From NCBI GenBank assembly GCA_015179045.1, contig WHUZ01000140.1, positions 36,470 to 100,469 on the forward strand: a DNA stretch of 64,000 bases. The letters run 5' to 3'. The notes beneath the pieces are model-generated. The model made no database searches, had not been told where the DNA came from, and was given only the letters and a program-made list of their open reading frames with translations. Below are positions 1-64,000 of this stretch, one piece after another. A program made the position numbers and the translations under genes. Source of the stretch: Kalaharituber pfeilii. Taxonomy: Eukaryota; Ascomycota; Pezizomycetes; Pezizales; Pezizaceae. Position 1 is the first letter of the stretch. Every line of letters starts with the position of its first letter.

Positions 1-416
1 TTTAAAAAAAAAAAAAAAAGTACCCCCGCAGTAGCCTTATCAGAGAATTTCTCTTACGCATGGAAGCACCACTCGGGGGGTGCAGGTGAAGAGAGAGATA
101 CGGATGAAGGATAAGGTACAGATGAAGAGAAGGGGCCGGATTTATCTGTCTTGGAGTAATAGAAAATCGGTGGCGGGGTTGCGCAAAGATTTTTTTTCCG
201 ATCGATAAGAATTCTCGTTACAAGAACATATATGACTAAGCAGCAAAAATAAGAATAATGCTACTAACCAAGATATTATATTGTATGAGGGACCGGACCT
301 CATCTTATAGCGAATATATTCTGACACCGGCTGATAACGGGAGTATACTGTATACTACTTTCTCCATACACACCTAGTTATCGTAAACCAAAAAGCTCTC
401 CGTTACCTATCACCTA

Positions 417-480
417 TCCCTGCCATAGGCTGGTGGTCTGTACGCGGGGTTATTGTGACCCCCCCTACCACCCCAAAAAG
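417..480 (+). mobile_element. Hairpin-only retroinsertion (type B), copy 1
   Basis: A 64-bp insert lies between perfect direct repeats CCTATCACCTA (406-416 and 481-491). It starts one base before the hairpin foot: CCCTGC at 418-423 pairs with GCGGGG at 444-449 (one T-G wobble), with an inner stem AGGC/GTCT. The 3' end (CCACCCCAAAAAG) is only weakly A-rich. The same hairpin ends the large LINE at 61379. The target-site duplication shows retroposition; the LINE as the source of the machinery is inference. Confidence 0.75.
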
Positions 481-599
481 CCTATCACCTAACAAACTCA
501 GGGTAACAACCAAAAAAATCTAAGCACGTGCCGACCAATCCAACCCAGTCCGCGCAAAGTAACTCTTGGCTCTATAATAGCTTAGAACTACATTTTTAT

Positions 600-1110
600 T
601 ATGTACTGATGGGTTAGCTCACAGGCTCTCATTGACCTGCTCCACACGCCCCACCCCTCCCTACCCAGAATTCCGCTTCCATCTGTGTAGCATGCCATCC
701 AGCCTTGACTCTGAATTTTCAGGTCCCCACATCGCCCCGTGTGCGTCTTTATCTCTCGGGCCCTTATAGCCCATTATTGGGATTGGCTTCTTCCATTCCA
801 GGTTACCTCTGAGAGCTGACTCCTCTCCTGTCCTAACCTCCTCTTGGAGCCTTAGCACTCTGCCTTGCACTCGCGCTCTCTCGCCTTCTACAAAGGTGCA
901 GATTAGTACCAGATTGGCCAGTCCCTCCACGTCGTCTCGTCTCGTATCCCATGCGCATTGTGTGATCTTTCTCGCTACCGTATATTCCCATGCCTGCATC
1001 TTCTCTAGGTGTCCAGTACTGTGTTCTACCGGGATATTGCGCACAACTGGGATATTGAGCACTTCGGAACATGAAAAGGTTTGCAGTAGTGCCTGCAATT
1101 CATGTGCGAG
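600..1110 (-). mobile_element. LINE 3' fragment, degenerate
   Basis: Read on the minus strand, about 145 codons stay open. They contain AWEYTVARKITQ, DTRRDDVEGLANL and TFVEGERARVQGRVLRL. These match, residue for residue in many places, the region just upstream of RNase H in the LINE copy at 34984-36739 (RWQYTVARD, GTRRDIVEGITNL, TFVAGEQDRVEARTLRF). It is therefore a piece of ORF2 between the reverse transcriptase and RNase H. No active site is present and no ends were recognised. It lies inverted relative to the LINE copy that follows. Confidence 0.6.
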
Positions 1111-1740
1111 CCCTATGAAACTTTAGGATAATGGTTTTAACATATTGTGAAATATATCCTGCACCTCAATTTGCATGACATGGTGTAGTTGTTGGAGGAA
1201 GGACGGAGTCTTGATTAATTGAAGTTCGAGACCTATTTATAATTGAGATCTCGAGTACAAAGAGAATATAGATATTTCCAAATAAGGAATGGAAATACAA
1301 GTCACGTGTATTTAACTTGATGCTCACATGACTTTGGAAAATATCTAGAAGTATTAAGAGTAAAGAGCGTAGAGGCAGAAACATCCAGAATACATGATGT
1401 ATGACAGACGAATACATGACGTATGAGAGAACTAGAAAGTGGTAGAACATTACAGAATGATATAGAAGAATAAAGCCTGGTGGAAAGATTGGACGTTGCA
1501 CTATACCATTTTCAACAGTAGTGTACTGAGATATATCTAATTAGGCAATAGAGAACCTCTGCTTATAAAATTAGACACAGAGCAGCTAGATCACCGATGA
1601 GTTTAATTACACATTACCATGTGCCGGTGATCCTATATACCAAGTTTGGTGCTGACATGAGTATTGGAGCAGAAGTACCGACTGAAAATATTCGGAAATA
1701 GCAGCAACTGACCGAGGCCATATTCTCGATCACCGGACAG
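1111..1740. other. Noncoding stretch
   Basis: I see no supported gene, RNA or repeat with recognisable ends here. Open frames are short and lack recognisable domains. It separates the minus-strand LINE fragment from the 5' part of a plus-strand LINE. Confidence 0.4.
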
Positions 1741-2744
1741 GCTATTGGGAAGCGGAAAAAACCTACAAATCACCCTTGGCCCGGCGGCCTCGGAGGCGAC
1801 ACTCGAATACGGGGGACAGCACGGACAACGACACAGTCGAAGAAAGCGACACTTTCGAACGGATTTCAGCTCACTCACTTTCGCCCTCATCCTCAACGAA
1901 CCCTCAGCGACGACACACCTCACTCAACACCCCAGGCCGCCAAAGCAAGAAAGTCTTTGAGCTCCTGGACTAAGATGGAGGCCGAATTAGTCATATTGAA
2001 GAGCACCTACAGTACAATCAAGGTGAAAGCGACGATACCAGACACATACGATTCAACAATCACGGCCCAGGCCAAATTGGAGGGCACTGTCAGGGGAAGG
2101 TGAAGGTGGCACCGGGAAAGGGTGCATAACTGGAGGGCACTGGTTGCCGGATTGGGAAGGAATGCTGCGGGTAGCCGGGGAGGTGTTCTGCCCTTCTCCT
2201 GAAGAAGGACACCTAAGAATATACAACATCTCATCTTTTCGTTGTGGCTCCTGCGTAAAGGTGACCCACAATAGGCACAATCCTGGACACTTACGAGGAC
2301 AGCTCAGACGAGGAGGGCTCGGTAGCTACAGTGGTACCAGAAACATAGGCACCACAAAGGGGTACAGACACTGGCGGGGACAACTCCGAATTCACGGTAA
2401 TACCCGCAATGAGATATCAGCCAGCGACGACAGAACCGCGCCTGGGAACAGAGCCTAGCGGAGGTTTATACACACACCCACCTCTCCCCAACATCGCACC
2501 CAACGTGACCCCATCCTCGAGCACACAAGTGCAAGCATACAGACCAGGCACCCACTCAGGGCTGCCGACTATGTGATCCCGGAGTTTACACCATACGGGG
2601 CAGACTGGGACGACGTCATGTGGTGGAGACAGGAGAAAAGGAGAAAGAGGCTGAGGAGAGGGCCAGGCGAGCTGAGAAAGAGTAGAGGACGATATTGGGA
2701 TAGCGAAGGGCCCTAGTCAGGGCCTGGACCAGGGGGGAGTAGAA

Positions 2745-4480
2745 ATGGAACAAGAGCTGGAAGAGAAAGCATCGCTGGATAGGTATACAAGAGAAGGGCT
2801 AGTAAGAGCAATGTGGGGACTGTTGGGTGAGGCCTACGACCAGGTAGAATGGGAAGAGGAAGAGAAGGCTGAAAAGAGATGGTACCCAAGTAAGAGAGAG
2901 GTGCCAGCCCGTATCGACACCATGGCCAGCGACCACAGGGCTACTACAGGCCTGATAGTAAACTTTGGAACGATTTCGGAGGATTCAGAGAGGATTCTCA
3001 GAGACAGATGGCTGAGGTCAAAGCCCAGCTTGACGGGCTCAAGGAGAGACCAGCGCCAGAAACAACACCCATGCCAGCAGAGAAGCAAACACGGTTTCAA
3101 GACCCAGTAGCACCAATAGCAGCCCCAGCGGCAGTAGCCACCTTCGAGACCATGGCAGAAGCGGGGAAGATGGAAGGCCTTGACTTCGGTGGGATGGACG
3201 ACAGAAGACATGCAGCAGAGACAAAGAGACTGAGATGTGAGGAAGCACAAAAGGGAAATGAGAACAAGGGGAGGGAAGGGAGCAGAGGCCTGCAAGTGCT
3301 GCAAGAAGAGACAGAAGAGCATTCGATGGAGTGGACACCGACCCCGGCCCCTAATGTCCCACGGACTGAAAAGCAACCAACTCAAGCATCCGGCGACATG
3401 CCAGCCGAAAACGAGCCAGCTTTTAACAGCCCGAAAGCCCAACCTTCCCCATCACCTGGGGCCCCGAACGGACCAAAAGGAACAATACAGGATAGGCCAC
3501 ATACGACCACACACCGAAAGGGTACAACTCCAGCCACGAAGGCCAACCCAGGCCCCAAGCCTGCAGTAGGCTATGGCAAGCTAGAGTTTTCGGAACCCAA
3601 AACTGGATGGAGATAAATGAGCTTCCAAACTCTCGGGAAGTCAGAGAACACAGAGAAAAGATGAGGGTCAGAATTAGTAAAGGCCTAGGAACAGAAGCCC
3701 CATACCGAGTAAGGGACACAGTGCTAGACCCAAACTTTCCAAGGGAGACAATCCTCCTCATGGAAGACACGCAATTCAAGACCGGTGAGGAAGTTAGCAC
3801 CACTAGAAAGTGTAGTCAGGGGAGGACACCTATACCTGAAGGTAGACTAGAACCACAGAATGGTTGAACTAGTCACATTCAACATTAACACGAAGAAATC
3901 CCTCTAGAGGCTAGAAAAGGATCTTAGAGTCGAAAACCCCGATGTCCTTTCTGGAAGGTCCGTGAGAAGACTAGCAGATTACCAGATCCCAGTCAAAGCA
4001 GCAAACAAGGCAGTCTTCATGTTCGTCTCAGATGGTGTAATAGAACTACTGAAAGCAGGTTTTCTCTTCAGAGGTACAAAGATCAAGATAAGGCTCAGAA
4101 CAGACTTGGAGAACGAGAAATCTGGAAGCGCAAGAAGATATAGATATACTGTAGTTAGTGACGCAGTTGTTAAGTTTTCCTTTTAAATAAACCCTCGCCA
4201 TAGCCCATAGGGCGGTATGCGAGTATTGATATAAAAAATAATAATAATAATAATAAACAAAAGATATACAGCACCAGGCAGATACTGCAGACATTTTATC
4301 ATATGCCAGGTTATAGAATAGATACCCAAGCAATGATACCTCCCCGACTGGCTCAAAGGCTCTCCACGTAGACGGGAATACGAGGAGGCGATGAACCTGA
4401 ATAAGAAACCCTTTGCAGAAACATGCCAGTGCTGCGGAACAAAAGGAAGACATGAGAGAGAGTGCAAGAGAGCCAACACA
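2745..4480 (+). pseudogene. LINE ORF1 (Gag-like) remnant
   Basis: Open stretches in different frames (2745-3110, 3008-3616, 3607-3867, 3962-4142, resuming 4261-4480) are rich in Glu, Lys, Pro and Gln. They end in a Cys/His motif at about 4421-4465, C-x2-C-x5-H-x3-C in spacing, followed by basic residues, as expected of the nucleic-acid-binding C-terminus of a LINE ORF1 protein. The frames do not join without shifts. The 4143-4260 insertion splits the segment just before the knuckle: upstream SARRY and downstream TAPGRYCRHF join in frame if it is removed. Confidence 0.55.
4143..4260 (+). mobile_element. Short LINE-tail retroinsertion (type A hairpin)
   Basis: This 118-bp insert sits between AAGATATA copies at 4135-4142 and 4261-4268. 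It carries about 50 bp of 3'-UTR-like sequence, then a type A hairpin at 4194-4223 (CTCGC/GCGAG outer stem, GCCC-ATA-GGGC inner stem), then an A/AAT-rich tail. The host ORF1 frame reads through if one repeat plus the insert is removed. The 8-bp repeat alone is modest evidence; the restored frame strengthens it. Confidence 0.65.
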
Positions 4481-4514
4481 TCCCCGCCCGAGAACACCAG
4501 GGTCTGCAAGAGAG

Positions 4515-5043
4515 GCATGTTAAAGATCGCATGCTGGAATGTAGAAAGGTCGGCGATATGTACGGATCTGGTATTGCAGGAGGCAGCAGATGATAAAGTA
4601 GATATTGTTTCATAAGAGAGAACTGGAGAGCACCAGGAGGGGGAATGACTTTTCATCCATCATATACACCCAAGGAGGACAGGAAAGTGGCAGCTTATAT
4701 ATGGAAAGACAGGGTAGACGGCTTAAGGGTCCATGGCCAGGGTGGATATATAGTACTGGAGCTAAGAGAGAGGCGGATAGCAGGAGTCTACTGGAACAAA
4801 GAGACAAAGATTCAAAAAGAGCTAGAAGAAATAAGTATGGTAGACATAGTCATAGGAGACTGCAACAGCAATGACAGAGAATGGTCGAGCAAACATGACA
4901 CAAGGGGAAGAACGCTTAGGGAAAAGCTGGAGAGTATCGGACTAACCCAGCAGATCAGAAAGGGAACAATAACTTGGACCCCAGTTGTCGAAGGTATAAC
5001 GAGAAATGCACTACTGGGCCTAGTATTCACCAGGTCTAGAGAC
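4515..5043 (+). pseudogene. LINE endonuclease (EEP family) remnant
   Basis: The start MLKIACWNVERS is the usual N-terminus of an apurinic-like endonuclease. VDIVIGDCNSNDREWSS matches the block around the catalytic Asp/Asn (GDxN), and ITWTPVVEGITRNALLGLVF corresponds to the C-terminal T-W-x-x-x-G...DLVF block. Stops and frame changes occur near 4612 and 4645. The enzyme would nick target DNA for reverse transcription; this copy cannot make it. Confidence 0.6.
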
Positions 5044-5294
5044 TAAGCCAAGGCGGGACCACATAGATTGCCTGCTCAGATCATGCCATGGTCAAAGGAA
5101 GACTGCATTAGGTAGTCGAGAACACAAGAACAATTATAATCACGAACTGAGAAAGATAGGAGGAGTTTGTAGACAGGTGGAGTGACATACTACTAAGAGA
5201 GGGGATGAATGGATATGAGATACTGAAGACCTCAGTAGCCAGTTCATGAAGCAAGCCAGAATCAGAGAGGTCTAAGAGATAGTTTGATAAGGAG

Positions 5295-5967
5295 GTGAAG
5301 GAAGCAAGAAAACAGGTTTTTTTTTTTTTTTTTTTTCACGTGACCCCGCGTGCAGCTTTCTGCCATGGCAGGGCAAGAAAACAGGTAAAGAGTATCCTGC
5401 AGAAGAACATTGGAGCGTTTGCGGAGGGCAGAACGAGAGCATGGAGACTACTAAAAGAGATAATAAGAGACAAGAAGAGGACCTCTGGAAGGAATACCTG
5501 GAGGGGGATAAGGTCGAATCGCTATGGGATGTCTTTAGGCTTGCACTGGGCCCTTTCTGCCAGAGAGACCTAATACGTGTTATAGGTACGGACCAGGAGG
5601 TACGGACCAGGAGGTAGCTGAGCTATTTATTGAAAGGAACTTCATTATAGCAGATACGGCCAACTGGAGACCTATGCCACACCCAATAGGACTCCTCCTA
5701 GATCACGAGAAGGCAAGTAAGGAAATTGACAAGACTCTTAATAAAACAAAGTCAAGAGTAGCTCCCGGTCCAGACAATGTACAGTACGGCCTCCTAAAGC
5801 TCCTAAAAAGCACCACTGGGAAGTAGTCAGGGAGAAAATCGTGGACTACATAAATAGGGATTGCAGCTTTGCGAGAGGTTTCGACTTAGTGATGATACTC
5901 AAGAAGGGCAGAGACAGCCGTGAGGTTAGTAGCTGGAGGCCCATCATACTTCTCAATATGGTAGAGT
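5295..5967 (+). pseudogene. LINE reverse transcriptase N-terminal remnant
   Basis: After removal of the insert at 5317-5372, the frame reads KEARKQ then VKSILQKNIGAFAEG and TRAWRLLKEIIRDKK, the linker ahead of RT. Further on are APGPDNVQYGLLKLL and ILKKGRDSREVSSWRP, RT blocks 1 and 2. The match ends at NMVE (5967). The palm with YxDD is missing, so this is a broken copy. Confidence 0.6.
5317..5372 (-). mobile_element. Hairpin-only retroinsertion (type B), copy 2, inverted
   Basis: A 56-bp insert is flanked by a perfect 13-bp direct repeat, GCAAGAAAACAGG (5304-5316 and 5373-5385). On the minus strand it reads CCTGCCATGGCAG, AAAGCTGCACGCGGGG, then TCACGTG and an A-tract of about 19. It starts at the hairpin foot (the first C is shared with the repeat) and contains nothing upstream of it. 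The inner stem GCAG/CTGC differs from other copies on both sides. It interrupts LINE ORF2, whose frame is restored without it. Confidence 0.85.
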
Positions 5968-7710
5968 GATTCGATCCGAAACCTGATCTCTCCTTATATG
6001 GTTGAAAGCACTTGACATCGTCATCCACTAACGCTACATACTCATCCTTCCCTCTCTTGAACACTTCCGCCAGTACTTCTCTTTGTAGTTCCTTTGAGCT
6101 TCTGTATGGGACTTCCCACGATTAGCTGCTTTCGAATAGTTGGTCCAGCTTTTGTAATCGATTGGGTATGACTTTCTGTCCCAGCGTGATACACAGTAGC
6201 TACTGAGTGAGCTTGCCAAGGAGTACTATTGTACAGGTAGTGAATTTCGCAGATCCAGGAGGTCAAGTCAATGCCCACACACACACACGTCCATCTCATC
6301 AACACCAACCTGCTGTAACGAACCAACCTCCACCACGGCCGAAATACTCCTCCCGCACGTGACGCGCGAGACCCGAGGCCCCGAGACCCTGCCACAGCCC
6401 GAACTCCTGCCGAGCCGCCGCGTAGCGGCAGTGCCTGAAAGCTCCGACCCTCGCCCCCAGCCCTGAGTCCTTACGCACAGCAGCCGCTTGCATCCCGGTC
6501 GCTGCCCGTATGTTCCTGCATATTCGTCCAGAATGTTCTCCTGCATTAGCTCGAAGTTTCTCCCGCGCTAGTTTGTTCTTCTGCCAAGTTTCTGGGCTCG
6601 TTTGATTCTCTTGTATCTAGAATGTTCTTCTGCCAAGTTCCTGGGCTCTCCATAGAGGAGGCTCACCCCCACCTCCCGCTCTGCTCCTCACGTAACAACT
6701 TGTATCCACACTCAGGCTGTACGTAATTCTGCATACATCTACATCATATAGCGCCGACTGTCTCTACCCGCCGTGAACTCCGCTGCCTCCCTGGCACCCG
6801 CTGCCTACCCTGTACCTCGACCCCGGCCCTGACCCATTCTTTACACCTGCACACCAATGTCGCATACCAGATCATCCAAGCAAGCACTTCCAGATATCCA
6901 GTCCAAGGCGGTGTTTGCAGACTTTCATGCTCTGAACGATGCTCTTGTGAGCTTGGGGATTGGGGAAGAGGCAATAATCCCCTTGCACTCTGAAGAAACA
7001 GCACTACAGGTTGTTGCATCTGTAGAGTCTACAAGGACTCTGAAAGAAAAATCACTGCCGTAGGATTTACACTCGTTTTGGCACCTGTCGTAGAGTGCTA
7101 GCAACTGACCTGGAACCATCATACTCGATGCAACTAGCATCAGCTACCCCTCTATCACGAAACGGGCCCTGGTAAGGCCAACGCCAACTAGGATCCATAA
7201 CTCCTCCCAAGGCTGGATCCAAGAGGAACAACTAAGGGTGTTGGCATCAGGATGGCTAACGCTTGCGGAAGCAACTGTTTTGAAGATTATGGTTGGAACA
7301 AGTATGTTTGGATTTGATAATCAAGGTTGGAATGCTTGATGTATCTTGAGCTGACAGTTTTAAGCCATTGGGCCTTTCCAGCAAGCTTACGCAGGGTCTG
7401 TGAAAGAGCCCGACTGTGCCCTGAAAATTTCTGGGCAGACATTCCCTTCCTTGACAATTGAGGTCGGCTGGACGGAGTCATTTCCTAAACCCAGCACGAT
7501 ATCGACATTTGGATGGCGGGAACAGGAGGAGCTACTATAGTAGCTATCATTATCAAATTGAACAAGAGGGCTCCTGGAAGATTGGCAGACTTCTACCAAG
7601 TTGCGAGGAGAAGCTTGATTGCACCAGCAGGTTACGTAATGGAGCCCCTCCAAGTGAGTCATCTGTCCCTACCGTGAGTCGACAATAACTAGAGATACTT
7701 ATGGTACGTT
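5968..7710. other. Unassigned stretch, probably transposon debris
   Basis: LINE similarity ends at 5967 and nothing certain follows for 1.7 kb. A 68-codon open frame at 6857-7063 (start MSHTRSSKQALPDIQ) has no domain I recognise. A phrase TGTTCTTCTGCCAAGTT occurs twice (about 6565 and 6622), suggesting a local duplication. I assign no function. Confidence 0.4.
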
Positions 7711-8070
7711 ATGCCGACGATAACAGGATCTCTTTCCTCCCCCTCAAAACGCGAACCAACAGGTTATTCGTGTGAGCAGAGAGGAATTATTTGGGCAACA
7801 GGTGCAGCAGGAGAGAAACCCCCAAGATGTTTGGGAACTAAGCCTCGACCGTTTACGGGCGAATGTGGACACCAATGCGCGGATGGAGGGATATATCCTT
7901 CTGTAAAAGTTATTCTGTACATCCAGTGGCTCAATATGAACTGGTATGCATATGTCCATGCAACCATAGACAGACACACCAAAGGAGGGCCAGGGGAGTT
8001 GGACAGATTTGTGCTAAACCTTGGGTTTCTGAGACATTCACCTGCAGGACACCCTGTCACTGCACTCTAA
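7711..8070 (+). pseudogene. Possible Ty3/gypsy Gag remnant
   Basis: The frame contains TKPRPFTGE, a phrase common at the start of the Gag core of fungal Ty3-type elements (KPxxFxGE). About 30 residues later comes VKVILYIQWLNMNWYAYV, where such Gags have a KVxYxxxxLxGxAxxW-like block, and then GGPGELDRFVLNL. The alignment is from memory and one or two frame changes are needed. No LTR or Pol was found attached. A C-run and a T-run (8089-8123) follow it. Confidence 0.4.
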
Positions 8071-8385
8071 TCGAGAATAGGCACTAGGACCCCCCCCCCC
8101 CCCGTCCTTTTTTTTTTTTTTTTGTCCTTCTTTCTTTATATATATATATGTGCCGGGCCATTCGTAACAGTGATTCAGTCGCCACTGGCCCGGGCCAGTC
8201 ACCCCTGGTCCGGGCTACTCAGTAGCACCACGGTTCATAATTTTTTTTTCTGTACAAAGCACTATGCTGGCTGTCTTGGGAACAGTCATGGAGATGGAGA
8301 CAGGTGAAGAGGAGGGGGCAGAGAGGAAGTATGAGGAGGTGTAAGCAAGAGGGAATCTGTTTGGAATCCCGGCACCAGGCGCGAG

Positions 8386-8620
8386 TTAGACTCGGAGGAA
8401 GGTGGTTGCGGACAAGTGTGTACGAGACAGATAGAGGAAGGAAATAGGAAGGTCACTGGGGTTATCTCTCCGATTTTTCACCCGCAGCAAGTACGAATTC
8501 CGCGGCACCACATGTATTTAGCCGCTTGCTCTTATTCTTTCGTTCTTTAATTTCAATAAAACACCTCGCCATAGCCCATAGGGCGGCATGCGAGTAATGA
8601 AATAAATAAATAAAAAAAAA
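8386..8620 (+). mobile_element. Truncated LINE/SINE-like insertion with type A hairpin tail
   Basis: A 235-bp insert lies between perfect 12-bp direct repeats ACCAGGCGCGAG (8374-8385 and 8621-8632). Its 3' end carries the hairpin CTCGC...GCGAG at 8565-8594 with inner stem GCCC-ATA-GGGC, then AATGAAATAAATAAAT and an A-run. Unlike the hairpin-only inserts it keeps about 180 bp upstream of the hairpin, with no recognisable coding part. It is a 5'-truncated LINE or a SINE. Confidence 0.75.
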
Positions 8621-8929
8621 ACCAGGCGCGAGGAGTTTGATCATCTTGGGTGACGAGGCAGACCAAATGGGGACAGAAGGGTGGAAGGTACCAATTCTGC
8701 CCCCTTTCCGAAGATAGAAATCTTAAATCCACAGCAAACAAAGAGGAGAGGAGCCAGGGAACGAAAAAGAGGAAAGAGAGGAGATAGAGGTAGTAGAGGG
8801 AGAGGATGGGGATGGGGGGAGCATGACTGGGCACTAGGGGATAGGGCCATAGCATTCAGGGCAGCGATGCTGAGGGGGATGCTGACAAGGGAAGGAAAAA
8901 AGAGGACGAAAATTGAGGAGTCATGATAC

Positions 8930-9990
8930 CAAAACTAGGAAGGACTAAATGCAGGCGAAGAAGTAGAGGCCAATCAACTTTATCAACTGTATAACCAAAC
9001 TAGGTGAGAAGATAGTAGCAAATGAACTATAAAAGATAGAAGAGTTGTTTCACTAACTACCAGTGTGGTAGTAGAAAAGGAAGAAATATAAGTGATGGGG
9101 GCAGTAACAAAGATGTAGCACTGTCTGAGCAGGGGAGAAGGTACAGTGTGGTACTTGAATAATATAGTAGGAGAGCTCAATCATGTGGGAGGGAAGGAGG
9201 TTCTCAGGAAGATATGAAAAAACAGAAAGGCAAATAGGTGGGAGGGGTAGTTGCAGAGCTTCTTCAGAAAGAGAAAGTTTACAGTAGAATGAGATGGAAA
9301 GGTCAAAGGAAGGAGGAGGACTAACATCATGGTACCACAGAGGTCACTACTATCACCAGTCATCCTTTTGATTTGGTTAGCAGCAACACTGCAGAAGATG
9401 GAGGATACCCTAACAAGAGAGCTGCCAGGCCTAGAGGTGGAGGTACCCTCGTACGTGGATGATATAAATGCGACAGTATGGGACTGGGAGGGTATAAAAG
9501 GATATGAAGTAGATAATGAATGGTATGAGTGAGAGGTATTGTAGCGAGAGTGGCAGATGAGAATGGGGTACCACTTGAGGAGGCGAAACATGAGGATATA
9601 GCCTTTTGAGAAGGGTAGCAGGAGGAGGAAAGATGTGAAGAAAGTTAAGTGGTTTGGTATTTTCAACACTACACTGACCTTTGATTTCCATTGGAAATCA
9701 AGGATTGAAAAGACAAGAAAGCTGGCAGGAACATTTATGGGGATAGGAGGAGGGCGGTGAGGGCTGACTCCAAGGAGTTGGAGGCAGTTATACACTGGTA
9801 TGGTGAGGGCAGCCATCATGTGGGAGCCCGGAAATTGGGTGGAGAGGAGGGGTTGGAGGGGGGAGTCGTGGCAACGAAATATGGAAAATCTGCAGTACCA
9901 GGTCCTGAAGAATGCGACAGGGGGATGGGCGGTACATGGCATTACTGATTATCTGCAACTTACACATGGACGGCTGTACGCGTTACAATG
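8930..9990 (+). mobile_element. LINE reverse transcriptase fragment, degenerate
   Basis: Three blocks match the large LINE at 54.5-61.4 kb in order. First is RPINFINCITKLGEKIVANEL-like sequence (8965-9030; compare RPINLINCIGKIGEKVMASRL at 59150). Second is PQRSLLSPVILLIWLAATLQKME with EVPSYVDDINATVWDW (9332-9485; YVDD catalytic motif kept). Third is KWFGIFNTTLTFDFHW with GMVRAAIMWE and YQVLKNATGGW (9650-9935), the thumb/connection region. Many stops and frame changes are present. It ends near 9990 without a recognised tail. Confidence 0.7.
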
Positions 9991-10041
9991 TCACATGTAA
10001 ACATTGTCACCAAAAATTTGTCTCTTTTATGGTGGAGCCAG

Positions 10042-10074
<33 letters not shown>

Positions 10075-11520
10075 GTATCCAGCAATTACGGAACAAACGT
10101 TGCATATCACTAAAGTCCCTATCAAAAAGTCGCCGCAATGAAAATGAGGACATAAGATGGGCAAGTAGCGAAGCAGCGAAGCAGTGTGAAAAAAAAAAAA
10201 AAAAAAAGAAAATTAAAAAACAAATACGCCGTTTTTTTTGCAAAGAGGGGGGGATTCCTCACCTGCCAGATTATTCTTTGCGAAAACTGGAGAACGCAGT
10301 TATGTATGTCGCTAAGAGGACCAAGATTGGTTTAACCGCTACACAAAGCGTAGGTCTGTTTTACGCTGAACAGTAAAAAACGCATCATACGTGAAAGAAA
10401 AGGCCTTGTGGTCAGGAGGCGGGTCATTGCTAGTACTAGTACATACATACCACGAAAGCTCAATCACTTACCTAAGTATACATCCGCAGCCCATCCGCAT
10501 CCCCATCCTCGATCTCCATCCCCGTCCACCATACCTCATCCTACCCATTCAACCTATTACATTTCCATTCCTCTTCACCAACACTAACTCTAAACTTACA
10601 CTAGGCGTAATAATACAAAAACGCAGGGTATGCTGTCCTACCTATATGTAAAAGCGGTCGCCGGAGGTGGTGAAGGCGGAGGCGGCGGGGTGGGATGGGG
10701 TGGGGTCTAAGTGGTCCGTGGGAGTTTTGCTCACTTACTTGAGGTTCTTCTCTAACAACAGATGTAACAACCCCTAGGTAGTGTCATAGAGATACTGTAG
10801 CATCTGACGCTCGTCGCCAGCTTCCCGCAACGATAAATTTCTCTTGGCAGTTTTGCGAAATTTTACATCCTGTCGCTTTCTGGCCCAAAGTAACTTTTCC
10901 CTTGATTCATTGTTTTTCAAAAAATTAAAAAAAAACAAAAAAACACCAACGCTACGACCCTACAAATTTCCCCAATTTTCTCGAAATAACCCGCCGCTGA
11001 ACAAAAATTACTACAAACCACATATATCACACTTCCCCTCCTTCATTTCCTTTCCATTTCAGCGTTCTCACTATTCACTCTTATTCTCATTATCCAACAA
11101 AAAACAAATAACCTAAAAACAAAACAAAAAAACAGCAAAGAAACAAACAAACAAACAAACAAGCAAACAAACAAACAAAAAAAGGTTACCGGTACCCCAT
11201 ATCATATCAAATACAACCATACACACAATTCTCTCGCTCCCCCACTATCAGTTCCTCACTGCTCAAGAATTCAAAAAAAAAAAGAACCATCAACCAAAGA
11301 AAACTTGATGAATAAGCAAGAAAACAAGGAAATATTGGGTAATAGCTATAAGGTAAGGTCAATTTTTAAAGCTTGGTAAGACAAAACACATAAAACAAAA
11401 AACACATAAGCTATAAATAATCACTAAAACCAAAAACAACAAACGTAAGCCCCTCCTCCCCAAAAAAACTTCGCCCCCACTCAAAACCGAAAACGCAACC
11501 ATCTCCCCAAATACCACTTA
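9991..11520. other. Noncoding stretch with A-tracts and (AAAC)n
   Basis: Two long A-runs (about 10040-10072 and 10190-10206) may be old retroelement tails, but neither has the hairpin or a clear target repeat. An AAAC tetranucleotide run lies at about 11139-11180. No gene is supported. The segment nearest 11520 is probably the 3' UTR and downstream region of the minus-strand zinc-finger gene. Confidence 0.4.
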
Positions 11521-11524
11521 CCCC

Positions 11525-14500
11525 TTACTGAACCCACCACTCATCCTCCGTCGGCCCCCCTCCCATCCCCATCCCATTATTACTCACGTCCCCCATATAC
11601 CCACCCCCTCCATCCATCGTTCCCATATGTCCATACCCCCCCATCTCCACACCAACTCCACCCACGACTCCAACTCCACCCACTCCCATGCTCATTCCCA
11701 TCCCCATTCCCATCCCCCCCAACCCCATCAGCCCACTAGCTCCACCACCACCACCACCTCCCCCTCCGATCATCGACGACATCCCATGACTACTCCCCGG
11801 CGGCGTACTGCTAGGTGTCACAAAGCGTGGCGGCTCCATCAACCCCGCCGTTCTCCCAAACCCCTGCCCTACACCCGTAAAACTATGCTTCGGCGGCGTC
11901 TGCAGTCCCGGTCCTAACAGCGGGGACGAGCTCCCCCCGTGATGTCCCTGCGGCGCAAGATACGGACTCAGGTTCCCCGGCGGCGACGGATAGTACTGTC
12001 CCGCTGCATTCATTTGCTGCTGCTGTTGCTGTTGCTGCTGCTGCTGTTGCTGAAATCGTTGGTACACACCGCCCAACCCCTGACCCGGAGGGCCGCTGTC
12101 CAGAAACCCTATTGTAGGCGACGTCGACAGCGGCGTCGTCGACAACGAGCCACCATAGTACCCTCTTCCCCCACCTGCACTTCCAGCTCCACCCCCTCCA
12201 CCAATTGCTAGCCCTGTCGTGATAAGCGGCGGTATCGGCATCATTGGTGTGCTTGCCGAGTGCTGATGTCGCCGATTCGGATGGTGCATGTACATGCCAG
12301 AGCTAGTGTTACCGTTCGACGTAAGCTGAGACGGGAGTAACGGTTCATCCCGCTGAGACCGTGCCCCGCTCATGCTGCGGTGCGTTGAATGATGATGCAC
12401 AACGACCGGCGACCGTCCAACAGAGTCCTCCCCGACAACCACAGTTGGCATGATCGGTACAGTCGGCGGTCTTGCCGATGTCGGTGTCGGTGTAGTAACA
12501 TTCCTTCCCGCCCCAGGGCCTATCTCCATCCCCATCTCCATCCTCATCTCCAGGGGCGAACTCATCGTCGGACTCGCCACAGCCGACATCCCTTCTCGCG
12601 CATTTACCCCATCCGCATCCATTTCCACCGCATCCGCAGCCCCACCATCACCAGGCACCAAAATCAGATCCAAAATCGGCATGCTTATATGCTCCATATG
12701 CTTTGCCAAATGCACTGTCAACTTCTTCCACGACGAGCACGTCACCCCGCAGAACCTACAGCTCTCCGAGGTCGAGGTCTTTGTAGCATCATGATGGCAC
12801 GCATCCACTATCGCCAAGACCCTATCCGTCTGCTCCTGTCTAATCGGGTCCACTGGCACCAACCCCATTCCTGCCCCAACCGCCGCATCCTCCTTCCACC
12901 TCTTCCTCCCCCTCCCGGTCCCCGCTGCACTCGCTGCCGCCGCAGACTTCGCCTTCATCGCCGCTTTTACCAACTTCACTTTCGGCTCCGGCATCTTGTG
13001 CTCCCTCACCAAATGCTGGACGAAATTATCCTTCCTATAACACTTATGCGTACAATCCGTCTGATTGCATTCCCACCACTCCAGCTGCCGATGCCGTTCA
13101 TTTTCATGCCTAACCCAGTCCGCCTTCCTCTTGAAGCTCTTCGGCTCGGGGCAGTCCGGGAAAGTGCATGTGAAGGGCTGCACGTCCTCGTGCACGTGCT
13201 TGGTCCAGTCGCTCGGCTTTGTGAACTTCTTGACTTTGAAGCATAGCGGGCACTCGAATTCTGCAGGAAGACGGGCGACGGGAGGCAGAGGCACACCCCA
13301 CGGAAGCTGGGCCGCGATTGCGGCAGCTGCGTTGTTTGCGGCGGTGTCATCCTGGTTGGAGATGACGGACATAGCGGACCCGGGTCGCTGGGTCAACGAG
13401 TTCTGGCATTGGTGCTTGTTTGCGCAGACACCTACCGCGAAGACGGCTTTGGCGTGTTTCGTTTTGTGGTCCATAAGCTTCTTGTACCTCTTCGATTGCT
13501 CCTGCGCAATCCTGTTTACCAGCTTCTTCTCTAGCAACGGATTGAGCTCGCGGATGTGGGCTTCGTAACCTTCGATGGTAGGTTTGATGTCAAACTTCTT
13601 CACAGGCCTCTCTGGCACCACGACATCGCCGTCGTCATCCTCATCGCTGTCCTCAATCCCCGCGGCTGCAGATTGTTTTGCCGGTGCCGGTACAGTTTTC
13701 GCTGCACTCGCACTCTCCGCTGCCGCCGAGGACGCCCCGGGACTCAATGGAATCGAGGTCGTCGACGACCCAAATGTGTGTCTCCTAATCACTGACTTCG
13801 GGCTCGCCAGCTGCGCCCCAACCACCGCTGCCGCTCCCAACCCTCCAACCGCAATCGCCGGTGGCCCCCCTGTCTCCCGTAACATATCCGCCAACCCACT
13901 TTCCTTCGTGCCAGGCCTAGGCTTTGTCAATTTCGCGCCAACATACGACCCGAACTCACTCGTCTTGCCGAATGTCCCAATCAATTCCGGCTTGCTGAGC
14001 TCGCTCTTGCTGCGGGAGCGTTTGATGCCCTGGCTAGGCGGGGACAGTGACGGCCATGGGATGGGCGACGTGCTCGTTGATCCTTCTCCCGCGCCGATAG
14101 CTGCAAGCTGGCCTGTCATCGCACCGATCGCAGTGTCGATGCTCAGCTTGCCTCTCCGCTGGGGTCCCCAGCTTGGACGCCACCGGGGGGCAGGGAAAGT
14201 GCCGCTGGACGCACTGTCCTTCCGCGAGTGCCCTTCCCCCAATGGCGACTTTGGTGACGCTACTCCAGCCTCCATAGCCTTATCCCCTATGCTGCTTGGA
14301 GTCCTCTTCAGTCCCTTAAACGTCCCAAATATACTCGACTTTCTCTCCCCGCTCTTATCTTTCTCCTTATCCTTTTTGTCCTTATCTTTGTCTTTCTCCC
14401 GCCCGAAGGACAACCGCTTTAACAGGCGCCCCTCCTTGGCAATGCGATCCGCCTCCTCGTTCGAGATCAGCTGGGAGGTTCTCGAGCTCCCGAACGTCGC

Positions 14501-16382
14501 AGCCCTAGATGCGGTCTCAATATTATTCGCGTACAGCTTGAATGTTGTTATTGCATCGTTTGATGTTGGCGGTTGATTGGCGCTACCCTTGCACGGCCGC
14601 CTATACTCTTCATCGTACCACGGCTTGGAGAAGAATTTCTTTGGAAGCATTGCGGGATCCTTTGCTGGGTCATATGCTTCTTGATCCGGTTGATCTAATT
14701 TCGTCAGAGAGTTACCCAAAATTATTATTGAGATGAAATGGGAAAAAAAAAAAAAAAAACTGTTCTCAAATACCTTCTTTGGATTTATCAGAAATGCCTG
14801 GTCGTGCCGGAGGGGAAGGAGGAGCGTCAGGGATAGTTGTGTCTCCGGTGTTATTTGTATCAATATCGTCCCCCCACACATCAAGTGAGCCCTCTTCGAA
14901 TGAGCTATCAACCTCCTCATCCTCACTCGTTATCTCTTCATCCGACGAATTCTCCACGCGATAATCCACATCCAGCATCTTCGTACCCCTGGTATCCCCC
15001 AGTCCTGACCCTATCCACCCGCTTACCCATTTCGGCCTAAAATCATGGATACTCTGCGCTCTCTTATCCCTTTTCGGCACCTCCAGTCCGCCAGCACCAG
15101 CATCTTTCCCATCCTTCCCCTTCCGCCTCCGACTAGTACTCCGGCCCCTCGACGGCGCAGGGCTCTTGCGCAACCACTCCACGACGTCCCTATTCTTCTC
15201 CTGCATGCGCTCATACTGCTCCTGCTCCTTCAGGTTCATCGGCAAGTAATCCGCGCCCTGGCCGATGCCAAACGCATTATGTACGAGTCCCATGCGCATT
15301 TCTGGGGAAAGGCCCGCCCAGACGCCGTCGTCGTCGCGCTGGATCGGGGCGGTGCGGACGCCGACATCGCTCTTGCTGCGCTTGCGGGTGTTGTGGGCGG
15401 GAAATGTGGTAGGTGCTAATGTCAGTGATGTTGGTGTCAACGTTGATGATGTTTGCTGTTCTCCCAATCTAATCCCAATCCCAAGTCCCAGCTTCGACGT
15501 GTCCGAATTCTCGTTCTCCATCTTCGTTCTTTCTCCTATCTGCCCCTTCTCTCCCTCCTGAGCCTCGGATGTCGAGGAGGAATCGCCGTCTTCGGATTCG
15601 GCCTCCTCGTCCTCTGACTCGGACGAAAAGCTGATCTCCTGCTCATCCACCTTTACGATTGGGCTCCGCATCCTCCACGAGCCAGATACTGTGCTTCCGT
15701 CCGTCTGCACGCGCTTGATACCTGTGATCGGCACCTCGTCACGCTCTTTGCATTTCGGCGATCCAAGGGAGAAGGAGTCCGGAGACATGGTTGTCCGGGG
15801 GGAGATGGGCCAAGAATTCGTTGCCGACAAGCCGAAATTCTGTCCTCTTTGCTGATTGTACTGCTGTTGCTGCTGCTGTTGCTGCTGCTGCGTCGTTCCA
15901 CTCATGAAGGAATCCCCCGCTGAGTCTACTACTACCCCTTTGCTCTGCCCACCAGCGTCTTCATCGTCCCATGCGTCAAAGGTCATGGGCATCTCACAAT
16001 CCAAGTCGAATCCCGGTGTGGTGTTCTCGCTCAACGACTGCATATAGCCGCTTCCCCCTCCGGTATCGCTCCCCAACGGCGAAGGCGCATTGCTCGCGCC
16101 CAAAAGTGCCCTCCCGGGCGTGAGGAACGAGGAGTCCAGGTTGCTTGTTGCTAGGGGGTGGAGGCGCGGCGAGGAGCGTGCGGATGCGTGCGGTGAGGCT
16201 GCTGAGCGCGGGGTGGTGGCGCCGGGCTGCGGCGAGGGCATGGGGTTGGCTAGGTTGGGTAGGAGCGGCTGCGAGGCGGCCGGGGGGGCGCCGGAGAGGG
16301 AGAAGAAGCGGTCGGTGAAGAAGGGGTTGTGGTTGTGGCTGCGGGCGGGGGACGAGGGGGGGGATCGGGGCGATGTGGCCAT
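11525..16382 (-). CDS. Large C2H2 zinc-finger protein, two exons
   Basis: Exon 1 is 16382-14774 and exon 2 is 14694-11525. The 79-nt intron has donor GTATTT, a CTGAC branch site and acceptor ATTAG, giving 1,592 codons in frame. The start ATG sits in CACCATGG. The first 1,000 residues are mostly disordered: Ser/Pro-rich, a Gln run near residue 165, acidic stretches, and a KDKDKKDKEKDK block after the junction. C2H2 modules begin near residue 1,015 (FECPLCFKVKKF, then FTCTFPDCPEPKSFKRK and WWECNQTDCTHKCYRK), with one more near 1,190 (CRFCGVTCSSWKKLTVHLAKH). A second Gln run near 1,425 and a Gly/Met-rich tail follow. It is likely a nuclear regulator; targets cannot be read from sequence. Similar long C2H2 proteins occur across ascomycetes, but I do not recognise a named gene. 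Confidence 0.88.
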
Positions 16383-19300
16383 GGTGATGGCGGTGGAGTT
16401 GTGTGAGAGGCGACGGAGGGGGGAGCGCGGGCGGGCTCAACTCGGGGGAGGGCCACGCCGTGCCGACGGTGGTGCGGCAGTTTGCGGGTGGGAGTGCAGG
16501 CGGGGCGTCCGCGGGACGGCGCCGGACAATGCGATTGTCGGCGTGCGGAGCTGAGCAAGGCCGGTCTAGCGCGTGTACGAGCAAGCGTGACGGTGCGGTG
16601 CGGTGCGGTGCGGTGCGGTGCGGTGCGGTGCGGTCGGGATGGCGATGCGGACGTATGCTGCGGCGGTGCGTCGAACCCCTCAGCCCTGAAAGCTGCCGCA
16701 GAAAACAGCCCCAGGGAACTAAGCCTGATCCAGGGACGTCAGCGCGTGCAATTCGCAAAATGCGCAAATTTTCCTTCCCGCAAGCCTCAGCTGTTGTGCG
16801 TAATTTATCCGGCAGCTGCTTGCTGATGCTGGGTCCCTGCTTGGCAGATATACGAGGTAGGTCAGTAATGTGCATCAACGACTCCCCTTCCCTGTCGCCC
16901 TCGATCACTCCGTCGCCCCGCCGCCCGACGCTCACCAGGGAGGGCGGGTGCAAGTACGATAAATGCGCATCGCCATGAAGAATCGACAACCCGTCAAGGC
17001 AAAAACGAAAAAGACAAGGCACGACAGCGACGTCCGCACTCACCATACAAGATGTAGGCCAAATATCCCCCTCGGCCACTCCGGAGCCGTCTCAGCAAGA
17101 CTGCCTCCGTTCACGCCCCAACTTCCTTCTCAAAACAACGAAAGAACGTAGTATAGCACTTACTTTCTTATCGCTACTCCCCTAACGCAAACCGTTTTCG
17201 CCAGGACGCCGCTGGATAATTCAGAGCAAAACAAAGAACCCCGTTTCCCTTTTTTTCCTTTTCTCTGGAACAAGTGATCGAGTAAGTACGTCTGTCCACA
17301 AACAGTAAAAAGCTGAACTTAAGGAAAAAAATTAATAATAACGATAATAATAAATTTAAAATAAATAACTTGATCAATTACCTTTATAATTCCCTCAAAC
17401 TCTTTAGGGACGGACAATCCTCAGCCCTACAAGCCGCATGCATACAAGTAAGATTCACTATGCACACACACAAACAAGCTCAGCAGCCTAGTCCCGACAA
17501 ACTTTTTTGCCTTGGGCAAGAGCACCTTTCAGCTCAGAGTCCCGTATCGCTTCCTCACGTAGTGCGATGTCCCTAGATTTCACTTTATTCTCTCCTTCTT
17601 GTTCCAGTATTTGATCTCTTCTGTTTCAAAACCCCCCCTCCCAGCCTCGACGATGTGACGACCACCGCACCAGCTTTCCGGAACCAATGAACCCTCTTTC
17701 TAACTCTCGGGTACCGCTTCCGAACTGAAGATCGGGATCAGATCTGCCGACAGGAGACGTACGTGTTCGACCCCGTTTTTTTTTTTAGATTTTTGAACGA
17801 CGTCGCTGTATCCCAAAAACCCAGACCCTTCCTTCCTTATTCCGTTCGTTAATTCGTGTATCGTGACTTTGTGTATTTGTAAACCTTGTCGTTCCCCGCC
17901 GCAGCGAGATATAGCTAGCTAGCTTATAGTCTGTACTGCGTGCGCTTGTGCGTGGAGATGGGGTATATGTGTGCGTATGTTGTATGCGAATCGATGGTTG
18001 TTATGGGGGAGGTTGCCAGACTGGATATCCAGCAGCCAAGGTGGGGTGGGGGTGGTGGTGGTGGTGGTGGTGGAGGGTTTCTGGTTGGTTAATGTTTCAC
18101 TTCTCAGCTAGGTACAGTACGGTATAGATCGTAGGTATCGAGGCTCGGCTCTATGCCACAATAGTGTTGGCCCTGAGCGGAAAAGGTTCGCAAAACAGTT
18201 CCTGATTGCTTATAAAGCCTCCGCGGCCCACGCCCGCTTGTGTTTATTCTGCGTCTTATTGTTTTTTGGGGAGTGGTCCCACTTTTTCTGACTAGTGATA
18301 GCGTATAGTTTCCACAACTGATGAGGCTGAAAGTTGAGAAGTGTTCAACAGGTCTAGTCTTGGCGGTGCCTTAGGTGAGAGCGATAGGGAATTGATCAAC
18401 CTTCGTTTGTCCAGAGGCTAAATTTAGGTATAAACAAGGTTATGTTTTTGTTTCTTCGTTTTCCCCGAACTGTTGGTTGAAAACTTTCTAGGCAGCCGGC
18501 TTGCTATATTAGGTAAGTAAGTAAAGGTATATATAGTGCAATTGATATCGTGTGCGAGGTACGCACTACGCAAAGAAAAACCAGAGACAAAGTTAAAAAA
18601 GATCTCACCTTTGGGCGAAGTTTGTATTTTTCCGAACGAGCCCGGGAGGGAGGCGGGGGGGGAATATGTTTGAAATGCAAAGTTTTTGCAAGTGGAAAAA
18701 AAAACGTTAGAAAGCTGGCGGGTAGTTAGGCTAGGAAGGATATAGAAAAATCGAAAATTCGAATTGAGCGCCGGTAAGAGCGTGCATACTAATGATGAAC
18801 AGAGCCCCCCTTTTTCTATGGATGATGATCCAAATGTTCGCTGGCTGCGCATGCATCATCCTTGGATGTGAGTCTGGCTCTCCGGGGCGGAGATATAGCG
18901 GGGGGGGAGGTAGGCGGGGGCGGGTATACAGCGGCGGAAGGGGGCGAAGTCCGGAGCCCTATGTGGAACAGCTTCGGAAGGTTACCGTGCACGTGCTTCA
19001 GAGGGATGGTTGTCCAGAGGTACATCGATGGATTTATCACTTTTCAGGATTTTCAATGTTTCATATGAGGTCATACGTGGTTCTGGTTCGCTTTTTCAAG
19101 CTTTTACCCTTGTTACTGAAGGATGCATATATGGAAAGTTAGATATTAATAAATTTGCTTACATCTCATATCCAAAGTAAGTGTGTAAACATCTACGCCC
19201 CACCACCTACCACCACTACCACCCTATAGCTCCGGCAGCATATATATCCATAATCTGAACATCAAATCTATTACATACCTAACATTCCTTAACTGCGAGT

Positions 19301-20600
19301 TAAACGTCTACGCCTGCACGAACTCGACATCGTAACCTTGCACTTGCTCAGATCAGGTCTGAGCCATGAGTCACGAAAAAGCTAGGTCAAGCAACCAATC
19401 GTCCCTGCTGATCGTGATGTAGGAATGTCATAATGTTTCAAACCTAACTCCCTCAGGCTGTGGTCAGGGTGGAGATGAGGAACATTATCACTGATCCAAT
19501 CAGGATGGGTGAGTCTCCCCATTTTCATCAAGAAGAGAGTAAAAACCAAAGACTGCAAAGGCTCTACAAGGCTACATTATTATTTTTATTTTTTTTTTCT
19601 TTCTCTGTCGTTGATGATGCAGAGTAAAGCTTAAAGTACTTGATGTATGTGCCCTACCATGTATACATAACTCAAGGCACACTGCCGCAGCCCGCAGTTT
19701 CGAAACTCGTCGTTTCTGGACACCCCTTGCATAACACATATATTGATTTTTACAGGCATTCAAAGGGAAAAAAGGCATCTACATTACCTATATAGTTTAT
19801 GTGGTGTAACTACTCAAGTTTCCGCTGCGCTACATTCGCACGCGAGGCAGAATTTTGTGGGTTGCACAAAGCACAGCGCATGGCGCATCACATGCGAGAA
19901 AAAAAAAGAGTGGGGAGCCTCGTTCCCCCCAGAAAGGGGTGGGGGGGAGGGCCGCGAAATCCAGGTTCCAAAGATGATCTATGTAAGGTGTCGGGGGCCT
20001 GGGAACTAAAGGCGCTGGAACTTGAGATTTCTGCCAGGATTAACCTATCTGGAAAGCCTGTTCTGGGTTAAACGTGAGTGGTTAGAAAGAAAATTAAGCA
20101 TCTTTTGCGGATGTAACTCGAGAGAAACTTTGGGGTGCCATTGGTTGAGTATCTGCTTCTTGCAAATAAGCTCCATTTTACCCAATTTGTCAATTCATTC
20201 GGTTTCACTGTAGTACTATCTAGGCAGCCATAACCTACATGCGCAGATATCTAGAGCACCAGTTCTACCGACATGTCCTATCGATAATGCACAAGCAAAG
20301 CCACACGGCTGCTGCCCCGTCGCGTCCGGCGCCGCAGCGGCCCCGCCCCCCGCCACGCTGTCAATGTATGTACAGGGAGCAGTCCCGGTAGTCGGGCTCT
20401 GGGATAGGTTTCATCATGAGGGGCGGTGCCGACTGCTGTGCATGCGCCCTTGTCTTGGCATCTGGGCGGGGTCAGTTTCTGGCTGCATGAAGCTAAACTA
20501 GATACAGTATGTACTAATTTCGCAGCTAAACCGCAAGCAGAATCAATAACATGCGCACAAGTGTTTCTCGAAAACATGGCAGAGAGCTCGAGAGAATCCC
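16383..20600. other. Long noncoding region upstream of the zinc-finger gene
   Basis: No gene with a plausible domain or splice pattern was found on either strand. The part next to 16383 is GC-rich and presumably holds the promoter and 5' UTR of the minus-strand gene. A CGGTG pentamer array lies at 16591-16634 and a GGT run at about 18040-18075. Long upstream regions are common for fungal regulators, but no specific regulatory site is claimed. Confidence 0.45.
16591..16634. repeat. CGGTG pentanucleotide microsatellite
   Basis: Eight to nine tandem copies of CGGTG lie about 210 bp upstream of the zinc-finger start codon, in a position that could be 5' UTR or promoter. Confidence 0.9.
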
Positions 20601-20607
20601 ATGTATG

Positions 20608-20770
20608 GAAAGGATCAACTGGAAACAGAGCCATGTCAGAACCTTCCGCCCAGCCTCACTCACTCACTCACTCCTTCTGGGATCACCGGGGCTAAGCCAG
20701 CAAAAAAAGGCGTTTGTGGGCTGTGATATGTACCAGTTCCGTCGATCTGATCTAGGTCAATTTCGATGAC
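20608..20770 (+). repeat. Dispersed duplicate, copy 1
   Basis: Shares a run of similar blocks with 21440-21600: CCATGTCA, CCGCCC with CAGCCTCACTC and CTCACTCA, GATCACCGGG, AAGCC, GCAAAAAA, AAGGCGTT and CTGATCT, in the same order and orientation, about 830 bp apart. No coding or terminal features were seen; it is either a degenerate repeat element or a local duplication. Confidence 0.6.
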
Positions 20771-21439
20771 CTCCCTGCCTTGGCAAGGTTAATGAATGCA
20801 GGGGATAAGTTGAAGATGGGAAGACAACCCAGGATGAGTGACATTTGGCAGCAGAAGACAGAGCGCTGGGATTATATGAGGAATTTGTGTAGGTTGACGT
20901 GAAGGAGTTTGGTTCAACATGACTCATCATCCAGGCCCTGTATACGGAGCTACGATGCATTGTATATATAAATTGTTGAAGGTAGCAGAGGAGTGGATGA
21001 AAGCGGTAGGGGGAGGTAAAATGCTATCGTATCTAAATGTAATTAGCATACCCGGAGGGTACAATCTCCCCTCCAAGAATGTCCTGATCCTCCAACTGAT
21101 GTCACCAGTCGAAATTGGGAGCTGTTCCCTTTCCTGTAAGCACACTTCCGGGGCGCCCAGAACTACAGGGGTAACCAAATAGGCCACTAGTATATGCCAC
21201 TAGGTAAACAAGGGAAGGGCGAAAACACACTTTTGAGGGTAAAAGAAGGACTGGAGCCCGTTCATATAGATAATAAAAAAGAAGGGAGCCAATTAGCATA
21301 GCTTAGAAGGAAGTCTTCTAGTTTTCTCGAATATATAATTTAGACATTTCCATCTCTGTGTAGCCCTATATCATCTATTGAAGGGCTCTGGATACGCTGC
21401 TCTAATATTTGGGAGGCACTTAGGGTTAGGTCTACGCAC

Positions 21440-21600
21440 GAGAACAGGAACTGACCCATGTCATATCAAAACCTCCGCCCCAGCCTCACTCGCTCACTCA
21501 CCACTCCGAGATCACCGGGCGAAGCCTGCAAAAAACAAGGCGTTGCGCCCATGCTGTCCTGTGCTGGCGGCTGATCTGAAGGAGTATCTGCCCATATCAA
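21440..21600 (+). repeat. Dispersed duplicate, copy 2, just upstream of the NACHT gene
   Basis: Partner of 20608-20770. It ends about 140 bp before the NACHT start codon, so it may lie in that gene's promoter or 5' UTR. Confidence 0.6.
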
Positions 21601-21740
21601 TTCAGCTTCGCCACGATATGCACCTGAACCTGACACCTCCGAAACAACGCGAGATTTGTATATCACACTCCGCGTTGATATCTTTGGCTTCTCCGACATC
21701 AAAATCAATAGTATCCCCGTTCAGGATATAGTCAGCCCCG

Positions 21741-24700
21741 ATGAGTAAACAAGTGAGCAAGAAATCATTTCTCAGCAGAGTTTTTCGGCATCGCTCCGCT
21801 CAGTCAAAATCAGTCTCCACAAAGCAACAATTCTTGGCCACCGCCTATGATCCCCAGCAGACAGGGCCATCCACATCTTCCGTCTCTTCCTCCCTGAAGA
21901 AGACCTCCCTTTGTGCATCTGCTACCGCAACACCTGCTGCTGCATCACCTGCTGCCGCATTGATACCACTGCCACCCGCAAATGCTGACCCCAGCAATGG
22001 TTCCACAGCGTCGCGTGAACCACCGCTATCATTGCTTTGCCAAAAGTCGCTTGTTATAGCACAGAGAAAGCTTTCAGAAAGGAAATTACCGCCCCTCGAG
22101 TTCACAAACCCTGCATCTCAATCGGCAAGTGAGATTGTTCAGTTGACAATAGAGGATCTGCAAAAAAGAATCGAGACCAAATCTCATAGTGGCAAAGCTG
22201 AGGAAATCCTCAAAACTTTCAACAGTTATGCAAGAATTGTAGATACAGCAATTCAACATAGTCCGGAGGTGACAGCTCTAGTTTGGGCAGGGGTTAGAGC
22301 AACATTGCAGGTTTGTGGGAATGCACTATTTGTTCATTTTTCATGGCAGTGACTGATGTCTATCAGGTTGCATTAAATTATATAGAAGTCCGGGAAAGTC
22401 TGGAGATTGTAACAGCTACTATTGTCACAAGGATGGCACAGTGCGAATTTTATGCTAGCATATATGCTGAGATGACGAAGAGTATGCTCTCTCCTACGTC
22501 AAAGCAGCACACCCTCCAAAAAACTCTGGATTCCGCATTGCCAGAATTGTACGCTGCCATCCTAGTTCTCTCAGTGAAAGCACGCCAGTATTTTGACCCT
22601 TCCTCCGGTAAGACACTAGACTACGGCCTTTTAGATACAACCCATGCTGACTTCATCAGGTATCATAAAACTAGCAAACATGTTCAAACCCTTCGCTATC
22701 GAGTTTCAGCCATTCATCGATGATATCTCGGAAATAGAAAAGCGTGTTCGAGAATACGCAGATATGGCCACTATGGAAAGGATTATGGGTCTGTATCCCT
22801 ACTTGGCTGATCTGAACCAGTCTAATAGTGTTCTGTAAGGGGATCGAAGAAGCTGGAACAGATGCACTGTCTGATCAATGATATTGAATCAAAACTAGCA
22901 CCACTAACCAGAGTAGATGGTTTGTATACACTTCAATAACAGAAATATAGTTCCTGACGAAAGACAGAAATTGTGCACATTACAGCCGAAAATTTGCGGG
23001 TGACGAAAGAAAGTCATTCAAAAGCAGAAGGTAGCGTATGTTCTATAGCGACTTGTTATTGGAGGGATACCTGACAGATATGCACAGAAGAGAGAGTCCA
23101 AAAACTCCTACAAATCCTATCACCACTGGAGTCTCCAAAGCGACATCAGGATGTACGGTCCAATAGGCTTGATGGTACAGGCATCTGGCTACTAGAACAT
23201 GACCGTTTCTACCGCTGGCGTGACGCTATCATACAAAATCCAAAGGACCGGATACTATTCTGTCATGGGAACCCAGGTGCTGGTAAAACAGTGATGAGGT
23301 ACCTTTATATTCATGCTTACAAGATAGCCTGGGGTGATGTATTTGCTAATAATCTTGAGCATATAGTTCCATTGTGATTGATAATCTTATTGATCACTTC
23401 CGAAAGCAAGATAAAGTAGGCATTGCGTTTATATACTGCGACTATCGAGATCAAGCGAACCAAACATTAGCAAATATCATTGGGAGTCTTCTCAAGCAAC
23501 TTCTGACCACCGCTATATCACAAGTACCACAAGCTGTAACAAGCATGCTAGAGTCTATCCAAAAAGAGAATAGGAGAGTAGAGAGTTCCCATATTTCAGA
23601 GATGCTGAAGGTCACTTTAGCTGAACTAGACTGCACATTTGTCTGCATAGATGAACTAGAGTCCCGCACTCTGACAACTCTCCTTAACTCACTTCGAAAT
23701 GAATTCCATACTGCTCGCATTTTTGTTACTGGACGACCTCACATACAACCAGATGTTTATCAAGGCCTTGAGATACAACCGAAGGATGTAATTGAGATTC
23801 TAGCCCATCCAAATGATATTACAGCATACATTACGCATGAGCTGGCGCTTGCACAGGCAAAAGATCGAGATGCTATGGATGAAATGCTTAAGGATAAGAT
23901 TTTGAACATAATTGTAGACAGGTCGCAAGGAATGTAAGTTAGACAATATGTTTCTCTCCTTACATTATTCATATATTGACTTAATGAATTGAGGTTCTTA
24001 CTGCCTGTATTACAAATTCGGATGGTGCTTGAACAGCGGACCAAAAGGAAACGGCGTGAAGCACTTGAAAGATTACCTGAAGGCCTTGATGACGCCTTTA
24101 CATGCATGATTGACAGAATACAGAACTCACTACCAGGTGACAAGGAACTGGGTATGCGTGTGTTAATGTGGTTACATCTTGCCTACCGACCACTGAAGCT
24201 AGATGAGCTCAGGCATGCACTTGCAGTAGAGCGAGGTGATAAGGATTTAGATCGTGACAATATTCCTTCAAGGAATGCAATGCTAGATTGCTGCCTTGGG
24301 CTGGTCATTGTGGATGAGGAGACAGAGACTGTCCGCTTCGTCCATTACACATTGGAGGAATACTTCAAGCAGCATAGCAACAAGTTCTTCCCTAACCGCT
24401 ACAGTATTGCCGCTGAAACTTCACTGACGTATCTTAACTTCAACAAAGTTACATACTCCTGCAATGACTATGCTGACCTTACGCAACGAATGAGAGAGTT
24501 TGCTTTTTCAGAGTATGCAGCATGCTATTGGGGACACTATGCTCGCCAGCAAGGCAATAATTCTGAAGCTTTCTATCAACTTGGCCTCAACATTCTACAG
24601 GAGAGGAGCAACGCACCGCCATTTGCTTTGAGATGCAAACGGAGATGCGAAACTACTCTCCTATGTATAATTAAGGTATACCTAAATTCTGATGTAATTG

Positions 24701-24786
24701 AACTACTTGACTTAGTAGTTTGTAATAGTCTTATTTTCACTTATCCAATGTTGCGCAATATCCGGTTATGCGCAACATCCTGGTAG
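21741..24786 (+). CDS. NACHT-domain STAND protein (fungal NLR-like), 8 exons
   Basis: Exons: 21741-22310, 22367-22607, 22660-22792, 22840-22919, 22968-23030, 23088-23298, 23367-23933, 23994-24786; 885 aa with all phases consistent. Residues 1-90 are disordered (Ser/Ala/Pro). A helical domain follows (about 100-400; VWAGVRATLQ, VALNYIEVRESLEIV, FKPFAIEFQPFIDDI, YADMATMERI), of the kind placed before NACHT in fungal proteins. Then LDGTGIWLLEHDRFYRWRD, the P-loop GNPGAGKTVM (about 423-432), a Walker B-like TFVCIDELES, VTGRPHIQ, and the downstream helical block (RLPEGLDDAF, LMWLHLAYRPLKLDELRHAL, FVHYTLEEYF). Such proteins are nucleotide-driven switches in fungal non-self recognition and cell death. 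No ankyrin, WD40 or TPR array follows, so the sensor part is absent or was lost. The last 60 residues are uncertain. Confidence 0.85.
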
Positions 24787-26175
24787 AATATAGTAGTCAC
24801 TTCCATAAAGGGAACATGCCAATTTATTGTTCTTGACGCCGGCACCTGTGGTGTCCACTTTTCAATTTCGTTCTAGTCGACTCAACTGCAGTGGGTGATC
24901 AGGTGAGAACCCACAAAGCTGCAGATTTCTTTTTCTATACTAGTATGCTTTCTTTGTTTCCTTTCTTTCCTTTACTCGTTCTTTGTTTTATTTGTGTTTT
25001 TCCTTTGTTTCTTTTCTACCCAGGTGCCTTTCACCTCGTAATTCTCCATGGCTATATGCATATACATCACTAATACTAGAAGTCCCAGTCATGGATTTCA
25101 ACTAAAGCATTTTTTCTTTTGCGCTTGACCGCTTCCCGTACTCGAACCTTCTAGGTCAAGCAGTTAGTATGCCGCGAGTAAGTTGAGGAATTGGAATGAC
25201 GTGGACTTGGTTGATTATTACCCTGAACCGGATCACAGCCATGCCCTCCCTCTTCCTTTATTCATCTGTTCCTTGGCGCTTGAGGGAACGCTCCAGCGGA
25301 AATTACATGATATCAATATATCACTAAGCATTTGACTCGTCCTCTATGTACAACTGTAATTTCCAAAAGGCTTTAGGCCCCAATGTTCTCTCTCCAACCT
25401 TCCTGTTGAATACCTAAATTACTCCTCTACAGCCTTAGGGTCAATTGCTGTTGTCTGGCTGCCCTGCAAATTATGCAGTTATACCAAGTTCGCTGCGGTG
25501 TGACTATTCATAGATACCTCTTTGCACTACATGCATTAGGAGTTGTAATAATCCTAAATATCGACCTAGCACTGGCTCCTATACATGAAAGATATATCAT
25601 TATTAAGTGACGCAATTAAGGCACTGCAAAGACTCAGTGGCAGTAAAGTTTGAATACACCGCATTAATATTTATAAGCAAATATAATATCTTGATACCAT
25701 TACCCGAAAGTGTGTCTCTTTCCAATACATACATTCAGCATCCAGTAAAATAAATTTTCCTTCTCGACTACAAAAGAGAGAATACTTGAATGCAACCCAT
25801 AGGTCTGAGCGGTCCAAAATTCCCTGGTAGATCGCCCTAACATTATTTAGATCTCATTAACTATGCTGCTGAAATTATCAAAGGCATCCAATCCCTTAAA
25901 ATTTATAGCTCCCAGGTACCCCGGATATTCATTTTGCTGTATCCAGAGTTACATGGTATTATGTAAATCCAATTCATCCGTCAATGGTTTCGATATACTC
26001 AGGTGAAATCCATCCCATAGCTATCATTGATTAAGTTCTAGATTTGTATTGCCACTGGTTTCCATCTTCCGGGCTTAAGATGTGGAGTTATCAATTTCAC
26101 CGAGTATGTATTGAGTTCTTCATGGGATTTTTTCCTGGGATATTAATCTTCTTCTGCGACTTGTTCACATTCAAC
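24787..26175. other. Noncoding stretch downstream of the NACHT gene
   Basis: No ankyrin or WD40 coding remnants and no other gene were found. It presumably includes the NACHT 3' UTR. Confidence 0.4.
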
Positions 26176-26371
26176 GAGCCACATTTAAACTCGGCAAAAC
26201 CTCTCCGGGTAGTCACTGTCTGACTGCGGCTCTCGGTCCGCATCAGATGATAGACTTTTACGCCATGACACTGCAGTACAGGTAACATTGTAGGAGAGGT
26301 AGATCGATTGTTTCTACAGGCACATGGAAAGGCATGTGTTAAGATGCAAAACTATTGCCTCGAAATTGTGA
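26176..26371 (-). mobile_element. Retroelement RT fragment, inverted partner of 27112-27690
   Basis: Read on the minus strand it begins CACAATTTCGAGGCAAT and runs through ACAATCGATCTACC to a coding part with VLQCHGVKV and SQTVTTRRG. The same order appears on the plus strand from 27112 (VLQCHGIKF, GQIVTAPRG). It covers only the block upstream of the RT motif SPLxLALF, and the catalytic part is missing. Confidence 0.55.
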
Positions 26372-27111
26372 CATCTACCCAGACTAGTAACGTAAGATAC
26401 ATATAGGCTGGCTACCAAGTATATAGGCCAATGGGGCGAGCCACATAATAGTTTAAATATAGGATTACTTGAGTAAAAAAAAGCAAAAGAGAAAATGGAT
26501 CTGAAGTAACGAGTTGATGAGGAAATAAAAACCAAAACTTACTAACCATTTGGGTTTTATTTGATACAGCATGACATCCACATTTTTCGTTTGTTCACTG
26601 GTCATGGCCTCTGCTAGACCATGACAATTCGCTACCTACAAAAGTCGGGATCAGAAAGAATGAGCTGAATTAGGTGCAACCCGAGAATAATATAGCATAG
26701 ACCGGAACAACTCAGGCTCAATGGAAAAGAACGTTCACAGAAAAAATCTCCCACAATACGTAAACTAATTCAATACCATCCCCTCCCTCTGCATCAGGAC
26801 GTCCACCACCGCCCCCACAAAGTCCCTGAGTCAATTCGCCTCCCCTTTGTCGGTGGAGACCAGCCATTCAACTCCTCCTGTGGCACTGACTTGGTACACC
26901 ATCAAATGGCACTGATGTGGCTCAAATGGTGTGGTGCCTGGGCTCAATTTGATATACCGACAAGCCGATGCATGCTGAGGTGTGACAAATCGAGCAAAAA
27001 GGCAAGTCGGTTTCTTGAAATTAGCATGACAGAGACCGGAACCTGATTTGAACTAAGATAACTGACTTGGAAACCGAGCCGAGTGCAGGCTCTAGGTGGC
27101 TCAATAGATTT

Positions 27112-27690
27112 CACAATTTCGAGGCAATGTTTCTGCATATTAATATACATGTTTTTCTATATGCCTGTACCAACAATCGATCTACTTTCCCACGATGTTA
27201 TCGGTGCTGCAATGTCATGGTATAAAATTTTTTTGCCCGATGTGGTCTGAAAGCCGCGGTCAAATTGTGACTGCCCCGAGAGGTTCCGTACCACAGTGCT
27301 CACCCTTGTCCCTAGCATTGTTTCTGGTAGGAATCCAGCCAGCGGTCAAGAAAGCAAGCCAAAGGACATTCGTCCGCACGTACCTGGATGACTTCCACTG
27401 CATCTTATCAGACAAATCACTACCGAGGCTGAGAAAAGCCATAAAAGCCCACCAGGCCCTCTTAGCAGCAGAAGCAGCCAAGGAACAGAACACCAAACTC
27501 GGCATCCTCAGTTGTAAGCATCATGCAGTGGTCCAACGGCATGCTACTGGCTTAAAAGGATCGAGTCCTCGCACCAATCTCCAAGGTTTCTGCACTCACT
27601 CGTAACAATCTAGTTCGCGCTCTGCGCAGGGGGTTGTTTCCTGAATTTGTAAGGCATAAAATTGGAGCTCGGGCTTACATATCCTCTATA
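27112..27690 (+). pseudogene. Reverse transcriptase fragment with YLDD
   Basis: A 136-codon frame at 27195-27605 contains SVPQCSPLSLALFLVGIQP (RT block B', normally G-V-P-Q-G-x-P-L-S) and 30 residues later RTYLDDFHCIL, where YLDD is the catalytic palm motif, then a helical AIKAHQALLAAEAAKEQNTKLG. Past 27520 similarity continues in another frame (RNNLVRALRRGLFPEFVRHK). It belongs to a non-LTR RT type different from the Tad1-like LINEs in this window (YLDD instead of YVDD, different flanks). No ends were recognised. The Gly of PQG is Cys. Confidence 0.6.
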
Positions 27691-30600
27691 AAAACGGTAA
27701 AAACATACTTCGTATATATATATGCGAATTTATTTCTTGATCGGGAAGGATGTAATAACTTCACTCTCCGCTTGCATTCAAACCCAAGGCTAGGCAGGCT
27801 CGACTTGGTCATATATCGTATGATACCGATACTTAATATGTGAACCTCTTCAGTTGACACTGGGTGCCTGATTTGCGTTGCTCATGGACCGCCCTAAAAA
27901 GTTGTCACGTAGACCAATTACTAGTATATCGATGAAACTTCGACAACTTATTGACGGCACCAGATTAGCAGTCTGCTTGCTGAGTAACGCCCTCCATTAT
28001 TATCGATGTAAGACGTAATTTCCTGCAGCTGTGAACAGAGAGAAAGAAAGAAATTAATGAATCTTCAAGCTATAGATTTTTCAAGTATGTACGACGGATA
28101 TTCAAAGTTGAGCTCTACATGTTATAGAAAGCTGAGAAAAAGGTTCTCTCGGAATTGAACACCCCAGCTTTCCATCGTCGAAAACAACTTGGGGCGATGG
28201 ACTACTTACTAGCTTTGCTTTTTACGGCATAAAACCCGTTTTCGAGACCCATTTTGATTTTCTGTGATTAGAAAAATGTACCCACTCGCTAATATACTGC
28301 ATGCGGTGCATGTCCAGACATTCACAATGCGCCTCACTTGGTGTTAGGGAGTGTTTAACCATCCTTTCGCTCAGTAGGCAATTGAATGGCATTTTGCTAG
28401 CGATGTGTTACACATAGCTGTCGCTCCGAAACGCTCACTCAGCTGTCCATGCCAATGGCTCATTTTGCGCCTAAGTGATCACTGTTCCCACTTCCCCTAT
28501 GAAATAATCGCACATTTGCACATATCTGCCCGCCATCCCAGTGAGCCTGAGTGCGTGAGCTAGGGTCAGTGACATACATATGCAGTGCTTCGCATGCACT
28601 GGAGCTAAGCCAAGCAAGTTGCATTTGGCCGATATCAGAACCTTAAAGTGTGGTCTGCAGTGCTTTCTTTACTGAAAATCTATGCACAAAGGAGGTAGAA
28701 CTGGATATCGGAACGATAGCGACCTGAGGCGAAATCCTACTATAAAGGTCAACTTTGAATACCCTAGTCAAAGCAGCTTATATATCACGGTAATTGTAAA
28801 GCAACTTGTATTGATATTACTTGCTACCTTACACTTGTATCATCCCTGGAGGATGTATATCTGTACCCGAGTACATATTGCGCTTAACACAAATGTCGCT
28901 GACATTCTGTAGCAGGATATTTTCATCACCATTTTTACCCTGAATGTCGTATTCTTCCATCCATTCTCCACGTTATAATTTCATTTCTCCTCACTCCTTC
29001 GGAGCGATGCATCCCGCATCTTCCTCCGCATGGCTTATGTGATAAGATATACCTCTCCACCCTGTGCCTCTTGGCCTGAGACATGCGATAATGTCTATTT
29101 GTCTAAGAGGGAAACAGTAAGTGCGAGCAATGAAAAAGATAATTTTAATTATATATGTTAAACTCTCAAACCCCTATTGAAGGATTTGATTAACACTTCT
29201 AGCGTACGTGCTCGGTTTCGGTGTACTTTTTCCCTGGGCGAGTCGGTAAAAGCCAGCTTTACCTGGCAGTAGGTAAACCGAATTGATATCAATTTGCCTC
29301 CAAGTCGGTATTCAAAAAGAGAAAACCGAACCGACTTGGACCGATGCGAACGCTACGGTCACACCTATTTCCTAATACTACAAAGTACGAATTGTCCAAA
29401 ACAGATGCCACATTCTGAATTTTCGATAGGATACGGATCACCTCCCCCCCCGCCTCCCATCATCCTCCCTGCTTCTAGCGCTAGATAAAATTACATATAT
29501 GAAGGCTATATACAATCAATGTAGTCTCAGGTACAAAATGATGACCTCCAATAGACACGCGAAAGTGCCTACTTGACTGAAAGTTGCTGCAACTTGCATG
29601 TAACCTAGAGAATACCTATATACATTAGCTATACATCAACCACTACTAGTGTAATTTTTGCTGCTGTTTTTATTGGTAACTTGCATTTTTTTATCTCCTT
29701 GTTTAGCTTCATTCGCAGTTAGAATTCCGGCAGTCTGCTACTGCGAAACTATACCAGTACATATAACATACCCCCAGCCGACCCTTGCGGAATTCATCTG
29801 CAGAGTTGTAAGTAAGTCCGCAAAGCTCAGTTAACTGAAAATTTGTTTTCGTGAGCATTTTATGATGTTTTAATCTATTATTGGTCACGGCGGGTTATGC
29901 ATTGGGCTCTGGTGACTGTAGGCAATATTATCCAGAGTCCACTGATGTGTTGCATATGCCAGCAATGGGGCAGAACAAAACGGCAACCAAACAAAACAAT
30001 AGAGATTGTCTCTTTGAAAGCAGAGGAACAATACAGGAAATTTACCGAAAGTAGAATTACGTAGTTAACGTCATCTTCCGAGTCCTTAGTATTAACTAAC
30101 TTGCGTCGCGGAAGATTCAACTCTTGCTTGTTCATAAACTATCATAATAATCATCATCATCAGCAGCAGCAGTAGCAGTAGCAGCAACATCGAAAAGCCT
30201 TTCAGGTTTCCACCAAATCTCTGAGGCATTCTTTTGTACGTACAATCGAGTTTAAGTCATGAGCAGACGTGCAATCGCTGTCGGGGAACATCAGTCGGGC
30301 GCTTGCAAATTACTTCGATATAGCTATTACCTGGTCATTAACCTGGAAGGAGATGCTGAAATTCAACGGAAGATCAGTTGGATATCTCTTCTCATTACGT
30401 GAAGTTGACTGGACCCCCATTCTCTGAATCCCCATTCTCTGGATCTCTACGAAGAGTGATGCGATCACTACCGGTACCCACTGACTTGTCATACTCTAGC
30501 AGCTCCGCTGCTCTGTCAACCTCCTTCCTTCCAATACAAGAATGTGCTAGGGTGTATCAATAAAAATTTGCTTGAAACATGCTGAACTAGAATACCAGTT

Positions 30601-30929
30601 CTTGAAATGTAACCCCCAATACATCCATTTATTCTACAAATTTACTAATTTTATATTAGATATGCTCCTTATGATAGACTTGGCTGCAGGACTTCCGGGG
30701 CGTGGTACGGAAAATATCGATTTATATTTATGGGATACTATCGGCAAGGAATACAGATATCGTAGATTGGCCAACTGATGAGCCTCGCCAGATATTACAA
30801 AGCCCAAAAGCACACAGAAAAAATTGTTGCCAGAATTTGGAGATGCAGTCGGGTCTAGCAAGTCCAGTCCACGCTCAGGAAGGAAACAGCGGGAAAGAGT
30901 TCTTGTGCTGCAGCCCAGAGAAGGACTAT
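27691..30929. other. Noncoding stretch, no supported gene
   Basis: Only short open frames without recognisable domains occur. A trinucleotide run (ATC/AGC) lies at about 30146-30186. A short open frame at 30572-30778 contains a GLPGRGTE phrase but nothing else that would place it. Confidence 0.4.
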
Positions 30930-31230
30930 ACAACTTTGGAGGGTTCTTTGATGGTTCTTGGATGACACCAAAGATAGGCACAGTACTGGAAGATACATGA
31001 TTTTTCTACCATGGTTACTGTGTCTCATCCTGCGCAAAGAAATAAAGCATTGTAACGCTGTCATCAACAGAAGCAAAATACGTTGCAGGTACTGAAGCAG
31101 CAAGGAAGCTGTTAATTCGAATGCTCACGCACTGTATGTAAGCTATGAAATATCCAGTTCCACTTTGATAGAAATGGGGATAACGTTTGGCCCTTGACTT
31201 AAACTCAGGTGGAGCGGCCATATGTAGTGG
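30930..31230 (+). pseudogene. Ty1/copia RNase H remnant
   Basis: Frames on the plus strand give GFFDGSW (30941), DDTKDRHSTGRYMIFLP (30962), TVSHPAQRNKA (31020) and VTLSSTEAKYVAGTEAARKLLIRM (31054-31125 in one frame). This is the conserved end of copia Pol: the D-x-S-W block, the STxGY block, SWxSxRQ and LSSTEAEY. Small shifts separate the blocks. No LTR was found. It is a scrap of an old element. Confidence 0.65.
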
Positions 31231-32960
31231 CGGCGGGTAACATCAATGCAATATAATAAGTAGTTGGTGGTACTCTCAGAATGTGCGAACTTTCTCCCCG
31301 CAAGGGAGTAGGTAAGTAAGCACTGGCGGGTACATACTACTTTAAGCACTAAATGTGAGTACCTTGTTCCTATATACCAAGGTGAGCTATGCTTAATTGG
31401 TAGCCGCAGAATGCAAATAAGCTATCCCCATAGAATGCAATTGGACTACCAATATTCATAGGCTAGTGTTAGCCCACAGAAACTGGTTCATTTCAAACAG
31501 GAGTGTGAGCATAAGTAGATCTCTTTGTTCATTGTCATTGATCTTGTTTCTTCTGGTCATGATAAGCAGGCAGTGAAAGTGTTGAGGAAACATATAAAAC
31601 AGAATATAAAACAGAATACAATAATTGATGGTAATGCAGTATATATGCTAATCAGCAAGAATCAGATTTAAGATATGCCTTAAAAATGGGGATTCCATAT
31701 TGCAATTTCAATTGTTCCATGGCTCAGAACTCACTGGAACCAATAATCGTGTGTCGCCTCCCAACCACGTTTTCTGCTGAACATGCAAGAGTTGGTGACA
31801 AAGTCCATGAGTGGTGAGGGAACAGGGGATCAACATGATACAGGGTACATTTATTTGCACTCTCTCCACTTAGGGGCAGCCATTCCTATACACATATAAA
31901 GTGTACATTTTTTACCCACCTCATAAAGTGGTAGGAGTGTGTTTGTACTCACAACTATACATTTCAGTGTCGAATCTACGGCTTGGCGGAACGACTTACT
32001 CCCCGCTAACCTACCGTAGTGTTCACCATATATACGCGTGTTATGCACCCAAGTCGTCCGTATATGTAAATGGTACTTTAATAGATAAGCCGCGATCTCT
32101 CAATGAATGGTGCAGTATTCATCTCTTGCCACTCATAACATTGTGAGCGCAGCTGAAGAAAAAAAAAAAAAGAATTCTCTGCCTAACTCTAGAATGTCAT
32201 AACTTTTTTCCTATCCGACGGTGGAAAAAGGGACGCACATTGTTGCAGTTAATAGCTCGAAATCCTATATATTCCTTATAATATGTCAATGGGGTAGTCG
32301 ACCTTCACTGCTGGTGAGTTTTGGATCCAGCGGGCTCCGCTTTGATTGAGTTGTTGGATAATATGATAAACATACACAACCAATAGTAAAGTGGTTGCAT
32401 ACCAAACACACTTACATTCGCTAAGAGTGAGCATAAGCTATGGAATATACATATATAAGTGATTACCGGTAAGTGACAGTTATAATAAACCCTCTACAGT
32501 GCAAAAATTCAAAGTATCAAAATTTATGTTTTACAATGCATAACCTAATTTTCTTTACTTCCAGATAGCAATGCATAATATTGATTCTAGTAAGTTTGCT
32601 GGGGTAGTCCGCTCCATCACCGTGATGTTACACCAGCCATGCTGCACGGTCCTCTTCTTCTCGCCGCCCCGACTACTGTACCTACGGCAGTAGAGAACTG
32701 GTCGGGCAGATCAACGGAGGTGTATTGGATTGCGACGACGTTTTTTTTTCCTTTTCTTTTTTTCTTTTTTTCCTTGCCGCACATAATAACCCCACATCCA
32801 TTCCTTTCCGTCCACCCTGGCCTCGATTGCAAGCAATACCACTTGTTGAGTTCAGCTCTGCTGAGAGAACCACGTGCTGCAGTTTGCGGCCCTTCACGCA
32901 CAAATCCTAAGTATAGCCCGGGTCGAAGTACTAATCAATTGCAAGCTTATCCTACTCACA
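31231..32960. other. Noncoding stretch upstream of the phosphatase gene
   Basis: No gene or element was recognised. A short A-run lies at 32159-32171. The last few hundred bases presumably hold the promoter of the PAP2 gene, including a long pyrimidine (T/C) tract at about 32740-32775. Confidence 0.4.
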
Positions 32961-34332
32961 ATGAATTCCGCGGCTGTAATCAGCGGCTCGTCTCCAGGGA
33001 GGGGATGCGGCGCTGGCAGCGCATTCTCACGCTTTTGGAGGGTAGGTGCATAATTCGATGTCGATGCTCTGTTCTCCGCCGTGCGCAGATTAGAGGAAGC
33101 TTGATTTCAGATGTGTTGCCGGCACTGACTGGTTGATTCTTAGAGATCATATGTCCCCGACTGGATCGGCTTGCTTCTCATAGTAATCGGGTACATAATA
33201 ACTCTCACCAATGAGCCGTACCATCGCATGTTCAGGTGAGCCCTCTCCAGACATTCCTCCTCATTCAATCTAGGTAGCGCTGGTGCTAATGGGTTCTAAA
33301 ATAGTCTGGATGACCGTCGGATCCAGTTCCCCCATGCAGAGATTGAGCGTGTCTCGCTGACCATGCGTAACGTGTACGCCATCGCTTTGCCTCTAGTCGT
33401 CATAATGCTCTTCACAGTTTCAAAGGCAACGAACAGAAATAAATGGCATCAATTGCATGTTAGTATATTAGGGTTGCTCATTGCCTTGGCTTTTACAGGC
33501 TTCTCCACAGATTTTATAAAGGTAAGTATAATTACGACGGAAAGGCTCCCCCCTTTGTGTGTGAGACTGATCGGAAGATCGTACGTTGCTTCAGAATGCA
33601 GTGGGTAGACCAAGACCAGACTTGATTGCAAGATGTAAACCGAGGGACGACGCTCCGAGGCACGAACTGGTTACATACGAGATTTGCACAGAAACAGATC
33701 ACTTTAAAATCCAAGATGGATTCAGAAGCTTCCCGTCGGGGCATTCTAGCCTTGCATTTGCAGGGTTGGGATACCTGAGTTTGTGAGTATCTACCTCTTG
33801 GAAATAATATAATGTGTATTGACAGGCGAGGTTGATAGATTCCTGAGTGGACAATTGCATGCATTCAAAAGGGGCGCAGATCTATGCAGGTTCTTATTTG
33901 CAATATTGTCAGTTTGATTCACCTCCTCCGAGTTGTTAGCATACTGACAAATTTGGAGACCAGTGTTTGGTGCACTTGTCATTGCTATCTCAAGAACGGG
34001 TAAAGTGACCTTCTTTCCAAGGTTTTGTTTATTTTATTTTAATGTGAGCACAACCTGTAGGGGATTATCGTCATGATGTATATGATGTCACGTCAGGCGG
34101 CATCATTGGCAGTACCATTGCATATTACTCCTATGTACATATCCCCACGTATCCATTACTTTGATTACTCGGAACTAACAAATGGCTACAGCAAAAATAT
34201 TTCCCTGCTCTCATCTCCCCAAACTGTGATGAGCCCTACCTGTCCAGGCTTGCAGGCGAAGAGGACTGGGAAGTATTGCAGAATGTAGAGGCGGAAATTC
34301 AGAATTTGCCGCCCTCTGAGTATCAGCAGTGA
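32961..34332 (+). CDS. PAP2-family lipid phosphatase (DPP1/LPP-like), 8 exons
   Basis: Exons: 32961-33041, 33144-33235, 33305-33521, 33595-33782, 33839-33889, 33959-33999, 34061-34134, 34192-34332; 294 aa, all phases consistent, start in CACAATGA. The three phosphatase motifs are complete: K-x6-RP as KNAVGRPRP (K130-P138), PSGH (about 177-180) and SR-x5-H-x3-D (S221, R222, H228, D232). Hydrophobic spans (WIGLLLIVIGYII, IALPLVVIMLFTV, LGLLIALAFTGF, FGALVIAI) fit a multi-span membrane enzyme. DPP1/LPP enzymes dephosphorylate diacylglycerol pyrophosphate, phosphatidate and related lipids at vacuolar or ER membranes. The length matches fungal DPP1 homologues. The exact substrate is inference. Confidence 0.9.
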
Positions 34333-34589
34333 CAGGGACAATTCAATACATATGTTAATAAAACTTTAGCTTAATATCTGGAGTGTTTACGTATATGAAC
34401 TCGATTCATAGTAGTGAAATTTGTCAGTTGTAGAAGCTAGTCTTATGCGCTTGGCTGAGATTGGATATAAGATTGAATCGGAGGAATGGTTCCATTTTGC
34501 TTTTATTTTAACCTTTCTGCATCGCTGCAGCAGAAATGGCACAAGAGAGAGATCAAGATTATTGCTTCTCATCGTTTGGTTAGGAGGTT
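34333..34589. other. 3' flank of the phosphatase gene
   Basis: Short noncoding gap; no feature seen. Confidence 0.4.
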
Positions 34590-34983
34590 GATGTGGGAGA
34601 CTCGCAATGCATTCATCATACCAAGACGAGGAACTCCTCATAGTAACGGATTCCAAAGTGGGCATCCAGAGTCTTAGGACCCTATCTGAGACCGAGGGCG
34701 GCCCAACACCTGGAGGGGCAGCTCACCTAGTTAGAGAAGCATGGGGGAGCAGAGCAGCCCGGAAGGGATGGACGTGGCAGTGATCTGGGACAAAGGACAC
34801 AAGGGCCTGGAACTCTAGGGCAATGAGAGTGCGGACAGGGCAGCCAGAATCGGTGCAGTCCTACCCTATCAAGACGAAGTAGTCACAGTCGCTGGAACGC
34901 GTTGTGGTACGCGGCAGCGCCTAACTGCTATAGCCGCGCTGACGCTGGGCTCAAGGAAGCCGCAGGTCACGTGGGCTGTACAG
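34590..34983 (+). mobile_element. LINE RNase H fragment
   Basis: The plus strand reads ELLIVTDSKVGIQSLRTL (third RNase H block), GGPTPGGAAHLVREAW, then DKGHKGLE and NESADRAARIGAVLPYQDEVV. This parallels the intact copy on the opposite strand (LLILTDSRTAI, KAHVGISGNTKADKAAK, ALQYQDEIVTEAG). Two frame changes are needed. It ends exactly where the inverted LINE was inserted (34984). Confidence 0.65.
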
Positions 34984-35152
34984 TTTTTTTTTTTTTTTAT
35001 TTTTTTTTTTTTTATCATTACTCGCATGCCGCCTGAAAGGCTATGGCGAGGTTTAAGTAAGTAAGTACATACAGGTGAAAAAATAGGAAATATTAAGGTA
35101 ACATTGGCATGATAACTCTGCTAGTCCTGCCCCGCCCATGTCAAGATTTCCG

Positions 35153-36250
35153 TCAAAAGGTCCCTTCCTCCCCCTCTTCCTTCCCCTTTGTCTTCGGCGG
35201 CGTTTTCAGGTCCTCTAGTCCTCCAGGTATTCTTTTCTTCCATGCCGAGCAGGCCGTCGTGATGTGGCTCAGGTTTTCCAGTGCCCGTCCGCACCATCGG
35301 CATTCAGGCGAGTCTGCCTTCCCTATCTTGTACCTCCATTCCCTGAGCCCCTTGTTTCCTAGTATGCCTGCCAAGGTGGCCGTCAAATGTCTTCTCCCTA
35401 GCCTTTGTAGTGGTGGATACGCGAGCTTCAGGCGATTTCTCTCCTCTGCTCTGTAGGCTCTCATTTGTTGTCGTATGCCCGCCTCGGTGACGATTTCGTC
35501 CTGGTATTGAAGGGCGGTGCCGACCTTCGCAGCCTTGTCTGCTTTGGTGTTGCCTGAGATGCCGACGTGTGCTTTGATCCAAAGGATGGCCAGGTCGTGA
35601 TCTCCGTTTGCGGTTCTGGATTCCCATTTCTCCCTGACCGCTTGTGCTGAACCGTCGGGGGTTGGGTCCCCTCTGGATATGCTTTGCAGCTTGGCTATTG
35701 CTGTCCTGGAGTCCGTGAGTATCAGAAGTTCCCCGGGGGTGTCCATCGCGTGGCTTATAGCTATCAGCTCGCCGTCATTCACCGTGCTCCTATGTCCGAG
35801 GTAGAAGGAGGAGTCTGTGTCTGTGTTCTGTTGTACTACCCCTGCACCTGTGATACCGTCCATGCGGCTGCCGTCTGTGTATATGCTAATCCAGTCTTCG
35901 TCCTCTTCTCTGCCAATTATGTTTTCCCATTCATTTGACGTCAGATCGCGTGGGTGGAAAGAGTGGATGTGTATGGGAAGGGGATCTCGGTGGATGAGTG
36001 ACCCTCTCAGGTATTGTGTGTCTGGCTGAGGTTTCCGGAAAGGTTCACGTTCGAAGCGTAGAGTACGGGCTTCTACCCTGTCCTGCTCACCAGCCACAAA
36101 TGTTTGGATACTCTCCAGATTGGTAATGCCTTCAACGATGTCTCGCCTGGTGCCCCAGGGTGCTCCGGAGATGTCCCTGGCCACCGTGTACTGCCATCTT
36201 TCTAGTTGTCTCATTTTATGTTCGGATGGGGAGCCTTTGGCATAATCCAC
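35153..36250 (-). pseudogene. LINE ORF2 C-terminal part: RNase H and zinc knuckle, still open
   Basis: A 365-codon frame without stops. RNase H active-site blocks are all present: SIYTDGSRMDG (Asp), NDGELIAISHAM (Glu), LILTDSRTAIAKL (Asp) and WIKAHVGISGNTKADKAAK (His/Asp). After a linker with PPLQRLGRR comes the C-terminal knuckle CRWCGRALENLSHITTAC (C-x2-C-x8-H-x4-C), as in Tad1-like LINEs. The 5' part (endonuclease and RT palm) is missing through truncation, so it cannot move by itself. Lack of stops suggests it is the youngest LINE copy in the window. Confidence 0.8.
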
Positions 36251-36380
36251 CCAGGCCCAGCTTCCATATGTGGCGATGTTTCTGGCTATACAGTAAACGA
36301 GTACTGGGAATGAGGGTAAGGCTGGAAGGAAGTGTGATTAGAAATGGATATTTGGTCGGCCAGCAGTATAAGAGGCGGTG

Positions 36381-36728
36381 TCAATAGTGAGCGGCACGAG
36401 CTAGCTCGAGCCGAGCTGGAGGGTGAGCTCGAGCTGGCGTGGCATGAGCTCGAGCCTGGATTGATTATATACATAATATTGACAAACTAAACTAAACTAA
36501 GCTAAATTTTCATCTTTCTCACTACTATCAGCTAAATTGTGCATTTCGAAGTTGTTGGTAGGTCAGAATGAGCTCCAAGTCTCTAATTATTACTATAGTA
36601 GGTATTTACAGTTTATGAAACCTTGCACTGGCTAAGCATTTTAGCGAGCTGTCAAGAAAAACACAAGCATAATCTTGGCTCGTTTGAGCTCGAGCTGGCT
36701 CGAGCTGGCTCGGCTCGTGCCGCTCACT
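36381..36728. mobile_element. MITE, probably hAT-type, inserted in the LINE
   Basis: A 348-bp element lies between 8-bp direct repeats AGGCGGTG (36373-36380 and 36729-36736). The ends are inverted repeats beginning AGTGAGCGGCACGAGC, with a subterminal zone dense in GAGCTCGAGCTGG-like motifs on both sides. There is no coding capacity. An 8-bp duplication fits hAT. A TA duplication (TA-GTGAG...CTCAC-TA) is the other reading and would make it Tc1-like. The left end has four to five extra bases. Confidence 0.75.
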
Positions 36729-36989
36729 AGGCGGTGATCCTGTACAGCTCTTCGTTCTCAACATCCAGTTCCTTCCCACACATCTAGTTCTTCTATTCAA
36801 CGTTCAGTTCTTTATTCCTGTCTTCAGCTCTCCTTTACTTTTGCCTATTCTCTAGATAGCTTGCCTTTATGTTCTTACCGGTTACCTTCTACTATATTTA
36901 ATACATACATGCATCAACTGTCCTCATCTTGCTTGTACATTCGCACTTACACATAGATTCAGTATGACGCTGCACAGTACAACTCGAAG

Positions 36990-37565
36990 TATCCTTGAGA
37001 TGGAATGCCCAGTGACCTCCCAGCAGAGGACCCACGGGTGGTGAGCAAAGGTCGGCTGTATCCCTGACCCGCTCATAGCGTATCGAGTCGAAAGTGCACC
37101 GAGCAAGAGAGAGACAGGTTGGGCCTGAGTCATAGACCACTGCAACGGCTAGTGGGGCAGACGGTCACGCTGGCAGGACTACTGGGGGAACAGGTCTCAG
37201 AGCCCGGGGATACAAAGTGGGCAAAGGCGAAAGCCCAGGGTGCCGGTGGTGCGGGGAGGGAGAAGAGACAGCAGAACACAACTGGGAAGAATGCAGAGTC
37301 TGGAGGCAGAAGTGGCCTAGGGGAATGGAGGCGAAGAATGAACGAAGGTGAAGGAGGGCGGAAGAGACCCCTTGGTCCAGTTGATGAAGTGGGTGGAGCG
37401 ATGAGTGTTCTTCAATTTTCCCTTTGTACCTAGTGACCCGAACGTGCTTACCGTGTTTTTGTGATTTTGGTACTTTTTAGTTAGCTATCCCCTATGTGTC
37501 TCATATCTCGCCATAGTCTGTAAGGCGGAATGCGGGTAATGATATTAGAAAACAACAAAAAAAAA
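36990..37565 (+). mobile_element. LINE 3' end with type A hairpin tail
   Basis: The plus strand reads CTEQERDRLGLSHRPLQRL (37093), then, in another frame, CRWCGEGEETAEHNWEEC (37240), the same C-terminal knuckle as in the 35 kb copy. A 3' UTR follows, then hairpin 37507-37536 (CTCGC/GCGGG outer, GTCT/AGGC inner, changed on both sides relative to other copies) and an A-rich tail to about 37572. Much of the rest of the element is missing. Confidence 0.65.
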
Positions 37566-39776
37566 GAATAAAAATAGGTGGCTCCTTTATAATTCCTACC
37601 ATATCTATTTGATCACGTGACTTCGAGAACGTGATTTTTTGTTCTGTTTTACATCACTTTCAAGTTGGACGTGATATATGAAATTGAAGCCTCCCAAGAG
37701 TAGCAGTGGGCCTCTTTTGCGAAACTCAAAAGGGCCACTTGTTCATCCTGTATCTAGTCTGCCCGAATGAGGGGGCATGACCTCAACCAGACTACTTAAC
37801 TTAGCATGACTTTATAATTAGCATTGGTACCTGAGTACTACTAGTAGTACTTGTTTGCAGATCATGCACGTAAAAGCTATGCCAAGAGCTTGCCACAGCA
37901 TATCTTGGCATCTTCGTTCGCGGTTCGCTTGCAAGGGTACTTACAAATGCTGGCACTTTACTACCACCCATCGTCACATCAAGACTGGTCATTCGCAATC
38001 GGACTCAATACAAGCACTCACGGTCTCCCCCTCTGACGACACTGGAAGATTCACGTCGAGGGCTTCCACCTGGCAGTGGCGTTTCCGAAGCCACTTCGAT
38101 CCAGAAACGTTAGTTGCGTACACGCCATTAATATTAGCTACCTACATAACGCCATCGATGTTAGATCATCAATGTCTTTTCGTTAACAGTACTGCAGTAT
38201 ACACGAGGTCAACTGACTGCTTTGGAACAGCTTAACACAGCAGCTACGAAATTCTCGGGTTACTGTAGTTCCGAAGTTAGCACTACCGTGTTAATTTGCT
38301 AGCTTTCTAGCCCTTGTGGAAGCATTCGGCGGGCCCGGATGCCTCGCTTTATAGCATCAGTGCTTTCGCTACCTTCGCCATTGCACACATCGATCATCCG
38401 TAGTGCGTGCACTGCACGATAAAGAAAAGCCTTTTGGTGCCGCTGTCGCTGCGATCATGTTATATGTCTTCTCTTCTCTATAAAGGAGAGGGCTGAACAG
38501 GCCGTCAGACAGCTTCTGGAGGAGTGCAGAAGGCAGGAAGCGCAGGGGCTATCAATGCCGGCTACAGCAACGTGTCCGGTCCCGACAGGCCTGCCGCATG
38601 CGCCACTGCAGGTGAGGAGAAAGTCGGATTAGAAAGTTCAACAGTACCAATGCAAGTGACATCTGAGAAGGATGGCAACGAGGAGTCTGAGAAACATGAC
38701 AAGGACGTGGGGGAGTGTGTAGAGAGTTGAGTTGACGAGAGCCGAGCAGATAAAGTCGGACGCATTGAGATGGTTGCGTGAATACGTGGAGAAAGGAACC
38801 ATTCCAAAGGATAGATCTCGTGTCGTCCAACACCCGCCGTCCCAAAGGCAACAATCGCGGCTCTGACCCGGGACACGGCTCCGCCCGTCCCCAAGTTATC
38901 AACTTTCATCCTCAAAAAGGACAGGAAAAAGAGGCCCGAAGCAAAGCCCCCTCTGCATATAAAGTTACAAAGAAAACTGCGGGCCAGCCACTCTAGAAAC
39001 CAACTACAACCTCACCCGAAGTCCCTGCCAATATTACTGTATAACCTCTCCAAACTTCTGAAGACAACCTTCTTGCGAGTTCCCCGGCTCCAAAGAAGAA
39101 AAATCCGAAAGGCAGTGGTCTCTGCAAGGGTTACAATTAGCTCTGTTCTGGCATACCGACAACAGTGGCAAATGACCTGATTCAACTGCAACAGATTGCA
39201 CAACAACGCACCCTACAGCTGCAGGCACAGTGCTGAGAGGCTGCTCAGTGGTGAATCCCTCTTGATGCCTTTGAATTGCACAGTTGAGCCTTTGCTTTGT
39301 ACAGGCGACAAGTCGCGCGAATGAGAGCAGGGTAGATGACCTTTTCGTTGCATTGAAATAGATCGAGTGAGATGCCGACGTGAAGCGGCGTAGGCGTGCA
39401 TGCCTGTTAGTCACAGTGACGTTACGCCCACCGTTGTCACTCGCGGTTCGTGTTGGCCTCCCCGCGCCTGGGCAAGCTGCAAGAGGGTTGCTGCATCTGG
39501 TTCGCGCTCTCACAACGTCAGTCCCGACGTGGTACTGTTTCACCAAGCCTGTGGCCAATGACAATAACACCTGAGAATATGCAGAAATTTACAAACATGG
39601 GTGAGACTGGGCGATAACAGATACTGGTAAATAGAGGTAGCTAAAATCACGCATGCAGTGAAACCATGCAGGTCTCTGTTGAAAACTTTTGTATGTGAAG
39701 CAAATGTTCGGATAGGAAGAACAATCAAGCGTCCAACTGTGACTCACATTCTCTCACACATCATACATCGTGACTA
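37566..39776. other. Noncoding stretch
   Basis: No supported gene. An open run near 38730-38830 (LRWLREYVEKGTIPKDRS in one frame) looks protein-like for some 25 residues but ends without a recognisable domain. Confidence 0.4.
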
Positions 39777-40511
39777 CAGTCAGACCTTGCTATAACGAAC
39801 CCCGCTATAGCGAAAACCTTGCTATTACGAACGCACTGCCCTCGGCGATTTCCCTCTCCACCTATTCTGCCCTTGCTATAACGAAATCCCACCAAATAAC
39901 GAAACGAAAAAAATTTAGGGGAAGTTATTTCTGTCTACATACAAATTGTTCTTGCTATAACGAAAAGTGGCAAATGAAATCTATAGAAACTCCCCTGGCA
40001 ATCCACTAAGCTACTCCTATATCCTTGCCTGCGACGAATCGCAAAGTCTAAATGTTTATCAGAATTTTATACTATTAAGACAATGATATTCTTTCATTCA
40101 TAAAATGCCTATGAAACTCATTCAAGATCTCTTCTAGATGTTCAGCTCTAATCTTTCTTGCATATCTGATGCTTCTCAAATTTGCTTGCTGCTCGCTGCT
40201 TGTTAGAAGTTGTTGACATCTTGACTGGTTCTAATTACTGAGTGCTAATCGGGACCGAAGACAGTCCGTTAAAGATTTCTGTTACTTCAAGATTCACTTA
40301 TGCTTTATTTTATAATCTCGAATATTTCTTGATTTGGTTATTTCCTATGTTAGTAAGTCAATACGAAATGTGCTGTAATAACTGTTGAGGAGTCCGAACT
40401 CAGCTGCCAAGGCTGCATGACTAATTTGTCACTATTTTCTATAACGAAAACCTTGCTATAACGAAAAGAAAGGGCCAAATTTTACGTGTTCGTTATAGCA
40501 AGGTCTGACTG
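39777..40511. mobile_element. Non-autonomous TA-flanked element (Tigger/pogo-like MITE)
   Basis: A 735-bp element is bounded by TA on both sides (39775-39776 and 40512-40513). Its terminal inverted repeats are 24 bp and begin CAGTCAGACCTTGCTATAAC. Further copies of CTTGCTATAACGAA, in varying states, lie inside both ends (about 39808, 39825, 39870, 39950, 40440, 40455). It has no coding capacity. CAGT-type ends and TA target sites fit pogo/Tigger elements. The subterminal repeats could be extra transposase-binding sites. Confidence 0.85.
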
Positions 40512-40513
40512 TA

Positions 40514-42072
40514 TCAGCTTTACGGCTTAACTATGTAGCACCGGGCAGGGTAGGCTTCCCGTTTGTATCAGCACCTCAGATGGTCATTGGTGCCAAAGCC
40601 GTCGACTCTTGCATCAACTACCAGCTTCGGAAAATTCCACTGAGCATGGGGTTCGTTTTTTTCTCTTTTTTTGTGGGGGAGCACGCATACAAGCTACCTA
40701 CCAGCCTATGGCAGAGGTGAGAATGCGGTTCCAGACGAGGAAGATATTGTGGCTAGCATTACGGAGGAATATATTGTTGACCACTGTCTTCAACGTGAGG
40801 TGTTTCCTCGACGGTATAGACAAAGGTATAGACAGTACAAAAATGTTGCCAAGGGAGTAGGAAACACAGGCGGACGGAGGTTGCGCCTTGGCAGAGGAGA
40901 CCCAGGAGCACAAAGTTACTGGGGTTGGTGAACCTTCTGTGGAATAAGTCGATTCAAACAAATCCATCATGACTACCCAGTTATCGGAAATTATGAATCT
41001 CGTTAGATCGGAGAAATTCACAAAGGAGAAGGGTGTTCTAACCTTAGCCTAGTTCAGGAACACTGTCTATTCGTCGGTCCCAATCTTGTAGAGGGTAATG
41101 ATAATGGGATCCCCAGTACTTGCGACTGCTAAAATTGTTCTGCTAAAGAATCTGTTGTGTTGGAGGGAAGCTAAACACTGGTTGAGTTATGCCCACATGT
41201 GACATCTATGTAGCATCAACGTACAACGTTTTCCCTGCCATAGGCCAGTAGCCTGTATGCGGGGAACGTTACGTGACCCAGAATAAAAAAAAAAAGAAAA
41301 AGAAAAAGAGAAAAAAAAACGTACAACGTTTTCAGTTGTCGAGATTTGCTTCACTATACTTCTATATCCGCTGCTGTCATGCCCTATCTTGCTTGACCAT
41401 ACTTGTTCCTTCTGAGATCTCGATGGCTGAAATGTACTTGGGGGTGCGGGAATGTCTGGCGAATTATCCAGCGTTAAGGTATTGATGTGCAGTTTCCGAG
41501 TAGGTACCTAAGCTAGACTGGTACGTACCTCGCTGCTATGTAGCTCGAGAATGTAAAGACTTAGTGGACAAAAATACAAACATGTAGCCGCACAACCGGT
41601 CCTACCTGAAAAACTCTCAACCTGAAATTCTATAGAACACACACCAAAAAAAAAGACCACCAACATCTGCTCAGGAGACTCTTGCAATTGTAAGACCACG
41701 TAATATATAAACTAAATATGTTGCTATAGTACAAGAAATACATACAGTGACCGGCCTCCCGACTGGGAGGGGTGCTGCAGGGAGGAGGTACCGGTAGAGG
41801 ATCACGCCGTAGTCAGAAATAGCATACACGGCTCCCTATGGAGAGGTGTGGGGGGGTGGCGTATGGGGGAGGTGTGGCGCTCTATCAAACCAGTAGAGAA
41901 CTATAGCTATCAAGCTGGCAAATATTTGAAGGGCTATTGAGTTGACGAAGAGCTAGTTATTGTATGTAGTCCATTGTTTACTATAGTATTTACTGGTGTA
42001 GTTCATCAGTTTTGAGCCTACTTACTGTAAACTACAGTTCGCTGTACCAACGTAGTACCTAGCCAGTTGCAC
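40514..42072. other. Noncoding stretch
   Basis: No supported gene. An 86-codon frame at 40671-40931 (VPDEEDIVASITEEYIVDHC inside) is unassigned. The segment contains one hairpin-only retroinsertion (41234-41317). Confidence 0.4.
41234..41317 (+). mobile_element. Hairpin-only retroinsertion (type B), copy 3
   Basis: An 84-bp insert lies between perfect 16-bp direct repeats AACGTACAACGTTTTC (41218-41233 and 41318-41333). It begins CCTGCCATAGG at the hairpin foot (first C shared with the target). The inner stem is AGGC/GCCT and the outer 3' arm GCGGGG. Then come AACGTTACGTGACCC and an A-rich tail with AAAAG units. Nothing upstream of the hairpin is included. Confidence 0.88.
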
Positions 42073-42445
42073 TAGCGTGCCCGAAGTGGTAACGAGCTGC
42101 CCCCCTGTAACGATCCACTCTCTTGGCACTCCTCGTCATGCATTCCTTGCCCTATTACCTATTACCGGATATATTGCGACTACGGAAATTGCATAGTATT
42201 ATGTCAATTTGATACCGCTGAATCTGAATATACTATCATAATAAGGAAAAAGCCAAAATTCCAATAACTATAACCAAATTCATCATTATTTATATGAATT
42301 AACCCCTCCCTGTATATAATATAGCTCAATGTTCTCAGAATCAGGAAAATAATATAGAAAATAAGTAATAATCATTTGCCTAGTACTAGTCTTTTCAGTT
42401 AAAGTTAATAAATGTATATAGGAATTATATAGGATACACGCACCT

Positions 42446-44661
42446 TCAAATATATAGAAGAAATTCAGATTCTTGAGCTAATCTCTGTACCTCAATATCA
42501 TCATCAGTGTCCTCAGAGTCCTCAGGTAATTCAGGAATACTAGGACTTGAGGTAGTGGTAGATGAAGCACTAGAGATAGTAGCAGTAACTTTGTCTGAGG
42601 CATCAGGTATGATAGAAGAGGTCTGTGGCTCGAGATTTACTACTGGAACCTCCTTCACCCCCCCTCTAGCAGGTGTTCGGACCCTCCCACCTCCTGAACC
42701 AAAGGCCTTCCTCGGCCCCGGCCTCGCCCGCGAGCTCCCCCACGACCTCTCTTTATAGCCCACTCAGCTGCAGCTATTTCTCTCTGTTCTTGTTTCTCTT
42801 TTGCCTTTCTTTCTCGCTCCTCCGCTGCTAGCTACTTTTTCCCTTCAGCAGCTTCTTTCTTATCCTCAGCTATTTTTCCTTGCTCCTTTGCCTTCTGAAT
42901 TTTCTCTTCCTCTTTTCTTATCTTCTCCACTGCTTTCTGTTCCTTTTCCAGCCTCTTCCGCTCTTTCTTTTCCTCAGCTTCCAGTGCTGCTTTGACTTCG
43001 GCTTGTCGAGAGGATTCAATATATGCTCGATTAAGAGTCCGAAGGCCTTTAATATGCTTCAAACTACCAGCCGGAGCTTTTTTGACCATCTTACCATTCC
43101 GTAGAGCTTTAAAGGTTGTAGCATTAGGCTCAATCACTGTATATTTTGTTAGCTTTTCCTCCAGAAACAATACATAATCTATCACAGTCTTGCATGTATG
43201 TGGAGTCAAAATTGCCTTGTCCAGAGCAGTTCGCAGTACTATTTGCTTTGATGGAGTATCTAATATAGAGAGATCTGAATTGACCATCATTGTCGCTTGA
43301 ACTTGAGGAGGAATAACTTTGTCGGGATCAATAGGCTAGTATCCAGACCCCCGCCATGCACCTAAAATAGTATCGGTAGTAAAAGTAGATTGTCTGGCAC
43401 CACAAAGAATTTCCCAGAAGTCAGGTTTGCGCAAAATATCATGAGGCTTTTGATATATCCAATCTTGTAAGCCATTGCGGTAGTGTCTTTGGAGAGGAGA
43501 GAAACATCCAACATCAAGAGGTTGCATTAAATGAGTTGAATGTGGGGGAAGACAAAGCATTTGAATCCGGTGATTGAGTGCATATTCAACGACTTGGTAG
43601 GCGACATGGGAAGAGTGGCAGGCGCCAAGAATATTCGGATATATTAGAGGGAGGTAAGGTCAGTGAATCGCTCGAAATAATTATACTGCATTTGTCATGT
43701 ATAGTGCTTGTAGGAAGGCCAGTTGCTATGGGGGTGCCGGCGGTAGAGGCGGTAGAGGCGGTGGAGGCGGTGGAGGCGGTAGAGGCAGGGGCGGTAGAGG
43801 CAGTGGAGGTAGTGGAGGTAGTGGTAGGGTTCACGGGGCGAGTATATGGCTCAAAGTGATATTTTATAAACTCAACACCTAGTTCATCATCTATGTATCC
43901 ACTAGGCGAGCGTCCAAAAGTTGCAGGAAGTTCATGGACACCCTCAGCACCGTAGTAGCCTTCTCTATGGGTTTTCGCCTGCCAGACAAGGTATGGAGGA
44001 ATGATGTGACCAGCAGCATTTACTGTCTCTATGACAGTAACAAATTCTCGATTGCCATCAGTAACTGCAATTTTTCGCCTTAGACCTGCTCGAACAATAC
44101 ATTTCTGCCTGCCAGTTGCAATGCCCATAATAATACCCTTTTCATCATAGTTTCAGAGGTTGTCAGGGGTGATCTTACGTTGGTGCATTGTAATCCGGAG
44201 TGACCGATAAAACGCCTTCTGCGCTGGAATATTTGTCCCTTGTGAATGCCGAATGCGCTCAAGATATTGTACATATTTGCTGTTAACAATGGGATGTCGA
44301 AGTAAAAACCTCTCATGCCTGGAACTGCATTACTAAACCTTCGCTGCAGAATTAAAACAGCCATAGATCTCAGCATTCGCAAATGAACTGGAAAGCCCAT
44401 ATCACTCATTGTAAGTGCCCAGGCCTCTAATGCATTCTCTTCACCTCTAGTAAGCAATTGCCGCCTTTCGCGAGCCTCCTTCCTTCCTTTCTGTACCCCA
44501 TCGAGTCGTCTACGTAATGTAATAGCTTTTACATCAAAGTAGGAAGCAACTTTTGGTATTGACTCTTCCCGATGTTTGTATGCATAAGCGATTGCTCGGT
44601 TAATGTTTTCAGGCTTACTTTCCTGTCGCATAGCTATTAACTGCGGGTAAAACGAGTTCAA
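42446..44661 (-). pseudogene. Fot1/pogo transposase, frameshifted
   Basis: The N-terminus (44661) has a helix-turn-helix segment (AIAYAYKHREESIPKVASYF, DVKAITLRRRLDG) and the start of the Tc5/CENP-B binding domain (TRGEENALEAWALTMSDMGFP). After a shift near 44330 the next frame reads RFLLRHPIVNSKYVQYLERI, and NYDEKGIIMG holds the first catalytic Asp (a stop lies just before it). DGNREFVTVIETV and GHIIPPYLVW follow. Where family members have V-D-G-H, this copy has GACHSSH, so the second Asp is missing. STHLMQPLDVGCFSPLQRHY keeps the third. A Thr/Ser/Ala repeat expands the middle of the domain. The C-terminus (43290-42832) is a long charged coiled coil. Probably inactive. Confidence 0.8.
43740..43830. 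repeat. 9-bp tandem repeat inside the transposase DDE domain
   Basis: About ten copies of GGTAGAGGC-like 9-mers. On the transposase strand they encode Ala/Ser/Thr triplets in frame, inserted between two conserved parts of the catalytic domain. Confidence 0.85.
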
Positions 44662-44787
44662 AATATGTAGAATTCGCTGAGATATGCAGGATAATCGCGG
44701 TTGAAAGATGAGGAGCAGGTTGCCGAAGCGGGGGTAAAATGTAGGATCGTTACAAGGGGGCAGATCGTTACCACATCGGGCACGTTA

Positions 44788-45426
44788 GAGCACTTTGGGA
44801 GCTGCATGTGAGTGCTTTCGCGCTGCATAATTCGCCAGACTTTCCTGCATCCCTGAGTACTAATTTTCTTGTATTGCACCTGAGTAAATTTTTTTAGCGT
44901 GTATAGAAATGTGCCGCATATGCATGAGAAGAATTGATGATCCGCAATTGCTGAAAACAGGTTAATAATTGTAAGAGTTATGCCTCCTCGGCTTTTTCAT
45001 TCGTCGGCTGCTAACTCGTGCTTGAGTCATTAAGGTTTCACTGCAGTCGGTAGACAAAAGAACACATCTCAACATAGAATTTGAAGTGAATTAGACAGGT
45101 TGCTGGTGCACACAAGGAACGGACAATAAGTCTTCCCACGTGTCACACGGAGAAATTAGGTTCTAAGAATAGGAAGTATCAACAGTCGCAAAAAGCAATT
45201 AACTTTGGTATAATATGTGGGATAAAAGTTGAAGTTTTGCGGACGGTTTGTATCAAGGCTATGGATGTCATCAACTGCCAATTTTTTCAAATATGCAGCC
45301 ATCGCTTCAAAGCTGTCTGTTACCATTCTGTGTCATTAAATCTAGTCTTTTCATTATCTTGGTTGTTTCTCTTACTGCGACGCCATTTTATACATTCCAG
45401 CCTCGCATCATGGTGACTGCAGGTAA
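44788..45426. other. Noncoding stretch upstream of the DUF4419 gene
   Basis: No gene or repeat recognised. It presumably holds the promoter of the gene that follows. Confidence 0.4.
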
Positions 45427-47542
45427 ATGACTTTTATCAATGATCAACACGGAGGCAAGCCGCTGACATACTTATGTACAGCCGCCCAACGGCAAAGAGC
45501 CTCGCTCAGTGATGACACTTTACGTCTAGCACATCACCGTCCAGGTCCCACATCGAAGGTGACCTTCCGAGTGGCTAACTTGGATCCCGAAAACTACTAT
45601 GGCAAGAAACGTAATGACTGGGAACCATCAGAGAAGAAAGTCAATAGAACTTCTCAACAGATTCTCACCCTTGTCGACAGAGATGCCCGGGAGCAATGCA
45701 AAGAGATAGTATACTCATCACTCGACCCCCACAAAAACCACACCAATCTTATCCCCGCGAAAAATGGGTTTGTCGGAGCTGTCATTCGTGCATACGCTGG
45801 CCACTTTCACCTCGAGATACGCCCTGATGATGTCTGGATCGCGATTCTGACGCAGCTTTCCCTCTTCATAAACGCAGACCCAGAAAGGTTTCGTGGCAAG
45901 TTTGTCGCTTTCGAGGGGAAAAGGAATCTTACCGTTGTTGCAATTGGCAGTCGTGCGACACTCAACTATGGTTTGCTGGCAGTTGAGATGGGTAAACTCT
46001 TGCAGGAGAATGTCGTGGATCCGGAGTTACGTGAGTGGATTGTTCCACAGTTTACAACAACAACCCTTGATGACACCATTGCAAGTTCAATGATCATGAT
46101 GTCGACGTTGAAGGAGTTTTTCAACTATGAGTTCAAGATTTTGTGCGGGATTCCAAGTGTTACGCTGCATGGTGAGAAGAAGGATTGGGAAGTGCTGTTA
46201 CAGAAGGTTGAGAAATTGAAGAACTACGGGTTGGAAACGACCATGTGGTACCACCTGTTGGAGCCGATTTTGAGTAGGTTTGTTAAGGCATGGGACGATC
46301 CGGAAGGCGAATGGAACCAGCAATTTTGGGCAAGGGTGGCGACAACCCAACGGCCAATTGGCCCCTGTGGAACCCCAAGATATATCACTGGCTGGATCAC
46401 GGCATTTATGCCATTCAATAATGAAGGAAAATGGCACTTAAAAAGTGCGCTCCCACATTTGATACCAGTAAGTGAGATGAAAGTATCTTCCTCTTAAGTT
46501 TCTAATTAGGATCCACTATTCTGCTATAACTAGTAGCATGAAATGATTCGATGTGTGATTCGAGATCATGATTTTTACTTCGTGATGTATATGTTCCTAG
46601 AAAAATGTTGACAGTCCCTTTGATAACGATGGAATGGTTGATGCTCACGATTTGAGAATCTAGGAATCCGACTATATGGCAAAAAAACGTACAGGAGGTA
46701 CGAGGAAGACCCCTTCGAAAAACCATAAACGAATCTACATCTCTAGAAACATGTGGAGGAATTAACTGACGGTATTGACAAATCCACGAGTACAGATATT
46801 GAGCCCGGTCCTACAGGGGATGATAGTTACAAAAAACTCACTAGGCATGAACTTATGTTCAAATACAATACGGCTGCGAAGGCTTATCCCGCTTCTGCCT
46901 TTCCTGTCTTTAGGGATGGCAAAGTGTCCGACCAACCACTCACAGTTCGCTATAGTGGCTTTGGCATTGAGGAACTTGGGGTCAGATCTTTGCGTGATCA
47001 GACGCGGTGGGGTAGAAAGGGAGACGTGGAAGGGGATTACACATGGTCGTCGATGCAGCTAGTCATTGATGGTAGTTGGTACCCACGACATCCAGATGAT
47101 GAGGTCCCACAGGCGGTAGTAAAAGTCGATGTTCATTTCAACGAGCACGGGCGAGAATTTGAGTCGTTGTTGGTTGTTGGAGTGATGGGGTATGAAGTTG
47201 AACAGATTGCCAAGTCAGGTGACAAAGAACAGAAGCGACAGCATACTCCCGCAATTAGGAACCAAATCCAAAGTGGCCCTCACCTTGTTCAGATTGCGAA
47301 CTCGTTTGTTGAACAGCTTTGTGATAATGATTCATCAGCACCAGTCAAGTGAGTTTTGATCCCATCCATCTGCAGCTCATGATTGAGACAAATTTTTCAT
47401 AGATCAAACCTTACTTACGTTCTAACCAAGTGACCCTGCCGGCAGCGGCCAATGTATTGATGATACAACTGCCGACTTTGAGAGTTCATTAAAGCCGAGA
47501 GTTGGCTGGTGGATTTACGAGAAGTGGGCACCGGAAGAGTGA
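45427..47542 (+). CDS. DUF4419-domain protein, 3 exons
   Basis: Exons: 45427-46467, 46747-47348, 47431-47542; 584 aa with consistent phases (donors GTAAGT and GTGAGT). The first intron is 279 nt, long for this window. Exon 1 carries the DUF4419 core: NGFVGAVIRAYAGHFHLEIR then PDDVWIAILTQLSLFINADP, FVPQ-like IVPQFTTTT, SMIMMSTLKEFFNYEFKILC, GIPSVTLHGEKKDWEVLL and GWITAFMPF. Exon 2 holds the later strand region (VKVDVHFNEHGREFESLLVV, GVMGYEV). Exon 3 ends LKPRVGWWIYEKWAP, the usual family C-terminus. An alternative fourth exon after 47539 would change the last residue and add about a dozen. The family is widespread in fungi but its biochemical role is unknown to me. Confidence 0.85.
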
Positions 47543-47774
47543 GCTCCCGTTTCTCCACTTACGTGCCCATTTATATGACTAATTAGGAAAAACCTCCGCC
47601 TAGGATTGCTGAAACGAAGGAGAAATTAGGAATGAGATCTAGACCGCAAACGAAAGGGAGAAGGAGGAAACCAAAACGTCCTAATCAAGTGCAAGACTGA
47701 GAAGTGACACTTTTACGGAGAGAAATATATATTTTGATTATGGCTTTTACGAGTTGACATAAGGAATGAGGACA

Positions 47775-47849
47775 ATTTTTTTTCATTTTTTTTTTCATTT
47801 TTTTTTTTCAATATCATTACTCGCATGCCGCCCTATGGGCTATGGCGAT
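47775..47849 (-). mobile_element. Hairpin-only retroinsertion (type A)
   Basis: A 75-bp insert lies between perfect 10-bp direct repeats AATGAGGACA (47765-47774 and 47850-47859). On the minus strand it consists of the hairpin at 47849-47820 (outer arms ATCGC/GCGAG with the first base shared with the target, inner GCCC-ATA-GGGC), TAATGATATTG, and an A-rich tail with ATG interruptions. It begins at the hairpin foot. It lies 233 bp downstream of the DUF4419 stop codon. Confidence 0.88.
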
Positions 47850-47859
47850 AATGAGGACA

Positions 47860-48289
47860 TGGTTGCTCCTGTTATATTTATTTCGCAGCTTTTGATATGA
47901 AATAATTTACTCGTCAAAGGGGCCAGGGTACCACTGAACCCATGTGATCATTGATATGTCTAGCTTTATTCAGTGTTCGCAACCGGCCAGTCCCGAAAGC
48001 GCCTGGGGCGATCAGTATTGTGAATGGTCTTGCCATAATGACCTGAGTTGGTGAGACGTGCGTTGATATTCTCAGCTGCATGCCACTCACACAGTTGGTA
48101 TAGTACCAAGCCATCATAGAATTGTAGTTGAAAAGAAGCTAGCAGCCCAGCTGCTTGATTGGCTAAGATAGCTCGAGATCTAGCACTACTATCAAGACAA
48201 AACAGTTCATCCAGACAGTCAAAAATAAAGTCAAAAGCCTGTTTATTTTCTGCATGAATAAAAGAAAGAGCAAATGGAAAGGTGAGGCC
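47860..48289. other. Noncoding stretch
   Basis: No feature recognised between the small retroinsertion and the AT-rich island. Confidence 0.35.
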
Positions 48290-49346
48290 AGTATCAATAC
48301 AGCTCGAAAGAGGCAGCTTTAATATATTAAGTCAATAAAAAATGTAGCATTAGAAATTGAAAAAACAAACATGCGGCCAAGCCTAATTTGATTGTCTGTG
48401 CAGATAAAGAGTTGCTCTAGATCTATAGTAGAGTACATCAGTAAGAGACCACCTGCGACTAAGATTATGAACTTGAACTCGTAGCCCTCTTCCATCACCC
48501 AACCACATCGGATTACAAATTAAACAATGTAGACATATACTATTTCATCTCTCTACAACTATTCATTGTTCAAATTAAAAAAAATTGATATAGTATTGAG
48601 AAATAGAAGATCAAAAGATTTGTACTTTATATAAGAGGCCTTTCAACTGTTACATATTAAGCCAAAATTGCAGTATTAATACTACTGTAGCAGAAAACTT
48701 ACTATATATAGAACTAATTAATATAATTATTATATAAATATACTAAGTAAGTCTATTACATTATATCTAATATATATAATAGTTGTTACGGAGGTGGTAA
48801 ACGCAGAGAGTTACCGTCCGCCAGGCCAAAAAGACACTTGACTAGCGATACTCGCTAGTCCTCTGCGGAGCTCATATAGCACTCATTTATGCGACTGCGG
48901 CGCCTTTCCGGCTGTCGCATGTCGCTTACGTCGCATATGCGCATTTCGTATGCGCTTGCATTTTTCGCTTTTCGCGCGCTCCACCGGCCGCCCACACTAC
49001 AGTCGCGGTGAACCCGTAACAATAGTTTTATACAAGCTACTATCTATGAAAGACTATCTTTTAAAATAGTTTAAGAAAGATACCTTATTAAATAATAATA
49101 ATAAATATAGTTAAGTATACCTTTCTTATAAAAATAGAATAATTAAATTAAAAATACTTAATTATAAATTTTAAAAAAGATTTAAAGTTTATTTATATAG
49201 TCTACTATTTTTCTATAATTTTATTACTAACTTACTATATTCTATTAGAATATTATATATAACTAAAATATTATACAATTTTAGATAACTATTACAACTT
49301 ATTAAATAGTTTAATTATAATAAAAATTTAGGTATATCTTAATTAT
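48290..49346. repeat. AT-rich island, probably a C-to-T mutated old repeat
   Basis: Except for the GC-richer LTR-like insert at 48784-49021, this segment is almost all A and T, with dense TATA/TTAAT runs and no coding. The same composition resumes at 53160-53440, beyond the LTR/Tc1 block, so the two halves were once continuous. Extreme TpA enrichment fits repeat-induced point mutation or methylation-driven decay, but I cannot compute the index here. Confidence 0.55.
48784..49021. mobile_element. Small LTR-like (or TIR) element
   Basis: A 238-bp unit TGTTACGG...CCGTAACA with 8-bp inverted ends lies between 5-bp direct repeats ATAGT (48779-48783 and 49022-49026). TG...CA ends and a 5-bp duplication fit a solo LTR; a small DNA element is possible. 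It contains a near-palindrome ACTAGCGA-TAC-TCGCTAGT and CGCATATGCG motifs. A diverged fragment of the same family lies at 63084-63226. Confidence 0.7.
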
Positions 49347-49384
49347 TGTCACAGCCCACGCCCTACAGTCTCCGCACACTAAGC

Positions 49385-49735
49385 CACAACCGCCGGCAAG
49401 CCACGACCGCCGGCAAGCCATGACCGCCGGCAAGCCATGACCGCCTCCCGCCAACAGCCGGCAAGCTCATAGAACCGGCTAGCTGCCAGTATAGCCCGCC
49501 TGCCAGTATAGCCCGCCTGCCCGCCTACTAGTATGGCCCGCCTGCCAGTATAGCCCGCCTGCGAGTACAGCCCGCCTGCTAGTATAGTCCGCCTGCTAGT
49601 ATAGCTCGCCTGCCAGTACAGCCCGCCTGCTAATATAGCCCGCCTGCCAGTACGACCCGCCTGCTAGTATAGCCCGCCTGCCAGTACAGCCCGCCTGCTA
49701 GTATAGCCGTCTGCCAGTATAGCCTGTCTGCCATG
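49385..49735. repeat. 17-bp tandem repeats inside the LTR
   Basis: Four copies of a 17-mer around CCGCCGGCAAGCCATGA (49385-49450) are followed by some 15 copies of a different unit close to CCAGTATAGCCCGCCTG (49488-49735), with C/T and A/G variants. Confidence 0.9.
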
Positions 49736-50559
49736 AAAACTCTGCCTTCACCACTCTGTTCTTACTACTGCCCTCGTCGCTGGTTCTACCCTTGTATTAT
49801 GTTTCTTAGGTAATGAACCTATCATGCATATATAGGCTCTATCTTGCCCTCATGTAAATAGTTTCTTCTCTCCTTGTCTGTTGTCTTGTCTTCTTAATAG
49901 ACCCATATGGTTCCTCGCAGTCCATATGTTCTTGTTATTCTTGTCAATCTCTAGATCTAATTCAGTACCTGATCTTCTCTGCCTTTTCACCATAGCCTGC
50001 CAGCGCCGCTGAACTGGAACCGCTGAACTACTACCTACAAGCCTCTCCTGTACGGAGGTGTGGCAGAAAAGTAATTTCCACCTTCCGTTTTCGGAAAAGC
50101 GTAACTTGGCGCATATGCAACATATTATGCATAAAATACAATGCATATGTGCATATGCGGTATATGATGCATATGACGCATGCGCACGCATATTATATAC
50201 AGTTAGTATATTTATTGACAGACGCAATGAGTTTGAGTTTGACCTGCTGACTATAAGTTGTATTGAAGGATTTGAATTCAGTGAAATATAGTAGATTTAT
50301 TTTGCGTGTTTATATACAATCTCATTAATAGGAAGAAAACGAACATTGAATTTAGGTGGTCCTGGAGGTCTTCCACGTTTAGTTACTCTTCCCTCTTTAG
50401 TACCTTTTTTTTTTTTCCCTTTTCTGGATCTGCGTTTTCCTTTCCGTCCTTCCCTTTGCTCTTCACCAGACTCTTGTTCCTGCTCCTGCTCTAACTCATC
50501 TTCATTCCATTGATCAGCATCAACTTCTTCAACTTCTTCAACATCTACCTACAGAGAAC

Positions 50560-52582
50560 TAGTAAAAAGAGAAGTAAAATAATCTATATAGGATTCTGGA
50601 AGATCTTTCGTCATTTGCTTAAAGGTAGTATATGCTTGCTGGCAAACTTGACGAATTTTTTTGATTTTTTTTCTGATATCTGACTTCCGTAATTTATCAG
50701 ATTGACGTTTTCCTGTCCTCCCTTCCTTATATTCATTACCTCCTTCAAGTTTAATCACTTCTTGAATATGACGAGGAATTCGCTCAATCCATGATTGAAT
50801 TCTCCATTGTTCAAGATCCTTCCAAGCTTAGTATAGATATCAAAATTAGCTACTAATAGTATTAAACATTATATTGTATCTAATATACCTTAAGCCACAC
50901 TTTTTCAGCAGTAAGACGGCAAGTTAAAGGACCCTTCTTAGTTGTTGCTTGCTTCATATAAGCCCAACATGGTTCAATCATATTCAAGTCTGGAGAGTTG
51001 CCAGGCCAAATGAAACGTTCAATTTCTGAGACATCGAAGTAAACTCGTTGACGTTTGGAAGCATGAGAAGGAGCCTTATCTTCCATGACAGTAATATTTG
51101 GAATAAAGCATTTGGCAGCTTCAGCAAATGGAAGAAGTTTGGTAAGAAGAATTTCGTTTAAGTATCTATACCAATCAACTCCACCTTTGCTTTCCTCTCT
51201 AGAAAAAGCTCCGTTCTTCACATTAAATTTCCAGGTTGGCTTTCTCCCACCTAGAAGCAGCTGCAGAGTTAGTAGAAGCTATTACCGGGTGCAAAATTCG
51301 ACTGAAAAAACAGCTGCCAACCCGCGTGCAAAAAAGCTGCCTACCCGGGTGCAAGCCCGGGTGCAAAACAGCTGCAAAAATCGAATGAAAAAACAGCTGC
51401 CAACCCGGGTGCACAAACAGCTGCCAACCCGCGTGCAAAAAAAAGCTGCCAACCCGGGTGCAAGCCCGGGTGCAAAACAGCTGCAAAAATCGAATGAAAA
51501 AACAGCTGCCAACCCGCGTGCAAAAAAAAAGCTGCCAACCCGGGTGCAAGCCCGGGTGCAAAACAGCTGCAAAAATCCAATGAAAAAACAGCTGCCAACC
51601 CTGGTGCACAAACAGCTGCCAACCCGTGTGCAAAAAAAAAGCTGCCAACTCGGGTGCAAAATTCGAGTGAAAAAACAGCTGCCAACTCGGGTGCAAAAAT
51701 CGACTGCAAAATGCCTGCCAAAACGGCTGCTGTAAGAGTAGAAGAAATCTCCACACACTTACCTGTATTCCGAAGTCCCATTCTTCTCATCATAGTATTG
51801 AGTTCCCACTGTGTCTTGCACTCTTCCTCAATAGCAGTATTAATCAGATTCACTTCTTTTTCTGCCCGTTGCTTTTCCTTTTTGGTTTCTGGTTTCCAGA
51901 TATGACAAGGTCCTTTAAAGTCATATGTGAAGCATCCCCAGAACATGAACTCAGAGTATCCTTTCCACCGCTCTCGAACACAGGATTTAATGCAGACTTC
52001 ATGTGGCTGTCTCCATACCTTTAAGAATTTTGTTAGTTATTTTGCTTAGATATAAATATAGTAGCAACTTACCCTATAACTTCCTCTTCTATGCCCTAAT
52101 ACCACTGAAGTTTCATCTGTCCAAACCACTCGTTTCCAATCCTCAAGAGTCCAATGCTGATATCGTAAAGCAAACTGATAACGTGCTTCTCTCATTTCTT
52201 TTGTCAAGCCAGGCTTTCGTGTAGGTTTGGTTTTTCTGAATCCATGTTTTCGTAGTACCTTCCATGCGCTATAGCGAGATATATTAAATTGAACAGCTAG
52301 TGAACGAACTGACTTTTCCCGACCATAACGATCATACTTGATAGCCTCAATCAATTTTTGTTCCACCTCAGGTGTAATTTTTTTACGCCTTCCAGAGCGT
52401 GGGGTATCAATAACATGAAATGAAGAGAGAGGGGTTCCAGGATACCAGCCTCGTTCAAGTGCTTTATTATAAAGATTGGTAACCTGTCGAGAGGTAATTC
52501 CAGTTTGCCGCTGAATCTCAACAAGACACTCTCCTACTGCCTTCAAAATCACTGCTTGAGCTCTAGTTACAATATCAAACAT
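50560..52582 (-). CDS. Tc1-like (DDE_3) transposase with several introns
   Basis: Start ATG at 52582 (MFDIVTRAQAVI). Exon 1 is 52582-52073, exon 2 is 52018-51763, exon 3 starts at 51250. Intron 1 is 54 nt (GTAAGT...CTAAC...AAG). Intron 2 is 512 nt (GTAAGT...CTAAC...TAG). Helix-turn-helix segments (TGITSRQVTNLYNKA; SVRSLAVQFNISRYSAWKVL) precede the catalytic domain: VVWTDETSV (first Asp), FMFWGCFTYDFKG, TVMEDKAPSHAS (second Asp) and PGNSPDLNMIEPCWAYMK (third acidic residue). A further intron or shift lies near 50880-50820, and KDLEQWRIQSWIERI then a Lys-rich tail follows to about 50560. The exact 3' end is uncertain. It may still be functional. Confidence 0.78.
51290..51720. repeat. Minisatellite filling the transposase intron
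   Basis: Roughly 18 units of 22-25 bp around AAACAGCTGCCAACCCGGGT are organised in a longer period of about 110 bp. It lies wholly between the splice sites of transposase intron 2 and stays open on both strands. Confidence 0.85.
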
Positions 52583-52679
52583 CTTAATAAGCTGAATAAT
52601 GAAAACTGAAAAACAGGAGCTTAAGAATGAGAGATAGAGAACAAGAGTTGGAGAACACAGTAGGAGAATGCAGCTAGAA

Positions 52680-52925
52680 AACGAGAGCTGGCGAAGGAGA
52701 GCTGGCGGAGAGCCAGCGTAGGAGAGCTGGCCGGCGAAGGAGAGCCGGCGAAGGAGAGCCAGCGAAGGAGAGCTGGCGAAGGAGAGCCGGCGAAGGAGAG
52801 CCGGCGAAGGAGAGCCAGCGAAGGAGAGCTGGCAAAGGAGAGCTGGTGAAGGAGAGCCAGCGAAGGAGAGCTGGCGAAGGAGAGCCAGCGAAGGAGAGCT
52901 GGCGAAGGAGAGCTGGAGAACAAGA
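52680..52925. repeat. 15-bp minisatellite upstream of the transposase start
   Basis: About 16 units of GCGAAGGAGAGCYRG-like 15-mers lie between the right terminal repeat and the transposase ATG, probably in its promoter or 5' UTR. They translate on the minus strand into repeats such as LSFASSPSLALL, but this is unlikely to be coding because the homologous transposase starts at 52582. Confidence 0.85.
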
Positions 52926-53159
52926 GTGCTTAAGCTATAATGTGGGGTTGAATGCGGGGTTGACCAGCTTGTTATGCATAGTAATGCATATTTCGTGTGC
53001 ATATGCGCCAAGCAACGCTATTCCAAAAACGGAAGGTGGAAATTACTTTTCTGCCACACCTCCGTAAAGCCTCTGCCGTTCGGCGCTTGCGAAACTACTA
53101 TTACCCTGAACCGGTTGTATCCCTTAGCAGCACCAGCCGGCCCGCCGCGTGACAATTAT

Positions 53160-53440
53160 GTATAAGAAAGTAGTTTAAATATCTTAGTTTATATCTATTA
53201 AAGAATATAATATACTATATTAAGATATATCTAATTAAATAATAGTTAATTTTTATTTATAAAATTAAATATAAATTAGCTAAAGTATTAATATATTTAA
53301 TTTTATATTATTATATACTTATAATTTTATATATTAAGTTTAAAGCTAATATAAGTATTATAGTAGAATTATAGTAGATATTATAGATAAATAAGTAGTC
53401 TATAACTAAAGAATATATTTTAGTAAGTTTTAGTAGTTCT
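53160..53440. repeat. AT-rich island, right half
   Basis: Same A/T-only texture as 48290-49346; it is the continuation beyond the LTR/Tc1 insertion. Confidence 0.55.
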
Positions 53441-53569
53441 AGAAATGCCCAGGAGCGAACTCAGCTTGCTGAGGAGCGGTGGGTTGATTACAAGCCGCAC
53501 AGGGCCTTTCTTCCCAATTAGGAAAAATGCCAAGACCTGAGGCTAGCATATCTACCATCTAACTCATTC

Positions 53570-53805
53570 TACTTCATCTTGTACCATCGGGTCGAGCCAG
53601 TCATACTTGTCAAATTCAGTTCATTCTTGCACCATCAGATCGGGCCGGCTATATGCGTCAAATTCGGCTCATTTTACATCATCTCGTGCCATCAGGTCGG
53701 GCCTGCAATTCGTGTGAAATTTAACTCATTCTGGCTCATCTCAAGCCGTTGCCAAACCTGCCAAGTTCAGCTCATTCTGCATCATCTCATACCGGCAGGT
53801 TGTAC
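53570..53805 (+). repeat. Degenerate tandem repeat, unit near 55-60 bp
   Basis: Four to five imperfect units each contain a CATC(A/T)TCTCG-like start, CCATC(A/G)GGTCGGGCC, GTCAAATTC and CTCATTCT in that order. Confidence 0.7.
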
Positions 53806-54430
53806 CCTGACAAGCCCGGTCCCACGAAGCGAAAGGCTCCGCCGCTCAGAGATAAAACGTCCTTTCTTGTGGCCTGTTACCCTGAATTTGCCCTACTACA
53901 TGTGTTCTTGTTCACTTATTGCATGTCATTCTCTCATGTGTTTTCTATGCTCCATCGTCATGGCATTCTCTTGTGTATTCCCTATATGTCATTATTGCTG
54001 CATATGAGTCCTACATCACGGCCTGATCAGGAGCTCAGGCTAGAGGAGGGGAGATACTGTCATGCCGCAATAGGAATTAACAGGGATTAGTTCTTGGTAA
54101 CTACAATGCAGCGATCGACCCGAACCACAGAATGCTCTCGAACCGCGCCAGCAGCCACAGCTCTACAGCGCTCTACATCATTCTACATCATTCTACAGCA
54201 CTCTTCCATGTCGTGATGTATGTTTCTATTTTCGTCATGTTCAAGTTCATCATCCAAGACACCGACAACAACTTTTACAGAACGCGCGCTTGGAAGAAAA
54301 CCATCTTCCCGGCGCACCAGAAATCCGAAAGTTACATCAATACGAAGCTCAGGACCGCCTGAGAAAGAATATCGACTCGAATTTACAGAAATCCAGAATC
54401 TACAGCACGCTTTTTGAAGGTTAAGTTTTT
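53806..54430 (+). mobile_element. Probable Ty3/gypsy 3' end: internal remnant, polypurine tract, LTR start
   Basis: AGAGGAGGGGAGATAC followed directly by TGTCATGCCG (54058) is the usual polypurine-tract/LTR junction of fungal Ty3-type elements. Upstream, frames with PVPRSERLRRSEIK suggest the tail of Pol. The LTR's end was not located, so the right boundary is a guess. Confidence 0.45.
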
Positions 54431-54746
54431 GGGACTTTTCGAAGTTCTTCCCATACAAATTCTGGGAAGCGGGGGGGCTCGCGCCTGATTGGTGCCAGCA
54501 AAGCCCCGCTGGTGCTGACCTTTAGGACCGATTTCGAGCTAGTGTAGCAAAGACTTTGCGAACAGGTGCTAAATCGGCCGATCGGCAGCAGACGACGACC
54601 AAGAACAGAAGCGAGCTAGACGGCAGACCACCTTCGATTTTGGAATAGCGCACGGAGCTACTCCCAAAGCGGCGACTTCCCGAAAAAGGGAAGTTACAAT
54701 AGGAAGGCAGGAGAAGGAGGACAGGAAGAAGAGGAAAGGAAAGGAA

Positions 54747-57290
54747 TGTCGGTAGAAGGGGGAAACCCGAGGCTGGAGTTCCTTGGACCGGTGGGGGATG
54801 GGTGGACAGGGGAGGTTTTTGTCATTGACAGAAATGAAGTTTGGGCATCGATGAGGTGCATAAGTGGGAGACAAAGGAGTGGTGGCTGGCAAATGTGGGA
54901 GAGGCAGAGGATGTTATGACGGTGAAGCAGAGAGTGGAGAGGGCGTGGACAAAGGGAGGAGAATACGATGGGCAACTCGATATGATCGAGGAGCTGAGGA
55001 AGGATGCGGTGGAGGCAGCACAGAGGAGAGGGGTACCGGAGGTGAGCTGGGTAAAGACTGAGGAGCTCAGAAGCATCACGGACGTGGCAGAAGTGGTACG
55101 GGTCTGGAGTGAAGACGCGGCGATGTTTAGGAAATATGAGGATGGAGCAGATGGGATAGAGATACAGAAGGATGTGGAAGTTCTAGACAATGCAACGCGG
55201 GAATGCATTGTGGTGAGAAAGGGGCCTCAGGTAGTTTTTGCGAGACAGCAGGAGCTCCGAGGACCACCAGGGTCATGATGAGTTGGGGGAGGAGGGGGGG
55301 CGAGAGAGGGAGGGGCAGGAGTAGGAGCCCATCCCCGTGTGATGGCAGGGGGAGGGGAGCGAGCAGCGGGGGGACCTTGGAGATCCAGGACTCCCAACCG
55401 GAATATGGACCGGTAGTGCCGAAGGTGGACCTGCCGGTGGTAAGAGAGGAGGAGGGGGAGGAGGAGGAAGAAGGCGAGGAAATGGGAGAAGAGGAAGGGG
55501 AGATGGAGGACGGGGAAGGGGAGGATGAGGAAGTCTCGGGGGAGGAGAGCAAGGGGAGGAGGAAGAAGGGGGAGCTTTGGAGGAGGGGGCGAAGGAGGTT
55601 CTAGCGCTCATGCACGCAGCACAGGTGCTAAACAGGAGGGGAGAAGCACTGGGGAAGGAAGGGAAGGAAGGTCATCAGAAGGCGGTAAGAGAGATGTGGG
55701 AGAAGGTAGGAGCAATCTTGGGGACAGAGGTCTTCGAGAAGGGATGGGGGGAGCTGGGAGGAAGGGTGGGAAAGGCGACACGGCTTTCGAGTATCATCGG
55801 AGGTGGAGGATGACGGGGAGGGAGGTGAGCAACTGGAAGGAAGAGGCGAAGGCAGTTAGAAAGGGGGTGAGGGAGAAGGCGGAGACAGAGACGCAGGAGA
55901 GGTTAGGGGCGTTGGAGAGGATGGTGGCAGAAATGCACGTAGCGATGGGTCTGGCATCAGGAAAGGAAGAGAGGAAGCTGGAGAGGAGAAGAGGAGGAGG
56001 GAGGAGGAGAAAGCTGAGGAGGAGAAGAGGAGGAAAAAGGAGAATGAGATCCGGGAGATACGGAAGTGGCAGGAGGAGCAGGAAAAGAAGAAGAGGAGGA
56101 AGAAGAGAAGCAGAAGGAAGCGGAGGTAGAGAGCCGGAGAAAGATTGAGGAAGAAAGGAAGGCAGCAGTGAAGAGGGTGGAGGTTCTGAAGAAGGTGACG
56201 CACGTAATTGGGACACCGGGGAGCTCGCAGGAAGAGCTCAAAAAGTTGGAGGAGGAGGAGAGGAAGCTGAAGGAGGAGGCGGAGAAAGCAGCAAGAGAGG
56301 CGGAGAAGAGAATTGAGGGGAGAACTGGACGATTGTGAAGGGGAGGAAGTTGTGGAAGAGGACACTGAGGACCATCCACAAGGCGGCAGTGCCTTTTGGA
56401 AAGGAGGGACGGAGGAGAGAAACATCCTCATGAAGAGGTGTGAGTCTCTCTGGGAGGCAATGGGGAAGGGAGCGGAGGAGAGAGGGTGGAGGATAGCGAG
56501 AGTGGAGAGGAACCCGGCAGTGTCCAAGTTCGAAAGGACTTGGTTCCTGGTGGATATAGAGGAGAAGGAGAGCCAGAAGGAGGTGATGGAGAGGTTCGGC
56601 GCATGGATGCGCCTCATCTTTGGAGAGGACCTCGTGAGGGTGGAGGTTCACAATAAAAACGCGGTCCCCCTGGTGCTGAAGGGAGTTGATTATGAGGAGG
56701 GACGGAGGAGGTGGAGAAGATGAGGAGGATGCTAAGAGAGAAGAATCCGGACGTCAATTTCGGCTTGAGACCACCGGTACGTTTCGGTGCAGTCCCACCC
56801 ATGGGGAAACCAAGAGTTTCCCAAGTAAAGTTTGAGGTGGTGGACGCAGACGAGGCGGTGAAAGTTTTGAAGAAGGGCCTGGTGTGGAGAGGAGTGAGGA
56901 GGGTGGTAGAGAGGTATAAGCCGGGAGTGCACATGCAGGGAGACGTGCAAGTGAGCTACGCCAACATGGCGGCAGCGGCGGCGGCGGGCAGCAGCAGCAG
57001 CAGAGGCAGCAGGGAGGAGGAGTGGCGGCAGGGAGGGGGTACCCAGCAGGGGTGCAGGTGGTGCATCCAAGCGTGGGGTTTGGAGCACCAGGGGCAGGAG
57101 TGCAGGTGCAGGTAGTTGGGACGCAGGCGAGCAACCAGGGGAGCCAGGGGATGGGTTGCTACAACTGCGGAAAGAAAGGTCATCTAGCAAGGGAGTTTTA
57201 AGAAGGGGGTGATGACCTGTTTACTGTTGCGGAGGGTGGGGGCACATTGCAAGGATGTGCATGGAGAGGCCCAAACCGGTCACTCCAAAT
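54747..57290 (+). pseudogene. LINE ORF1 (Gag-like)
   Basis: Begins near 54747 and shifts frame before 54841. Open stretches then follow (54841-55278, 55525-56148, 56066-56338, 56313-56723, 56711-57115). The middle (55950-56340) is an Arg/Glu/Lys coiled-coil region. Two zinc knuckles close it: YNCGKKGHLARE (57161; final Cys replaced by Phe) and GGWGHIARMCMERPKP (57230, C-x2-C-x4-H-x4-C type). The protein binds LINE RNA in related elements. Confidence 0.65.
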
Positions 57291-57650
57291 CAAAGCCAGA
57301 AGAGGGAGAGGGTGGAGGAGACTCCGATGAAGAAGAAACAGGAGGAGGGGAGTAAGGCAGTGAAAGTGGAGGGGGGGAAGGGGAAGGGGAAGCAAGCGGA
57401 GGCGGGGGGAAGGGGAGGTGAAGTTTTCGGGAGTCCTGTCAGAAGACTGGGATGCGAAGGCGAGAGCTTTGGAGCTGGCGGAGTGGATGAAGGAGAGGAG
57501 GGGAGGAGAGAGGATGGATGTGGATGACAGAAGGGACATGGCGGGGTCTATGCATGCACCGGGGGTGAGGTTGGGAGATATTTTTGGGGACGGAGGCCTG
57601 CTTGATGAGGGGTGGGAAGCAGAGAGCAGCGGGGTACCCAGACCAGTATG

Positions 57651-60600
57651 GTGAAGGTAGGGTACCAGAATGTTGGGGGATCGTCGGTGGGGGGGCATGT
57701 GTGGAGGGAGACCATGTTCAAGGAAGGGTGGGACTTGGGCTTTAAGGGAGAAGTGTGGAAAAGGGAAGAAGTGGGGGATGGAAAGTGGGGGGGCACCCGA
57801 GTCTGAAGAGGATCGGGGGGGTCGGGAAGGAGACGAGGGTGGTAGGATGGGAGCGGAGAGAGGGGAGAGGGGGGAGGAGGGGCGACGGGAATATAGTATG
57901 GGGAGAGAGGGAGGGGGTGGCAGTAGGGGGGTATATGTGGACGGGAGATGGAGGAATGAGGAGTTTGAGAGGTGGCTGGAAGGAGTGCTAGAGGTGCAGG
58001 GCAGGTGCGTCCTAGTGGGGGACTGGAACGCGCACAGCCCGGCGTGGAGTCTGGAAGGGGTGGAGGAGAGTGGGAGGGGCAGGATTCTGAGGGAGAGGAT
58101 GGAGGGGGCTGGCTTCACCTTGGTGGGAGAAAGGGAAGCAACGTGGAGGAGGAAGTGGAGGGGAGGTTGAGAGAGTCGAGGATCGACTTGGTGTGGGTAA
58201 GGGGAGTGACGGTGGACCGGGTGGGCCTGGATGGATGTGGGGTCGGACCACTCGGGGCTGGTGGTAGAATTCAGGGGAGAGGGGGAGGTGGAAGAAGGGA
58301 GAACAGGGTAGTGAGGGTTGACTGGGAGAGGATGGAAGAGGAGGTAGAGGGGTGGGGGGGGGAGTGGGGGAGGAGGAAAGGAAGGAGTGGTTGGAGAGGG
58401 TGGGGGGAGGGACCGCATACGAGAGGCTGAAAAGGTGGAAGAGGTCCCTAGAGAAAGAGGTGAGAGTGGGGGGGAGGAGCAAGAGGTGGTGGACGGAAGA
58501 GATAGAGGAGATGAGGAAAGAAGTCAACAGGCTGGCACGGGGGGGGATAGGGGCCAGAGCGAGGTTGACGGAGGGGGAGAGGGTGAGGGGTTGGAAGGCG
58601 GCGGTGCAAAGGATGAAGTGGAAGATCCGGGAGGAGAAGAAGAAGTGCTGGAGGGAGTTCGTAGAAGAGGAAGGGTATAGCGGCCCGTGGAGGGTGGTGA
58701 GGGTGGCGAAGGACCCTTTCGGAGGAAAGGAGAGGATGGGAAGGTTGAAAGATGAGGAGGGGAGGGAGTTGGAGGGGGACGGAGAGAAGGTGAGGGCGCT
58801 GGTGGAGAGGAATTTTGCGTGGAGGGAAGAGGGGGAGGCAGAGGCGGGGGAGGAGGTGGGGGAGGGGGAAGCGGAGGAGGAGGGGATGAGAGGGAGAGGG
58901 AGAGAGTAGAAGGAGAAGTGAGGGCTGCGCTGCAGGGCACCAAAAACAATTCGGCACCGGGACCCGACGGAATCGGATACCGATTGATCAAAGCTGCCCT
59001 GAAGACTCCCATCGGGGATGAGTTAATGAGGGAGATCGCCGAAAACTGGATCCGGAACAGGACCCCAGCGGAGTGGAGAGAGATGAGGGTCGTCATGATA
59101 CCGAAGCCGGGCAAGGACATCAAGACGGCGAAAGCGTGGAGGCCAATCAACCTGATTAACTGTATCGGGAAGATTGGGGAGAAAGTCATGGCCAGCAGGC
59201 TACAGAAAGAAGACCGACTCTTCCACAGGCTCCAGCTGGGAGCACGCAAGGGGAGGAATGCGATCCAGGCGATGGCGAGGGCGGTAACAAAGGTGCAGAG
59301 GTGCCTGCACAGGGGGGGAGAGCAGCGTGGGTGACGGCGGATGTTAAAGGAGGCTTTAACATCGTGAGGAAGGAGGTGGTCCTGAGAAGGATTGAGGAGA
59401 GGGGAGCGAGGGGGTGAGAAAGAAGCGGAGGTGGCTGGAGGAGTTTATGGGAGGCAGGGAGTTCGGAGTGTGGTGGGACGGCGAGGAGAAAGGGAGGGGC
59501 AGGTCGAACGTGGGGGTTCCGCAAGGGTCACCACTGTCACCGGTCATCTTCCTCATCTTCATGGCACCCACCATTGAGAAGATGGAGAGAAGGCTGAGGG
59601 GGGTGGCGATGGGGGCGGAGGTAGAAGTGCCATCGTATGTTGACGACCTGGCAGCAACGATCCTAGACTGGCACGGGTACTGGGATATGGGGCGGCTCAG
59701 GGAGAAAGTGAAGGTGGCGATGGCGGAGGTGGCGGAGGAAGACCAGATCCCGCTGGAGGAGTCGAAGTGGGAGATGATAACCTTCGGGGTGGAAGGAGGT
59801 GGAAGAAAGAGGGGGAGATGCTAAAGTGGTTAGGGGTCATCTTCGATGAGAACTTGACCTTTGGCGCACATTGGCGAAACAGGCTGAGCCGAGCGCGGAG
59901 GCTGGCGGGGGCTCTCTCGGGACTGGGCAACCGGAACTGGGGGATGTCTCCACGCAGCTGGAGGCAAGCCTACACGGGGATGGTGAGGGCGGTTGCAATG
60001 TGGGGAAGCGAGATCGGGTGGAGGGGACAGAAGGAATGGAGGAAGGAGATGGAGAGAGTCCAGCTGCAGGTGTTGAAGAAGGCGGCTGGAGGAGGGAGAG
60101 GAGCGGGGGTAGGAGGGATGAGTGCGGTGTGTGGAGTGGAGGACGTGGAGACGGTCCTGGATGGCGCGCAAGCGAGGGCGATCGTCCGGGAGGTGGAGGC
60201 GCCGTCAGAGCTGGCGGAGCTTTGCACGGGCGACTTCGGAGGGAGCGAGGAGAGAGGAGGAGGCGAGAAACTGGAGAGACTGGGGGGTGCAGTGGGGCGG
60301 TGGTCGAGAATGAGGGGTATGAAGCAGTTCTGGACCGCTGGCAAGGTCAGTGGGCAAGGTTCTCGGAGGAGGGGGAGGAGATCTCGTGGGGAGGGGGGTG
60401 TAAGAAGGTGGAGGTGGAAGTGGTGGAGAGGCGGAAAGGAGAAGTGGAGACGAGGGGGAGTGGGAAGCCGCGATCGGGGAAGCCGGAAGAAAAGGGCAGT
60501 CCTTTTCTCCGACGGCAGCAAGATCGAGGACAGCAAGGTGGGAGCAGGGGTGTGGGGGAGGTCGGCAGCCGTGGCGGAGGTGGTGGGGAGAACGGCGACG

Positions 60601-61259
60601 GTGTTCGATGGGGAGGTGAGGGGAGTGAGAAAGGCGCTGGAGAGTGTGGAGGAGGAGGTCCCTGTACTGATCTGTTTAGATTCTGAGGCTGCCGTCATGG
60701 CGATCCAGAAGGCAGGCAGGGAGGGAAAGGGGAAAACCGAGGATGTGAGGAGAGTGGTGGATGCCGTGGCGAGGAAGAAAAGAAGGGAGGGGATGCGAAA
60801 CTGATGTGGGTCAAGGCTCACATCGGAATCGCAGGAATGAGAAGGCGGATGAGTGGGCGAAGAAGGGGACGGTGATGCAGGGGAAGGAGGTGGCCACCGG
60901 AAGTGGGGTGCGCCAGAGGGTGAAGGCGTGGAGGAAGGAGAAGAGAGAAGTGGAGGTTTGGAGGAGGAAAGGTCATGGAGTGGAATAGGATGCAGTATCC
61001 AATTTCACTGCCTTGCGCCTGGAGAGAGGGAGGTGTGCGTGTGGTTGAAGAGGATAGGGGCGGCTGAGTCGGATAAGTGCAGGTGCGGGGAGGTGCAAAC
61101 CGGGGAGCACTCGCTTTCCGATGCAGAAACCAGAAGAACCGTCCAGAAGGCTTTGAGAGGTGGGGCGACATGGAAAAGATTGGAAGAGAAAGGCGGAGAA
61201 TGGGGAGGAGTATGACGTTTTGGAGAATTTCTTCGCTGGGGTCAAGTTCTAGAAGGTAG
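57651..61259 (+). pseudogene. LINE ORF2: endonuclease, RT, RNase H, C-terminal knuckle
   Basis: The endonuclease starts MVKVGYQNVGGSSVGGHVW (57651), with CVLVGDWNAHSPAW (58010), SRIDLVWV (58175) and GSDHSGLV (58241). RT blocks are APGPDGIGYRLIKAAL (58960), MIPKPGKDIKTAKAWRPINL (59097), GVPQGSPLSPVIFLIF (59514) and catalytic SYVDDLAATILDW (59632). The thumb region has WLGVIFDENLTFGAHW (59828). RNase H has FSDGSKIED (60507), FDGEVRGVRKAL (60605), CLDSEAAVMAI (60676) and WVKAHIGIAG then NEKADEWAKKG (60808-60870, one-base shift between). The C-terminal knuckle is CRCGEVQTGEHSLSDAE (61080). At least six frame breaks; not functional as it stands. Confidence 0.82.
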
Positions 61260-61378
61260 GAGAATGCGGGGTCAAGTTCTAGAAGCTAGGAGAGCGGGGG
61301 CGACGGCGCGTGGGGGCCATGTACGTAGAGAGTTAGTTTAGCCTGTCTCCGGGCTATGAGGGCTTGCCCAGGGACCCT

Positions 61379-61408
61379 GCCATGGCCAAGTGCTACAAGC
61401 GGGGTTAT

Positions 61409-61439
<31 letters not shown>
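61379..61439 (+). other. Type B 3' hairpin and A-tail of the LINE
   Basis: CCCTGC (61377-61382) pairs with GCGGGG about 20 bases on. The inner arms TGGC/GCTA pair through one wobble. TTATGTGATTT and about 25 A follow. This links the hairpin-only inserts to a coding LINE. Confidence 0.75.
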
Positions 61440-62080
61440 CCAACCTCCCCAACCCACCTTCAGCCCACACAGTCACCTCGACAGCGGGGGCACCTCGAGA
61501 CCCCATCAGAGGCCTCCCACACTACGAAAATTTACCACCCGGACGCCACTATCCCCAACAACACACACTCGCCACTCAACATACCACCAACGCCACTCCG
61601 GCGCCCAGCTCCAATAGGCATCCACGGATAAGAGGCAACAACCAATCACAAAATGCCAAATGACAAGAAGACGGAAGGAAAGGACAACTGGGACAGCTTC
61701 GTGAAGGAACTGTTGATGAAAGAAGACGAGGCAAAGAAGCCCCAACCGCTAACACAGGAAAACCTCCGGAAGGCGACGGCGACGGCGACAAAGCAAAACC
61801 GCCACTCCACCAAAGACGGCCCCAAGACTAGACCCGTTCACAGTCGTCGCGAGGGCTGTCACGACGTATCTAAAGACAGAAAACAAAGGCAAAAGAGGGA
61901 CATTCATATACTTCGAGTATCTGGATGACCCAGACGACCCGGATCGCCATAGCCCACAGGGCGGTAAGCGATAAATGATATAAAAAAAAAAAAAAACCCG
62001 GTAGTCACCTGGGGAGACGCCGACGACGGCCGACCCAGGTGGGTGGAGAACAAAAGACAATTTTTCTGGCCCACCAGAGG
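61440..62080 (+). pseudogene. 5' region and ORF1 start of another LINE
   Basis: About 210 bp of C/A-rich leader precede ATG 61653 (MPNDKKTEGKDNWDSFVKEL, then LLMKEDEAKKPQPLTQENLR). After a shift near 61830 the frame reads LDPFTVVARAVTTYLKTENK and GTFIYFEYLDDPDDP. It continues in frame (VVTWGDADDGRPRWVENKRQ) past the 61943-61995 insert when that and one repeat are removed. It breaks off at about 62080 where another hairpin begins. ORF1 identity is by position and composition; there is no knuckle in this piece. Confidence 0.5.
61943..61995 (+). mobile_element. Hairpin-only retroinsertion (type A), copy in a LINE ORF1
   Basis: A 53-bp insert lies between ACCCGG repeats (61937-61942 and 61996-62001). 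It starts exactly at the hairpin foot: outer arms ATCGC (61943-61947) and GCGAT (61968-61972), both ends changed together relative to CTCGC/GCGAG, with inner GCCC-ACA-GGGC. AAATGATAT and about 16 A follow. The 6-bp repeat is short; the restored ORF1 frame supports it. Confidence 0.75.
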
Positions 62081-62098
62081 TCCTCGCCATAGCCCATA

Positions 62099-63960
62099 AG
62101 GTGCCCGAAGTGGTAACGATCTGCCCCCCTGTAACGATCCATTCTCTGGGCACTCCTCGTCATACATTCCTCGCTCTACTACTTATTTTGGATATATTGC
62201 AACTATAGAAATTGCTAACAATATTATACCCAATTTGACATCGCTGAATCAGAATTTGCTATCATAATGAGGAAAAAATCAAAATTCCATTATTTACAAC
62301 CAAATTCATTATTATTCACCTAATTTGAAGCTCTCCCTGTATAGAGTATAGCTCAACATCCTCGAAATCAGGAAAATAATAATAGAAAACTAGTAATTCT
62401 CATCCATCTAGGGCTGGTCTTTTTATTAAAAGTCAATATTGGATATACAGATCATGTGGGATGCAGTGCGCCTTCAATTGTATAGAAGTAGTTTATGTTC
62501 CTGAGCTAATCTCCATACCTTGATCTGACCTTCAGTGTTCCTAGACTCCTCAAGTGATTCAGGAATACGGGACTTGAAGTTGTAGTAGTTGAAGCACTAG
62601 GGGGTAACAGTAACTCCTTCTGAGGTTCCAGGTATGACAGAAGAGACCTATGGCTCAAATCTGCTATTGGAACCTTGTTCTACCCACCCCCCTTCTAGTA
62701 TTCAGACCCTCCTATCTCATGAACTAAAGATCTTTCCCAGCCCCAGCCTTGCATGTGAAGTTCCTCTATGGTATCTTTTTGTAACTTGTTCAGCTGCAGC
62801 CATCTCTCTCTATTTTCGTTCCTCTTTTGCCTTACTTTCTCGATCCATCGCTGCTAACTACTTTGCATATCAGCGCTTCTTTCTTATCCTAAACTATTTT
62901 CGCACCTTCTGAAGTTTCTCTTCCTCCTTTCTGACCTTCGCTGGTACTCTCCGAACATCTCCTACTATTTTTTCCTTCTATTTCCAGTATTGCTTTAACT
63001 TCAGCTCGAGGCGGCTTAGGAGGAAGTGGTGAATATAACGTCTTGGGCGTCTTGGGTAGAGAACCGCATCCACCAGATCAGTGAAAAAACACTTGACTAG
63101 TGACGTTTACTAGTCCTCTGCATAGCTCATTTAGCAATACGCACCTGCATCCCATATATTTTGCTGTCGCATTTCGCATACGTCGCATATACGCTCTATC
63201 GGCCACCCGAGGTGACCCATGACAGCAAGGCAAAAGAAGAACGAAAATAGAGAGAGAATGGCTGCAGCTGAACAAGTTACAAAAAGATACATAGAGGAAC
63301 TCACATGCAAGGGCTGGGGCTGGGAAAGATCTTTAGTTCATGAGATAGGAGGGTCTGAATACTAGAAGGGGGGGTGGGTAGAACAAGGTTCCAATAGCAG
63401 ATTTGAGCCATAGGTTCTCTTCTGTCATACCTGGAACCTCAGAAGGAGTTACTGTTACACCCCTAGTGCTTCAATACTACAACTTCAAGTCCCGGTATTC
63501 CTGAATCACTTGAGGAGTCTAGGAACACTGAAGGTCAGATCAAGGTATAGAGATTAGCTCACGAATATAAACTACTTCTATACAATTGAAGGTGCATTGC
63601 ATCCCACATGATCTGTATATGCAATATTGACTTTTAATAAAAAGACCAGCCCTAAGATAGATGAGAATTACTAGTTTTCTATATAATTTTTCTGATTTCG
63701 AGAATGTTGAGCTATACTATATACAGGGAGGACTCAACTTACGTAAATAATGATAAATTTAGTTGTAAATTTGGAATTTTGATTTTTTCTTCATTATGAT
63801 AGCAAATTCTGATTCAGCGATGTCAAATTGGTATAATGTTAAGCAATTTCTATAGTTGCAATATATTCAAATAAAAGTAGTAGAGTGAGGAATGCATGAC
63901 GAGGAGTGCCCAGAGAGTGGATCGTTACAGGGGGGCAGATCGTTACCACTTCGGGCACGC
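62099..63960. mobile_element. Palindromic (fold-back) pogo derivative
   Basis: The 1,862-bp element has TA on both sides. The left arm (62099-62834) and right arm (63227-63960) are inverted copies of the same sequence, about 735 bp each. Both derive from one end of the Fot1/pogo element at 42075 (same terminal repeat, same GTAACGATCCA block, same remnants of the transposase C-terminus). The spacer continues the left arm's pogo sequence to about 63010, then a short unknown piece, then an LTR fragment. No transposase; it would need one in trans. Confidence 0.85.
63084..63226. repeat. LTR fragment in the spacer of the palindromic element
   Basis: Shares with 48784-49021 the order CACTTGACTAG, ACTAGTCCTCTGC, AGCTCAT, CTGTCGCAT, TACGTCGCATA and GGCC(G/A)CCC, at moderate divergence. 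It shows that the palindrome formed by joining pogo ends around captured DNA. Confidence 0.7.
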
Positions 63961-64000
63961 TAGGGCGGCATGTGAGTAATGAAATAAAAAAAATAAAAAA

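Follow-up and report, generated by a model that had tools for sequence, protein, structure and literature searches.

The window analysed here, a 64-kb stretch of Kalaharituber pfeilii DNA (contig WHUZ01000140.1), contains five hairpin-only insertions, in which a LINE 3′ hairpin and a short tail are bounded by direct repeats, together with other hairpins of the same kind and the coding remnants of LINEs. The features are listed below (coordinates of the window, with strand).

406–416 (+): 5′ target-site duplication of insertion 1, CCTATCACCTA, 11 bp, with its 3′ copy at 481–491
417–480 (+): hairpin-only insertion 1, type A hairpin at 419–455, C-rich tail
4194–4229 (+): type B hairpin, covariance-model match
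5317–5372 (−): hairpin-only insertion 2, type C hairpin at 5337–5372, A tail of 20
8565–8600 (+): type B hairpin in an ordinarily truncated LINE 3′ end, with a 12-bp repeat ending 179 nt upstream
35015–35050 (−): type B hairpin, downstream of a LINE-remnant RNase H reading frame (35153–36337, minus strand)
37507–37542 (+): type B-like hairpin, covariance-model match
41234–41317 (+): hairpin-only insertion 3, type A hairpin at 41234–41271, A-rich tail
47775–47849 (−): hairpin-only insertion 4, type B hairpin at 47814–47849, A-rich tail
61376–61411 (+): type C-like hairpin (E 0.0025), downstream of LINE frames 57661–60804
61943–61995 (+): hairpin-only insertion 5, type B hairpin at 61943–61978, A tail

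Hairpin-only insertions and LINE remnants in the window

The five insertions, first recognised in a sequence-only reading of this DNA, are present at these positions with direct repeats of 11, 13–14, 16, 10 and 6 bp, and the units as inserted measure 53–84 bp. All five start within two bases of the hairpin foot, and the tails are A-rich in four and C-rich in insertion 1, both as that reading had claimed. In insertion 1 the first base is T, located one base outside the paired CCC. The repeats of insertion 2 (5304–5316 and 5373–5385) are 13 bp long, or 14 bp if one tail A is counted; the 16-bp repeat of insertion 3 has its 5′ copy at 41218–41233, and the 10-bp copies of insertion 4 lie at 47765–47774 and 47850–47859. 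For insertion 5, the 6-bp repeat ACCCGG (61937–61942 and 61996–62001) was read by inspection and is weak by itself, and a repeat search at lengths of at least 8 bp gave nothing there.

Ten hairpins were found in the window by the covariance model at E < 0.01, five of which are the hairpin-only insertions; the model was partly built from window sequences, which therefore match it by construction. The layout around the type C-like hairpin at 61376–61411 is the same as that of insertion 2. The frames at 57661–60804 give a reverse transcriptase (RT) match above the cut-off, with endonuclease-like (EN) and RNase H matches below it, the latter weak, and a clear RNase H match lies, in a LINE remnant, upstream of the hairpin at 35015. 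This putative EN-RT-RNase H layout suggests that these LINEs may belong to the Tad1/I-group clade.

The hairpin covaries across related LINEs. In an alignment of 24 hand-picked sequences, 97.8% of cells are paired and 31 cells are changed on both sides, compared with 11.2 in shuffles; the number of pairs with double-sided change (5 vs 3.7 in shuffles) is not unusual. In the minimum-energy fold of the type A LINE context, the upstream sequence pairs with the 3′ strand of the hairpin instead, so the small hairpin may not dominate in full-length RNA.

Position of the 5′ ends across the genome

The core-anchored sample of the K. pfeilii genome consists of 180 hairpin copies, namely 98 of type A (100 places listed, minus two in the window) and 82 of type B (of 100 listed). 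A target-site duplication (TSD) score of at least 7 was reached by 73 of the 180, compared with 13.25 per permutation. The even spread of 5′ ends, named beforehand as speaking against a shared start, did not occur: in 35 copies the TSD ends within 6 nt of the 5′ foot, where 0.25 were expected, and 34 of these lie within ±3 nt, the commonest position being −1. Among the other ends of the 73, 37 are scattered from −14 to −376 (9.25 expected) and one lies downstream of the foot. As to the other outcome named beforehand, a lack of direct repeats in most copies, repeats were found for these 73 of the 180; in long copies the search reached about 385 nt upstream, so that theirs could not appear, and imperfect old repeats escaped it. 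As to individual copies, the automatic TSD choice picked a worse match for L084, whose foot repeat came from a separate listing, and foot repeats visible by eye in L173, L029 and L123 were left out of the counts. In 36 foot copies the TSDs vary in length from 7 to 15 bp without the leading A, and the 3′ ends listed carry A-rich tails, with some C-rich or mixed ones besides.

Core-anchored sampling is blind to ends inside the hairpin; outside it, three ends of the 180 fall between −4 and −30 (−6, −14 and −24) vs the 34 within ±3. A tail-anchored sample is free of this bias. It takes in every place of its runs, 45 of type A and 37 of type B (82 in all): 12 copies start at the foot and 6 within the hairpin, 62 extend farther by about 55 nt or more, and two (L217 and L218) are unassigned. 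In L218 the repeat ends 5 nt before the nominal foot and is followed by altered sequence; this copy may start at the foot and have an altered hairpin, or start inside the hairpin and carry filler. No assigned end falls between −4 and −30, although 62 copies are longer, and 12 of the 18 assigned ends in the stretch from +24 to −30 occupy 6 positions (binomial 3e-8). Since the tail-anchored samples keep the peak, the foot peak is not due to core-anchoring bias. Four of the in-hairpin copies (L203, L214, L216 and L195) have repeats scoring at least 8, and those of L191 and L202 are weak. The stops on the 3′ side that had been predicted for a blocked RT do occur, at the loop or past it (6/82), but they are rarer than the foot group and separate from it.

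The boundary can be placed most finely in type A. Of 41 type A copies that lack LINE sequence upstream, 38 retain the LINE base at −1 and 6 that at −2. Together with the nested counts below, this confirms a common start at the 5′ foot that recurs across the genome and is sharp to one nucleotide in this type. These 41 include L016, L024, L100, L103 and L105, whose upstream sequence is shared with other copies, and one duplicated pair (L019/L020); L100 is hairpin-only by score, and its hairpin is degraded. In the TSD-selected type A copies T stands at −1 in 14/16 and G at −2 in 1/16, compared with 47/47 for both bases in long copies. Nested whole-genome counts at positions 0, −1, −2 and −3 are 208, 201, 147 and 135, that is, the main drop comes at a single step, and the 12 of the next step are about what a chance G at −2 would give. 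In type B, base −1 is C or T in 18/20 hairpin-only and 39/39 long copies; because it is mostly C in both classes (14/20 and 28/39, respectively), addition of a T does not by itself account for the retained base. The boundary of type B is looser than that of type A, with TSD ends from −3 to +2. The upstream sequence of type A differs from that of type B, so no common upstream motif sets the stop. Upstream secondary structure was also considered as the block and rejected, in that type A has an ACCC/GGGT complement and the upstream sequence of type B is, on inspection, A/T-rich and unlike it, so that a single block of this kind would not account for both types.

Explanations for the fixed end

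Something cuts or stops copying near the outer edge of the hairpin in K. pfeilii LINE copies. The copies are flanked by repeats, several LINE subfamilies yield them, and what was copied reaches just to the outer margin of the first stem, which in type A means the single unpaired base preceding it. They are products of target-primed reverse transcription by LINEs, and the source LINEs look like the stringent type, whose RT recognises the 3′ hairpin. The likeliest reading, itself no more than quite possible, is that the template is an RNA 3′ fragment whose 5′ end is set at the helix edge before copying; the one-nucleotide start in type A fits a template with such a discrete 5′ end. This template would comprise the hairpin and a short tail, about 45–80 nt. 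Its 5′ end might be set by a structure-sensing nuclease at the helix edge, or the hairpin bound by RT might be shielded while the remaining LINE RNA is degraded from the 5′ side; RT would then run off the template end. Exonucleases that stall ahead of a structure tend to leave a few nucleotides there, more than the single one kept in type A, which counts against this reading, as do the looser ends of type B and the alternative fold of the type A context. That LINE RNA is cut or protected 1 nt outside the hairpin, so that a discrete RNA of about 45–80 nt serves as a regular retrotransposition template, is put forward a little more tentatively.

It is rather unlikely, though worth weighing, that the end is set by release of RT, which would lose its anchor after the last base pair has been opened and copied, so that some enzymes leave an intact longer RNA. 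The six in-hairpin ends among 82 show that enzyme-level failures happen in the same stretch, which is at the same time a point against an RNA-fragment template, and truncation is rare just past the foot (0/82 between −4 and −30; 3 in 180). Binding of the cognate stem-loop by the tail-binding region is known, in the available text of PMC4176376, from stringent LINEs of zebrafish. However, loss of the anchor would be expected earlier, once the 3′ strand of the stem opens, and not at the 5′ foot, and one templated base in 38/41 is sharper than loose dissociation suggests.

Trimming of the cDNA appears improbable. Here a longer first strand would be made, the RNA removed by the LINE RNase H, and the folded cDNA cut back to the hairpin edge by a flap nuclease or 3′ exonuclease prior to sealing of the 5′ junction. 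The window does contain a reading frame for an RNase H domain upstream of one such hairpin, and a helix edge gives an identical boundary on DNA, the minimum-energy cDNA stems stopping near it in three examples; but these cDNA folds are weak (−6.1 to −8.2 kcal/mol, z −0.95 to −1.84).

To a like degree it is doubtful that the hairpin-only copies are a retroposon lineage in their own right, descended from separate master copies and moved in trans by LINEs. The sequence-only reading had proposed a minimal non-coding retroposon, and as a single independent element this is not supported by the kinship of the hairpin-only bodies: 13 of 36 are identical to a long LINE copy, for 31 no other hairpin-only copy is closer than a long one, 5 are closer to another hairpin-only copy, and variants of loop and tail known from several LINE subfamilies recur among them. 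Because the 13 identical bodies match several subfamilies, repeated production from LINE RNA is favoured over one SINE lineage. The tails of type A speak for a partly self-standing lineage as a possibility, since tails rare among long copies are frequent there: GTGACC occurs in 8/41 copies without LINE upstream vs 2/57 with it, the common GTGAAT in 5/41 vs 34/57, and other tails in 21/41 vs 9/57; older LINE subfamilies with decayed long copies would explain these variants equally well. By eye, among the matches listed, variant loops look commoner in copies without LINE upstream.

As for a Pol III head, ARAGORN found a tRNA in one of 60 loci (two of which extend just about 110 nt upstream). This tRNA, at L100, shares the strand of the hairpin but lies some 205 nt upstream of it and is not adjacent, so tRNA-headed SINEs were rejected. 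Rfam gave no match in 40 loci, mostly those without a foot repeat or with an unclear boundary, and fusion of known small RNAs to the foot was rejected on this result. Relatives in viral contigs were also set aside: the one match, L227, lies in DNA that on inspection resembles bacterial coding sequence, and was attributed to chance.

It is hardly credible that 5′ truncation is simply random and that chance or search bias produced the excess at the foot. Scattered ends do exist (−14 to −376), and core-anchored sampling cannot register in-hairpin ends, but random truncation is contradicted by the persistence of the tail-anchored peak and by the nested genome counts.

Comparison with known elements and significance

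In the available text of PMC4176376, stringent LINEs with a 3′ stem-loop include UnaL2, ZfL2-1 and ZfL2-2, and LINE/SINE pairs are given in the Tad1 clade. K. pfeilii resembles them in its short covarying stem-loop ahead of the LINE 3′ end; recognition by the LINE protein is a feature of stringent LINEs that the K. pfeilii hairpins may share by analogy. According to the same text the stem-loop is a recognition signal there, whereas here the insertions are the stem-loop alone with a fixed 5′ end. Mg-SINE and SINE2-1_BG, which have LINE-derived 3′ tails and are listed with a tRNA origin in the part of PMC3747384 available, are likewise non-coding and have a LINE 3′ end in common with the present copies, but the latter show no promoter-bearing head and match several LINE subfamilies. 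The Magnaporthe LINE MGL, as described in sections of PMC2104539, has template-switch hot spots with breaks near predicted hairpins, and is thus also a fungal LINE in which reverse transcription breaks at specific sites; its breaks precede GCC motifs and produce chimeras in which a second RNA takes part, whereas the copies of K. pfeilii end at the outer edge of the hairpin and are joined to target DNA. Ordinary 5′-truncated LINE copies have the machinery, tails and TSDs in common with the hairpin-only copies, which differ from their scattered ends in a single sharply fixed 5′ end. The open-licence literature searched, as far as its available text goes, gave no account of LINE insertions that are reduced to the hairpin and share a fixed 5′ end; similar copies may be hidden in other genomes, where their shortness may let them slip past repeat finders.

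The K. pfeilii copies are a natural record, near nucleotide resolution, of the point at which LINE copying stops with respect to the element presumed to be recognised by RT. With them it becomes directly testable whether the enzyme or the template RNA determines 5′ truncation. They also offer a natural minimal substrate for the LINE machinery, namely hairpin and tail. If the RNA-fragment template is true, an exceptionally small mobile unit would exist, for which hairpin and tail are sufficient and which would be renewed by each LINE subfamily.

Hairpins of the window and their fold

Ten hairpins were found in the window at E<0.01 by a covariance model search, in which the training set consisted partly of the window's own hairpin-only copies. 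Five of the ten are hairpin-only insertions, that is, a LINE 3′ hairpin plus a short tail, and they belong to three hairpin sequence types (A, B and C):

417-480, hairpin-only insertion, type A
5317-5372, hairpin-only insertion, type C
41234-41317, hairpin-only insertion, type A
47775-47849, hairpin-only insertion, type B
61943-61995, hairpin-only insertion, type B
8565, ordinary truncated copy, whose repeat ends 179 nt upstream
35015, hairpin with an RNase H frame upstream
61376, hairpin with upstream frames giving reverse transcriptase, endonuclease-like and weak RNase H matches
4194 and 37507, covariance model matches, start not assigned

Direct reading of the window confirmed the sequence of the five hairpin-only stretches as first described. 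The direct repeats (target-site duplications, TSDs) said to flank all of them were recovered by script in four cases, at 11, 14, 16 and 10 bp; the fifth, of 6 bp, is visible on reading, although it lies under the script's limit and is weak taken alone. As for the RNase H frame, the best 18 of its 23 relatives come from Kalaharituber pfeilii. Elsewhere in the window, a DUF4419 protein frame is located at 45427-46497 (forward strand), and this genome encodes several proteins related to it. At 51067-51786 the frames on both strands repeat one short peptide-like unit, which suggests a tandem repeat.

In 24 sequences drawn from types A, B and C, 97.8% of cells are paired in the two-stem hairpin, which includes an internal loop, against 29–44% in slid controls. 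Five pairs were changed on both sides, which is not unusual against 3.7 in shuffles, while the cells changed on both sides numbered 31 against 11.2, a value reached by 0 of 500 shuffles; since the sequences were hand-picked for diversity, this result speaks for structure and not for rates. For the 3′ end of the type A LINE, represented by copies resembling locus L026, a longer alternative fold of lower energy is predicted, in which bases upstream of the foot pair with the hairpin 3′ strand.

It has been established in stringent LINEs of zebrafish that the 3′ stem-loop is recognized, and LINE/SINE pairs are cited for the Tad1 clade too (PMC4176376). In a fungal LINE, template-switch hot spots lie close to predicted hairpins (PMC2104539). 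PMC4245944, whose text lacks the term stem-loop, deals with the 5′ junctions formed when LINEs insert de novo; SINEs carrying LINE tails are tabulated in PMC3747384, and an Aspergillus SINE carries a Tad1-like LINE end (PMC5063351). Insertions of the hairpin alone are not described in the available parts of these five papers.

Distribution of 5′ starts in the genome

The core patterns of types A and B gave 400 and 541 genome matches, against 1 and 0 in reversed controls. From 100 places listed per type, taken by contig order whatever their upstream sequence, 180 core-anchored copies (98 A and 82 B) were obtained. A repeat score of at least 7 was reached by 73 of them, versus 13.25 per permutation, where flanks taken from different copies were paired. 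The repeat ended no more than 6 nt from the foot (the 5′ edge of the hairpin, position 0, with negative positions outside it) in 35 copies (0.25 expected), elsewhere upstream in 37 (9.25 expected) and downstream in 1; 34 ends fell within ±3 of the foot, and three between −4 and −30.

Because the core patterns are blind to ends within the hairpin, 82 tail-anchored copies were added, namely the first 45 of 147 type A places and the first 37 of 744 type B places, six of the latter having only about 110 nt of upstream sequence. Foot starts were found in 4/45 type A copies (L068, L084, L111 and L122, with L084 assigned from a separately read repeat) and in 8/37 of type B (L037, L054, L131, L213, L220, L221, L222 and L223). 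Starts inside the hairpin occurred in 2/45 (L191 and L195) and 4/37 (L202, L203, L214 and L216), all six at the loop or past it, the calls for L191 and L202 being based on weak repeats and the missing 5′ half of the hairpin. An upstream extent of at least about 55 nt, by similarity or repeat, was seen in 62/82, and two copies (L217 and L218) have no assigned start. In L218 the repeat ends 5 nt ahead of the nominal foot and altered sequence follows; a stretch of about 22 nt, altered or foreign and either changed hairpin or junction filler, separates the repeat from the hairpin 3′ half (GCGGCATGCGAG). Six positions hold 12 of the 18 resolved tail-anchored ends within +24 to −30 (binomial 3e-8).

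Precision of the boundary

In type A long copies, which carry LINE sequence upstream of the hairpin, position −1 is T and −2 is G in 47/47, while of 16 repeat-selected hairpin-only copies 14 show T at −1 and one shows G at −2. Splitting the 98 type A copies independently of repeats gave 41 that lack LINE sequence upstream, 56 that have it and 1 intermediate. Those 41, which amount to about 35 independent hairpin-only cases since five share upstream sequence with other copies and one pair is duplicated, include 38 that keep the LINE base at −1 and 6 that keep it at −2, and agree with the LINE in 36 to 41 copies at positions 0 to +5. Whole-genome exact counts of the intact type A stem were 208, falling to 201 with T at −1, 147 with G at −2 and 135 with G at −3; by our arithmetic, drops of 54 and then 12 would be expected if roughly 70 copies end at −1 and the next base is G by chance one time in four.

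The same boundary exists in type B but is less sharp: −1 is C or T in 18/20 hairpin-only and 39/39 long copies, and LINE resemblance is absent from the hairpin-only copies from −3 outward. As C occupies −1 in 14 of these 20, the kept base is templated and does not come from an extra A on the cDNA.

Origin and mechanism of hairpin-only copies

Bodies were compared from foot to A tail in 36 hairpin-only copies, of which 35 qualify by score and the other is L084. Thirteen are identical to a long copy, the identical bodies spanning six loops of type B and one of type A; in 31 a long copy is at least as close as any other hairpin-only copy, and in 5 the nearest is another hairpin-only copy. This pattern fits repeated production from LINE RNA. 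The type A tails count against it: GTGAAT is present in 5/41 copies without LINE upstream versus 34/57 others, and rare tails are commoner in the 41, a skew that could come from decayed long copies of older LINE subfamilies or from a partly separate lineage. Variant loops, and C-rich or GTGACC tails, are common in type A without LINE upstream (for example L019, L063, L087, L099, L116, L118 and L123) and rare in long type A, and either of these two sources could account for them.

Three type B copies (L035, L057 and L175) are apparently inserted inside another type B hairpin, their TSDs consisting of the host hairpin's own sequence (the 5′ flank of the central hairpin). In L070, LINE similarity extends upstream from the hairpin for about 56 nt, but a direct repeat of 13 nt is found 329 nt upstream, possibly reflecting a chimeric or nested insertion. 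On the same strand as the degraded hairpin of L100, a tRNA-Ile is predicted about 205 nt upstream.

A plain hairpin block should leave ends on the 3′ side of the hairpin, where the sequence-only reading had expected a blocked reverse transcriptase to stop. Such stops do occur (6/82), but as a separate group; the ends at the outer 5′ edge form another class and need another cause, whether an RNA end, lost enzyme anchoring or cDNA trimming. Types A and B have different upstream sequences, so no shared upstream motif fixes the position, and the factor common to both types is the helix edge. Release of the reverse transcriptase, its anchoring lost at the outer hairpin edge, is a rather unlikely source of these ends, the one-nucleotide sharpness in type A favouring a predefined template end. 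Trimming of the cDNA back to a folded edge is improbable, given that the hairpin cDNA folds weakly. The best reading, tentative and with a little under an even chance, is run-off at a predefined template end: the 5′ end of the template RNA would already be set at the helix edge before copying, and the reverse transcriptase would then copy to that end and run off.
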